NCBI GenBank assembly: GCA_963920575.1
Contig: OY986970.1
Coordinates: 20,839,274 to 20,903,273 of the forward strand
DNA: 64,000 nucleotides
Direction: 5' to 3'
Source: Narthecium ossifragum
Lineage: Eukaryota > Streptophyta > Magnoliopsida > Dioscoreales > Nartheciaceae
The notes beneath the pieces are model-generated. The model was given only the letters and a program-made list of their open reading frames with translations, searched no databases and was not told the origin of the DNA. The stretch's first letter is position 1; each line of letters starts with the position of its first letter. Both the position numbers and the translations under genes were made by a program. This document shows, in pieces, positions 1 through 64,000 of this stretch.

Positions 1-1020
1 TTGCCAACGGAAAATGGAGGAATCAAGACTTCATACCATTGGAGGAATCATTTGATGTCTATTTAGCTTACCTCTTTTTCTTGGAAACATTTTCTTGTCC
101 TCGCCATATGCCTTGAGTATCCACCATCAAGATATCACCTTTTTCTTTTGAATTTGTCTTGACAATTGGATCTCAAGCATTCCTAACACAAATCATGTCT
201 TGATTTTTTGTACCCAAATCTTTTGGGTTCACTATCGTTAGTTCTTGAAATGTGCATATAAGATGAATGCTTTGGAATCCAAAACGTATTAGCACTTGCA
301 TTCTTCATTAAATAGCAATTAGGAACAATATGTCCTATTTTACAACAATAGTGATAACTAGGTGCATTTGCAAATCTAGGAGGATGAGATGATGCTTTAA
401 CAAAGTTGTCTTTTTAAAATTGTTCATCTTCCTAGGATTATAGCCAATTCCATTTTTGTTCAATGAACTACGTTGGCTATCAAGGATCTCATTAAGTATA
501 ATCTCACTCTTCATAAACTTAGAAAGAGTAATTTTCAAATCATTATTTTCAAGGGTGAGATCCCTTTTTGATTCTCTCAAAATGATGATTTCCTTTTGTA
601 AGTTACTTGAGTTATTTTGTAAAATGTCATGCTCACATTTGCAATTTTCAAGTTCTTTCTAAGTGAGGCATGATCATCATTAGATGTCTTACTCATCATG
701 CATTTGTTTTCATTTTCCAATAAGTCAATCATATGCATGACATCTAGTTTTTCTTGTTATAGCTTCTTCAAGTCCTTACACGAAGCATAATATTTCTTCT
801 TAAGGAACTTTAAATCTTTAGCTAAGGAATGATAAGCTTCAAAAAGTTCATCAAAAGCTAGCTCATCATTTACCTCATGATCTTCTTCCTCGTCCCCGAT
901 GGCCATTAGACAAATACTTGCCTTTTCTTGCTCTTTTTCATCGGAGGAAGAAAGCATTATCGCTTCACTCTAAGTTGCCACAATGCCTTTCTTTTTCTTG
1001 AAATTCTTCTTTGTTGGCTT

Positions 1021-1870
1021 CTAGAGTCGAGGGCAATCGGGCTTGTAGTGTCCGGGCTTTCTACACTCATAACATATAATGTCATTTGAATTAGATGAAG
1101 TAGAGTTTGATTTTTCACCTTCGGAGGTTTTCTTCTTTAAACTTTTCTTTCCTCCTTGGCGATTGAGTATCCTTTTGATTTTTCTTGTAATTGATGCCAA
1201 TTCCTCTTCGCTCGAATCCAATTCTTCATCACTTGAACTTGATGAATCTTGGCATGTCGACTTGAATGCAACCGATTTTTCTTTCTTGTCTCCTTTATTA
1301 TTGCTCTTCTTCAAGGTCATCTCATAGGTCATGAGTGAACCCATGAGCTCATCGAGTGATAACTTGAAAAGGTTTTTTGGCTTCCTCAATCGCCGTCACC
1401 TTGGGATCCCATGCTTTAGGTAGACACCTAAATATCTTTCTTACAATTTCATCACTAGCATAAGATTTGCCAAGAGATTGAAGCACATTCAAAATATTAT
1501 TAAAGCGTGTAAACATTTCACTAATAGAATCATTTTCCTTCATGCTAAACAATTCATAGTCATGAACAAGCATACTTATCCTAGTCTCCTTAATTCAATT
1601 GGTTCCCTCATATGTAATTTCAAGCTTCTCCCATATTTCCTTGGCTGATTTACAACTTGAAATTCTACTAAATTCATTGGGGCTCAATACATAAATAAGA
1701 AAGCATTTGGCTTTAGCATTGATTGCCAATTTCCTTATGTCGGATGGAGTGTACTCACTTTTAAGCTTGGGTACATCCTTTCCTTCATGCATTTTACTAG
1801 GAATAAATGGTCCATCCTCAATAGTAGGCCAAGCTTCATAGTCTAAGTATTGGATAAAAATTTCCATCAT
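1021..1870 (-). pseudogene. Broken gag of copia E
   Basis: Gag nucleocapsid polyprotein region of a copia element. In order on the minus strand: a DUF4219/UBN2-like segment at 1870-1595 (YLDYEAWPTIEDG...), its continuation at 1573-1349 ([31 protein letters not shown]), and a basic Ser/Lys-rich stretch ending in a CCHC zinc knuckle (CYECRKPGHYKPDCP) at about 1070-1030. A stop near 1595 and a frameshift near 1380 break the frame. Further degraded gag C-terminal coding, acidic and coiled-coil-like, continues to about 335. The zinc knuckle is intact here, whereas in copia F the last cysteine has been lost. Confidence 0.82.
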
Positions 1871-1994
1871 AGTCTTCCAATAATTGTAATTTTCTCCATC
1901 AAAGTAGGGAAGCCTATTTGTAGATTGTCATTGTTGGTTTTTCATCTATACCTAGGATCCTCTAGGGTCGTTAAACCTCTAATTTAGAGACGAG

Positions 1995-2006
1995 GCTCTG
2001 ATACCA
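1995..2006 (-). other. Primer binding site of copia E
   Basis: TGGTATCAGAGC on the minus strand, complementary to the 3' end of initiator tRNA-Met, three bases inside the LTR end. Known as the usual copia PBS in plants. Confidence 0.9.
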
Positions 2007-2008
2007 AT

Positions 2009-3054
2009 TGAAGGTCCAAAGGAGGGGTGGATTGGACTCTTTTGCGGAAATACAATAGATGAAAACATAGATAGAATGCTAAAATACTAGTATGCTTGTT
2101 TAGATATGAAAACAATAAATAAGGCAAGTAATAAAGGAAAAGAGAGAGTTAAGAGACTTGCACAAGATTTTATAGTGGTTCGGCAAACCTTGCCTACGTC
2201 CACTTCTCTCAAGGGCCTCCTTGAGGTGCCACTACTTGTAATTCTCCCTTACAAGTTTTCCTACCAAGCTTTCGGGTGCTTGGCAACCTTACAAATCCTC
2301 CAACAACTGCTGGAGCTCTCCCTCAAGCTTTCGGGTGCTTGAGAACCTTACAAATCACTCCAAGCAACTCTTGGAGATTATTCACAAAGTCTACTTCATA
2401 ACTTGAAGTAGGTTTACGAAGATTTAAGCTCTCAAAAGAAGACTAAAGCTTGTTACAATGTAAACTAATATCTCCCTTAGTCTTACACTAAGTTTGATGC
2501 ATCTTCCTATATATACTTGAGCTTTAAGACCTCAAAAAGCAGCTCCTAACGGCCACTTAGGTTTTCTGCAACGGCTCTTTAACGGCTAGTTTTCTGACTG
2601 GCGGTCGACCCTCGCATCATCTGCCACATCGTCCGTCGCCATCTTCTTGAGCCGCGGTCGATCCACGCATCGACCTTTAAGCTTCACGGTCGACCGTCAC
2701 ATCGTCCGCAAGGCTCTGTGAGGAAAAACACTTTCCAAGGTCGATACTTCGTTCGACCGTCACTTCTCCTCAACCGAGTCACATAGCCCACGGTCAATCG
2801 GTCCATCGACTGTCGCATCGACCGACCGTCGCCACTTTTATCCTCAGCAGTCGATCCTTCCATCGACCGCCGCTTTCCACGGTCGATCTCTTCATAGCCC
2901 GCAGTCGATTCCATGGTCGACGTCCACATCGTCCGTGGACAATAGCATTTCTAAAATATGAAAGTTAAGCAAGTTTTCAACATATATTGTATCACATATA
3001 TATTTTAACATTTAGGAACATATTAGCATCATCAAAACACCATTAGGACTAACA
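2009..3054 (-). repeat. 5' LTR of copia E
   Basis: Begins TGTTAGTCC at 3054 and ends CCTTCA at 2009 (TG...CA), 1046 bp, immediately followed by the PBS. A TATA-like box (minus strand AGTATATATAGG) lies at 2507-2518. About 85 bp and more upstream of it is a cluster of GGTCGAT/ATCGACC inverted repeats (2603-2922). Confidence 0.88.
2603..2922. repeat. Inverted-repeat cluster in E LTR (GGTCGAT-N6-ATCGACC)
   Basis: At least four 20-bp modules with 7-base half-sites around exactly 6 bases: 2656-2675 (perfect arms, spacer CCACGC), 2739-2758 (ACTTCG), 2792-2811 (CGGTCC) and 2849-2868 (CCTTCC). A fifth, degenerate one lies at 2903-2922. Single GGTCGACC palindromes occur at 2603 and 2687. They sit in U3, upstream of the LTR TATA box. 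Confidence 0.8.
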
Positions 3055-3059
3055 CTCTA

Positions 3060-3765
3060 GACCCTACGTGGTGGTGTAGATATGCATTTCAATTTCACTC
3101 TAAGTGCGATCTGCTGTCAAACAACATGGCAGAGGCATTCAATAAGTTCATTTTGGATGTTAGGAAGATGCCTATAATCACAATGCTGGAGGAGATTAGG
3201 ATAAAGCTAATGACAATGATGAGGGTAAAGAAGCAACAGATGGAAGGAGATAATCAGGATATTTGCCCTACGATACAGAAGAAGATAGAGGATATTAAAG
3301 TGGAGACTAGACACTGGTATTGTGAATTGTTTGGTCAAGAAGAGTTTGAAATAACATGCTAAGATAACAAGCTTGCAGTCAACTTGGCTGAGCAAGTATG
3401 TAGTTGCAGGAAGTGGGGACTGACATGATTTCCTTGTGTACATGCTACTGCATGTATATTTAAGATGAGGAAGAGGCATGAGGACTATCTTACCATGGTG
3501 CAAGAAGGGCACCTACTTGATGGCATACTGACATCACATCAGACCTATCAATGGTCACAAGCTATAGAAGAGGGTTGGTCCTGGCAACATTTTACCCCCA
3601 GCCTATAAGAAACATCATGGAAGACCCAAAACGCTGAGGAGAAGGAGCCCAGAAGTGGGGCCAAGGAGTCATAAGCTCAAGAGGAGACACACAATTGTTA
3701 GGTGCACCAATTGTTGGGAGTGGGGACACGATAGAAGGACCTGCACAAAACCTCCATTGAAGTAC
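3060..3765 (+). pseudogene. MULE (MuDR) transposase, C-terminal fragment
   Basis: Fragment of a Mutator-like transposase. The first readable part (3066-3360) matches the region between catalytic core and zinc finger (LLSNNMAEAFNKFI, then an ETRHWYCELFG-like segment). It is followed by a SWIM finger remnant at 3402-3460 (CSCRKWGLT, stop, FPCVHATAC), where a TGA replaces the codon expected before the IPC/FPC part. A CCHC knuckle (CTNCWEWGHDRRTC) lies at 3703-3744. The catalytic DDE part is missing: its 5' side abuts LTR element E at 3054. Stops at about 3361 and 3430 and frame changes make it non-functional. Confidence 0.8.
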
Positions 3766-3871
3766 ATGTTATCAGGAGTTATGCCAATGGATGATACACT
3801 TTTTGCCGGTGGAATGCTGGTCCCACCCCTTCCTTGGGTCCTAAACGTATTTCTTACTGCTGGTATACTGG

Positions 3872-4687
3872 TCACAACTGCCACGACCAGCTGAAGAATG
3901 GTCCTCCAATTGGGTAGTAAGAAGAGCAACAAAGGATAGACTCTGTTTGATGACCCTTGAGGCGTTGCTTGAAATCGGAAAGAGTAGGAGCAACCTCATC
4001 GAAAGATGGGAGTGGTCGCACAAGATGGATAGCAGCAACCACGACAACATATGAGGAGGGAAGTCCTTCAAGAAGAAGGAAGATGAGATCGACCTCGTTC
4101 ACTGGTTCATTTTCCATAGCAAGAGTATGAGATATGGCCCGAGCTTGATGAACATACTTAGTAATAGAAAGAGACCCTTTAGAAAGGTTGTGAAGATCAC
4201 GTTTGACACTTTGCACACGGTTGCGAGTCACGGTGTTATATAAAACTTCAAGGGTAGCCTAGATCTCATGGGCAGAAGAAGAATGAACAACTTGAGGAAG
4301 TACATTGTCGGAAAGTGAAGATGCTATCCAAGCAAGCACCATTTGGTTCAACTGAAACCAAGTTGAGATGGCCAGATTAAAATCGAAACCGGCAGGGCGC
4401 GCTAAAGTCCCTTGCACAAGACCAAGAAGAACATGACAATGTATAATAGGGAGAACCTGCATCTTCAAAACCAAATAATTGGATGCCATCAGTTTGGAAG
4501 AGATCTCTTGGTTAATAGCTTTTACAACAGGAAACGTTGAGGAAGGCGCCAAGGTGGCTCCAATTGCCGCCGAAGATGGAGTACCAGAAGGCGATGAAGA
4601 CGTCATAGGTGTAGGGGACAAAAATGACGAGCAAGAGAAGACCAATTTAGAGAGGATCGTAGGAGTCTGATAAGAGTTCAAAGCCAC
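3872..4687 (-). pseudogene. Old copia gag fragment (element H)
   Basis: Minus-strand copia gag of another lineage: an N-terminal Ser/Thr/Pro-rich part, a LDxxNYLxWKxQVLP-like segment (here SNYLVLKMQVLPI), then a UBN2-type helical region (YVHQARAISHTLA, LIFLLLEGLPSSY). The two open halves (4687-4259 and 4231-3872) are in one frame, separated by a TAG at about 4258 where the family has Trp (EIW-ATLEVLY), so one G-to-A change broke it. No ATG fits the N-terminus, and no LTR or PBS could be placed, so this is a truncated relic. Confidence 0.7.
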
Positions 4688-4689
4688 AA

Positions 4690-6033
4690 TTTGGTTCTTC
4701 TGTTACTTTAGTATTTAAAGGTTACAATGGGATTTGAAATCCCAATGAAATAAAAAACTATCTATAAAAGTGAATTTGATATTCCTCTTTACATGGTAAA
4801 CAAAGACTTTCTATTGCAGAGGATTTGATATTCCTCTTTACATGATATAGTAATCAAAGAAGACAACTAAGATAGGCATGCTCTATTGGCGTACATGCCA
4901 GCTATGCATGAGAAAGGGTCACAGCTCACATTCACCAAACAATGACAAGTTATAATCAATGCGCCCAAAGATTGTCCTCATCATTGCTAAAAAGTTTTCA
5001 GAGAGGGGTACCTTCACACCTCGAAACAAGCCTTAGACATTTGAGTGAAAAAGACCTTTCCCTTAAGTAAAAGTCATGGAGGGAAAATTTGTCTATTGTC
5101 TTCTGCTTTAATTTTTTTATGATCGTGGATTGGAATTAGGTGAGAATAGCTATTTAGAACATCCATGATTTTGGATTTTGTGTTAACTTATTAAATACAC
5201 TCTTTGTTGTTTGAACCATGGACTAGATGCTGGGCGGGTCTACTTATATATATACATTGAAGTTATAAGTGATGTTCTTTCTCGATAACTATCTCTTATA
5301 TGTATAAATCTTTCTTGAAGTTTGGTACCGAAGGGAATTTAGTAGCAACACCTGAAATTATTCTTTGTAGTTTTTATTTCAAGATTTGTCTTTGGATCTC
5401 CAAAGCTACATAGAAGTACAAAAGCTTTAGCTGCTTTCCCTGTCTTGACTGCTCGTCTCAACATTTTAAGAAATAAGCACCAGGAACAAAGCAAGCAAAC
5501 CCTTTGTCACAAGTATCCTTGGAAGGATTGTTTGGTTGGTACTTGGTTTGCATCATCGGATGCAATGGATCAGCCGATGCAGTGCATCAGCTGAAGTTGC
5601 GTAAGGCCGCTAATAAGTAAACTTCTACCCAATTGGAGATAACTATTTCAGTAACTAATAATGGACTCAATCCAATTAAATAAGAGAGACCCATTGATCC
5701 ACCAAGTGGACATTCCCTTCCAGAAGATAAACAGAGACCCCGAAAGGAGTCTCTCACCGATAACTTGCCATCGATTACCCTTCATACGAAGTGCCAAACC
5801 ATGTCTGCTAACCATAAAGCTGTATGTGCCAATGCCGGCGACATATGTCAGTGGTGCTATAGGCCTAAAGACACCTATCTGAGCTTCCAGGCTGCACCCT
5901 AAGAAGCTGGTTAGCCATCAATGGCTGGCACACTACCATAATGCGATTAAAGATAAACTCAAGTAGCTAATCAGATTCAGCTTTACTTGAAATTCAGCAA
6001 CCTCAGCTGATCATGATAGAATCCAGCTTTACC
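4690..6033. other. Intergenic, no gene recognised
   Basis: Nothing with a recognisable domain on either strand. One short direct repeat is visible: GATATTCCTCTTTACATG occurs at about 4778-4795 and again at 4828-4845. The small open stretch at 5661-5882 has no known motif. The segment is probably old transposon debris downstream of the P450 gene. Confidence 0.5.
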
Positions 6034-6036
6034 TTA

Positions 6037-6804
6037 GGGGGCGTTTGTTTCGGTGAAGTGTTTCCCGCCGGCGGCGTTGCTTGCGTCCGGGTCGAGCTCC
6101 TCCCTCCTCTTCGTGGGCGACTGGTGGATAAGGACGCAGTGAGCTCTTGTACCGCTGAAGTCCCGTGGCCTCTTAACAGCGCCGGTGAGGAAGAAGGGCG
6201 ACTGCTTGAGATCGCGGTGGAAGGAGGAGGAGGAGACCGGATCGGGATCAGGCTAGTGGTGAGGAAGCTGGTGAGGAGAAGAAGAGATGGCGGGGGAAGG
6301 AGGAGGAGGAGACCGGATCGGGATCGGGCTGGTGGTGAGGAAGCTGGTGAGGAGAAGAAGAGATGGCGGGGGAAGGAGGAGGAGGAGACCGGATCGGGCT
6401 AGTGGTGAGGAAGCTGGTGAGGAGAAGAAGCTCTGGAGCTAATAGTGGAGAGGAGGAGAATAAGCTAGTGAGGAGAAGAAGCTCTGGTAAGGAGGAGGAG
6501 AAGAAGTTGGTGAGGAGATGGCGACGGAAGCAGGAGAGAAAGATCGGGCTGTGTGTAGCGTTCTCCGCGTGGATGGAAAACCTACCCAGCGTCGGATGGA
6601 AAAGACGATGGAAAACTTGGCTGGAAAATGTTTCTGGCCAATATTTGGCCAGAAACATTTGGCTGAAATGGAGGGGTTTGGAATGGTTTTGGAATGGAGA
6701 TGGAATGGAATGGAGACCATTCCAGTGAAACAAACAGCATGGTCACTGGAATGCCATTCCATTCCAACCATTCCAGCCTCCATTCCAGTGAAACAAACAG
6801 CCCC
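6037..6804. mobile_element. PIF/Harbinger (Tourist-like) non-autonomous DNA element
   Basis: 768-bp element flanked by TTA on both sides (6034-6036 and 6805-6807), the target site typical of PIF/Harbinger. Terminal inverted repeats: GGGGGCGTTTGTTTC at the left end and, reverse-complemented, GGGGCTGTTTGTTTC at the right end. There is no transposase. The interior holds a GA-rich 76-bp tandem repeat and, near the right end, a second TIR-like copy: CCAGTGAAACAAACAGC at about 6722-6738 as well as at 6785-6801. It lies 65 bp past the P450 stop codon, so the gene's 3' end or polyadenylation signal may fall next to or inside it. Confidence 0.82.
6241..6439. repeat. 76-bp tandem repeat inside the Harbinger-like element
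   Basis: Two near-identical 76-bp units (6241-6316 and 6317-6392), each ending GGAGACCGG, followed by a partial third copy to about 6439 and preceded by a diverged copy ending at 6240. The repeat is purine rich (GAGGAGAAGAAG). Confidence 0.85.
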
Positions 6805-6869
6805 TTAAAGTAAATCAACAACTCATGATTAAAAGCTTCTAATGTGATGCTTACAGAGGAGCAATCACA

Positions 6870-7295
6870 TCAGAGTCTATGCAGCATCAGAGGAGCTCCA
6901 TGTTGTGGCTGAAGAGTGATAACTGTGTAAGGAGCATGAGTGTATGATGGTGAAAGCTCAAATGAGAAGTGCTGCAGGATCATACTCAAGGCCATCTTGG
7001 CTTCGCTCAGAGCAAAATTCTGACCGATGCAAATCCGAGGACCCCCACCAAATGGAAAGAAGGCCACTTGATCTTTTGATGCCTTAGACACACCTTCGGC
7101 AAATCTTTCAGGTTTAAACTCATGGACATCCTCTCCCCAGTACTCTGGATCATGGTTGATGAGAATTAGTGGCAGGGATAAAGCCACTCCTGGAGGATAA
7201 GTGATCCCACCGAGTTCAACCGTCTTATAAGTTCTTCGGCTAAGGACGGCACCCGGTGGGTATAGTCTCAGCACCTCGTAGAGGATCATCGTCAT
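6870..7295 (-). CDS. CYP72A: CYP72A exon 5 with K-helix and haem loop
   Basis: 426 bp including TGA at 6872-6870. Acceptor ATTGCAG before 7295. Holds EVLR (E387, R390), LYPPGA, FKPERF and [17 protein letters not shown] with the haem-ligand cysteine (469). The C-terminus ends LMLHRL. The Harbinger-like element begins 65 bp downstream. Confidence 0.95.
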
Positions 7296-10200
7296 CTGCA
7301 ATATGAGAATAAAAGGATTCCAATATTCATCTCTACAAATAACAACTCGTCTATGATTACCAATTTCTAGGAAAGTCAGCATCGGTCCTTTTAACAGGAA
7401 CAAAAGCTCCATATAAGCAACTTGTTATCCAAGAATATTTAAGTTCGTTGAAAAATCATATTCATCATAGGTAAAAATCATGCAAAACTAACATAAGATT
7501 CATTGACTCAAGCTCATACTTTGCTGTATAAATGACTAAAAGAGCTATTTATATGTCTAGTTGTTTGTAACAGGCCAGCTTAAGCAATAATAGAAGTTCT
7601 CTTCAAAAAAAAAAAAAAAAAAAAATCAAGCATGACAATTGTTTCTGTAAGTGTTATAAATGACCGGAAGTATATGGAATAGACACATATACTTACAATT
7701 TTTAAACGGCTTAAAGCATCATAATCTGGCTTATTTTTTCCAAATACTTGCAAAACCTCTTCTCTTGCACGCGCCTGCCAGGTTGGATACATGCTTAAGA
7801 CAATCAAAGTCCATGTGAGCAGAACTGCTGTCGTCTCGTGCCCAGCGAAGTAGAATAGCTTACATTCTTCAACCACATCTTCAGTAGTCATAGCATTGCC
7901 TTTGGCATCTCTTTGCTCCCCGATATTAGATTCCAGTAGCAAACCAAGTAGGTCATTCTCAGTGGCTTCCCCGCTTTTAATAGCTCTCTCTCTATTCTGA
8001 ACCATGGTTGTCAGAAGTGCTCGAACCTCTCTATATATTTTTTCTCTCCTATTGTTCATCGGGGTGGGAAGAAACCTGTTTATTAGATGATGACAATAGT
8101 CAATTTCACTATGAACAACCTAATTTTGGGGAATAAATTCAAGAACTAGGTGACATATACATTATATTGGGAAGAAGTAATCAGACCTGTAGCCTGGAAA
8201 ATATACAGCCTGAAGAGCCTTAACAAAAAGCTGAGCTGCTTCTGTTTGAAGTTGGAAGATGCGCCTTGCTTCGCGAAAGCTGCTACCAAATGCTGTTCGG
8301 GAGATGACATCTCGTGTGAAGTCCAGAAGTTCAGGCCAGACATCTATCTCACGAATTGCCACCGAACCGATAGAGTTCTCCCATCTTGCAATCAACTCAT
8401 CACAACAAGCAGAAAACGCAGGCAACATACACTGCAAAACAACACAATCATAGTTTTATAGTCTATCTGAAACCTCCTTTACGTGTTATTGTCTCAGGTT
8501 GAAACATCAACAAAAGGTTTAAAGTTATGATTTGGTGAAAACAAGACTTCACCATCAATTAGTTACCTTTAACTTCTCAACATGGAAAGCAGGGTTAATA
8601 ATCCTCCGGTGTCTGGCCCATTTTTCGCCATCGTAGTTTACGAGCCCTTTAACAAATTGCTTTACCATCGGGCTTTCACTTGGTTTCCCAAAGTGGCCAA
8701 ACTTGTCAGATAGAATTTCTCGCATCAACTCTGGATGCATAATGGTCACTCTAGGAACATTTCCTATCCAAGTCAGAGACGTCTTGCCTGCATGTATCAG
8801 ATCACATGGCCATTTTACATGGAAGCGGGAGGAGCTATGCTGATAAAAAACATTCTTAGAAGAGGTTTTAAAGCAACTCTAACTTTGCTACACACTAAAT
8901 CAATCACTTTATGTGCTTACTTTGAGTAACCACCTGCAAGCTATTCAATGAGAGAACGTAATTTTGTAAATGCACTTAGATCACAAAGAATAGGATGACT
9001 ATCATGATATTTTGCAAAGGAAAAAGGCAATTGAACTATCTATTTCTACTAGAACTATACAAGGGCCTATGTCGACAATTTACATCCTCCCGTTCAGCAA
9101 TCAAGAAGAAACATCTTCCCTATTCGTGTGAGTTCCTTTGATTTTGATTTAGGAACGGAGAACCGAGGAAATAGCTAAGAGAGAAAAGAAGGAAGAGGCT
9201 CTTCGTGGCCGGAGCCTTGCCCGGCTGCCACCTGGCGTTGGTGGGGTGGGCTTTGGCCCCACATAGAGGGACTTTCCTCTCTAAATCATGGGGAAAGGGG
9301 CGAAGGAGCGATGCCTAATGTCCCATCTTAGGCAGCTCAGGCAGAAGCGGAAGGAGCAGAAGGAGAAAAAAGATCGTAAGAAGGAAAGGAAACTCATGAA
9401 AAAGATGTCATCCTCTTCTGAGCAAGAGGCAAGCAGGGAGGAGGTTGGGAGATCAGAAGCCGGGAGTACAACGATGGTGAGTGGAGCAGTGGAGCCCATA
9501 TCCAAGCTCCAAGCACCCTCACAGCAACTTCCTTAAATGGAGGTTGAAGAAGAAGTTGAAACACAATGATGCCCTGACCTGAGCGGGGGACACCTCGGTT
9601 GCAGAGGACCTGGGTGGATGTAGCTGCTAGGGAACCACTGAAGAGCTCATATGTTGGGAGGAAGGAGGCTACAAACCTACGTGCACAGAACAGAGATAGG
9701 GTGGTCTTCGATGAGAAAGAATCAGCCAAACTTAACAAAGACCGGGAGAAGGCACTCTTTGGGAGGTTTATAGGTAGGAGGGTGCCTATCTCCATCCTAA
9801 GGACTAGGTTGGCCATGATGTGGAAGACATCTGCAACTTACGAGGTGGCTGAAGTTGTGCAAGGGGTTTTTGTGTTCAAATTCAGCAATGAGGAAGATAG
9901 ATCGTATGTCCAATCCAAAGGTCCCTGGACTCTGGAGGGGAGATTACTGTCCCTCATTAGGTGGGAGAGCAACTCTCGACCATCCCAAATCTGTCTTAAT
10001 AAGGGAGCGGTTAGGAACAGATTCCCTGATCTGCCATTAGAGATGTACGAGGCTTCAACTCTCAAGAAGCTGGCAGTAGTGTTTGGAACACCCCTCAAGG
10101 TAGAGCTTCCAACCACTCTGGCAACGAGGTGTGAATTCACCTGAGTCTGTGTGGAGGTCTGCTTGGATGACCCATTAAAGGATGGGGTGGACTTAGTTAA

Positions 10201-13200
10201 GGATGGGAGAACATCCTTTAAGGAGGTCCATTATGAAGGGGTGATCGTGTGCGATAAGTGCCAGAGAATTGGTCATAAAGGTGGAGGTTGCCCTTATGTG
10301 GCAGTGGGTGAAGCGATAGTAGGGGAGGGCTTAGAAAGGGATCTAATAATCTAGGAGAGGAAGAATACTAACGTCCAAGATGAAGATGGTTCGATGAGTC
10401 CTGATGGGAGATCGGAAGAGATCTCCTATGGCCTTCATGAGAAGAGGCCGCCGGAAGGGAGGGGGGTCGTCGGAAGAGATCTGGAATGAGCTCATCGATC
10501 GGTGGGGGGAGATGTGCACACCCGGGGAAGGAGCCGATCTGTGGGTATACAACCTCAGGGAAGAGCTCGCTCTGTAGATCCACGGCAACGGAGGCCGGTC
10601 ACGGAAACTCGCATCACGCCGGCTTTGGCGACGGGGGAGGAAGGCTAGATCGCCGCTGGAAGAGGGCGGCGCTGGTACCGAGGCAGTTGGCACAAGGATC
10701 GAGATAGCAAGCTGGGGGACAAGACGAAAGCCAATCAACTCCTTGCAGCTGGGCGGCGGACTCTGGTCATCCATCCACGGCCTCTGACATAGGCGAGGAA
10801 GACAACCCTGCATTTAGGGGGGAGGCAGGCTGGGGGCGAGAAGATCGGCAGAGAGTCTACGGCCGTTCTGGTGAAAGATAGCATGGATCGAGGAAAAAAG
10901 CCTTTTGTAGAGGATGGTATGATGGACCGCACTGAGTCGGGTCCAGGACCATCGGATGGCTCCCCACCTGGGTTCAAACGGACTAGACTGGTTGACTATG
11001 GGGCTAGGATAGTTGGTCAGGTGGGTTTCCCTATTGTGAACCCAGCTAATAACTCTGGTCCGATTGAGTCGATTTCAATTCAAGTGAGGGAGGGAGTTGG
11101 ACTCAAGAAGAGGGGAGAGTTTGAACCCAGTTCAAATAGTTCACAAGCTAGATTGAAACAGGTGGGCTTAGGGAGGGAAGCTGGGAACCTTGGCGGGGAT
11201 GGTCCAGGGGCTACGCGATGAGGAGAAGATGATCTTGCAAGACACATTAGAGGCTTCAGCTTGTTGACAAGGGCGGTAGAGGGAGCGAAGCAGAAGGTAG
11301 CAGCGTAAATACCTGGAGTTGCCTCGGAGCAGGGCCGATTGCCATCATCCAATGTTTAAAGTCATAGCCTGGAATTGCAGGGGGGTTGGGTGGAGAAGGC
11401 AAAAATCATCTGTGGAGGTTTAATAAGGGAGTTGGCACCATACATCATTTTCATCATAAAAACTTTGATAGTAGAGGGGGACCTGCTGTACCTTAGGCAA
11501 AGGTTGAGGAGAAGATGAAAGTCTTTCCTTATTTCGGCAGAGGGTAGGCAAGGTGGAATTCTAGCAGTTTGGAGGCGCGCCCTTAGGCATGTTTCTATGA
11601 CCCATGGCATCCCGCAAACGTTACATAGACTAATTACGGTGGAGGGTGGTTGATGAGACATGAATTATACACAATTAAACCCCTTAAATTACCTTTGTTA
11701 CGCTTAGAGTATGTGTATTGGATATCTTATTGTTTGATTTCAGGTTTAAGTAGGACCAGAGAAGAAATACAAGAAATTCGGCCAAAAATCATTAAATTCT
11801 GTAAAAAGACTGCTTCGTCGACTGTTTGGAAATAAATCATCAGACATTCTACAGAACTCCAAATATTCTGAAATGCTGGGGTATGAAAGAAGACTTCAAG
11901 AGCTACAACTTTCATGTTGAAAACTTTGTGAGATTCTGTATACATTGGCGCCAGTTTTGAAGCAAAGTTGGATCTATGAAAGCTGAAATTTGAGAAAGGC
12001 TGAAATTAATTAATGTCGTGGTAGTGAAGACCCAGTCAAACCAACTGGAGCGATGGATCGGTTTTGAGTCCGATTGGTCTCTTGGATGACGTTATGAGTA
12101 CGGAATTTAGGAAAATTAGAGTTTAAGTTCAATTATAACTCGTAATTCGGGGATTAAGGGTTTCTATTATATAAAGGGGTTATTCCAGCCGAAAATTATC
12201 ATCTTTGGACCACTTTTGGAGGAGAAGGCTAGGGTTTTGAAAAAGGAGAGCTTTCCGTGGGGATCGATGGCTTCTTTCCCAACACCTATGGATCTTTCGC
12301 ATAAGATGAGTAACTAATTCTTAAACTTAGGGATATCACGAAACCCTAGTGTAAGTTTTGATTTTCTTTAGTTTGATTCTCGTAAACTTCTTCTCAACAT
12401 GATCTCATAAATATGGTTTTAATGATTAGAGATTTGAGGGAACAGAGTTCCTTTGAAGTATTTTCAGTCATATAAGCTTTTTGTGATTGGTTATACAGAT
12501 TTATGAGATGATTTTCAAGTGGTTTTTGTTTACCCTTGAGATAAGCTATGCTAAGCCAAGATAGATTGTGCAAGGTCATTAGGAGTAGTATAATTTAAGG
12601 TAATAGTAGGACCAAATACAGTCTATGCCAAGCAAAGATAGTTTATGTCGTTGGGAACTTAAAATCTTATTTTAGGGATTCATGTGAGCTTGTAGCCGCA
12701 TGATGTATAATGTTGAGAGAAGTGAGCAAGAGGATAACTAGGGAAGATTGAATGTGAAGCTAGGGTGGATTGAGAAATCCTTAGGTAATTCATAACTTGG
12801 TTCAAATCCCGATCACTTGCTTTCTTAGATAATTTTTAGATAATTCAACCCATCTTTTGATTACTCCGCTTAGAAATCAGTTTCGAGAATTGATTTTACT
12901 TTCCAACGCTTTCCCTGTGGATTGACTCCGAACTTTGATTAATTTTTAGATACTTCACCACTAGTCTACCATGTAGGATAGTGATAGAATAAGGATTATA
13001 TTTTGATTGAAATTTGCTTCTCTTTAACGACATGTTTGCAATACATCAATTTTTGGCGCCGTTGCCGGGGATTTCGACGATTAACTAATTGATTTTCTCT
13101 TAACTTGTTTTCTTTGTTTATTTAGGTTTTTATCTTTTCTTATTTTTCCCTTTCTTTATTTTACACTTTATAGGATTTTCTGATAATTTTCTGAAATTTT

Positions 13201-16200
13201 TGATGCATTGGAACGGATTTTTTTTCTTGAAGGAAGCATCTCACCCACGCCTTGGAGCGATCGGTTGGACCCCAAACTGACCGATCGAAACTACGCAGTC
13301 CGATATGTCATCTTGCTTCAAAACTTTTCGTTTCAATTATTGTTTTCCGGATTTTATCCTCTCCTCCAAATCTTCTGTTTTCTTTTTTCTCTTTTTGATA
13401 TATGATCTTGCAGACATGGCCGAATATTATATGCCACCGGGTGATACATCTTGGGATTATCACACGCCGTCGACACATGCACCTGCTTATACTAATGATA
13501 CATATGGTTTCTCAAACCCGACTTATGATTCATATTCCTACTCTTATAGTCTGGATTTTAGAGACCATATATGTGAGGACCCGTACCTCCAACCTGGTCT
13601 GACCGCGTTAGATCGAGGGTCCGGTTTTGTGGTTTGGCTCGGTTGGCCTTGGGATGCGATCGGTTGATCGCATCGCTGTTTTTGACCCCAGTGGCATTTT
13701 GGTAAATATGATCCCTGGTGGTCAGTTTCACACCCGCGTTGCACACACTGCCTTTGATTGATGTATGTGTTTGATTAGAACCTTAAGGATGCTTCCGATC
13801 GGAAGATCGGAGCTCGATCGGGAGAGATCGAATCGGACGACTACGATCGATTCCAGCTTTCTATTTAAGCTCTTTCTTTTCTCTCCCTTCTCTTTCTTTT
13901 CTCTCCTCTCCTCTCCTCTCTCTCTCCTCGTGGGCTGCTGGCTGTAGCTTTTCGCTGCGGCTTTTCGGCATGGATCCGCGGCGATCAGAGTTGAGGATCT
14001 CGTAGATCGCCGGCTTGTTGCTACATGTATGTGTTTCTACCTAATTCCTACGAGTTGGTAACCCAAGGATTGCCTTTTTGTGTTTTCTGGCTATTGTATG
14101 TATTGGAATGCTTTGAATTTCTGTATTCTAGTTTCTTAGCATGCTTAGAAGCTAACTATGGCTTCCTTTCTGTATTCTTTTGGACGAATTCCATATTTTT
14201 GTCGGTTTTTCGACGGGGTTGGTTTCAGATATGATATTTCACGATTTGAGTTTTGGTTTTTTTTGTATGAATAGATTCCCCACCATCAAATAAACCTCCC
14301 TGCAAAGTTTGAATGGATTCCATCGCCGTTTGATAGATCAAATCGAACAAATTCAGCTTTTCGTCGGCTTTTGGGTAATTTGATTTAATTCGAAGGATTT
14401 GATCATCCAATGTTGGATTTCTTAGTGTCATTAGATTCCCCACATCCAGATGCACACCTCAGCCAAATTTGGTTTGATTTCGATACATTTTGATAGATCG
14501 AATCCAAGGAATTGGATCTCAGATACTATTCAACACTATTCACTCTTCTCTGCGAGTATGAAGGATCGATCATTTGGATGAAATGATGGATCTCTTCCTT
14601 TGAAGTGCTTGATAAGTGCATGAAAGTGCACTCTGAATAACCTTATAACCATCTCAATTGCTATATCTTCACCCTTAATCAACTTCTTTAGCACTATTTT
14701 TATAGTATATGTTACTTCACATAGTTGCTTGGAAAATGCAGGAAATTGGAGCTGAAAGAAGCTGAAAAGATTATATGGGTCAACTTCAAAGATTAAACTG
14801 TATCTTTCTAAAACGAACCAAATGATGTGCCATATACCATTGGAAAGCTCTTGAAGTCTACTTTCTGGAGAATTTTACGGTTTATGATTCCGAGTTACGT
14901 AGAGGAAGTTACAACATTTTTCGTACCAGTGCGCAGTGCTGAATGAATAGTGACGGTCGACCGTCAGATCTCACGGTCGACCGTCGCGCTCAAAAATCCT
15001 CACGGTCGACCGTGGAGCCCGAAAATCCTCACGGTCGATCGTCAGATGCTCACGGTCGACCTTGGCATCGACCGTCAGCCTCGGTCAAGGAAAATACTTC
15101 GCAGGGTCGATGCGAAGATCGACCGCAGCTTGTCAAAATAAATTGTGCACCTCACGGTCAACCGTCAGGGTCTCACGGTCGACCGCCAGATCAGCCAAGG
15201 GGGACTTCTTGGACGTTTTTGGAGGCTGTTTTCTGGATGTTTTTCAAAGGAAGAAGATGAAGGAATCTCCATCCATGGCCGAGTAATCCGTGGGCATGGT
15301 GGACGGATAATCTAGCGAGGACTAGGGCTTCTTCTCCAACAATGGTTCATAGTTTTTAATCTTCATTGTTACTCTTTTCTATGTATTGGATCTTCAAATA
15401 TTATTTTTAGATTATAGATTTCTATGTGGATGATTAATATTATGAATCCAGTCATGCTTCTTTTATAATCTTATAATCCCATAGTCTTCTCTTTTGATTC
15501 TCCTACCGAGTCTTGCGAGACCTTTGCTATGCATTGCCCGTAGTGACAGCTGGTATTATATATTCTTAGGGATCTGGTAAGACAAGGTTGGGGCTCTATC
15601 CTAAGAAATCTTTGCTATGCATTGTCGATTGTGAGAGTTGGTATTGTGTATTCTTAGAGATCCGGTTAGATAGAGTTAGGGCTTTGTCCCGACGAACTTT
15701 TGCTGCGCGTTGTCTGTAGTGACAGCCGGTATCGTGTATTCTTAGGTTTGGGTTGGATGAAGTTAGAGCTATAACAAGGAAGAATCAATCATAGGAAGAG
15801 ACATTTATATTTTATCAGATTCATAATTCTATATCTTTCGGTTAAGGTGATTGGGATGTGAATCCCTTAACTGAGTATTATATGAACCATTGAGAAGAGA
15901 AGAACCTAAATCCGAGTGACGTGATTCTTGAAGCCTAGCCTCATTCAAATCTTGATTTCTTTTGTTAACTTTATCTTATCATTACATCTTCGATCTACTT
16001 TCTTAACTTTGACGTTCTTGTTTGTCTTCAATTCATTGTTATTCGTGTTCTGGATCTTTCCTGCTTGTCTCTCTGTGGGTTCGACCTCTCTTATGCTGTA
16101 CTACACCGCGACCGCTGTGCGTGACACATTTGAGCGACATCAAAAAATTGGCGCCATTGCCGGGAGACGGTTCTGAAAAGCACCAGAATCATTAGTTCAC

Positions 16201-19200
16201 GATGATTGAAGACATCGAAGGCGGTAACTTTGTTCTCTTTTCTTTGGATTTTTATTTCTTTTTCCCTAGTTTTCGTTATTTTCTTTTTAGTTTTGTTTTG
16301 AATTTTCGTTTTATTTTTACTTGGTGAAAAAAAACTGACCAAAAAAAAAACACTGAAAAAAAGATGGAAAATGAATTATATCAAGACTATTTGAGATCAT
16401 GTTCTATGAAGTCGAGAGATGGAATGTCTCAAACAATAGTTCGTAAGAAAAGTATATACGAATTGAGCTTGGAGAATAGAACGAGTCATGTTTCTGTGAA
16501 TGAGTATCTTCCTAATTATATGATTAACGCATTGAAAACAAAGATTTCATCCTTTGCACAAAAGAATGATGAGACATTATGTGATGCATGGCAGCGATTT
16601 AATAGTTTAATAGCTTCATGCCCTCAACATGGTTATCCAAATTGGCGTTTAGTTAGCTATTTTTATTATGGATTAACTGAGCATGAACATCAAATTCTTG
16701 AAACAAGATGCAAGGGTGAGTTTTTGCAGATTGATCCTGATGAAGCTATGAGGCATTTGGATGAGCTTGTGGAGACGACTTATACACAGACGGTTCCAGG
16801 GTGTTCGGATGATTATGATGGTCATATCGATGCCAAATCTTACAAGCATCCCAATGTTGTCTTAACGTCCAACAGTTATCTGCAACACAATGAGTCTTTC
16901 TACTCTTATCCTAGTGCTTATGACGATTATGTGCATGACACTTATGTTGCTACTTCCCATGATGTGCATGTTGATGAGCCTAAGACGTATGATGCATGTG
17001 TCAATGACTTTAGTGCTTCGGATTCATACATCTATGAGTTTAATGCTTATGGTTCACATGCTCAAGATGTTCATGTTGAAGATGCATATGCTCATGACTG
17101 TAGTGCTAGTGTGCATGTTCAAAATTCTAGTCCTATTGATACACAAGCTATTAATTCTAATGTGTGTGAGGCATATGCACATGCTCATGCCTCTGATGCT
17201 GAAGATGCACATGTTTCTGCTCAACTTTCTGTGGCAGAGATTTTGGACTTACTTAAGGAGGCTAAAACCAATCCTAATTTTGACTCTTTCTTTCTGCAGT
17301 TACTTATGAAGGACGAGGAGAAGGCACGCCAACTATGCAAGGTAATTACATCTTTCAGCGTGCACGACCTCGGATGGACACATCACGTGGAAGAAAATGA
17401 CGTACTTCAGTACGGGCCAATCAGCAGTGAGGAAGATCTGGACGACTACCAAGACCACCACGACCATGTATTCATTGAACCTCCATTGGCTGAACTTCAA
17501 GTCATTCCTTCTAAGCCACGAGGTATATTTCCTGTTTTTATTTCATCTCCTTGAATAGCTAGGAAGAACATGACCTTGATAGATAGTTTTAGATTTTGAC
17601 GGATTTATTTCAGATTTTGTGATCTTACCATCCTTGACCACGAGCATGATGACATTATTGACGAGTCACTGAAACTTGAGCATAATGATGATACATATCT
17701 CTATTTGAGAGATCCAGCTACCTTGTTTATTGGTGTTAGAATGCAAAAGCTAGTTCTCCCACTTGTAATATGCCACTTGGATTCACATGGTGAATTACCC
17801 TTGGTGATACTACTAAGGTTAACCTTTCAGATCATGGCACTTACTGATTTTGCATATCATCGTGCTAGGGCACGACCGCCAAGGGCACGATTAAAAATCC
17901 TTGTCTTATATATAGTAGTTTAGTTTGCTCGATTTGCTTTCTTCTATGCTTGAGAATGCTTGAGTTATTTTTATATTGTGTGCTTGCATGTTTGCTTTTG
18001 TTTTTGGTTTGTTTTTGCTTTTGTTCTTAGGTGCTCAATCAGTCCCCGCTTTCCCGTGGAGAACATTGTTGCTGATCACCTATCAAAGTTGATGGTGGAA
18101 GTCGCGGAAAATGAGCCACCAATCATGAATGACATCCCTGATGAGCAACTCTTTTCAGTTGCACGGCTGCCCTGGTATGCGTACATTGTTAATTACGTAG
18201 CGACATGTGAGATCCCTTCCTTTTGGAGTGCACAGGATAAGCGTAGAATTTTTGTTGAGGTAAAGAAATTTTATTGGGATGATCCTTGTATGTTTAAGTA
18301 TTGTCCAGACCAGATCATGCGTCGTTTTGTTCCTGATTATGAAATAGAAAGAATCATTATATTTTGTCACTCTCATGCATGTGGAGGCCATTTTTCGATG
18401 AAAAAGACTACTGCTAAAATTCTTCAATGTGGTTTTTACTGGCCTACTATGTTTCGTGATGTTAATATTTTCTGCAAATCCTGTGATAGAAGCCTAACAC
18501 TAGGAGCTTTATCTAGGAGACATATGATGCCTTTGAACCCAATTCAAGCTGTAGAGATTTTTGATTGTTGGGGTATAGACTTTATGGGACCCTTTCCTTC
18601 TTCTTTTGGCTATTTATATATATTGTTGGCTGTGGAATACGTGTCTAAGTGGGTGGAGGCTATTGCATGTAGGAATAATGATCATTCCACTGTCATCAAG
18701 TTTCTTAAAGAGCATGTTTTGTCTAGATTTGGTACTCCTAGGGTCATTATTAGTGACCAAGGATCCCATTTTTGTAACCGCTTTTTTGAGGCTTTGATGC
18801 GCAGGTATGGAGTTACACGTAAGATTTCCACTGCTTATCATCCACAGACGAATGGCCAAGCTGAATTAGCCAATAGAGAGATAAAGCAAATCCTGGAGAA
18901 GACAGTGAGCCCCAACCGAAAGGACTGGTCCTTGAGGCTATCAAATGCGTTGTAGGCATATCGCACTGCCTACAAGACTACCCTGGGGATGTCACCATTT
19001 CGCCTAGTTTATGGAAAACCGTGTCATCTTCCAGTCGAATTAGAACATAAGGCATATTGGGCTATTAAGTCACTAAATTTCACTTTGGATGCTGCAGGTC
19101 AGGAACGGAAACTTCAGCTCTCTGAGTTAGAGGAACTCAGGAATGATGCTTATGGGAGTTCCAGGATCTTTAAGGCAAAGACAAAGGCCTACATTGACAA

Positions 19201-22200
19201 GAAGATCCTACGGAAGACGTTTAAAGTCGGACAGCAAGCTTATCTATATGACGCACAACTGCATCTCCATCCTGGGAAGTTGCGATCACTCTGGACAGGC
19301 CGCTTTACTGTTAGCAGAGTCTTTGATTATGAGGCTATGGAAGTTGAAGACCCAAAGGATGGGAGGCTGTTTAAGGTGAATGGATAGCGCTTGAAGCCAA
19401 TTCCAGAGAAAGCGGAGCCTAAGGAGCACACCGTTTCTCTCGTAGACCCTGTCTACGAGGGATGATCTTTCTCCTATCTATCATTTCCCTTTTTGATTAG
19501 GTTAGGTTGTTTTCGTTTGTTTGCTTTCATTCTCATTTGCTTTTGTTTGTAATTTTATGTTTTTAGGATGCTTGGACTTCCGTCTTCCTTGATGTAGCTT
19601 TCGGCCACCATGAGGGGCCTTGAGGAGATAATCGATATTCTATCAGGTGGCCTCACTCCTATTTCGATTTCCTATTCTTAGTTATGTCATATATGAAAAT
19701 TCAGCCAACACCCTTCTGCTTATTTACATGATTAGCACACATTGAGGACAATGTGAATTTCAGGTTGGGGGTGTAGGTATGCATGACCTTATGCATGCTA
19801 CCTTATTGAGTTTAGTAGTGTTGAATTGATTATGTTACTAGAAATTGTACTTGAGCTGAAATTTTTATGCTTATTATGCATGTTGCTTTCATATAGATTG
19901 ACCAATACATTGATCGCATGCGTGATAACCTGAACGTATAACATCATGTGATCCACACACGAACACCTTATGTGCAATGGTAATTAAACTCACTAGAGGA
20001 ATGAGCATGCTATTGTCAATCGAGACCATGATTTCAACATTAGCTAGTGTTGAGTATTGCATGCAGACCAAAAGAGAAAAAAAAGTTCTGGAGCTTGATC
20101 AAGCCGTGCCTAAACATTAGCTAGTTTTGAGTATTGGCTGCAGAAAAAAAAAAAGAGAAAAAGTTCTGGAGCTTGATCAAGTTGTGCCTAAACAACTATT
20201 AAGTGATCTACTGAGTAACCGGGTGTTTTTGCCTCAAGAAGCGGGGAGCTCGCGTAAAAAGGTAGAACCACTTATAGCTATAAAAAAAAACTATTAAGTG
20301 TTTTGCTAAGTAACCGGGTCTCTGCGCCTCAAGAAGCGGAGAGTGCTTGCGTAAAAAGGCAAAGTGTCTGATAGTTGAAAAGAAAAAAGAAAGAAAGAGC
20401 ATGTTGTACTTAATGGTGAGTAGAAGTTGCTTCTGTACGTAACATTTATTTGTCACGTCACATGTGTCCTTCTGGATGGTGATTAGCATATATGATGTGT
20501 AGAAGTTGATTTCATATGTTGGTAGTATGTGTATGAGTATAAGAAGTTTTCGTGCTCTATACTATATAAAACACTATTGACATGATAAGGCAGAAATTTT
20601 ATCATGCATGTCTACATCCTTGAACCGTTAGTGTGCTTAATTATATTTTATGCGCTTTGAATTGCTAGAGACTAGCAATAAGCTGGTTGGGGGGTGTGAT
20701 AAGTGCATGAAAGTGCACTCTGAACATCCTTATAACCATCTCAATTGCTATATCTTCGCCCTTAATCAACTTCTTTGGCACTATTTTTATAGTATATGTT
20801 ACTTCACATAGTTGCTTGGAAAATGCAGGAAATTGGAGCTGAAAAAAGCTGAAAAGATTATATGGGTCAACTTCAAAGATTAAACTGTATCTTTCTAAGA
20901 AGAACCAGATGATCTGCCATATACCATTAGAAATCTATTGAAGTCTACTTTCTGTAGAATTTTACGGTTCATGATTCCAAGTTACGTAGAGGAAGTTACA
21001 ACATTTTTCGTACCAGTGCGCAGTGCTGAATGAATAGTGACGGTCGACCGTCAGATCTCACGGTCGACCGTCGCGCTAAAAAATCCTCAGGGTCGACCTT
21101 CAAATCCTCACGGTCGACCGTGGAGCCCAAAAATCCCCACGGTCTCCACGGTCGACCGTCAGATGCTCACGGTCGACCGTGGCATCGACCGTCAGCCTCT
21201 GTCAAGGAAAATACTTCGCAGGGTTGATGCGAAGATCGACCGCAGCTTGTCAAAATAAATTGTGCACCTCACGGTCGACCGTCAGGGTCTCACGGTCGAC
21301 CGCCAGATCAGCCAGGGGCGTAAAACAGGTTTAAACTTAACCCGAGTTTGCTAATCTTTGGACCCTATAAATAGGAAAGTTAGGGTAAGCCAAGGGGGAC
21401 TTCTTGGACGTTTTTGGAGGCTCTTTTCTGGACGTTTTCCAAAGGAAGAAGATGAAGGAATCTCCATTCATAGCCGAGTAATCCGTCGGCATGGCGGACG
21501 GATGATCTAGCGAGGACTAGGGCTTCTTCTCCAACAATGGTTCATAGTTTTTAATCTTCATTGTTAAACTCTTTTCTATGTATTGAATCTTCAAATATTA
21601 TTTTCAGATTATAGATTTCTATGTGGATGATTAATATTATGAATCCACTCATGCTTCTTTCATGATCTTATAATCCCATAGTCTTCTCTTTTGATTCTCC
21701 TACCGAGTCTTGCGAGACCTTTGCTATGCATTGCCCGTAGTGACAGCTGGTATTGTATATTCTTAGGGATCTGGTAAGACAAGGTTGGGGCTCTATCCCG
21801 AGGAATCTTTGCTATGCATTGCCGATTGTGAGAGTTGGTATTGTGTATTCTTAGAGATCCGGTTAGATAGAGTTAGGGCTTTGTCCCGACGAACTTTTGC
21901 TGCGCGTTGTCTGTAGTGACAGCCGGTATCGTGTATTCTTAGGTTTGGGTTGGATGAAGTTAGAGTTATAACAAGGAAGAATCAATCATAGGAAGAGACA
22001 TTTATATTTTATCAGATTCATAATTCTATATCTTCTGGTTAAGGTGATTGGGATGTGAATCCCTTAACTGAGTATTATATGAATCATTGAGAAGAGAAGA
22101 ACCTAAATCTGAGTGACGTGATTCCTGAAGCCTAGCCTCATTCAAATCTTGATTTCTTTTGTTAACTTAATCTTATCATTACATCTTCGATCTAATTTCT

Positions 22201-22811
22201 TAACTTTAACGTTCTTGTTTGTCTTCAATTCATTGTTATTCGTGTTCTGGATCTTTCCTGCTTGTCTCTCTGTGGGTTCGACCTCTCTTATGCTGTACTA
22301 CACCGCGACCGATGTGCGTGACACATTTGAGCGACATCAGTGCTCTGCCCCGTCTGAAGAAGATCGATCCTCTTCTTGACAGAGGGTGTGTTTGAGGGTG
22401 ATCGATCCTCTTGTGCTAGAGGATCGATCCTACTTCCCCTGACAGAGGACCACTTTGAGGATGATTGATCTTCTTGAAAGAGAAGATCGATCCTCCTTCC
22501 CCAGATAGAAGACCCCTTTGAGGATGATCGATCTTCATAGGCATGAAGATCGATCATTTGTTTGTTGAGGATTGGCTATGATGAGAAGATTGATCTCTTG
22601 TTTGCTGCCAACACATTTTGATCCGAATTTGATGTTTTCGAATTCTCTTCGACCCGGTTTTCTCGCGGGGTTTTCCCGATTATAAGTAGTCATTATTATA
22701 ATATTTTAATCGGGATTTTGGCGGGTTTATCCTTGGATTACGTCGTGAGTTGGATTCCGAATCGGTTATCGATTTCTACCGATTTTTAAGCAGTTTCTCG
22801 ATAAGCATGCT

Positions 22812-22886
<75 letters not shown>

Positions 22887-25800
22887 TATAGTTTGTGATT
22901 GCTTTATCGCTTCATGGGTAACCGGGGGAGTGACGACCCCCGGGAATGTTTAGTATAAATGGGCTGAGAGTGTGTCCTGCATGCTTAGTATAGATCTACT
23001 GCTTTGATTAATAGCCCTACTGATTGCCGACGTGTGCAGGGGGCATAACCCGTTGTATTGGTAGAATACATATCTTGTATTGTGTGCCTTGTTGGCTTGG
23101 CCGGGGTTGTATCCCATTGTAGCAATTTCGGTTGACGGCTGCGGACGCCGTTGTAATGCCGAAATTGGCTCGATTGCTATTGTCGCTTGGTTGTTGACAA
23201 GTTACCTGCGGGGTAACTGTGGAATCTTAGTCTGTCAGGTGCAAGAGAGCACTAAAGACTATTGTATATCTGTGTTTATCGCTTTTCTCTAATCGTCGTA
23301 TTGTTAGCATAACTTATATGTATTTGAGAGCCTTGCTATGCTCACCCCTTTGGCTAGCTAGAGGCTATGCCTAGCCCTGTATAATTGATGTCATCTTGTT
23401 GCATGGTTATATCTCTTTATCTGTGCCTGAGCATTGCATGCATCTTGTTTACATTAGAGCATAAGGCTAGGGTGCGGGTGAATAGGGTCTTCGCCGATCC
23501 GAGGCTCTCGGGTAGCTCGGATCTAGCTCTAGGACCGTGACTGGGTAGCAAGGACTAGGGCGTGATTGTTATGTCAAATTTCTGTATTCTCGAGGATGGG
23601 TGTAGTTGGCTATAATCATATTGTTTTTGAGATTTAGAGGTCGTGTTGTTTCTCCAAGGCCAAGTGCTAAGGATGGTTGTTGATGTGATCCCGACGTGGA
23701 TCCCCAAGGCATGGGAATCCTGTTTGGGTAAGGGTGATCCTGCATGTTACTGTTCCGTAGCCTCCTGATAACTTGTTCATGAGAGAGGTTTCATGGCAGG
23801 AGCCCTTGAGACATCGATAGGGGTTGTGGGACCCTGTAGGATTCCTTAGGCTTAGGCGGAGAGACATCACAGTTATTGTTTTCCTCCCTTCAGTGTGCCG
23901 TAGAGTACAACCCTACTGAGCTTATTGCTCACTCCTACCCGAGCTGCGTTTGCAGGTGCAGGCGTCGACTCTTCCTCGGTGGTTCCAGCTGGATCAGGTC
24001 TTGGCGGCGAGTCGACTTCCGGAGGCATTTGAGGTCTTAGAGGGACAGATGTATATTTTGGCAGTTTATATTTAAAGTTACCTTTTGAGTATGATGTATT
24101 TAACGTTTAATATATGAAATCATGTTCCCTCTTTTAATTGAGTTTTATTCCGCAATGTAATCTTTAGTTCTACCTTTATGCCCTTGGAAGTCTTTAAGTT
24201 CAAATTTATTCCGCTTTGTGTATCTGTCGCACAGTATCGGATGTAAATAGTGTAGGTTTCCCCTCATGCCTCGGCCCGGATGGGTTTTCTGGGTCGGGGT
24301 GTGACAATACATACCCTAGTTGGCAATTCGAAAGTTATCAACCTACTAATGTTCAACCATGGAACATAGAAAAAACGAATCAAAATTTTGCACCCAATTT
24401 TGAACAGCAATATCTTCCACAAGCACCTTCTGACCCGGCTTTCGACACAATCATAACTATACTTGGCAATATGACTGCCAACATCAATGCTAAGATGGAA
24501 AAAATCGAAAGTGATGTTGACTCTAATGCTCAATCAATTAAGAAAATAGAGACATAGATAAAACAACTAGCCTACATGGTTGATTTGTATTATGAGAATG
24601 AGGATTATGTGAATGATTCTATTCCTCTTATTAATGATGACAATGCTTGTGATGCTTATCATTCTAATGATAATGATGCATGCTATAATGCTTGTGATAC
24701 TTTGCCAATTCATGATGCTATTGATAATGTTTTGCCTGCTGCTGAAAATGAAATTTATGAATGCTACCTGGTTTTACATTCTGGGCCTTATATGTATTTC
24801 AGTCATTCTTATGAAGCAAGTCTTTTTGATGATAGTAGTGATGAGGGTTGTTATGTTAAAATACTGATTGTTCATGATGAGTTGAATGATGATAATATGT
24901 CTATTTATAATGATCATAATGAGGATGAGCATATTAGTGAGACCCCCTGTCGGGAATCTCAAGTTGAACTTCTACATGATGAGTTGAATGATGATAATGT
25001 GCCTATTAGTGATAAACATAATGAGGATGAGAATGTTAGCAATATTCCTTGAATAGAGCCTCAGTTTGAGATTCTACCTTTAATATCATCTCCATTAGTT
25101 GAACTTTGTGAGGAGGAGAACCCTGTTATGAGTGAAGACCATGCCAATTCCTATCGTCCATTCATCAAAGATCGTATCAAAATTTCCAGTTCTATGCATA
25201 TTTTATTTGCTAAGGACTTCTTTTTATTCTTTGATGAATCATGTTTCATTACCTTCATCATGATTGGGGCCATGTATTTCATCACATGGAACCATCAGCC
25301 TCCTAAATCTTGTTTCGGGAGCGTCTAGCGAAAGACTTAAAACTACGCTCTTGCTGGGAGGCAATCCAGTTTTTAGGAGTTTTTATTAATTTTTAGGATT
25401 TTTCCTGATTTTTAGGAGTATTCCCTATTTTGTTTAGAATTTTTCCCCAATTTTTCTTCTTTTTTCAAAATTTTGGCCAATTTTCGTTTGGATTTTTCTC
25501 CCTCCTCCTGATCGGCTAACCTGCAAGACGGGACATCATCATCCCGGCTCCGCTACAACTCAAACGGCTCGTCCCCGAGCCGCTGACCTCCGTCACCTCT
25601 CAAGCCCGCTCCGGCCATCCCCGCCCCTCCAAACCTTCACCTAGACCTCCGCCATCCTCCTTACTACCAATCTCTGCCTCCTCCGCCCTCATCCCTCTCT
25701 CCTACGACGCCGGTGAACCTCTCCGCCTTCCCAAGCCACCGTCGTCGTTCCCGTCATCCATGGCCGACCACCGCCTTGTACAACCTCCAGAACCTTCCCC

Positions 25801-28800
25801 GGGTAGTCATGATCCTTCTGCCACCATCAAAATCCTTCCTTGCTGGTTGGATCACCAGAATCAAACTCTGGTGAACTATACCTCGTCATCCCACTCCAAT
25901 CCACCCCTTTTCGACCCCAATCCTTTGATAAAACCCCACAGGAGTCGTCACAGATCCCCTACGATCCTTCCTTCACTATCCCCTACCTTCGTTGATGTCT
26001 GGATCGTCGGAATCCAATTTCGGCAATTATCTTCCTCTGCGCCGGCCACCTGTAATCTCGCACCCGGGAGCAACCAATCATCGATCAGACACCGTAGGTA
26101 GACTCCTTGAGCTTCCACGATTCCATCCCTACCATCCCCGTCCTCCGTCGACGTCGTTTCACCATCGATCCACCGCTGGCGAGCTCTCGATCTTCAATCA
26201 GGATGATATTATGGATATTGACTATTTTGGGTGTTGTGCATGGATAATTCCTTGTATTTTAATTTTTTCTTGTTTATATTTTAACTTATGTGGATCAATA
26301 GTTGTACAGGACCCGTATTCCATATATACAAAGGAGACTCTACCGAAATTTTTATAATTTTTATGCCTTTTAGCTATTTTTGTTATATTTTCAATGCAAT
26401 TTTCTTTGATCTTTTGGAAAGGTATTTTTCTAGCATGTGTTCCTTTGGAAATCATTAACGGGCAAATTATGCACATCTTCTATATCGATCATAGGGTTAT
26501 TTTTATTTTTCATATAACATGGTGATTTTTACGGCTTCAGTCTTTTCTTATCTTTCTAGAGACATGACTTTCAGACAGGACGACGTATCCTTATGGTCGA
26601 CGGTGCGGTCTGCGTAATGCGAGAGAGGACATTTTTGCACGCTATTATGGTTATCTTTACCCTTTATTTCTTGATTTATTTTTATGACTTAGTGTAATTA
26701 GGGACAATTACATTTAAGTTGGGGGTAGCATTCATAAATTTCATGCTAATATATTTTTTTCTGATAACCGATATTATACACCCTTGAGCTATGTCATGAG
26801 AATGAAATTATGATATTTATTGATAAAAGATGATTGATTTAGAAATATATTTTATGATTTATTCTGATCTCATATGTGATATAAGAACTAGCTAAATCTT
26901 TGCTATGCATGATATTCTTTCTATACTTCAATACTTTTGCCATGAATTAAGGATGCCTTGACGCATCCTAATTCACGTGTTCACTTCCACATGTTGATGA
27001 GTTGAGATTAGATTCTAAGTATGATATTATCATAGAATTATGATCTTATGCCATGTTACATGAAAGTATGCAATTGGAAAAAAAGGAGCTTTATATGACA
27101 AAGGGTTTCATACTTAGTAGCCGGGCAATGTGCCTAACAAGGTGTGTTGTTCGCGTAAAACAATTAAAATTACTGAAAAAATGACTAGTTATGATTTGTA
27201 GCATTCATGGTTTGAGCATTAAAATCTGAAGGGTGTTCTACACTTAGTGCCCTAAAGTCGTTTGGTTTGGGAGTCACTGGCTTGAACCTCGTTACATAGA
27301 CCATGAAGAAAGCTTAAGAAATCATAACATTGCACATGTCATATAAAAAAAATAAAATAAAAAAGAAGATTGCAAAGTGGTGAATGAAAATATGTACTTG
27401 GCAAAGTTCCTATTCATATACATGAGTGTTAAAGTTGTTCTTAATTGTGGTTAAATATGTTGAAGTGTTGAAAAGGTATTTGGCATGCTTTAATTTGCTA
27501 TTATTTTATCTTGCAATAGGTAGAAGAATAAATTCATGGGTATGATTTCTATTTTAAGCATTGGAATTGATGAGTATTGTGATTGATTTCTAATGATATA
27601 AGCAAGGGTTGTATAGATGTTTGTGGGTGTCATCCCTTAAAACCCTCGGGAGACTATAACTCATCTACTGGGGTAACACAGTAGTTTAAAGGCTTGTTGC
27701 ATATGCTAAATGCAATCGTGAGACATACGAAAGTGGCTAGTTAGATTTATTACTGTCTTTTTATCTTTTCTTTGCTCGAGGATTAGCAAAGTGTAAGTTG
27801 GCGGGTGTGATGAGACATGAATTATGCATAACTAAACCCCTTAAATTACCTTTGTTAGGCATAGAGTATGTGTATTTGATATCTTATTGTTTGATTTCAG
27901 GTTTAAGGAGGATTTGAGGAGAAATACAAGAAATTCGGCCAAAAATCATTAAATTCTGCAAAAAGACTGCTTCGTCACTGTTTGGAAATAAATCACCAGA
28001 AATTTTACAGAACTTCAAATATACTGAAATTTTAGGATACTTAAGAAGACTTCAAGAGCTACAACTTTTATGTTGAAGACTTTGTGCGATTTCGTATACA
28101 TTGGCGCCAATTTTGATCAAAGTTGGATCTATGAAAGCTGAAATTTGAGAAAGGTTGAAATTAATTAATGATGTGGCAGTGAAGCTCCAGTCAAACCGAC
28201 TGGAGCGAGGGATCGGTTTTGAGTCCGATCAGTCGCTCGGATGACGTCATGAGTATAGAATTTAGGAAAATTAGAGTTTAAGTTTAAATTATAACTCCTA
28301 ATTAGAGGATTAAGGGTTTCTATTATAAAAAGGGGTTATTTCGGTCGAAAATTATCATCTTTGGACCACTTTTGGAGGAGAAGGCTAGGGTTTTGAAGAT
28401 GGAGATCTTTCCGCGGGGATCGATGGCTTCCTTCCCAATACCTATGCATCTTTTCCCGAAGATTAGTAACTAATTCTTAAACTTAGGGATATCATGAAAC
28501 CCTAGTGTAACTTTTGATTTTCTTTGGTTTGATTATTGTAAACTTCTTCTCAACATGATCTCATAAATATAGTTTTAATGATTAGAGATTTCATGGAACA
28601 GAGTTCTTTTGAAGTATTTTCAGTCGTATAAGCTTTATGTGATTGTTTATATAGATTTATGAGATGGTTTTCATGTTGTTTTTGTTTACCTTTGAGATAA
28701 GCTATGCTAAGCGAAAATAGATTGTGCCAAGGTCATTAGGAGTAGTATAATTTAAGGTAATGGTAGGACGAAAGACAGTCTATGCCAAGCAAAGATAGTT

Positions 28801-31800
28801 TATGCCGTTGGAAACTTAAAATATTATTTTAGGGATTCATGTAAGCTTGTAGCCGCATGATCTATAATATTGAGAGAAGTGAGCAAGAGGATAACTAGAG
28901 AAGATTGAAGGTGAAGCTATGGTGGATTGAGTAATCCCTAAGTAATTCATAACTTGGTTCAAATCCCGATCACTTTACTTGCTTTCTTAGATAATTTTTA
29001 GATAATTCAACCCACCTTTTGATTGCTCCGCTTAGGAATCAGTTTCGAGAATTGATTTTACTTTCCAACGTTTTCCCTGTGGATCGACTCCGAACTTCAC
29101 CACTAGTCTACTCCTTAAGATAGTGATAGAATAAGGGTAATATTTTGATTGAAGTTTGTTGCGCTTTAACGACACGTTTGCATTAGATCAGTGGTGCACA
29201 ATGTTGATCCTAACCTTATTTTGATGATGCCAATATACATTAAATGATAAAATATATATTTAATATTTATTACCTCTTTAATTGGAAGTTTTAAATTCAA
29301 TATTTGAGTTATTATTGTACTGACGGTCGATGCATGGATCGACCGTGGAATATGATGATGGAAAGTGAAGAGGCGACGGTCGATCAGAGCATCGACCCTG
29401 AGAAGCATTTGTCACAACATAGGCTAAAGGTCGATCTGGCGGTCGATGGGTGGATAGACCACGGCTCGTGAAGGCTGAGTTTTTGTACCTGACGATCAAT
29501 GTGACAAACGATGCATGGATCGATCGCCAACAACGCGTAGATTATAAAACTAGCCGTTGGAGAGTTGGAGGTGCTTGTTGAGCTGGTTGAAGGCCTGATA
29601 TAAGTAGTGTTTTGTTGTAAACTTATCAGAACTATTATTGATATTTTTTAGATCATTTGAGCATATCGAAGAAAGAGTTTACTACTCATTTCCTTTGAGC
29701 TACAACTTTTATAAATCTTTTTCGAGTGTGAAGAAGTACATTGAGAGTAATCCAACAGCTGTTGGCCATGATTGTAAGGTTACCATGCACCCGGAAGCTT
29801 GGAGAAAAAGCTTGTAAAGATTTACAAGTAGTGGAACCTCAAGGAGTACCTTGAGAGAAGTGGACGTAGACAAAGAGTTGGGTCGAACCACTATAAAATC
29901 GGTGCTATCTCTCTAACCCTTCTTTCATATATTATTGCATGCTAATTTACTTTTGTTTCATCTCATTTATAAGCATTTAAGATCTTCTCTACTTGATTTT
30001 TTTCATTAATCTAGTTTTTCAAAAAGAGTTCAATTCACCCCTCCCCCCTCTTGGACCTTCAATTGGTATCAGAGCTAAGTCTCTATTTTAATGGTGTAAC
30101 AACCCTTAGAGGATCCAATCTAGAGATCGAAAACGTAGAGGGACAAGCTACCAATATGCCACCATACTTCAATGGATCGAACTATACATATTGGAAGACC
30201 AAGATGATATATTCATTCAATCATTGGATTATGAAGCTTGGTTGGTAATAGAGGATGAACCCTATGTCCCTATGAAAATAGTTAAAGGTAAAGAAGTCCC
30301 AAAAACAAAGAGTGACTACACCCCAATCGATCTCGAAAACCATCAAACAAATGCCAAGGCCAAAAGCTTTCTATTTTATGCCGTTAGCCCTAGTGAATTC
30401 AATAGTGTCTCTACATGAAAATTAGCTCCAAGGCCAAAAGCTTTCTATTTTATGCACTTAGCCCTAGTGAATTCAATAGTGTCTCTACATGCAAATCAGC
30501 ATAAGAGATATAGGACAAGCTTGAGGTTACATACGAAAGAACTAGCCGAGTTAAAGAGTCTAGAATTAGTATGCTTGTACATGAGTATGAACTCTTTTGC
30601 ATGATGAATGATGAACCATTGGTGAGACGTTTACACGTTTTACTAGCATATTTAATGTGCTTGAATCTCTTGGAAGAGTTTATGCTAACGATGAAGTTGT
30701 GAGAAAGATACTTAGGTGTCTGCTGAAGTCATGGGATCCTAAAGTGACGGCGATTGAAGAAGCCAAGGATCTATCCAAGTTGTCACTCGATGAGCTCATG
30801 GATTCCTTCATGACCTATGATATGAACTTGAAGAGAAAGAACGAAGAAGGAGATAAAAAGAAGAAGGGGGTTGCTTTCAAGTCATCTAGCAAAGACTCAT
30901 CCGTTTCAAGTGAAGGAGATGACGATGAAGAATTGACGATGATATCAAGAAGAATTCAAAAGATCTTCAAGCGCCAAGGAGGAAAGAAATTCTTCAAGAA
31001 GAACTTCCCCAAAGGTGAAAAATACAATGCTACTTCTTCTAACTCAAATGAAATCATATGTTATGAGTGTAGGGAGCCCAAACACATCAAGTTTAATTTT
31101 CCTCAACTCAAGAAGCCTTCAAACAAAGAGTTCAAGAAAAAGAAAGCAATGATGGCTACTTGGGGAGAAAGTGATGTGGAGACCTCATCCGATGAAGAAG
31201 AATAAGAGGTAGCCAACATATGCTTAATAGCACACGGATATGAGGAAGAAGAGGAAAATGAGGTAGAAGATGAACTTGCATTTGAAGAACTTTTTGATGC
31301 TTACCATGCTTTAGGAAATGACTTCAAGTTCCTTAAAAAGAAATATTATGCTACATGCAAGGACTTGAAGATATTAGAGGAAGAGAAACTGGATGTCATG
31401 CATAGGATTGACATATTAGAAAAGGAGAACAAATGCATGCTAGGAAGGACATCTAGTGTTGACCATGCTAAACTTGAGAAGGAACTCAAGGACACTCAAT
31501 TTGAATGTATCACATTGAAAAACACTACTAATGATATGAAAAAGGCACTCATCACTTTAAGGAAATCGAAGAGAGATCTCACTCTTTAGGTTGATGACTT
31601 AAAGATCACTCTATCAAAATTCTTGAAGAGTAGAGTCAAACTTGATGAGATCCTTGATAGCCAAAGGAGCTCCTTAAACAAGGAATTGGCTATAATCCTA
31701 GGAAGATGAACAACTAAAAGAAGACTAACTTTGTTAAAACTTCTTCTCAACCTCCTAAGGTAGCACAAGCACTCACTTGTCACTATTATTGCAAGGTAGG

Positions 31801-34800
31801 TCACATTGCACTTAGTTGTTATCTCATGAAACATGCTAGTGCTAAAACCTTTTGGACACCTAACATTGCTACGTCTACTTGTGTTTCTAGAACTAATGCT
31901 AAAGGACCCAAAAAGATTTGGGTACCAAAAATCAAGACTTGAGTTTGATTTGTAGGAGTGCTTGAGATCCAAGATCAAAACAAATTCAAAAGCCAAACGA
32001 TGGTACCTTGATAGTAGTTGCTCAAGACACATGACGGGAGAAAGGAGCATGTTCTTAACCTTTCAATTCAAAGATGGAGGAATGGTGATCTTTGGAGACA
32101 ATGCAAAAGAAAAAATAATTGGCATTGTCAATATTCGTAAAACCTCTTCCACTATTATTGAAAATGTTCTTTTGGTCGAAAGTTTGAAACATAATTTGCT
32201 TAGCATCAGTCAATTATGTGATAGAGGTAAGAAAGTTATTTTTGAAGATTCAAAATGCTATGTTAAGAATGGTATTAGTGATAAAACCATACTAGTTGGT
32301 CATCGTGATGGTAATGTTTATACATTTTATCTTAATGATCTTGTTTGTCATGATGATAATGCCTTAATGCTTTAAATGATAATTCTTGGTTATGGCATAG
32401 GATACTTGGACATACTCACATGGATTTAATTTCCAAACTCTCTCGAAAAGACCTTGTTTTTGGATTTCCCAAGATCAATTTCGAGAAAGATAAGATTTGT
32501 GATGCATGTCAAAGAGGAAAACAAGTAAAATCCTCTTTCAAGACTAAAGATGTAGTTTCCACCACAAGAGCATTAGAACTCATTCATATGGACCTTTTTG
32601 GACCTACTAAACCAACTAGCTTAGGTGGTACCTCATATGGTTTTCTTTTAGTAGATGACTACACTAGATACACATGGGTGATTTTCCTTGCACACAAAGA
32701 TGAAGTCTTTGAGGAATTCACCAACTTTTGTAGAAGAGTCCAAAATAAGAAAGGTATTTTCATTACATGCATTAGAATTGACCATGGAGGAGAATTCAAG
32801 AACTCATATCTAGATAAGTTTTGCATAGACAACGGGATTTTCCATAACTTCTAATCACCTAGAACACCTCAACAAAATGGTGTTGTTGAAAGGAAAAATC
32901 GGACCCTACAAGATATGGCTAGAACTCTATTATATGAGAATAATCTTCCTAAGTACTTTTGGGCCGAAGCGATTAATATTTCTTGCCATGTGATCAATAG
33001 AGTAACTTTGAGACCTATTTTGAAGAAAACCCCCTATGAGCTTTGGAAAGGAAGAATTCTGAATATTAGTTACTTTAGAGCTTTTGGTTGCAAGTGCTTT
33101 GTCTTGAACAATGGCAAGGATAATTTTGAAAAATTTGATGCTAGATCTGATGAAGGAGTTTTTCTTGGATACTCGGAGAGAAGCAAAAGTTATAGATTCT
33201 TCAATTAAAGGACCTTGGTGGTTAAAGAATCAATGCATGTTACATTTGATGAAATGATTATAGGTCCTAGTAAAATTGATGACGAAGATGATGAAATTCC
33301 TAATGACAAATCAAAAGATGTAGTAGATGAGACCCAAAATGATGTTAAAGAATTAAATGATAGATTTAAAGAATCCCTTGAAATTACTCCTAATGATCAA
33401 CATCATGATTTGCCAAAAGATTGGAAATATGCATCCTCACACCCAAAGGATTTGATCATTGGTGAACCATTAAAAGGAATCCAAAGTAGAACTTCATTAA
33501 GTGCATGTGCCAATCTAGCCTTCCTATCTCAACTTGAACCCAAAACGATTGAAGAAGCACTAGAGGATGATCATAGGATCTTAGCAATGCAAGAAGATTT
33601 GAATCAATTTGAAAGAAATGAAGTTTAGAATTTGGTACTAGACCTTATGATCATCCCATCATTGGTACTAAATGGGTGTTTAGATATAAAACGGATGAAT
33701 CAAGAATAATTACAAGGAATAAGGCTAGACTAGTTGTAAAAGGCTTCAATCAACAAGAAGGAATTGATTTTGATGATACTTTTGCACCGGTAGCTAGATT
33801 TGAGGCAATAAGACTACTTTTAGCTTTTGCATCTTACAAAGATTTCAAATTATATCAAATGGATATCAAAAGTGTATTTTTGAATGGTTTCTTAAAGAAA
33901 AAAGTCTATGTTGAACAACCCCCGGTTTTGAGGATCACAAGTTAGGGGATCATGTTTTCAAACTCACTAAAGCCTTGTATGGTTTGAAATAAGCTCCTAA
34001 AGCTTGGTATGAAAGGCTCAGCAACATCTTGATGGATAATGATTTTTATAGAGGAAAGATTGATACTACTCTTTTTTACAAAATCAAAAAGAGAGGACCT
34101 TTTATTAGTTCAAATTTATGTGGATGATATCATCTTTGGATCCTCTAATGAAATGCTTTATGAAGAATTTGCCTCTTTGTATGCAAAGTGAATTTGAAAT
34201 GAGTTTGATGGGTGAACTCAATTATTTTCTTGGTTTACAAATCATGCGAATTCGAGTAGGGATCTTTGTTAGTCAACCCAAATACACTAAAGACCTACTC
34301 AAAAAGTATGATTTTGTCCAATCAAAAATTTATAGAACCCCCATGTGTACAACACTCAAATTAGACAAAGATGAAGAGAGGAAACCCGTTGATCGAACAC
34401 TTTATAGAGGGATGATTGGTTCTTTACTTTATTTGACCGCTAGTAGACCGGACGTCATGTTTAGTGTTTGCCTTTGTGCTAGATATCAATCTTGTCCTAA
34501 GGAATCTGATTTGGTTGCAGTCAAGAGGATATTTAGATATCTATTAGGAACCCAAAACTATGATTTGTGGTATCATCGAAGATCATCTTTTGATCTAATT
34601 GGTTACTCTGATACGGCTTTTGTCGGATGTAGGCTTGATAGAAAAAGCACAAGTGGTACATATCACTTTCTTGGTCATGTACTTGTTTCTTGGTTCAACA
34701 AGAAGCAAAATTCAGTTGCTTTATCCACCGCCGAAGTTGAATACATTGCTGCGGGTAGTTGTTGGGCACAATAACTTTTGATGAAAATGCAATTAGTAGA

Positions 34801-37800
34801 TTATAACATACATGTAGGCAAAATGTCAATTACATGTGACAACACTAGTGCATAAGCCTTTCACGGAATCCCATCCTACATTCTAGAACCAAGCACATAG
34901 AAATTCAACATCATTTCGTTCGTGATCACACACAAAAAAGAGATATTGCACTTGAATTTGTTAACACCGAGCATCAAATTGTGGATATTCTAACCAGGCC
35001 CTTGTGTGAAGACATGTTTCTATATCTCCTAAGGGAGCTTGGGATGTCCAATGGATGTCCAAAATGAAAGGCTAAACGAAAAAGGTATGGTCACATCTTT
35101 ATCTGCTTTTTTATACAATATCCTACTTGAGTGCTAAATTTTGGTTAATTGAGTGATTTTCATGATTGATGAGTTGATTTTAGCTCATAATATTTAGTTA
35201 CATGTGTATGCAAAGTTTTTTGATGTTTTGATTTAAAAATGATTTTCAATTGAATTTCAAAATTCATTTTCTGGAATTGACGGTCGATCCAGACTTCCTG
35301 ACGGTTGTCCGTGAGTACACTTTTGTTTTCACATATCGCGCTTGACGGTCGACCGCCAACTTTTTAGGATCGACCGCCATAGATCGTGTGACAACTTAAA
35401 TGAGGGCATTTTACTCATTTTCACGTCTCCCTTTATAAACTCCCCACCCGATCAAACATACATCTTCTCCTCTGGTTCGACCGTGCCCTAGCCCCTCTCC
35501 ATCGACCGCAACTCCTCTGGTTCGACCGAGCTCTAATCCTCTCCTCTCAAAACGCTAACCTAGCCACGCACCATGCCTCACATCATGAATGTCGGACCTC
35601 CTCCACCCGAGGAACCAAGTCAAGCCGGGAAGAGGAAGCATGCAGTAGAAAAGAGAAAGGCAGAAATTAAGAATACCAAAGGTTCAGTCGGAGGGTCCGC
35701 ATCCATTCCTTCATCTACTCCTTCCTACGATGATTACTTCTTCCTAGACAAGGATAGGTATAACTCTTGGCCCGAGTTTAAGGATAAATTTGTAGTTTCG
35801 GGTAGAGTTCTTCAGTTACTCATAGGAAAGGTGGGTAGGTAGAGAATACCTAGGGGCACGACATTTAGTTGAAATTTTTTTCACTGATATGGGTTCGAAG
35901 AAATTCTTAGAGATGCCCCAATATATGTATCTAGAAATGGTTCGTTATTTTTATTGCAACATTAATGAAGATATTGATGATGAAGAATATGTGACCATTG
36001 GTAGCTATGTTTATCGAAATGAAGTGAAGATTACTTTAGAATGGTTAAATGAGATACTAAATGCACCAAATCAACGGGAGTGCACCTTTTTTTACTTCAT
36101 ATGAGGATCTCCCAAGATTTGATAGGGATAAATAAGGGAGAAGGGCAATCCTTAGACCTAGTCAAGTTGATAAAATTCCTATAGAATTAAATAACCTACA
36201 CCAAAACTATAGGGAGCTTGCCCACTTTGTAGGAACAAATCTTTTTCCTAAGCTTGGCCACCATGATCACTTGAAACCCATTCATGCCTATGTTCTTTCA
36301 TGCATGGTTAGGACGAAGCCTCTAAACCTAGGTTATATCATTATCAAAGAGATGCTTAAGCTTACGGCTAGGCAATCACTACCTTTTGGAGAACTACTAA
36401 CCAAAATTTTCCAAGCCCATAGCCTCCGCCTAGCCAATGATGAAAGAAAACCCCTTTCTCAACCTTTCAATAAATCCACCTACAAAAGGATGATGACCGC
36501 CAAGCGAGCCTTAGGCCTTATTGTTCCTGATATTAGTAGTGATGAGGAAGAAGAGCATCAAGAAGAGCATGATGAGGAAAACTTAGGGGAAGAAGAAGGT
36601 GAGCCTAGATTTCAAGGTGAATCCTCCCATAGCCGAGCTCGTCGCACCACAGCACAAAGACTTGATGAGCTAGAAGCAAGATTGGAAAGGATGGAAGTCA
36701 ATCAAGGTGACATCAAGACTTCCCAAGCAGAGATCACGGAAGATCAAGCGAAGATGTCCAAGCAACTCGAAGACATTTTTACCTACATCAATAAGGAATT
36801 TTCACCTTCCACACTTTCAGTTGATTGATAAATCCCCAGCCGTGTTCCTTCTTTTTGATGATGCCAAAGGGGGAGAAAAAATTATGATGAATGTTGAAAA
36901 CAATTGCTCTACATTTCATTTCATATTTTTACTATTGTATTTTGGAAAACCTTGTTTTTGAAATGAAATTCTTGTAATCCAAAGTTTTCCGAATGTTGTT
37001 GAATGGAAGTGTTGTAATGCAAGTGTTGGAATCTTTTGAAGAAAGGCAATGTTGTTGGATATTGTTAATCTTTTGATCATAATACAATGTTGATGGATAC
37101 TGTTAAAATGTATTGGTACATAATTTTTTATCTCCAATATCCATATGAACTATTCCATGATAGATAGCCTATATTCACTTTTTTTTTAAAGAAGTGAACA
37201 TGCTAAAATCTAAGTTATCTTGTCATTATATCTTAAAATTAATTTTTCCTATCCTTTTAGTGATATATGACTTATGTGCATCCTTAGTATTCAATTTAGA
37301 ACTCTTTTTAAGAAAGGAATGGGTGCGTAGATTAAGGAGGAGCATTAATATTTTATCATCACATTTAAAAGGGTTGTCATCATCAAAAAGGGGGACATTA
37401 TTGATCCTAACCTTGTTTTGATGATGTCAATATACATTAAATGATAAAATATATGTTTAATATTTATTACCCCTTTAATTAGAAGTCTTAAATTCAATAT
37501 TTGAGTTATTATTGTGTTGACGGTCGATGCATGGATCGACCGTGGGAATGCGATGGTCAATCCATGGATCGACTGTGGGGTTGCACGGTGGATGCGCCAA
37601 ACTTGGCAAAATGAAATATTGGCTCAAGGTCGATCGGAGCATCGACCCTGTTAAGCCATTTTCTTTACAAAGCCTCACGGTCGATGGACCGGTCGACCGT
37701 GGAGTTTGGATATTGTGATTTTAAATGTTGTAGGCTCACAGACGATCCGACGGACGATGCGGCGTTCGACCGTGGAATATGATGATGGAAAGTGAAGAGG

Positions 37801-40800
37801 CGACGGTTGATCGGAGCATCGACAGTGGGAAGCATTTTTCACAACAGAGGTTCACGGTCGATCTGGCAGTCGATGGGTGGATTGACCGCGACTCGCGAAG
37901 GCTGAGTTTTTGTACCTGACAGTCGATGTGGCGGGCGATGCATGAATCGACAGCCAGTAATGCGCAGAGTAAAAAACTCTTCGTTGGAGAGTTACAAGGA
38001 GTTGTTGGAGGTGTTTGTTGAGCTGGTTGAAGGCCATATATAAGTTGTCTTTTGTTGTAAACTTGCCAGAACTATTATTGATATTTTTGAGATCATTTGA
38101 GCAAGTCTAAGCAAGAGTTTACTACTCATTTCTTTTGATCTACAACCTTTATAAATCTTCTTCGAGTGTGAAGAAGTACATTGAGAGTAATCCAACAGCT
38201 GTTGGCTGTGATTGTAAAGTTACAAAGCACTCGGAAGCTTGGAGGAAAAGCTTGTAAAGATTTGTATGTAGTGGACCTCAAGGAGGACCTTGAGAGAAGT
38301 GGACATAGACCAAGAGTTGAGTCGAACCACTAGAAAATCGGTGTTATCTCTCTTACCCTTCTTTCATATATTCTTGCATACTAATCTACTTTTGTTTCAT
38401 CTCATTTACAAGCATTTAAGATCTTCTCTACCTGATTTTTTCAGTAATCTAGTTTTTCGAAAAGAGTTTAATTCACCCCCCCTCTTGGACTTCCACGTAA
38501 GTCCTATTCTCTGCTGTTTATGGAGTGCAGAATGTTCGGGGGAGGTGGTTGTAGTGGCAAATTCTGGCTGAGGTTAATAACACTGGGCTACCGCATGTGA
38601 TTATGGGAGATTTTAATGTGACTATTGCCCCATATGAGAAGAGAGGTAGACCATTCAAGCTTAAGTCTTCGTCTAAGGAGTTTTTTGAATTTATCGCTTC
38701 AAACAACCTAGTGGATGTTGGTTTTGTTGGGAGCACGTTTACTTGGTGCAATGGTCTCCCGGGCAACAGAAGGATTTCCGAAAGACTTGATAGAGTCCTA
38801 TGTACAACTTTAGCAAAGAACGTACTCGGATGGCTGGAGGTCAAACACCTGAGCAGACAAGGATAAGATCTATGAGGACCTGTCCCTCTACCCCTGTGGC
38901 TCGTTGTAGACCGCAAGAGCAATTTGGTAAATTGCGCCTTGTTGGTTTGTTTCACACCCGCGTGTGCACACACTGGCCTTGTATGTGTTAGTGTTTGTTT
39001 AGAATGGCTAGTTGGACCCGGGATCAGAAGATCCCAACTCGGGCGCGCGGAAGCTTACCTTTGGGCAGTTGACGACCCTCGAGCGATCGATTGCTCCTTG
39101 GAGCGATCGGTCGGACTCGTGAGCAAGTCAGTGGGTTTTGATCCGGGGCGAGAACGATCGATCGCTCATTGGAGCGACCGATCGGACTCGAGTCGGTGGC
39201 TTTTCTGCTTCGCGAGGACGGCCGCCGTTGGCCGTCGCTCTCTCATGTCAGAGGAGGAGGACTTTCCCTCTCCTCCCCTCACTTTTTCCCCCTTCCCCCG
39301 GCTTTCCCCTTCCCCTTTCCCTCCTTTTCTTCCCCTCCTCTTCCTCCTTCTCCTCCTTTCTTCTTCCTCCTTTCTTCTCCTGAGAGCCCTGTTTTTCCCC
39401 TGTTTCCGGCAGTCATCTTACTCACCTCCGTTCTCCCTCCTCCGACCATCATTTTCGGTGTTCTAAGGCTCGTTGGATCCGTGGTAACGAGAGGAAGATC
39501 CCTGAAGTGGTTTGGAAGCTTGTTGGTGATCAACTCGCGAGGAATCAGCCGAGGAAAGCGCAGCTAGGTAGGGTTATACCTACTGATGTTTATTTCGGGT
39601 TTTCTCTAGATCTAGCCGTTGGATCTTGTTGATCCTTGTTTTGTTGGATTCCGTATGCCTATTAGAATTACTGATATAAGTTTCATGTTATTTGGTTGAG
39701 ATTTGAGTAGGTTTTATACATGATTAAGCTCGGATTTCAGGTTTTCTGCTGTTCTTGAAGAACAGCCGGCTTACGGCGAGTTTTCCGGCCGACGTGTAGA
39801 TGATCTTGGTTTTTGATAAACATAAGAGTTGTATATCTCTTCGTTAGCTTTCTATGCCATCTTCTTTCGTAATTTTCCAATTGGTTTACGATTTGTTATG
39901 AATTGTTTGCTGGAGGGCTGCGTTGCAGAAATTAAATTGGTAAGTGAGATGATTAGCGGTTTGATTTGTATTTTCCCGTTAATCTACCCGTTGGATGATT
40001 ATGAATTTTGGATATATTGATCCTGGTATATACACCTACTGGTGACTAAGTTGGATATAGAATCCAACGTCGTTTAGACATTGGATCGATGGGATCAATT
40101 AGCCCCTAAGTAGAGGTTTTGGGTGTTTGAATATAATATTATATTTTGGAATATAATATTATATTGTTACTGTTCATTCAGCGGTTTTCGGGGTTGCTTC
40201 CCGTTGCAGGAGTTCGCGGTTGACGGTCGTGGTACCGTCGTAATGCCGGGACACGCTGCGGATCTGCTGGTAGCGGTTGGTAGTACCGTTGCAGCGATCC
40301 AGTTGACTTATATGATGTTTGACATACTGTTGCATGCTTTGGTTCTTATATGTGTATGTCATAGCATGCATTTGTTGTTGTGTGCATTAGTTGCAATGGT
40401 TAGGGCGGGAGTAATCTTTGGGTCGCCGTCCCGAGGCTGGAAGCTCGGACTTAGCCCTAGGACCGGGGTTGGGTAGTTTGGACCCTGTTTGAATTGTAGT
40501 GTCCAGTCAAACATGATGATAGGCTTAGATGACTGGTTCACTTGTTGCTTGATGATTGTATAGGTCGTGTCGGCCTCGAGTCGGATCTGAGGTGTAGCCG
40601 GTGTCCGGCGTTCTTAAACTCTTGTGTAGAGGAGTTACCTACTCAGTGGTGTCCTTTCCCACCAAACAATGTTCTGTGTACTGTTGAGAGTTAGCAGTGT
40701 TGTTTCCTGCTACTGAGTGTGACCCGACGTGTGACCAACCCGGCTGGAAGATCATGATCGGGGTCTCAGGGACACGCGGTGGGGTTATGGGACCCCTGAA

Positions 40801-43800
40801 TACACCCAGGTTCTACTTGAGGGCGACACTGTTGCATTTCCCTCTTCCTTCTGTGTGTCGTAGTGTAGATCCCTACTGAGCTTAGTGCTCACTCCTACCC
40901 GGGCTGCGTTTTGCAAGTGCAGGCGTCATTTCTTCTTCCTTGGCCCCTACAGGGCAGTTGGTTGGCGGTGCGGTGATGAGTGCATGAAAGTGCACTCTGA
41001 ACAGTCTTATAATCATCTCAATTGCAAGATTATTATCCTTAATCAACCTCTTTATTACTATTTTTATATCTATATGTTGCTTCACATAGTTGTTTGAAAA
41101 ATGCATGAAATTGGGGCTAAAAGAAGCTGAAAAGAGTATATGGATCAACTTCAAAAATTAATATGTACCTGCTCATGAAAAACCAGATGATGTGCCATAT
41201 ATGGTTGAAAAGCTCTTGAAGTCTAGATTCTGGAGAATTTTACGGTTCGTGATTCCGAGTTTACTAAAGGAAGTTACGGCAATTTTAGTACCGATAGCGC
41301 AGTCTGAATGGCAGAACAGAAAATACGCTGGAAGTCCGATCGATCCGCCGATCAATCGGACTACGCAGAAACGTGACAGAACATGTTTTTTTCAGCCACA
41401 AGGGATCCGATCGATCCCTCCATCCCTCCTAAGGGGTCCGATCGATCGGACACCTAAAGTCCGATCGATCGGACTCGGGAATAGCCAAAAACAGCTGATT
41501 TTTACGCAACCGATCGATCCTACACCCATACACCGATCGATCGGACTTGGGAATTAAAGGTTGACAGAATGTATGTTTTCTAGAGGAACACAGTTCGATC
41601 GATCCATCCATCGATCGGACTCGGGAATAGCCAGAGACGGAGGATTTTTACGAAACCGATCGATCCAACACCCTTAGTCCGATCGATCGGACCCGAGCGA
41701 AGTCAGAAGTTGAAGTTTTAATGCGAGGGATCGATCCGACACCCTGGGAGGGATCGATCCGACTTTTCCAGTGAAGAAAACCTACGGTTCAGATCTAATC
41801 CGTAAATGGAGAGATTTGGGGCTATAAATTGGATACTTAGGGTTAATCAAAGGGGAGTTCTTGGATGTTTTTGGAGGCTTTTTTCTGGACTTTTTCAAGA
41901 GGAAGAAGATGAAGGAATCTCCATCCATGGCCGAGTAATCCGCGGGCATTGCGGACGGATGATCTAGCGAGGACTAGGGTTTCTTCTCCAACAATAGTTC
42001 ATAGTTTTAATCTTTATTGTTAAACTCTTTTCTATGTATTGGATCTTCAAATATTATTTTCAGATTATAGATTTCTATGTGGATGATTAATATTATGAAT
42101 CCAGTCATGCTTCTTTCATAATCTTATAATCCCATAGTCTTCTCTTTTGATTCTCCTACCGAGTCTTGCGAGACCTTTGCTATACATTGCCCGTAGTGAC
42201 AGCTGGTATTGTATATTCTTAGGGATCTGGTAAGACAAGGTTGGGGCTCTATCCCGTGAAATCTTTGCTATGCATTGCCGATTGTGAGAGTTGGTATTGT
42301 GTATTCTTAGAGATCCAGTTAGATAGAGTTAGGGCTTTGTCCCGATGAACTTTTGCTGCGTGTTGCCTGTAGTGACAGCCGGTATCGTGTATTCTTAGGT
42401 TTGGTTGGATGAAGTTAGAACTATAAAAAGGAAGAACCAATCGTAGGAAGAGACATTTATATATTTTGTTAGGTTTATAATTCCATATCTTTCGGTTAAG
42501 GTGATTGGGATGTGAATCCCTTGACTGAGTATCATATGAACCATTGAGAAGAGAAGAACCCAAATCCGAGTGAAGTGATTCCTGAAGCCTAGCCTCATTC
42601 ACATCTTGATTTCTTTCGTTAACTTTATCTTACTATTACATCTTCGATCTATTTTCTTAACTTTTTACGCTCTTGATTGTTTTCGATACATTGTTATCTG
42701 TGTTTCTGGATCTTTCCTGCTTGTCTCTCTGTCGGATTCGACCTCTCTTATGCTGTACTGCACCGCGACCGCTGTGCGTAACACATTTGAGCGACATCAA
42801 AAATTGGCGCCGTTGCCGGGGAGACGGTTCAGAAAAGCGCCAGAATCATCAGATCACGATGATTGAAGACATCGATGGCGGTAACTTTGTTCCCTTTTCT
42901 TTTTATTTTTATTTCTTTTTTTTTAGTTTTCTTTATTTTCTTTTTAGTTTTATTTTGATTTTTCGTTTTATTTTTACTTGCTAAAAAAAACTGAAAAAAA
43001 AGAGGATGGAAAATGAATTATATCAATACTATTTGAGATCATGTTATATGAAGTCGAGAGATGGAATGTCTATAACAACAGTTCGTAAGAAAAGTATATA
43101 CGAATTGAGCTTGGAGAATAGAACGAGTCATGTTTCTGTCAATGAGTATCTTCCTACTTATATGATTAACGCATTGAAAAGAAAGATTTCATCCTTTGCA
43201 CAAAAGAATGATGAGACATTATGTGATGCATGGCAACGATTTAAAAGTTCAATAGCTTCATGCCCTCAACATGGTTATCCTATTTGGCGGTTAGTTAGCT
43301 ATTTTTTTTATGGATTAACTGAGCATGAACGTCAAACTCTTGAAACAAGATGCAGGGGTGAGTTTTTGCAGATTGATCCTGATGAAGCTATGAAGCACTT
43401 GGATGAGCTTGCTGAGACGACTCATACACAGACAGTTCCGGAGCGTTGGGATGATTATCATGGCCATATCGATGCCAAATCCTACAAGCATCCCAATGTC
43501 GCCTCAACGTCCAACAACTATCTACAACACAATGAGCCTTTCTACTCTTATCCTAGTGCTTATGATGATTATGTGCATGATACTTATGTTGCTACTTCCC
43601 ATGATGTGGATGTTGATGAGCCTAACACGTATGATGCATGTGTCGATGACTTTAGTTCTTGTGATGCATACATCCCTGATTTTAATGCTTATGGTGCACA
43701 TGCTCAAGATGTTCATGTTGATGATGTATATGCTCATGACTGTAGTGCCAGTGTGCATGTGCAAAATTCTAGCCTTACTGATGCACAAGCCATCGATTCT

Positions 43801-46800
43801 AATGTGTGTGATGCATATGCACATGATTTTAGCGCCCATACGCATGTTCGTGACACTAACATTCACTATTCATATACTCATGATTCCAATGATAGTAATG
43901 CACATGTTCATGTCTTTGATGCTACACATATTTCTCCTCAACTTTCTATGAAAGAGATTTTGGACTTACTTAAGGAGGCTAAAACCAAGCCTAATTTCGA
44001 CTCTTTCATTCTGCAGTTACTTATGAAGGATGAGGAGAAGGCACGCCAACTATGTGAGGTAATCACATCTTTTAACGTGTACAAACTCGGATGGACACAT
44101 CGGTTGGAAGAACACGAAGTACTCCAGTACGGGCCGACCAGCAATGAGGAAGATCTAGATGACTTCGAAGACCACCAGGACCAGGTATTCGTTGAACCTC
44201 CATCGGCTGAAGTTCAAGTTGTTGCTTCTAAGCCGCGAGATATATTTCCAGTGTTTATTTCATCTCCTTGGATAGTCAGGAAGAACAGTTCCTTGATAGA
44301 TATTTTTAAACTTCGACGGATTTATTTCAGATTCTGTGATCTTACCATCCTTGACCATGAGCTTGATGACATTATTGATAGGTCAGTGGATGAGTCACTG
44401 ACACACAATGATGACATTATTGATAGGTCATTGAATGAGTCACTGACGTTTGAACACAATGATGATACACATTTCTATTTGAGAGATCCAACTATCTTGT
44501 TTATTGGAGTTAGAATGCAAAAGTTAGCTCCCCTACCTGTCATAGGCCACTTAGATTCACATGGTGAATTACCCTTGATGACACTACTAAGGTTAACCTT
44601 TCAGGTTATGGCACTTACTGATTTTGTATATCATCGTGTTAGGGCAAGACCGCCAAGGGCGCGGTTAAAAATCCATGTCTTGTATGTAGTAGTTTAGTTT
44701 CCTCGATTTGCTTTCTTGTATGCTTGAGAATGCTTGAGTTATTTTTATGTTGTGTGCTTGCATGTTTGCTTTTGTTTTCGGTTTGTTTTGCTTTTGTTTG
44801 TAGGTGCTCGAGTGGTTCCCGCTTTTCCTTAGAGAATGTTATCGCTGATCACCTATCAAGGTTGATGGTGGAAGTTGCGGAAAATGAGCCACCAATTATG
44901 GATGACTTCCTTGATGAGCAACTCTTTTCAGTTGCACGGCTGCCCTCGTATGCGGACATTGTTAATTACTTAGCGACAGGTGAGATCCCTTCCTTTTGGA
45001 GTGCGCAGGATAAGCGTAGATTTTTTTGTTGAGGTAAAGAAATTTTATTGGGATGATCCTTGTCTGTTTAAGTATTGTCCTGACCAGATTATGTGCCGGT
45101 GTGTCCCTGATTATGAAATCGAAAACATCATTACATTCTGTCACTCTCATGCAAGTGGAGGCAATTTTTCGATGAAAAAGACTGCTGCTAAAATTCCTCA
45201 ATGTGGTTTTTAATGGCCTACTATGTATCGTGATGTTAATATTTTCTGCAAATCATGTGATAGATGCCTAACATTAGGAGCTCTATCTAGGAGGCATATG
45301 ATGCCTTTGAACCCAATTCAAGTTGTAGAGATTTTTGACTATTGGGGTATAGACTTTATGGGACCCTTTCCTTCTTCTTTTGGCTATTTATATATATTGT
45401 TGGCTGTGGAATATGTGTCTAAGTGGGTGGAGGGTATTGCATGTAGGAATAATGATCATTCCACTGTCATCAAGTTTCTTAAAGAGCATGTTTTGTCTAG
45501 ATTTGGTACTCCTAGGGTCATTATTAGTGACCAAGGATCCCATTTTTGTAACCGCTCTTTTGAGGCTTCGATGCGCAGATATGGAGTTACACATAAGATT
45601 TTCACTGCTTTTCATCCACAGACGAATGGCCAAGCTGAATTAGCCAATAGAGAGATAAAGGAAATCCTGGAGAAGACAGTGAGCCCCAATCGAAAGGACT
45701 GGTCCTTGAGGCTATCAGACGCGTTGTGGGCATATCGCACTGCCTACAAGACTACCCTGGGGATGTCGCCGTTTCGCCTTGTTTATGGAAAACCATGCCA
45801 TCTTCCAGTCGAATTAGAACATAAGGCATATTGGGCTATTAGGTCATTAAATCTTACTTTGGATGCTGCAGGTCAGGAACGGAAACTCCAACTGTCTAAG
45901 CTAGAGGAACTCAGGAATGATGCTTATGAGAGCTCCCGGATCTTCAAGGCAATGACAAAGGCCTACCATGACGAGAAGATCCTGTGGAAGACGTTTAAAG
46001 TCGGACAACAAGCTTATCTGTATGACGCACGACTACACCTCCATCCTGGGAAGTTGTGATCACGCTGGACAGGCCCCTTCACCATTAGCAGAATATTTGA
46101 GAATGGGGTTGTGGAAGTTGAAGACCCAAAGGATGGGAGGCTATTTACGATTAATGGACAGCGTTTGAAACAGATTTCAGAGAAAGCGGACCCTAAGGAG
46201 CACACCGTTTCTCTCGTAGACTCTGTTTACGAGGGATGATCTTTCTCCTATCTATCATTTCCCTTTTTGATTAGGTTAGGTTGTTTTAGATTGTTTGTTT
46301 TCATTCTCATTTGCTTTTGTTTGCTATGTTATGTTTTTAGGATGCTTGAACTTCCGTCTCCCTTGCTTGTGAAATTCGGCTACAATGGAGAGCCTTGCGC
46401 AAGATTTCAGATATTCTGTCAGGCGGCCTCGCTCTTATTTCGATTTCCTATTTTTATTTCTGTCATATATGAAATTTCAGCCACCACCCTTCTGCTTATT
46501 TCCATGATTAGCACACATTGAGGACTGTGAATTTCAGGTTGGGGGGTGTAGGCATGCATGATCTTATGCATGCTACCTTATTGAGTTTAATAGTATTGAA
46601 TTGATTATGTTACTAGGAATTGTACATGAGCTGAAATTTTTATGCTTATTATACATGTTGCTTTCATATGGATTGGCATATACATTGATTGCATGCGTGA
46701 TAACATGAAGGTAGAACATCATGTGATTCACACACGAACACTTTATGTGCAGTGGCGATTATACTCACCAGAGGAATGAGCATGCTATTGTTAATCTAGG

Positions 46801-49800
46801 CCATGATTTCAGCATTAGCTAGTGTTGAGCATTGCATGGAGAAAAAAAAAAAAGAAAAAGTTCTGGAGCTTGATAAAGCTGTGCCTAAACAACTAGTAGG
46901 TGATCTACTAAGTAATCGGGTGTTCTTGCCTCAGGAAGCGGGGAGCTCGAGTAAAAAGGTAGAACCACTGAAAAAAAAACTATTAAGTGTTTTGCTAAGT
47001 AACCGGGTCTCTGCGCCTCAAGAAGCGGAGAGTGCTCGCGTAAAAAGGCAAAGTGTCTGATAGTTGACAAAAAAAGAGAAAAAACAAGAAAGACCATGTT
47101 GTACTTAAAGTGCGAGGGTTGGATGATTGGTCATGAAGATAGTAGTGTGTTTGGACTAATGGTGGGTAGAAGTTGCTTCTGCTCGTAACATTTATTTGTC
47201 ACGTCACATGTGTTCTTCTGGATGGTGATTAGCATGTTTAATGTGTAGAAGTTGATTTCATGTGTTGGTAGTATGTGTATGAGTATAAGAAATTCCCATG
47301 CTCTGTACTGCATAAAACATTATCGACTTGATAAGGTAGAATTTTTATCATGCATTTCTACATCCTTGAACCGTTAGTGTGCTTAATTATATTCTATGCG
47401 CTTTGAATTGTTAGAGACTAGCAATAAGCTGGTTGGGGGGTGTGATGAGTGCATGAAAGTGCACTCTGAATAGTCTTATAATCATCTCAATTGCTAGATT
47501 ATTATTCTTAATCAACTTCTTTATTACTATTTTTATATCTATATGTTGCTTCACATAGTTGTTTGGAAAATGCAGGAAATTGGGGCTAAAAGAAGCTGAA
47601 AAGAGTATATGGATCAACTTCAAAAAATAATTTGTACCTTCTCCTGAAAAACCAGATGATGTGCCATATATGGTTGGAAAGCTCTTGAAGTCTAGATTCT
47701 GGAGAATTTTACGGTTCATGATTCCGAGTTTACTAGAGGAAGTTACGGCAATTTTAGTACCGATGGCGCAGTCTGAATGGCAGAACAGAAAATACGCTGG
47801 AAGTCCGATCGATCCGCCGATCGATCGGACTACGCAGAAACGTGACAGAACATGTTTTTTTCAGCTACAAGGGATCCGATCGATCCCTCCATCCCTCCTA
47901 AGGGGTCCGATCGATCGGACACCTAAAGTCCGATCGATCGGACTCGGGAATAGCCAAAAACAGCTGATTTTTACGCAACCGATCGATCCTACACCCATAG
48001 TCCGATCGATCGGACTTGGGAATTAAAGGTTGACAGAACGTATGCTTTCTAGAGGAACACAGTTCGATCGATCCATCCATCGATCGGACTCGGGAATAGC
48101 CAGAGACGGAGGATTTTTACCGATCGATCCAACACCCTTAGTCCGATCGATCGGACCCGAGCGAAGTCAGAAGTTGAAGTTTTAATGCGAGGGATCGATC
48201 CGACACCCTGGGAGGGATCGATCTGACTTTTCCGGTGAAGAAAACCTACGGTTCAGATCTAATCCGTGGATGGAGAGATTTGGGGCTATAAATTGGATAC
48301 TTAGGGTTAATCAAAGGGGAGTTCTTGGACGTTTTTGGAGGCTTTTTTCTGGACTTTTTCAAGAGGAAGAAGATGAATGAATCTCCATCCATGGCAGAGT
48401 AATCCGCGGGCATGGCGGACGGATGATCTAGCGAGGACTAGGGTTTCTTCTCCAACAATGGTTCATAGTTTTAATCTTTATTGTTAAACTCTTTTCTATG
48501 TATTGGATCTTCAAATATTATTTTCAGATTATAGATTTCTATGTGGATGATTAATATTATGAATCCAGTCATGCTTCTTTCATAATCTTATAATCCCATA
48601 GTCTTCTCTTTTGATTCTCCTACCGAGTCTTGCGAGACCTTTGCTATACATTGCCCGTAGTGACAGCTGGTATTGTATATTCTTAGGGATCTGGTAAGAC
48701 AAGGTTGGGGCTCTATCCCGTGAAATCTTTGCTATGCATTGCCGATTGTGAGAGTTGGTATTGTGTATTCTTAGAGATCCAGTTAGATAGAGTTAGGGCT
48801 TTGTCCCGATGAACTTTTGCTGCGCGTTGCCTGTAGTGACAGTCGGTATCGTGTATTCTTAGGTTTGGTTGGATGAAGTTAGAACTATAAAAAGGAAGAA
48901 CCAATCGTAGGAAGAGACATTTATATATTTTGTTAGGTTTATAATTTCATATCTTTCGGTTAAGGTGATTGGGATGTGAATCCCTTGACTGAGTATCATA
49001 TGAACCATTGAGAAGAGAAGAACCCAAATCCGAGTGAAGTGATTCCTGAAGCCTAGCCTCATTCACATCTTGATTTTTTTCGTTAACTTTATCTTACTAT
49101 TACATCTTCGATCTATTTTCTTAACTTTTTGCCCTCTTGATTATTTTCGATACATTGTTATCTGTGTTTCTGGATCTTTCCTGCTTGTCTCTCTGTGGGA
49201 TTCGACCTCTCTTATGCTGTACTGCACCGCGACCGCTGTGCGTAATGTTGTATTTGAACTCCCCCCCTCTCCGAGGATATGTATATTAAACCTTTTTGAG
49301 TTCATAAATCTGTGGTTCGATGTAGTTAAATTATTGCATCTTTTATTTGGGGGTGTTTTTGGTGAACTGTTAGGGAGACCAATAGGTTAGAGGAAACCCT
49401 CGCCAGCTTTGTTTTTCGCGTTTTGTAAGTTCCGGTTCGCGTCGCCCGCCCCGGTTGGGCTTTCGCGGGTCGGGGCGCGACAAGATCACTGCCCTTTAGT
49501 CCATTCAGCGGGTAGTGAGCGGAGATGCACCGATGACGCAGGCCTCTTCAGACTATGACAACACTGGTTGGAGGAGCACCGGTTCCAAGCTCTAGTTAGG
49601 TGCGTTTGGAGCAGGAGGGAAGAGGCTGAAGGACAACATCCTCAGTCTGTACATGACGGAGGAGAATCAAGGCTTACAAATTGAGGGGGAAATAGAACTT
49701 CGTGCCTTGGAGAAGCAACATGCAGTTGTTGTCACCCTACAGGAAAGATTAGTGGTGCAGAAGCTGAGGAAGGAATGGGTGGTTGCAGGGGATCAAAATT

Positions 49801-52800
49801 CTGCTTTCTTTCACAAGCTTGTATCCTCCATAATATATCTGTCCAGGGTGAAGGAACTTGTCAATGAAAATGATGTGGCTATAAACCGACCCTTGAAGAT
49901 TGGTTTGGAATTTGCTACACACTATGCTAAACTATGGAGAGATGGGGATCAGTACAGGGGAGGGGAGCTTCCGGATCTTTCTTGCATCACTCAAGAGCAG
50001 AAGGTGTGGTTGGCTAGAGATGCTTTGGAATTGGAAATTAAGAAGGCGGTTTTCAGCTTGGGTAGACAGAAATGTTCGGGCCGTGATGGAATACCCACGG
50101 AGTTCTATACAAAGAATTGGGATGCGGTTGGAGGAGAGGTGACCAATGTTGTGTTATCTTTCTTTTGATCGGCCTCACTCTTGGCTTGATGGAATGAGAC
50201 CTTTATCTCCTTTATTTCAAAGTGTGAGAATCCCCGACGGGTGAGCAATTTTCGTCCAATTAGCTTATGTAATGTAAGCTACAATATGGTTCTATACTAA
50301 AGGAGGTGCTGGAGGATCTAGTTGGGATCGAGCAGTCTGCGTTCATCACCGGAAGGGTTATTCACGATAACATTGCAGCTGCATAGGAGCTTCTTCACTC
50401 GATGGATTATGCGCCTAAGTTTAGAGTGATGATGGCGATTAAGGTCGATCTTAAGTCAGCCTACGATATGGTTCGGTGGTCGGTTGTGGAGGAAGTATTG
50501 AGGTGCATGGGTTTCCCGCCAGTTTGGATAGCTTGGACTATGGCGTGGATCACCACAACTAAGTTTTCATTCATTGTGAATGGGAGGGTCTTCGGAAGGG
50601 TGTTTCCTCAACGGGGACTGCGTGAAGGTGACCTACAATCACCCTATTTATTTCTTTTAATGCAGAGGTGCTTTCTAGGCTCAACGGGGGTTGTGGAGGA
50701 AGTATTGGTGTTGATTTGAAAGGCGTCAAACTGCAGCGAGGTGGAGGGAGGTTTTCTCATCTGGTCTATGCTGATGATTGCCTCTTCGCGATGGATGTCT
50801 GTCCTATGAAGGCTCGCAGGCTAATTCAGATCTTATTAGTTTCAGAGCTGCTGTCGGACTTGAGATCAACCCCATGAAGTCTAGTGTCCAGTTCTCCAAG
50901 GTTGAATCGTAGGATTGACGCACGGCAATATGTGGGATCCTTAGCATGATTGAGGCAGACGGTGTGTGGTAGTATCTTGGCACACCTGTGTCTGGCAAAA
51001 GATTAAAGGCCTCTGACTTTGGGGAATTGCTAAACAAGATGATTCATAAGGTATCTTCGTGGAAAGCGGCGTTACTATCCGAAGCTGGAAGAATGACCCT
51101 CCTCAAATCTGTTTTACAGGCGATCCCTATACATTCTATGATGTCCTCATGTGTACCGGTATCCTTGTTGAGGCATTTAGAAGGCCTATGGCGTATGTTT
51201 CTTTGGAAGAATGCGGCCTCCCTCCCTCTCAAGAGTCAATTGGCAAGCAGTTTGCAGGCCAGTTGAATGGGGTGGGCTTGGGATTAGGGATCTTGTGTCG
51301 TGGCAAAGAGGCCTACACATGCGAAGGGCGGCTAACTTGATGGATGACTGTATGTCGATATAGGCTGCTATAACAAGGGAGAAGTATGAATGGACTGGAC
51401 CTCTTCCACCGGCCAGATGCCAGAAACCATACTATGCATTTTGGCAGGCGATCAGTAGGGTTGCGGGGGAACTTTGAGCAGGACTTCGTTTCACTCCAGC
51501 TCTTAACAATAAGTTTGATCCATTGCGGGATTGGTGGTGTGGCAAAGGGCCTTTCTCTTCTCGACTGGCGTTGGTAAGATCGGATGGTCTCTTGGAGAGT
51601 TCGAAACTGGGTAGTTTGATGACTAACGTGGGCTGGTGTATGGAGAAGGTGGTAGAGCAGTTTCATCATGCCTTGGGCAACTGGTGCTTGATGTGCGAAT
51701 TGATACAGAGGCGGGCAAGGACATGGCGAGGTGGGCGTTCAGTTGCTCAGGGAGGCCGGACTCGGGATCTATATATTGCTAGCTGATGGTGTAAGAAGAT
51801 GCGGTTATGTGACCTATTCATCACGAGGTATGGCTTAACTATTGGAACACTCCAGTTGGACCTCGTGTGAGACACTTTATTTGAAAAATCCTACATATGA
51901 AGATCCCTACTCGTGACTTGCTATGGCGGATTGGGCTGATCCAGGATAAGGCTTGTCCCCATGGTTGCGGAGAGGATGAGTCCCTCTGTGATATCCTCGT
52001 GGAATGTCCCTTCTCTCAAAAGGTATGGGATCTCATCTTACCTAGGAGGGATAGGCTGATTTATGATGATCTTTTGGCTTTTCTTTCCTCCTCATCAGCT
52101 AATGCCTCTAAGAGATGGACCAAAGCCATCATCATCTATGCCATGTGGCTCTTATGGAAGGAAAGAAACGAGCTCATTTGGAGAGGCGCTAGTTACCCAC
52201 CGGAAGCTTTGGGTTGGCGGATTCGAAAGATGGCAGGGGAGTTCTGGTGCAATAAAGGGTGGAGCACTCAGACTCAGCAGATAGGTGGATTGATAAGTCA
52301 CTAATTATTCATAATTAAACCCCTTAAATTACCTTTGTTAGGCGTAGAGTAGTTGTATTTAATAGTTTGTTAGTTGATTTCAGGTTTAATCATGATTTGA
52401 GAAGAAAAATAAGAATTTCGACTAAAAGGATGAATGTATGTGATAAAGACTGCTTCGTCGCCTGTTAGGAGAATATTCTCTATATATTCTGTATAAGTCC
52501 AAATATTTCGAAAATTTAGTACATGGTAGAAGACTTCAAGATGAACAACTTTCATGTTGGACACTTAGTGAGAGTTTGGACAAATTAATAGCAGTTGTCA
52601 AGAATATGAAGCTAAACAGATGTTGGGAAACTGGTCCGTCGATGCTCAGGAGAATATTCTCCAAATATTCAAGATAAGTCGACATAATGTCAAATCTTCG
52701 GGACATGACAGAAGGCTTCCTAATCTACATCTTTCATGTGGAGCACATTTCCAAATTCCGGACGGGTTGAACCCAGTCGCGACCAGAAGAGGTTGTCAGA

Positions 52801-54704
52801 ATTAAACCAGGAAATCCGAGTTGCACTAGAGGTCCAACTCAACTTCGCCATAACCCTATTTCCGGGAATACACCTATAAGAAGGTGTTAGCTGGCCGAAA
52901 ATAAGCATCTTTTTTACAATCTTTGGAGGAGGAAGAAGAAGACGTAGAGGATGTGGATGGACACAGCTTCCTATTCCAACCCAATAGCTTTCATCCAAAA
53001 GATGAGTTGCTAATTCTTGTACTTAGGATTATTCATGAAACCCTAGTGTAGTTTTGGTTTTTCTTTAGTTTGATTCTTGTGAACTTCTCGATGCATGATC
53101 TCATGAATATGGTTTTATTGTTAATAGAGTTGAAGGAACAAAATTCCCTTGACGTACTTTCAGTCCTATATGATTTCTGTGATTGATTGTCGAGATTTAT
53201 GAAATGGTTTTCATGAAGTCATTGGTTTGCCTTTGAGATAAGCGATGCTACGCGAGGATAGGTTGTGCCAAGGTTATTAGGAGAAGTATAATTTAAGATA
53301 ATCGTAGGACCAAAGACAATCTATGCCAAGCAAAGATAGGTTATGCCATTGGGAACATTAATTTTATTTTAGGGATTCTTGTGAGCTTGTAGCCATATGA
53401 TCCATAATGTTGAGAGAATGGAACAAGATAATAACTAGAGAAGACTAATAATGAAACTAGGGTGAATTGAATAATTCTTAAGTAACTACTCCATTGATTC
53501 AAATTGATCAGCCTTTTATCTCTTTTATTTATTAGTTTAGATAACTTTATTCTATCTTTGATTCTTTTCCTTAGTTTTAAGGTTTCGGAAATTGATTTCA
53601 GTTTCCAATGTTTTCCCAGTGGATCGATTCAGAACTTTACCGCTATTCTACCTAGTAGTGTAGTGATTGAATAAGGATTATAAGTTTATATTTGATTGAG
53701 TTTGCAACGTTTTAACGACAACGTTTATGAGCGATCATGGATCCAGGAAATAGGGCGGCTGTGTCTTGCAAACGGATGGTGCGTGGGCTCATCGCTCTAA
53801 TGAAGCTTGCATTGGCGTGGTTTGTTGGCAAGGTGATGGGAGCACACTATCTTGGACGTTATCTGAGAATGTTCTTGCCTATAGCAGCAATGAGGCTGAG
53901 ATGCTGGCTATACTTAGGGCCTTGAAAGAAGCGGTGGCACGTGGAATGTGGGATGTCATCATTGAGACAGATTCCAGACATACTGTGAATTCTATCAATG
54001 GGAGAGAGGTATGGAACACAGGTATGGAGGCCACATTAAGGAAAATTTGGAGTATAGCTGCATGCGTGGGTGGAGTAATCTTCATGTTTGTACCGCGCGA
54101 TGCTAATGCGGTGGTGGATGATCTTGCATGACGGGCCAGACATGGGATCCACGGTGCTATTGGGTCTACTATGTAATCTGAGTTATTTGTAATACCTAGC
54201 CTCTGGCTCAACTTAGAAAAAAAATAAATAAATAAAATTCTTCCCTATTTGTGTAAATTAAATGGGTATCTAGCGCTTTGCATTCGTCCAAAGAACTCTT
54301 AAAAAGCTAATTGCTTCATCCGTTTAGTAAACAGTTTGGCAAAAAGTTCCTGATGAACAAAGGAAATCAAAGGAAAGCAAGATAAATATTTAAGCAAGAT
54401 AATCATTACCATATTGGCTCATGGCGCGCAACAACAGAGGAGCTACTCGGGGTACGATGTCATGGTTGAGTTGCAAGGGCTTGGATTGTGCTTCCTTGTC
54501 AAGATGCATATTCTCCCGGAGATCACCAATGAACAAGCGGTAAGGGGCGCCGCGAAGGCCCTGCGTCCGGAGGGCTCGCTCGAGCCGCCTCGGCTCCCAC
54601 CAAGCCCACTCTGTGATCTGCCATACCGATGCAAACACCGCCAGGGCCACCGCCGCCACACACAGGAGCCATGCCTTGTCCAGCAATTCTTGCTCAAACT
54701 CCAT
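6870..54704 (-). CDS. CYP72A: CYP72A-type cytochrome P450, five exons, intact
   Basis: Haem-thiolate monooxygenase of the CYP72 clan, membrane-anchored in the ER. Family members oxidise isoprenoids such as triterpenoids, secoiridoids or gibberellins; the substrate here cannot be told. Join 54410-54704, 8567-8787, 8187-8431, 7697-8075 and 6870-7295: 521 codons and a stop, no internal stop, normal length for CYP72A. Visible: N-terminal hydrophobic anchor (about residues 11-32) followed by a WW-PRRLE basic segment; I-helix AGHETT (331-336); K-helix EVLR (387-390); PERF (442-445); haem loop [10 protein letters not shown] (462-471) with Cys469. Splice phases 1, 0, 2, 0 match the known five-exon CYP72A structure. 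The start is the first ATG in frame, ahead of the anchor. Intron 1 is 45,622 bp and transposon-filled. Expression cannot be judged from sequence. Confidence 0.95.
7697..8075 (-). CDS. CYP72A: CYP72A exon 4 with oxygen-binding I-helix
   Basis: 379 bp, from the last base of codon 254 to codon 380. Acceptor AAACAG before 8075, donor GTAAGT from 7696, phase 0. Contains [10 protein letters not shown], the LLGLLLES block, and the I-helix motif AGHETT with the conserved acid-alcohol pair. Confidence 0.94.
8187..8431 (-). CDS. CYP72A: CYP72A exon 3
   Basis: 245 bp, residues 173 to the first two bases of codon 254. Acceptor TTTTGCAG before 8431, donor GTCTGA from 8186, phase 2. Carries [12 protein letters not shown] (helix E/F region) and ends in the FPGYR block typical of CYP72A. 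Confidence 0.94.
8567..8787 (-). CDS. CYP72A: CYP72A exon 2
   Basis: 221 bp, residues 99-172. Acceptor AG at 8789-8788 (ATGCAG before GCAAG); donor GTAACT from 8566. Contains the [19 protein letters not shown] block and the helix-[14 protein letters not shown] motif, in which the W-x-x-x-R residues contact haem. Ends phase 0 after EKLK. Confidence 0.94.
9114..9131 (+). repeat. LINE-1 target-site duplication, left
   Basis: TCTTCCCTATTCGTGTGA here and TCTTCCCTATTTGTGTAA at 54239-54256: 16 of 18 bases match and both differences are C-to-T-type transitions. They bracket the LINE 5' end and its A-rich tail and so mark one insertion event. Confidence 0.9.
9288..11221 (+). pseudogene. LINE-1 ORF1 (DUF4283, zf-CCHC), broken
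   Basis: RNA-binding gag-like protein of plant L1. 9288-9536 codes a Lys/Glu-rich basic start ([14 protein letters not shown]). 9599-10354 holds the DUF4283 fold ([20 protein letters not shown] ... [24 protein letters not shown]) and a CCHC knuckle ([15 protein letters not shown]). 10871-11221 is the Gly/Pro-rich tail with a PPGFK motif. A TGA at 10142-10144 interrupts the DUF4283-to-knuckle part in frame (LINE-2 has Arg there, so CGA to TGA). The basic N-terminus is in another frame from the DUF4283 part, so at least one indel lies between. Confidence 0.8.
11352..11650 (+). pseudogene. LINE-1 ORF2 part 1: start of endonuclease
   Basis: ATG at 11352 followed by the canonical plant L1 endonuclease start [12 protein letters not shown]. 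It is cut by element A at 11650 and resumes at 38502. Frame breaks occur already within this piece. Confidence 0.85.
11651..13048 (+). repeat. 5' LTR of element A
   Basis: TGATGAGACATG ... ATACATCA, 1398 bp. TATA-like TATTATATAAAGG at about 12165-12177. About 80 bp upstream lies a decayed copy of the GATCGG/CCGATC stem-loop (about 12056-12080), which is intact in the 3' LTR. Confidence 0.9.
13054..13071 (+). other. PBS of element A (tRNA-Asp type)
   Basis: TGGCGCCGTTGCCGGGGA five bases inside the LTR. This is the PBS known for Athila and Tat gypsy elements. Confidence 0.85.
13236..13292 (+). repeat. GATCGG inverted repeat in the leader of A
   Basis: CGATCGGT (13258-13265) and ACCGATCG (13280-13287): perfect 8-base arms around 14 bases, in the leader between PBS and ORF. 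Confidence 0.75.
13653..13855 (+). repeat. GATC palindromes upstream of C1 TATA
   Basis: GATGCGAT-cggttg-ATCGCATC at 13653-13674 (perfect 8-base arms, 6-base spacer); CTTCCGATCGGAAG, a 14-bp perfect palindrome, at 13792-13805; and further CGATCG words up to CGATCGATTCC just before CTATTTAAG (13861). Confidence 0.8.
14610..16142 (+). repeat. 5' LTR of B1 (TATA segment deleted)
   Basis: TGATAAGTGCATG ... GCGACATCA, 1533 bp. Compared with the 3' LTR it lacks 78 bp between two AGCCA repeats (junction at 15193-15197), a segment that in the 3' LTR contains CTATAAATAGG, plus some palindrome units. Confidence 0.92.
14952..15193 (+). repeat. ACGGTCGACCGT palindrome array, B1 5' LTR
   Basis: About six copies of the palindrome ACGGTCGACCGT or close variants, plus two spaced modules: 15054-15073 (GGTCGAC, spacer CTTGGC, ATCGACC) and 15105-15124 (GGTCGAT, spacer GCGAAG, ATCGACC). 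Confidence 0.88.
16149..16166 (+). other. PBS of B1
   Basis: TGGCGCCATTGCCGGGAG, tRNA-Asp type with one or two changes from the B2 and A versions, six bases inside the LTR. Confidence 0.82.
16364..17922 (+). pseudogene. Gag-like ORF of B1, two stops
   Basis: ATG at 16364; intact for 396 codons, then TGA at 17552-17554. The frame continues to 17922 with one more TGA at about 17597. B2 reads Trp and Arg at these places (TGG to TGA, CGA to TGA). Residues about 50-125 form a retrotransposon gag core ([34 protein letters not shown]). Residues about 185-285 are a His/Asp/Tyr/Ala-rich repetitive tract. A helical [19 protein letters not shown] segment and an acidic tail follow. No CCHC knuckle or protease motif. 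Confidence 0.85.
18043..19464 (+). pseudogene. RNase H remnant and integrase of B1
   Basis: After a pyrimidine-rich stretch ending TTTTGTTCTTAG the frame enters with the end of gypsy RNase H ([10 protein letters not shown]). Integrase follows: zinc-binding HHCC (HSHACGGHF ... CKSCDR); catalytic D in [10 protein letters not shown] in [10 protein letters not shown] in [10 protein letters not shown]; then the [15 protein letters not shown] block and a C-terminal domain ending near 19464. Typical of the Athila lineage. Stops: TAG at 18953-18955 (Trp in B2) and TAG at 19385-19387 (Gln in B2). Confidence 0.9.
19465..20696 (+). other. 3' untranslated part of B1 with PPT-like and repeated motifs
   Basis: No coding domain. 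Contains an internal purine tract after GAGGACAATGTG (TTTCAGGTTGGGGGTGTAG, 19759-19777), a duplicated block with AGTAACCGGGT ... GCCTCAAGAAGCGG ... GCGTAAAAAGG (about 20191-20269 and 20291-20360), and the terminal PPT at about 20681-20696. Confidence 0.7.
20697..22339 (+). repeat. 3' LTR of B1
   Basis: 1643 bp, TGATAAGTGCATG ... GCGACATCA. Palindrome array 21039-21306; TATA box CTATAAATAGG at 21365-21375, 60 bp downstream of it. Confidence 0.92.
21039..21306 (+). repeat. ACGGTCGACCGT palindrome array, B1 3' LTR
   Basis: Same array as in the 5' LTR with extra units. Spaced modules at 21171-21190 (GGTCGAC, CGTGGC, ATCGACC) and 21222-21241 (GGTTGAT, GCGAAG, ATCGACC). Confidence 0.88.
22360..22556 (+). 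repeat. Three tandem hairpins, 63-bp period, in C1
   Basis: Stems start at 22400, 22463 and 22526. Stem 1: GATCGATCCTC / GAGGATCGATC with loop TTGTGCTA. Stem 2: GATTGATCTTC / GAAGATCGATC with loop TTGAAAGA. Stem 3: GATCGATCTTCAT / ATGAAGATCGATC with loop AGGC. Between stems 1 and 2 the arms change together at one position (C-G to T-A), keeping pairing. A further, shorter one lies near 22358-22377. Confidence 0.85.
22816..22884. repeat. (AT)n microsatellite
   Basis: Uninterrupted AT dinucleotide run of about 69 bp within C1. The apparent open frame of alternating Ile and Tyr codons there is an artefact. Confidence 0.97.
25329..27807 (+). other. 3' untranslated part of element A
   Basis: No coding domain. 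It starts with GCTGGGAGGCAATCCAG (25359-25375), a marker often seen after the last ORF of gypsy elements, then a C-rich stretch (25500-26200) with chance open frames. A second purine tract (TTTAAGTTGGGGGTAG) lies at about 26712-26727. At 27117-27160 there is a TAGCCGGGCAATGTGCC ... GCGTAAAAC motif, also found duplicated in B1 and B2. The terminal PPT precedes 27808. Confidence 0.6.
27808..29190 (+). repeat. 3' LTR of element A
   Basis: TGATGAGACATG ... TTAGATCA, 1383 bp, preceded by the purine-rich tract GTAAGTTGGCGGGTG (27793-27807). TATA-like TATTATAAAAAGG at 28321. An imperfect stem-loop GAGCGA...GATCGG-ttttgagt-CCGATC...TCGCTC lies at 28204-28238, about 83 bp upstream. Confidence 0.9.
29202..30061 (+). 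repeat. 5' LTR of F
   Basis: TGTTGATCC ... GGACCTTCA, 860 bp. TATA-like GATATAAG at 29597-29604; inverted-repeat modules from 29323 to 29527 lie about 70 bp upstream. Shorter than the 3' LTR (1098 bp), which carries more modules. Confidence 0.9.
29323..29527 (+). repeat. GGTCGAT-N6-ATCGACC modules, F 5' LTR
   Basis: 29325-29344 (spacer GCATGG; arms extend to 9 bases), 29378-29397 (CAGAGC) and 29441-29460 (GGGTGG, one mismatch), plus a shorter CGAT-gcatgg-ATCG near 29510. All have a 6-base spacer. Confidence 0.88.
30064..30075 (+). other. PBS of copia F
   Basis: TGGTATCAGAGC, complementary to initiator tRNA-Met, two bases after the LTR end. Confidence 0.9.
30156..31925 (+). pseudogene. gag of copia F, broken
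   Basis: ATG at 30156 ([19 protein letters not shown]4219-like), then a UBN2-like region to about 30860, a Lys-rich stretch, a degraded knuckle ([14 protein letters not shown], where the fourth Cys has become Phe and the Gly is lost), and an acidic coiled-coil C-terminal part to about 31925. A 74-bp tandem duplication (30356-30429 and 30430-30503) and several stops break the frame. Confidence 0.82.
31962..33640 (+). pseudogene. Protease and integrase of copia F
   Basis: Protease with [14 protein letters not shown] at about 32000: the catalytic Asp is present but the usual DSG has become DSS. The gag-pre-integrase zinc site follows ([10 protein letters not shown] ... CDACQRGK, 32396-32530). 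Integrase core: D in HMDLFGPT, D in IDHGGEF, E in [10 protein letters not shown], then [10 protein letters not shown] and FLGYSERSK. Stops at about 32372, 32852 and 33206. An acidic linker runs to the RT start. Confidence 0.85.
33640..35066 (+). pseudogene. Reverse transcriptase and RNase H of copia F
   Basis: [46 protein letters not shown], catalytic YVDD at 34117-34128. A frameshift follows near 34170 and the frame resumes with [10 protein letters not shown]. RNase [34 protein letters not shown]. Stops or shifts near 33943, 33990, 34172, 34772 and 34855. Confidence 0.87.
35573..36828 (+). pseudogene. Third ORF of copia F (SIRE-type, env-like position)
   Basis: Three open stretches read in sequence: 35573-35842 (Pro-rich start, then [25 protein letters not shown]), 35889-36104 (ending [30 protein letters not shown]) and 36271-36828 ([25 protein letters not shown], an acidic [14 protein letters not shown] tract, then a 60-residue coiled coil [15 protein letters not shown]...). 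This plant-specific retroelement ORF is known from SIRE elements between pol and 3' LTR; an envelope role is only proposed. No signal peptide or clear membrane segment is visible. Broken by stops at 35840 and 36102. Confidence 0.75.
36829..37398 (+). other. Spacer with two purine tracts before 3' LTR of F
   Basis: Non-coding. GCCAAAGGGGGAGAAAAAA near 36863-36881 is an internal PPT-like tract; AAAAAGGGGGAC at 37385-37396 is the terminal PPT next to the 3' LTR. Confidence 0.7.
37399..38496 (+). repeat. 3' LTR of F
   Basis: Starts TATTGATCC (TG mutated to TA), ends GGACTTCCA, 1098 bp. TATA-like CATATATAAG at 38035-38044. Confidence 0.88.
37520..37952 (+). repeat. GGTCGAT-N6-ATCGACC modules, F 3' LTR
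   Basis: Eight modules, all with 6-base spacers: 37522 (GCATGG), 37555 (CCATGG), 37628 (CGGAGC), 37679 (GGACCG), 37752 (GCGGCG), 37805 (CGGAGC), 37868 (GGGTGG) and 37933 (GCATGA). Some arms carry one or two mismatches. They end about 82 bp upstream of the LTR TATA box. Confidence 0.88.
38502..38870 (+). pseudogene. LINE-1 ORF2 part 2: endonuclease core
   Basis: Contains the endonuclease MGDFN block, [20 protein letters not shown] and [10 protein letters not shown], colinear with LINE-2 62580-62230. The SDH catalytic histidine motif spans the C2 insertion: SRQG, then TAA instead of the serine codon, then DH after 49488. One side ends at copia F's LTR, the other at C2's TSD. Confidence 0.87.
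39085..39183 (+). repeat. Two GATCG hairpins in C2
   Basis: GATCGATTGCTCC / GGAGCGATCGGTC around TT (39085-39112) and GATCGATCGCTC / GAGCGACCGATC around ATTG (39156-39183). Arms 12-13 bases with one or two mismatches, 71 bp apart. Confidence 0.8.
40974..42799 (+). repeat. 5' LTR of B2
   Basis: TGATGAGTGCATG ... GCGACATCA, 1826 bp. TATA box CTATAAATT at 41822-41830, 58 bp after the palindrome array. Outside the array it aligns with the B1 LTR. Confidence 0.92.
41335..41764 (+). repeat. CCGATCGATCGG palindrome array, B2 5' LTR
   Basis: Many copies of TCCGATCGATCGGA and of GATCGATCC words. Spaced modules: 41335-41360 (TCCGATCGAT, spacer CCGCCG, ATCAATCGGA) and 41596-41617 (CGATCGAT, CCATCC, ATCGATCG). 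Confidence 0.9.
42805..42822 (+). other. PBS of B2
   Basis: TGGCGCCGTTGCCGGGGA, identical to the PBS of element A; tRNA-Asp type. Confidence 0.85.
43006..44697 (+). CDS. Gag-like protein of B2, intact ORF
   Basis: 563 codons from ATG (43006) to TAG, the only long intact retroelement ORF within the nest. Presumed capsid protein packaging element RNA in cytoplasmic particles. Residues about 50-125 are a gag core ([26 protein letters not shown]). Residues about 185-308 are a low-complexity tract of YAHD, HVHV and DAY words. Residues 313-355 form a helical block ([25 protein letters not shown]). The tail contains two near-identical DDIIDRSxxESLT repeats (about residues 460-490). No zinc knuckle or DSG/DTG protease. 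Compared with B1 it has an extra [14 protein letters not shown] segment. Codon use is AT-rich, unlike P450 exon 1. Confidence 0.82.
   Translation: MENELYQYYLRSCYMKSRDGMSITTVRKKSIYELSLENRTSHVSVNEYLPTYMINALKRKISSFAQKNDETLCDAWQRFKSSIASCPQHGYPIWRLVSYFFYGLTEHERQTLETRCRGEFLQIDPDEAMKHLDELAETTHTQTVPERWDDYHGHIDAKSYKHPNVASTSNNYLQHNEPFYSYPSAYDDYVHDTYVATSHDVDVDEPNTYDACVDDFSSCDAYIPDFNAYGAHAQDVHVDDVYAHDCSASVHVQNSSLTDAQAIDSNVCDAYAHDFSAHTHVRDTNIHYSYTHDSNDSNAHVHVFDATHISPQLSMKEILDLLKEAKTKPNFDSFILQLLMKDEEKARQLCEVITSFNVYKLGWTHRLEEHEVLQYGPTSNEEDLDDFEDHQDQVFVEPPSAEVQVVASKPRDIFPVFISSPWIVRKNSSLIDIFKLRRIYFRFCDLTILDHELDDIIDRSVDESLTHNDDIIDRSLNESLTFEHNDDTHFYLRDPTILFIGVRMQKLAPLPVIGHLDSHGELPLMTLLRLTFQVMALTDFVYHRVRARPPRARLKIHVLYVVV
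44800..46238 (+). pseudogene. RNase H remnant and integrase of B2
   Basis: Enters after TTTTGTTTGTAG with [10 protein letters not shown] (end of RNase H), then the same Athila-type integrase as B1: HSHASGGNF ... CKSCDRC zinc site, DDE residues in [18 protein letters not shown] and [10 protein letters not shown], and the [17 protein letters not shown] block. Breaks: one extra T near 45023 shifts the frame; TAA at about 45211 where B1 has TAC; TGA at 46057-46059 where B1 has CGA. The remainder to 46238 matches the C-terminal end in B1. Confidence 0.9.
46239..47442 (+). other. 3' untranslated part of B2
   Basis: Same layout as B1: purine tract TTTCAGGTTGGGGGGTGTAG (46531-46550), the duplicated AGTAACCGGGT ... 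GCGTAAAAAGG type block (about 46890-46965 and 46977-47050), and terminal PPT GCTGGTTGGGGGGTG before 47443. Confidence 0.7.
47443..49245 (+). repeat. 3' LTR of B2, truncated end
   Basis: 1803 bp, starts TGATGAGTGCATG. It ends at GCGTAA, lacking CACATTTGAGCGACATCA and flanked by TGTTG. TATA box CTATAAATT at 48286-48294; palindrome array 47803-48232 upstream. Confidence 0.9.
47803..48232 (+). repeat. CCGATCGATCGG palindrome array, B2 3' LTR
   Basis: As in the 5' LTR, with a perfect module at 47804-47829 (TCCGATCGAT, CCGCCG, ATCGATCGGA) and 48065-48086 (CGATCGAT, CCATCC, ATCGATCG). Confidence 0.9.
49488..52290 (+). pseudogene. LINE-1 ORF2 part 3: reverse transcriptase and zf-RVT
   Basis: Reverse transcriptase: thumb-proximal helix [13 protein letters not shown]; the [10 protein letters not shown] block; [37 protein letters not shown]; catalytic YADD at 50767-50778. 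Then the RT C-terminal part ([13 protein letters not shown]) and zf-RVT (51897-52030: [28 protein letters not shown]). Several frameshifts (about 50168, 50690, 50877, 51180) and stops. LREGDL has Leu where functional enzymes have Pro (GDPLSP), a further loss. Confidence 0.88.
52291..53737 (+). mobile_element. D: solo LTR related to element A
   Basis: TGATAAGTCACTAATT ... GAGCGATCA, 1447 bp, perfect TSD TGGAT (52286-52290 and 53738-53742). Shares with A's LTR the AATTAAACCCCTTAAATTACC start and the TTTTAACGAC block near the end. No interior sequence, so it is a solo LTR. It separates LINE-1's zf-RVT part from RNase H. Confidence 0.9.
53743..54160 (+). pseudogene. LINE-1 ORF2 part 4: RNase H
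   Basis: RNase H of plant L1: TDGAWA with the first Asp, [13 protein letters not shown] with the Glu, ETDSRH with the second Asp, and [13 protein letters not shown] with the last Asp. A TGA at about 54129 comes right after DDLA, where LINE-2 continues RARMG. The 3' UTR and A-rich tail follow to 54238. Confidence 0.88.
54239..54256 (+). repeat. LINE-1 target-site duplication, right
   Basis: Right partner of 9114-9131, directly after the LINE tail (an A run then AAAT repeats, about 54216-54238). Confidence 0.9.
54257..54409 (-). other. Remnant of original CYP72A intron 1, exon-1 side
   Basis: 153 bp of pre-insertion intron between the right LINE-1 TSD and the donor site. AT-rich, no feature seen. 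Confidence 0.8.
54410..54704 (-). CDS. CYP72A: CYP72A exon 1
   Basis: Codes for residues 1-98 and the first base of Gly99: ATG at 54704, membrane anchor, basic [10 protein letters not shown] linker and the [11 protein letters not shown] segment. It is GC-rich. It ends CAATATG before donor GTAATG (54409-54404), phase 1. The first base of Gly99 is completed by GC at the start of exon 2, restoring the Q-Y-G-K segment usual in CYP72A. It lies between LINE-1 on its left and copia G with LINE-2 on its right. Confidence 0.94.
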
Positions 54705-54898
54705 GGCTGCCTTCTCTTGTATAAAGTGCTTCTCTAGAGATATAAACTTGTTTTGAGAGAGGATTTAAGAAGAGGGAAATCCCTCCTTTGGTTTTAACGT
54801 CCCTTTTTAATACTTGGCGGCTACAGCGTGGAGAGGCTTTGTCACCACTTGGCAGCAACTCCTAGACGAAGCACGTAATAGGTGTAGGTGCTGCCGCA
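54705..54898 (-). promoter_or_regulatory. Short CYP72A upstream region
   Basis: Only 194 bp separate the ATG from copia G's LTR. On the minus strand a TATA-like TATTAAAAAG is at 54812-54803, about 99 bp before the ATG; a second AT-rich candidate (GTTTATATCTC) lies near 54749-54739 and is closer to the start codon. The true transcription start is not visible, and promoter function is inferred from position only. Confidence 0.4.
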
Positions 54899-55147
54899 TG
54901 TTAGTAACTGATTCATGCATGGCATGCACGTGTAGTGCATGCATTAGGTGTCGTCCATTAGCTGTGTATTCATAAAGGGTTGTGTCCTTTAGTGAAAAGT
55001 AACCGTATATTTTGGAACCTATATATATGTAATGGTGGTATGGATAGAATGATGATTTTGATGAATAAAAAGAGAAAGTGTTAAGCCAGTCATCTCTTGA
55101 CGTGCTTGATCTCCTTACTAGTTCATCAGATAATCTCAAATCCAACA
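54899..55147 (+). repeat. 5' LTR of copia G
   Basis: TGTTAG ... CCAACA, 249 bp, four-base inverted ends. TATA-like CCTATATATATG at about 55018-55029. Its own promoter points away from the P450 gene. Confidence 0.8.
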
Positions 55148-55150
55148 AAG

Positions 55151-55164
55151 TGGTATCTAGAGCC
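55151..55164 (+). other. PBS of copia G
   Basis: TGGTATCTAGAGCC, tRNA-Met-like with the variant used by Tork-type copia elements, three bases after the LTR. Confidence 0.82.
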
Positions 55165-55178
55165 AAGTTCCATTCAAG

Positions 55179-58100
55179 ATGGCATATAATTTAGTTCATC
55201 CTCAAATTCCAAGACTTACGAAGGATGGCTTTGACAATTGGTGCATTCAAATGAAAGCACTATTTGGATCCCAAGATCTATGGGAAGTCGTCGATGGAGG
55301 TTTCAGCGAGCCGACGACACAAGAGGAGGCATCGTTTACCCAGGCTCAAAGAGATACAGTGAAGGAAGCTAGAAAAAGAGACAAGAAAACATTGTTCTTG
55401 TTGTATCAAGGCGTGGACGAGTCGACATTTGAGAAGATCGCCGAAGCAACTTCTTCAAACGAAGCATGGGATACACTCGCTACCATGTTCAAAGGTGAAG
55501 AACGGGTCAAGCGGATTCATGTACAAATGTTGCAGTCCGAGTTCAAAGCTATTCATATGTTAGAGACCGAGAGTATCTCGGATTACTTTTCTCCGATTTT
55601 GGTGATTGTGAATCAATTGAAGAGGAATGGAGAAAGACTTCAAGATATTCGAGTAGCAGAGAAGATTCTTCGCTCCTTGACGACGAAATTTGAACATATC
55701 GTCGTCGCCATTGAAGAATCGAAAGATATAAATACATTATCCATTGATCAATTACTTGGATCTCTTCAAGTTCATGAACAAAGATTGCAAAAAAAGAACG
55801 AAGTCGTCGCTACCGAGCAAGTACTTGAGTCTAAGTTGAAGACAAAGTATCAAAGAGGCCGAAGCCGTGAAGAAAATCAAAAGAAAGATACAAGAGATGG
55901 CAAAAGCTATCGTGGGAGAGGACAAGGGACCTATAACAACAGTAGAGGTCATGGAAGAAATGTTGGAGGTCGTGAACACTCCAAAGCCAATATTCAATGT
56001 TATAATTGTAAAACATTCGGGCATTATAGCAATGAATGTTGGCACAAAGAGCAAAATAATTTGATTGAGTCAAATGATCAAGTAGAAGAATCAACTCTCT
56101 TGATGGCATGTCAAGAAGTTGGAAAAAGTATGCGAGAAGCTTGGTTCCTTGATTCCGGTGCAACAAATCAAATGTCTGGAAGGCTAGATCTCTTTTTGGA
56201 GTTGAATGAAGGAGTTCAAGGTGAAAACAAGTTTGGTGATTCATCCAAAACTCCAGTCAAAAGAGTAGGCAAGATAATGATTCAACGAAAGAATGGTATG
56301 CTTGACTATATCTCCAATGTTTATTATGTGCCAAATCTCAAAAGCAATATTTTAAGCATTGGCCAATTAATGGAGAAAGGCTATACCATTCACATGGAGG
56401 ATTCATTACTCACATTAGAAGACAAGAATAAGGCCTTGATTGCACAAGTTCCTATGACAAAGAACAGGATGTTTCCTCTTATGCTGAAGACTAATGTTCA
56501 AAAATGCTTGCAAGTATGCTTCAAAGATCCATCATGGTTATGGCATCTACGGTTTGGACATTGGCATTTTAATGGATTGAAGTTGTTGTCTACTAATGAC
56601 ATGGTGAAGGGTCTGCCGAAATTACTCCTCCAAATGAAGTATGTGAAAAATGCACTGTTGCAAAACAAGCAAGGGTTCCATTTCAAACCAGCAAGTCTTG
56701 GAAAGCAACGAAGCCTCTAGAATTGGTGCATACCAATATTTGTGGTCCTCTTCCAACATCTTATGGTGCAGGTAATAAATATTTCATAACCTTCACTGAT
56801 GATTTTAGTAGAAAATTATGGGTTTATTTTCTACAAGAAAAATCGGCGGCATTTTCTATCTTCAAAGAATTTAAGGCTCTCGTAGAAAGAGAGAGCAATG
56901 AAAAGTTGAAGACTCTAAGATCCGATAGAGGTGGAGAATACACATCAAATGCATTTAAGAAGCTTTGCAAAGATGAAGGTATTCGACAACAATTCACTGT
57001 TGCATATTCTTCTCAACAAAATGGGATTGCGAAGCGGAAGAATCGAACTATCCTAGACATGACGAGAAGCATGTTGAAGGAAAAGAATTTGCCAAATGAA
57101 TATTGGGCTGAAGGAGTTGCATGTGCTGCATATCTACTCAATCATTGTCCTACAATGAGTGTGAGGAATATGACACCACAAGAAGCTTGGAGTGGATACA
57201 AGCCAAGTGTAGGGCATTTGAAGATCTTTGGGTGTATTGCTTAGGCCCAAATATCAAAAGAAAAAAGAAAGAAGCTTGATGATCAAAGCCAAAAGTGTAT
57301 TTTTATAGGCTACAATGAGAATTTAAAGGCCTATAAATTGCATGATCCAATTGCTAAGAAGCTTATCATCAGTCATGATGTGGTATTCATGGAAGATAGT
57401 GCATGGGATTGGAGTTACCAAGAAATAAGTCAAGTCAAGACCACTTTAGATGAAGACAAAGAAGTTGAAGAAACAACTATTGAAGAAAATAATGCACAAC
57501 AACCACTGACGTCACCAACAAGGTTGGGTACTCCTTCACATTCAGCAATAGCATCTCCAAGAAGTTCCTCTGTGCCGGCGACAAGTTCCATAAGAACAAG
57601 AATTGGGTCAGACTCTCCCTTGAAGATGAGAAGCATAGAAGATATCTACAATGCTACAGAAGGTGAAAATGTGAATTTGCAATGTTTATTTGCTGATATT
57701 GAACCCCTATTTTTTGAAGAAGCACTGCAAAAGGAAGAATGGAGAAAAGCAATGCAAGAGGAGATACAAGCCATTGAGAAGAACAATACTTGGGAATTCA
57801 CTACGCTTCCTCAAGGCCACAAAGCAATTGGTACGAAATGGGTATTCAAGGTGAAGCGTACAACCAAAGGCAAAGTGGAGAGATACAAAGCAAGACTCGT
57901 CGCAAAAGGCTACAAGCAAAAAAAGGGGATAGATTATGATGAGGTATTCGCACCTGTTGCTCGATTAGATACAGTAAAATTAATCATTTCTCTTACAGCA
58001 CATCATAGTTGGAAGATATATCAACTAGATGTGAAGTCAGCATTTCTAAATGGATATTTAGAAGAAGAAGTGTACATCGAGCAACCTGAGGGATACATAG

Positions 58101-58780
58101 GGAAAGGAATGGAGGACAAAGTCTATCATTTGAAGAAGGCTTTGTACGGATTAAAGCAAGCACCTCGTGCATGGAATACTCGTATTGAAAACTATCTTCG
58201 AGAAGATGGATTCATCAAGTGCCCATATGAACATTCTACCTATTTGAAGAACAAGAAAGATGACATCATCATAATTTGCCTTTATGTTGATGATTTGTTA
58301 GTGACCGGAAGCAATGAAGCAATGATTGCTGACTTTAAGGCAATCATGAAAACAGAATTTGAGATGAAAGATGATGGTCTTATATCCTATTTCCTTGGTA
58401 TCGAAGTACAACAAAAAGAAAATGGCATATTTCTTTCTCAGGAAAGATATACTAGAGGTATCTTGTTGAAGTTTAAGATGGAACATTGCAAAGAAGTGAG
58501 TACTCCAGTTGCTTATGGAATGAAGCTTAGTAAAGATGAAGAAGGAAAACATGTGAATGCCACCCATTTCAAAGGAGTGAGCAGATACATGGAGAATCCA
58601 AAGGAGTCACATTGGATAGCAGCAAAAAGAATTCTAAGGTATCTAAAAGGTACGCTTAGATATGGTTTATTTTATGACGCCTCCAATAATGCAAATCTAA
58701 TTGGTTTTTCAGATAGTGATTGGGGTGGAGATCTTGATGAAAGGAAAAGTACATCAGGATATGTATTTTTCATGGGTTGA
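55179..58780 (+). pseudogene. gag-pol of copia G, three lesions
   Basis: Nearly complete polyprotein. 55179: gag with DUF4219 and UBN2 regions; CCHC knuckle CYNCKTFGHYSNEC near 55998; protease WFLDSGATNQM near 56142; gag-pre-integrase HLRFGHWHF near 56545. A missing base near 56622 shifts the frame. Integrase resumes at 56723 (DDE in HTNICGPL, RSDRGGEY, GIAKRKNRT); TAG at 57242 follows FGCIA, where Tyr is usual. RT from 57338: [17 protein letters not shown] at 58283-58294. RNase [18 protein letters not shown]. An in-frame deletion removes the LRYLTATRPD-type block between HFKG and VSRYMENP (near 58575). Confidence 0.88.
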
Positions 58781-58859
58781 CTTCAGTTTTTTTTTTTTTT
58801 TTTTTGTTGCTTAGTTGAGCCAAACTGGCTGAGCAATACTGCCAACACCTACACCACTA

Positions 58860-61800
58860 CTACAATACATCAAGCAAAAAATCCCCAGCAGCCCCCATCC
58901 GAGCCCGACGAGCAAGATCATCCGCAACATCATTGGAGGCACGGGGAATATGCACAAAAATAACACCCCCTAGACTCGCACTTAAGCTCCAAACTCTCTT
59001 AAGAATCGGTTGTAGTTCTACAACCCATACCTCTCTGCCGTTAAGGAAGTTGGCAGCATTCCTTGAGTCCGATTCAACCAACACCTTGCTAATGCCTTTC
59101 GCCACAGCTAGTTCCAGCCCCCGCCAAATCGCCAATAGCTCTACCTCATCACTGGATCAAGCTAGACCTCTCTGCATGAATGTCCAATCCGGTGTCCCCC
59201 CTCCACTCCAACAGACAACTCCAATACCGGCTTCTGTACTTCCAGGCAACCAGGATCCATCAGTTTGGACCATCGCGCAACCATGATCTCCTCTTGGATG
59301 TTGTACATATCCAGGATCGTGAGACCAACCCTTCCCACGCCAGAACTCCCCCGCCAGTCTGCATACTCGCCACACAAGAGACTCAGTGGGGACACCCGCA
59401 CCTCTCCAGATGACATCGTTCCTTTCCTTCCATAACATCCATAAACCATACCCCACCAGTGTTTTCACCCATCTATTAGAGACATTGGCCGACGAGGACT
59501 GAGTAAGCAAATGGAGAATGAGATCTAGGTTCCAGCCCTGAAGTGATCATTCATGTGAAGGAAGAAGGAGACTCCACATCCTGTGCGCATAGGGACAATC
59601 GCCTAGAATATGCCGAACCAATTCAACAACACCACACTCTCTTGGACAAGATCGATCGTGGATAAGGCCCCTTCTCCACAGGCAGTCCCTAGAAGGCACA
59701 CGCCCATGGAGGAGTTTCCAAAGGAAGTGGCGAACCCTTGGCCCTGCCGGCAAACTCCAAACATTAGTCCAAACAATCTGAGGGAGGTTAGCAGATCCCC
59801 TGCATTCTTTCATGACCAACCATAAGTAAAGAGATGAAGCATTCGACTTCCCTGTTCTGTTGAAGACCCACCTAGCATGATCTTTGTTTAGCGCAGGGTC
59901 GATACGTACCTCCAAAACCTCCTTGGCTAGATCTTCATGGAACTCCCGCTCTATCAGGTTTACGCACCATCGCCCCTCAATCATCAGGTTCCCCAGTTTG
60001 GAGTCCTCCAAAATACCACCTACTCTGGCAAGGCTTGGGTACAACAATAGCGGCCCCTCCCCCACCCACCACTCCAGCAGCGGATCAATGAGGCTATCAG
60101 GGGCTGGAGTGAACCTTAAGCCCGAATGAAGCACTTCTGCTGTTCGACAGAGCGCTTTCCAGAATGAAGATGAAGGCCTTGAGTGCGGGCGTGAAGGGAG
60201 CAGTCCCTTCCATTCATACTTATCCCTAGTAATCGCTTCCCAAGTAGAGTTGTCCCCTTCCAGAAAGCTCATCACCCTTCTCATATGCAGTGTTTTTTGC
60301 CATCGGACAAGGTTCCGGATGCCCAGGGCTCCCAACTCCGTTGGCTTGCAAATAAGCTCCCATCGCACACGAGACATCGAACCAGCTTCTCTCCAGAGGA
60401 ACGCACGGCATACTGTCTCTAGCTTGAGCAAAACAGAGACCGGCACGCACGAGGACATCATGACATGCACCGGCATGGCTTGCAGAACCGATCTAACAAG
60501 TGTAACTCGCCTCGCCTCCGAAAGCATAACGGCCTTCCACAAAGACACCTTCAGGGCTAGTTTATCAATGAACTCTCCAAAGTCCGGCGCCCTGAGCCTC
60601 CGGCCACTGACTGGTGTGCCCATGTATTTCCATACTCCAGTAGCCTCACCAATGCCTAGGATCCTGCATATTACCTATTGCTTATCGAGGGGTACCACTG
60701 GAGAGAATCTAACACTCGATTTGGCCGGGTTGATTGCAAGGCCGGAGAAAGACTTGAATCTAGCCAGCAGCAGTTTAAGGCTACGGGCCTCCATGGGATC
60801 CGCCCCAGTTGCAAATAGGCAGTCATCCGCGTAGAGCAAATGTGAGAATCTCCCTCCACCACGCCTCAGCTGCATCCCACGTATACCCACTCCTGGCCGT
60901 GAGACCAATATGGAGAGCACCTCCTGCATCAACAGAAACAAATAGGGTGAGAGGGGGTCGCCCTGCCGCAAATCCCGCTGAGATCTTGCGTGCCCAGAGA
61001 TCCTGCCATTGACGATGAAGGCAAAGCTTGGCGAAGTCACACACGCCATGACCCATGCCACCCATGACGTTGGAAAACCCATGCGACACATAATCTCCTT
61101 CTAGGCCGCCCAACGTACCCTGTCATAGGCCGAGCTAAAATCGAGTTTGATGACCATGGCTGCTCTCGACATAGGTGCAACCTCCATAGAGTGGAGCAGT
61201 TCCTGGGCAGCGCATATATTATCATGTATGGACCTCCCTGCCATGAACGCCGATTGTTCCTTCCCAACCACATCTCCCAGCACCACCTTCAATCTTCACA
61301 CCAGGATAGTAGAAACGATCTTATAACTTACATTGCACAAGCTAATAGGTCAGAATTGTTTGATCGTTCTAGGGTTCACACACTTCGGGACAAATGTAAC
61401 CAAGGTCTCATTCCAGCCAGCAGGAAGGGGGCACGAACGAAAGAAATAGAGCACAGCTGCAGTGACCTCCTTCCCAACAGACATCCAATTCTTTGTATAG
61501 AACTCAACATGCACACCATCTGGCCTTGGGCATTTGGTCTTTCCAAAGTTCAACACAGCCTCCTTGACCTCCAACTCTGACACAACACCACCTAGCATCG
61601 CCCTATGTTCTGGCAAGACCTGTGGCAAAGCAGGGAGGTCACCCTCCACCTGTGTTTCAGAGTCTATCCAAAGATCAGTGAAATACCAAGCAAACCTCAT
61701 TCCCATCTGCTCATTTGTCAAAACTATCACCCCATCCCCAACCACCAGCTCCTTAATTTAAATCTGTGTGATCTAGAAGCAACTAGCTTATGAAAAAATG

Positions 61801-62895
61801 CCAAGTTCCTATCCCCGCCATAACCCATTCCTTCCTCAGACGCTGGGCCACAACCCTTTCCTGTAGGGTGATGACAGCCGCGTGTTGTTTTTCAAGGGAC
61901 CGGAGCTCCCCTTCTTCTACCAGTGTAAGCCCTTGGTGTTCCTCTTTTAAATACATTTTCAGAATTGCTTCCTCCAAACGGGAGCCTCGCCTGAACGGAT
62001 CACAATGCGCCCTGGTATTAAAATGTTTAATTGCTATCTTGATGAGCTTGATCCTGGTCGCCCAGTTGTACTGCAGTGACCCATGCAAGTTCCTCCCCGA
62101 AGTCCTCCTCACCAAGGCCTTGAAACACTCCTCATCAAACCAGTGTTGTTGTAGACGAAACAATCCAGCACCATCCACCTGTGGCTACACACCCATAGTC
62201 AAGACCAGTGGGCAGTGGTCTGAACCCTGCCTACTTAAATGTCTCACCTCCATTCGCCCAAAAAAATCACCAGCTGAACCACAGCAGAGAACCTGGTCAA
62301 GCCACTCAGAGATCCGGCGATGGCCTGTCAGGCCTTTACACCAAGTAAAGGTACTTCCCACGAACCCCACATCTACTAGGGCATTGGTAGCAATGAACTC
62401 CAGAAACTCCCTCGACAAAGAGGACATAGCAAACGGCCGCCCACCCCTCTTCTCATACGGAGCAATAATCGCATTGAAGTCACCCATTATCACATGTGGA
62501 ACACCAGTGCTACTCACCCTACTCAGCATCTCCCAGAGAGTCCTACAACCACGAACCGAGCGTGCACTATACACCCCTGAGAAAATAACTTGAGGACCAC
62601 CATTAATCGTGACCAACCCATGGATGGCTTGAGACATGCCATGCATGAAGCTGACGTGCCCCAGCGATTGCCTCCAAGCCACCAGGATCCCTCCTCTTCG
62701 CCCCTCAGCTAGGATGAGGGAGGTTCCCCAATGCCATCCCAATCGCTTGCTAATAGCCGGCAACCCATCCCCTACAACAAAAACATCAATGATGAAAAAC
62801 ACGTCCAGTGCCAGTTCTCGAATTACACCACCGCAGATATCGATAACTCTATCTACACCCACCCCCCTACAATTCCAAGCAAAGGTCTTCAGCAT
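58860..62895 (-). pseudogene. LINE-2 ORF2: endonuclease, RT, zf-RVT, RNase H
   Basis: ATG at 62895 ([12 protein letters not shown]). Endonuclease to 62185 with MGDFN, STFTWC and SDHCPLV. TAG at about 62184; a frameshift near 61800 (AGIGT for GDRN). RT: RPDGVHVEFY; KLDFSSAYDRVRW; LRQGDPLSPYLFLL; YADD at 60833-60822. Long open stretch 60623-59547 (358 codons) covers the RT C-terminal region and zf-RVT (HFLWKLLHGRVPSRDCLWRRG, C-x3-C...H...C). RNase H 59280-58860: TDGSW, DEVELLAI, ESDSRN, IPRASNDVADDLA. About seven in-frame stops in total. Catalytic residues of all domains are still readable. Confidence 0.9.
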
Positions 62896-64000
62896 GGGTT
62901 ACTCCGAATTGGCCCTGCTCCAAGGCTTCCATTAGCACCGGGATCCTCACCGTAGGACGATGGCTCTCCCCCTATGTCTCTGGCTGGGCCGCCCTCAACC
63001 GCCCGCTTCAATAGCAGCAAAGAGGAGTTATGCCTCAACAGCGACTCCCCCGAGTCCTCGTGCATGGCACTGTTTTGTACGTTACTGTTTTTTCCAAGGT
63101 CCGAGATCTGTTGGGCACCACTAGAGCCAGCACCCGGGCCAAGACGCACCTGCTCTAACTGGTCCGCCCAGACCACTTTAAGAGTTCCAGTCTCACCCAA
63201 GTGAAACGGTTGAGCCCCCTCAAAACCAGGAGGCACCGAACAAGAGCTTCGAGAGGCTTCTTCCAAGGTGTGGTCCAACTCACCCACAACTGTGCCTAAT
63301 AAATGCTCCTTCCCTCGAGCGTTTCCCCTTTCCATAACCAGCAAACCCCTTCGCCATTCTCCTTTTCCCCAAGCGATCTCGCCCCCAAAATAGGCATCAG
63401 CGTCACTGTCGTCATCAAAGCCTCGCTGCCGCTCGCCAAGCCACGCCGACCAGGTGGAGCAAAACCATTTGCTTGGCTACCTTTCCGGTCGTCCTTCACG
63501 CTGGCCGACGTCCCTCGAATTTCACGCCATACCTTCTTGCCTCAGGACCTACGCCTGCCTCGTTCCACCCGGATCCAGCCACCATCTTCCGTCGGCGGAG
63601 CCGGAGACTGAAAGCGACGGCGGACATGGTCGGGGTATGGAGGCCGGATTCCTCCCTCCTCTTCTCTCAGTGTCTCCACCAGCTGCATCACAGAACGCCG
63701 TGCAGTGCCGAGGTCAGTCCCCTGCACTTCCTTCCCTGTTCCCGACCCCACGCCACCCAACTCCACATTAAAGCCGCAAGCAGAGCTTGTGTGACCCAGT
63801 CTCCTACACTTATGGCACAACACCACCCCTTCATAAGTGAAAACTTGGAAGAAGTTTGTTCCATCCTTGCAAACCTCCACCCCTTCCTTAAGAGGTTCAT
63901 CAGCCCTAACTTCCACACACACTCTTGTGTGCTCGCATCTAGCCGCCAGGGTCGTGGGAAGTTCCACCTTCAATGGAGTCCCCACCTTAGCTGCCAACTT
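62889..64000 (-). pseudogene. LINE-2 ORF1, C-terminal part
   Basis: Enters from the right edge with the end of DUF4283 ([25 protein letters not shown]), then a CCHC knuckle (CHKCRRLGHTSSACG, about 63830-63780), then a Pro/Arg-rich linker to a stop at about 63540. The same frame resumes to 63296; a shift leads to the last stretch 63344-62889 with the PPGFE motif. LINE-1's ORF1 has the same order. Confidence 0.8.

Follow-up and report, generated by a model that had tools for sequence, protein, structure and literature searches.

A CpG-rich cassette of paired GGTCGAT half-sites common to copia and gypsy LTRs of Narthecium ossifragum

Elements and cassette blocks

The window, which is the whole stretch of 64,000 nucleotides of Narthecium ossifragum DNA analysed here, carries LTRs of copia and gypsy elements, and gypsy X and gypsy B were assigned as gypsy by Pfam. 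The repeated unit, called module below, is a half-site GGWCGAY together with its reverse complement. Modules are gathered in cassette blocks, and the number per LTR block (LTR blocks only, overlapping modules counted) is 10 in A, 9 in F, 5 in E, 6 in B1 and 11 in a further LTR block, L034.

LTR A (1995..3050, approximate ends) belongs to a minus-strand copia element and adjoins the PBS junction CA/ATTGG/TATCAGAGC. Its cassette block (2603..2960, minus strand) was counted at no more than 4 mismatches in 14 positions. Two of its modules lie 51 bp apart (2688..2758, plus strand), and the 31-bp linker between them (2708-2738) reads on the plus strand, antisense to the element. The preliminary description of this region, which begins at 2603, had listed copia E and F, gypsy B1 and B2 and the solo LTR C1; the list was incomplete, for copia LTR A at this start also has the module.

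LTR E (29203..30056) and LTR F (37402..38490), both on the plus strand, have a common LTR sequence and one copia domain set between them, and they are probably the 5' and 3' LTRs of a single copia element (29203-38495). The Sirevirus-type 5' LTR junction given above for A is exact in E also, and a polyC-rich integrase signal, judged by eye, is found near the LTR end (CACCCCTCCCCCCTC in E, CCACCCCTCC in A). The F junction reads AT-TATTG, the start of E reads TGTTG, and two PPT-like GGGGGA tracts were present within 601 bases surrounding the F junction. The block of E (29323..29530, plus strand) has a module pair at 29378/29429 with an antisense linker at 29398-29428, and the block of F (37520..37957, plus strand) has antisense linkers at 37648-37678 and 37825-37855.

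The 5' LTR of gypsy B1 (14610..16142, plus strand) contains a block at 14955..15195 (plus strand) composed of CACGGTCGACCGTG repeats and an N6 module at 15105-15124. Its module pair 51 bp apart (15054..15124, plus strand) encloses a linker at 15074-15104 in sense orientation. The block of the B1 3' LTR (21042..21312, plus strand) has the corresponding pair at 21171-21241 with the linker at 21191-21221.

The CpG o/e of the A block is 1.59 against 0.35 for the remaining LTR, and all seven blocks measured showed 1.33-1.59 against 0.35-0.77. A TATA box lies 53-87 nt downstream in five of these seven blocks of the window, namely A (87 nt), F (79 nt), B1 3' (53 nt), B2 5' and B2 3'. The E block shows two TATA-like matches, one at 12 nt and one at 179 nt, and no TATA was found downstream of the B1 5' block or the X block. 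Because the X block is without TATA and lies about 900 bp into its LTR, the term "U3 enhancer" is least secure in gypsy X.

Spacing rule of the GGTCGAT module

The preliminary description stated that inverted half-sites GGTCGAT and ATCGACC are separated by exactly 6 bases, and this was confirmed in the 64-kb window, with six occurrences at k=6 and none at any other k of 0-20. A systematic sample of 200 kb gave four at k=6 and none at k=0-5. In the genome (379 Mb) GGTCGAT-N6-ATCGACC occurs 18,660 times (reversed control 0), while k=7-20 pooled gave 1,586 matches (control 58). A gypsy pol codon stretch, GGTCGATTTTGAGATCGACC, is a known contaminant of the genome count, with 587 places or about 3% of the 18,660. 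The sharp N6 spacing is genuine and holds across the genome. Loci L002-L004 are duplicates of L001 and were excluded from every count.

Among the 50 genome matches of k=7-20 listed first, 43 have spacer 18, which is 6+12, and therefore the half-sites follow a lattice of 12 bp. Exact inward offsets from GGTCGA to TCGACC up to 21 bp were only 2 (n=27) and 14 (n=24), and the only direct GGTCGA offset below 18 was 12 (n=9), both in the window with L001 and L005-L028. The triple GGACGAT-N5-GGTCGAT-N6-ATCGACC was found at 931+1,020 = 1,951 genome places (control 0). Half-sites in the cassettes are thus seen overlapping (GGTCGACC), with N6 or with N18, and additional direct half-sites follow after N5. 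A degenerate (CGAT)n microsatellite was considered as origin, but neither the GG/CC ends nor the exclusive k=6 would be expected of it.

Distances between modules were 32, 42 and 51-53 bp, which may be possible helical phasing. We do not claim such phasing, because GATCGATC arrays (22-24, 49 and 59 bp among others) deviate from it.

The wider core CGAT-N6-ATCG, proposed before as common to all these LTRs including B2 and C1, did not survive the counts. It occurs 14 times in the window, in A (2659, 2852), C1 (13657, 13796), B1 (15108), E (29328, 29381, 29509), F (37525, 37631, 37936) and B2 (41600, 47810, 48069). The same pair also gives 12, 10 and 9 occurrences at k=2, k=10 and k=17, respectively, and the sample has additional peaks at k=2, 16, 17 and 21. 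Therefore the N6 rule is valid for the GGTCGAT half-site and the bare core was ruled out as a common rule; its lack of specificity for k=6 is largely due to the many GATCGATC units in arrays of the B2 type. GATCGAT-N6-ATCGATC was found 11 times in sample and window, of which ten are in B2-like contexts by eye and one in L011.

The B2 5' LTR has an array of another type (TCCGATCGATCGGA) at 41341..41765 (plus strand) with an N6 variant at 41597-41616, and the B2 3' LTR has the same type at 47805..48230 (plus strand) with N6 variants at 47807-47826 and 48066-48085. This palindrome array differs from those of GGTCGAT-N6-ATCGACC, and no linker similarity to copia was found in the B2 5' LTR array. 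The C1 module, GATGCGAT-CGGTTG-ATCGCATC (13653..13674, no strand assigned), is in a gypsy-X-type LTR fragment outside the cassette block, and the C1 sites are not in any cassette. B2 and C1 are thus outside the cassette group.

Linker and homology between families

The families had been described as unrelated, which is true only in part. LTR flanks of B1 and B2 are common at 84-93% identity, and because of this and the common LTR sequence of E and F neither pair is unrelated; B1 and B2 as unrelated families were ruled out by these flanks. Between lineages, eight LTR-flank queries taken from copia, gypsy X and gypsy B gave no match at 1e-4 to flanks of either other lineage.

Between modules at 51-bp spacing, copia and two gypsy lineages carry a similar 31-bp linker; in an inverted-repeat element of about 1.1 kb the likeness is weaker. 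With respect to transcription this linker runs antisense in the copia LTRs and sense in those of gypsy. Over its inner 21 nt, identity was 0.708 for copia-gypsy B (column-permuted null 0.261, reached in 0/3000), 0.526 for copia-gypsy X (null 0.254, 0/3000) and 0.444 for X-B (null 0.225, 3/3000), against 0.19-0.24 on the wrong strand, with the linker strand in the pair listing and in this test assigned by eye. This test used 17 of the 18 module pairs 51 bp apart; L016, unassigned to a lineage, was excluded, as its modules have the spacing and the linker is absent. The match of the inverted-repeat element was weaker, 10-26/3000, a figure to be doubled because strand was chosen per row, and L037 had no 51-spaced pair of its own. 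The linker pattern occurs at 642+656 = 1,298 places genome-wide (control 0).

When half-sites were masked and both strands tried, four of ten copia-gypsy B pairs exceeded all 150 shuffles, all antisense (for example, score 41 vs 18.1 ± 2.5). The other six were under the shuffle maximum: the four E/F pairs stood about 3-4 SD up, the two from A2 at most about 2 SD. Only one of 15 copia-X pairs was above the shuffle maximum, and none of five pairs with B2 and none of five with Y. The similarity of the linker is shown as strong for copia-gypsy B and moderate for gypsy X. The preliminary description had considered the modules to be without shared flanks, which the linker contradicts for the pairs 51 bp apart; shared flanks or a flat spacer distribution had been named there as evidence against the motif, and flanks are partly shared through the linker while spacers peak at k=6.

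Proposed explanation and its rivals

The control regions of LTRs are generally held to change within their own family and can seldom be aligned across families. On balance we think it probable that the modules repeat within a single cis-regulatory cassette, homologous and portable, which sits on unrelated transposable elements, with half-sites on a 12-bp lattice, and which was exchanged between families. The best reading is a CpG-rich LTR cassette, putatively homologous between families, with a putative regulatory function. The cassette would be an array of paired half-sites, in which 51-bp-spaced modules are linked by the 31-bp linker. It may have been swapped among element families in either orientation, and a candidate host sequence-specific DNA-binding factor would read the half-sites as dimers or multimers, so that the array may serve as enhancer of the elements.

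Of the three readings offered earlier, the site of a dimeric host regulator fits best, though only as a candidate, and a hairpin kept by compensatory change is not supported. Among 74 distinct modules, arm positions were changed on one side only in 81 cases and on both sides in five, so that just two of 86 changed positions were two-sided and still paired. The count used 74 of 101 modules, others being removed as duplicates or for more than 3 mismatches, and overlapping modules have half-sites in common and are not independent. Both arms tolerate the same main substitutions. One-sided changes and equal substitutions mean half-site behaviour and not a compensatory hairpin, and the conserved unit is best read as a putative half-site for a protein, not as paired RNA.

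The palindromes may instead act as RNA, with transcribed arrays forming hairpins which are diced to small RNAs, a role that has been proposed for Sirevirus LTRs of maize. RNA of five array stretches folded below all 200 dinucleotide shuffles (z -2.9 to -7.6), and in maize small RNAs are in excess over the palindrome clusters of Sirevirus LTRs according to parts of PMC10760457. But any palindrome array may fold in this way as by-product, the arm changes do not keep pairing, the third half-site GGACGAT is retained with no pairing partner, and the opposite orientation of the linker in copia and gypsy means that transcripts differ. We regard this explanation as unlikely. A neutral minisatellite, captured by several families and multiplied through slippage and gene conversion without serving any function, is rather improbable to us. 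It would agree with the tandem arrays of 51+53 = 104 bp period in copia and X, with the varying copy number between E and F, and with the unlike arrays which sibling LTRs B1 and B2 carry at the corresponding place. However, half-sites have identity of 0.83-1.00 at P1-right, P2-left and P2-right (P1-left only 0.54-0.90), compared with 0.42-0.71 for linkers and 0.17-0.43 for P2 spacers, whose length is fixed, a contrast which is partly circular because modules were selected by half-site match; the P1 spacer, at 0.53-0.75, is not free. The 12-bp lattice is also found again across families, and in copia and gypsy B the blocks lie near a TATA box.

Very improbable is independent convergence, in which the families acquired sites for one host dimer separately, without exchange of DNA. 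The half-site is common while flanks and P2 spacers are unlike, as it would predict, but a similar 31-bp linker at equal 51-bp spacing in copia and gypsy is hard to converge on, unless a factor binds the linker as well. Convergent capture, the third earlier reading, was half right, since the modules move as part of a larger block, which is homologous and has a common linker.

Returning to the portable cassette, a fixed half-site grammar common to copia, gypsy and an inverted-repeat element would imply that regulatory modules cross transposon classes, and a 26-bp module would serve as a probe for a factor switching many plant transposons on or off. A more speculative and doubtful extension takes the cassette as a cis "key" that moved among copia, both gypsy lineages and an inverted-repeat DNA transposon because its lattice is read by one trans-acting factor, which could be an activator of the host or an anti-silencing protein of TE-encoded or domesticated origin. 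If true, unrelated transposons would have a single on-switch spread via LTR exchange.

Comparison with known systems

The nearest known case is the repeated motif (RM) of Sirevirus LTRs, described in the passages of Bousios et al. 2010 (PMC2829016) used here as Sirevirus-specific palindromes in high copy number, which have a CGG-CCG core, cluster upstream of TATA and form CpG islands, at least 8 copies per element being the criterion. The Vitis RM, CGGTCGACCG, is a perfect palindrome present in gypsy B1 here. A palindrome that has dyad symmetry and the CGG-CCG core, as in Table 3 of that paper, is present as ACGGTCGAT-N6-ATCGACCGT and CGGTCGACCG, and a CpG-rich block stands shortly upstream of TATA in A, F, B1 3' and B2 5' and 3'. 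In contrast to the RM, the cassette is mainly split by exactly 6 bp, follows a 12-bp lattice and has a common linker at 51-bp spacing. It is also in gypsy X, gypsy B1 and the inverted-repeat element, which puts in doubt the published Sirevirus-only status of palindromic boxes.

In maize, Sirevirus LTRs have palindrome clusters with strong RNA folding, as here, and their motif, CACCGGACNNNGTCCGGTG, differs from GGTCGAT-N6-ATCGACC. The maize palindrome is also reported as the commonest motif in structured Helitrons (both cited through parts of PMC10760457), a precedent for sharing between superfamilies. LTRs of the gypsy element Del have variable 5' CpG islands (Cruz et al. 2014, PMC4029996), a CpG-rich and fast-changing block as here; a search for "palindrom" in the available text of that paper found none, and neither the half-site grammar nor sharing with copia is in its passages. 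VANC, a TE-encoded anti-silencing protein, binds tandem repeats in noncoding sequence of VANDAL elements (Hosaka et al. 2017, PMC5735166, in part). The likeness is in short repeated motifs of noncoding transposon parts, variable among relatives; the difference is that VANC is TE-encoded and described there for VANDAL, and the site here is common to several element classes.

GGTCGAT-N6-ATCGACC, or its sharing between copia and gypsy, was not found in the literature surveyed by titles and abstract openings, which is weak evidence of absence. The motif had been called undescribed, which needs to be narrowed: the palindromic Sirevirus LTR kind of cassette is already known from the cited parts of PMC2829016, and what appears new is the N6 and 12-bp grammar, together with its presence in gypsy LTRs and in an inverted-repeat element.

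Spacing of the half-sites

The module is a pair of inverted half-sites, GGTCGAT and ATCGACC, around a spacer of 6 bases (N6; k, spacer length). In the 64-kb window (G000:C8:20839274-20903273), CGAT-N6-ATCG occurred at 14 sites, and the full arms occurred six times at k=6 and at no other k from 0 to 20. A 200-kb sample from fixed coordinates on ten contigs had four full-arm sites at k=6 and none at all other k up to 24, and its five first-order Markov randomisations had none. One of the four (GGTCGATTTTGAGATCGACC, L010 8948) is a mimic of the module, read by eye as a run of codons within a gypsy polyprotein. In the 379.4 Mb of genome searched, full arms at k=6 had 18,660 places (reversed control 0), including 587 of this codon stretch, against 1,586 places for k=7-20 pooled (control 58). 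From k=6 to k=20 the genome-wide distribution is not flat, and the N6 peak proposed in the preliminary description is borne out.

Exact half-sites were compared in the window and in the fetched stretches L001 and L005-L028. Inward GGTCGA and TCGACC were found at offset 2 (27 cases, the perfect palindrome GGTCGACC) and offset 14 (24 cases, the N6 form), and at no other offset up to 21. Direct half-site offsets below 18 were solely 12 (9 cases); larger ones, such as 21 (10 cases) and 51 (12 cases), were present too. Among the k=7-20 matches, the first 50 distinct ones listed included 43 with k=18 (6+12) by hand count, and the triple GGACGAT-N5-GGTCGAT-N6-ATCGACC had 931+1,020 places genome-wide (control 0). 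Therefore, the half-sites follow a 12-bp lattice, and N6 is one step of it.

Other palindromes were also observed. Those of GATCGATC were very frequent, with 246 in sample and window together (L008, L012, L014, L020, L021, L023), and TCCGATCGATCGGA had 5,120 places genome-wide (control 2). Further forms were AGGATCGATCCT (L013), AAGATCGATCTT (L022) and TTGGATCGATCCAA (L010). Another repeated palindrome, ATCGGTAGT-N2-ACTACCGAT with variants, was located in L011 1762-1850, L023 2336-7310 and L018 548-1350.

Carrier elements

LTR A is copia, on the minus strand. E and F, also copia, are probably the LTR pair of a single element: a primer site follows E, and gag and integrase matches and a reverse transcriptase (RT) match below cutoff lie between them. 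The stretch from the copia RT to the 3' LTR F includes a frame with a sub-threshold Transposase_32 match (36136-36828), at the place that an env-like frame would have in a Sirevirus. B1 and B2 are gypsy elements with LTR flanks 84-93% alike. X, a third LTR type, was taken as gypsy because the L029 polyprotein is flanked by two X cassette clusters that are 7.6 kb from each other. The families had been described as having no common LTR ancestry, which fails for B1/B2 and, on the best reading, for E/F, but agrees with the searches among copia, X and B: of eight flank queries (copia A and E, gypsy X, gypsy B), none had a match in another lineage's flanks at E 1e-4.

Two proposed carriers were not retained. 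LTR fragment C1 belongs to type X, and both its CGAT-N6-ATCG sites fall outside the X cassette block (the array of modules). B2 has a different array, AGTCCGATCGATCGGACT, from that of B1, CACGGTCGACCGTG, despite their similar flanks. The gypsy-B LTRs at 14610-16142 and 40974-42781 hold these different arrays at the same place, and L022 (323-1240), with a gypsy-B flank, holds both array types within one LTR, which points to array replacement within this lineage.

Both gypsy B elements also matched the plant snoRNA snoR71 at 16529-16635 (-) and 43171-43277 (-), opposite to the gag frame; the bit scores were 56 and 54.9, against a gathering score of 40, and the likeness reflects either capture of a snoRNA or chance. 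Between transposons at 6870-8119 (-), two cytochrome P450 fragments, each in its own frame, represent a host gene or what is left of one.

The first 50 listed sites of one contig were grouped by hand into 17 clusters, which represent the beginning of that contig and not a random sample, and 15 were fetched. Gypsy-X-type LTRs held eight of the 15 (including L031, itself the X query, and L030 and L036 by partial matches) and copia E/A-type LTRs five (L035 and L040 on weak similarity of the 5' flank). One was held by an element of ~1.1 kb with long inverted termini (L037), and L038 had no class. This inverted-repeat element has relatives in L044-L046 (L045 arms 308 nt, 91.6%) and is dispersed, with at least 42 matches (40 scored of 396 candidates).

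Shared linker

In copia, gypsy X and gypsy B, modules are often 51 bp apart, and a 31-bp linker then connects them. Spacing of 53 bp was found in copia and X, and 32, 42, 52 and 54 bp were present too. We compared the inner 21 positions of 17 linkers, eight from copia, six from X and three from B and without that of L016, with strand set by eye. Identity was 0.708 for copia-B and 0.526 for copia-X, reached by none of 3000 column permutations, and 0.444 for X-B, reached by 3 of 3000; null means were 0.225-0.261 and wrong-strand identity was 0.19-0.24.

In an independent test, all half-sites were masked and both strands relative to transcription were compared with 150 shuffles per pair. Four of ten copia-gypsy B pairs exceeded every shuffle (F2 against L022, 41; shuffle maximum 27), all antisense; therefore the cassette runs against transcription in copia and along with it in gypsy. 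The four E and F pairs with gypsy B were ~3-4 SD up, under the shuffle maximum, and two A2 pairs were not raised beyond ~2 SD. None of five pairs with B2 and none of five with Y exceeded the null. Only one of 15 copia-X pairs (F2-X2) did, so the copia-X link rests on the 17-linker comparison with its strand set by eye.

The linker-derived motif SCTCTGTNNNGNAAAA had six exact matches in 305,726 bases, all in such arrays; of nine one-mismatch matches, two were in such arrays and two adjoined GATCGATC palindromes. The linker pattern had 642+656 places genome-wide (control 0). Four linker pairs in three of four copies read of the inverted-repeat element had identity of 0.42-0.48, a level that 10-26 of 3000 permutations also attained, and this likeness is suggestive only. 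A linker-like stretch, CCTCTGTCTCGAGAAA, adjoins GATCGATC palindromes at L020 ~7796 (-) and L027 ~4761 (+), which hints that the linker may accompany another array type too. That the modules are not simple copies holds for the P2 spacers (identity 0.17-0.43), but the similar linker of modules 51 bp apart speaks against it.

Possible function

The cassette is probably a portable binding site with putative DNA half-sites. Arm changes were one-sided in 81 cases and two-sided in 5, counts which are not independent since modules overlap and are related; the main substitutions were alike in both arms. A third half-site without pairing partner recurs, and the spacer of the palindromic module P2 is free in sequence and fixed in length, while that of P1 is less free (0.53-0.75). 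The one-sided changes, the third half-site and the P2 spacer favour DNA half-sites and agree with the dimeric site suggested at first. The arrays fold strongly as RNA, which counts against such a site and would suit palindromes acting as an RNA hairpin, but with arm changes so largely one-sided we consider the hairpin unlikely. A neutral minisatellite appears somewhat more doubtful still, and pure convergence highly improbable; each explanation was judged by itself, and they overlap in part.

Cassette blocks are CpG-rich (o/e 1.33-1.59 vs 0.35-0.77), in part because of the half-sites themselves. A TATA box lies 53-87 nt downstream of the block end in A, F, the B1 3' LTR and both B2 LTRs; for E the reading was ambiguous, and no TATA box was found in B1 5' or X. 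The occurrence of the cassette in either orientation and at variable position would fit a putative enhancer.

Comparison with known systems

The motif was at first thought to be undescribed. Neither the N6 form nor its sharing by copia and gypsy was described in the titles and abstract openings searched; the palindromic LTR motif itself is known. According to Bousios et al. (2010, PMC2829016), Sirevirus LTRs have repeated palindromic motifs whose core is CGG-CCG, including CGGTCGACCG of a Vitis element. These motifs form CpG islands ahead of the TATA box and are termed Sirevirus-specific. Martin et al. (2023, PMC10760457) report the maize palindrome in Helitrons too, and Ty3 elements generally without obvious structural peak. 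A and E have the Sirevirus primer-site junction and a polyC tract, so the copia cassettes seem to be additions to this Sirevirus kind of motif. Unlike the Sirevirus motif as published, the cassette here is carried by gypsy and inverted-repeat elements too, and these carriers contradict the published exclusivity.
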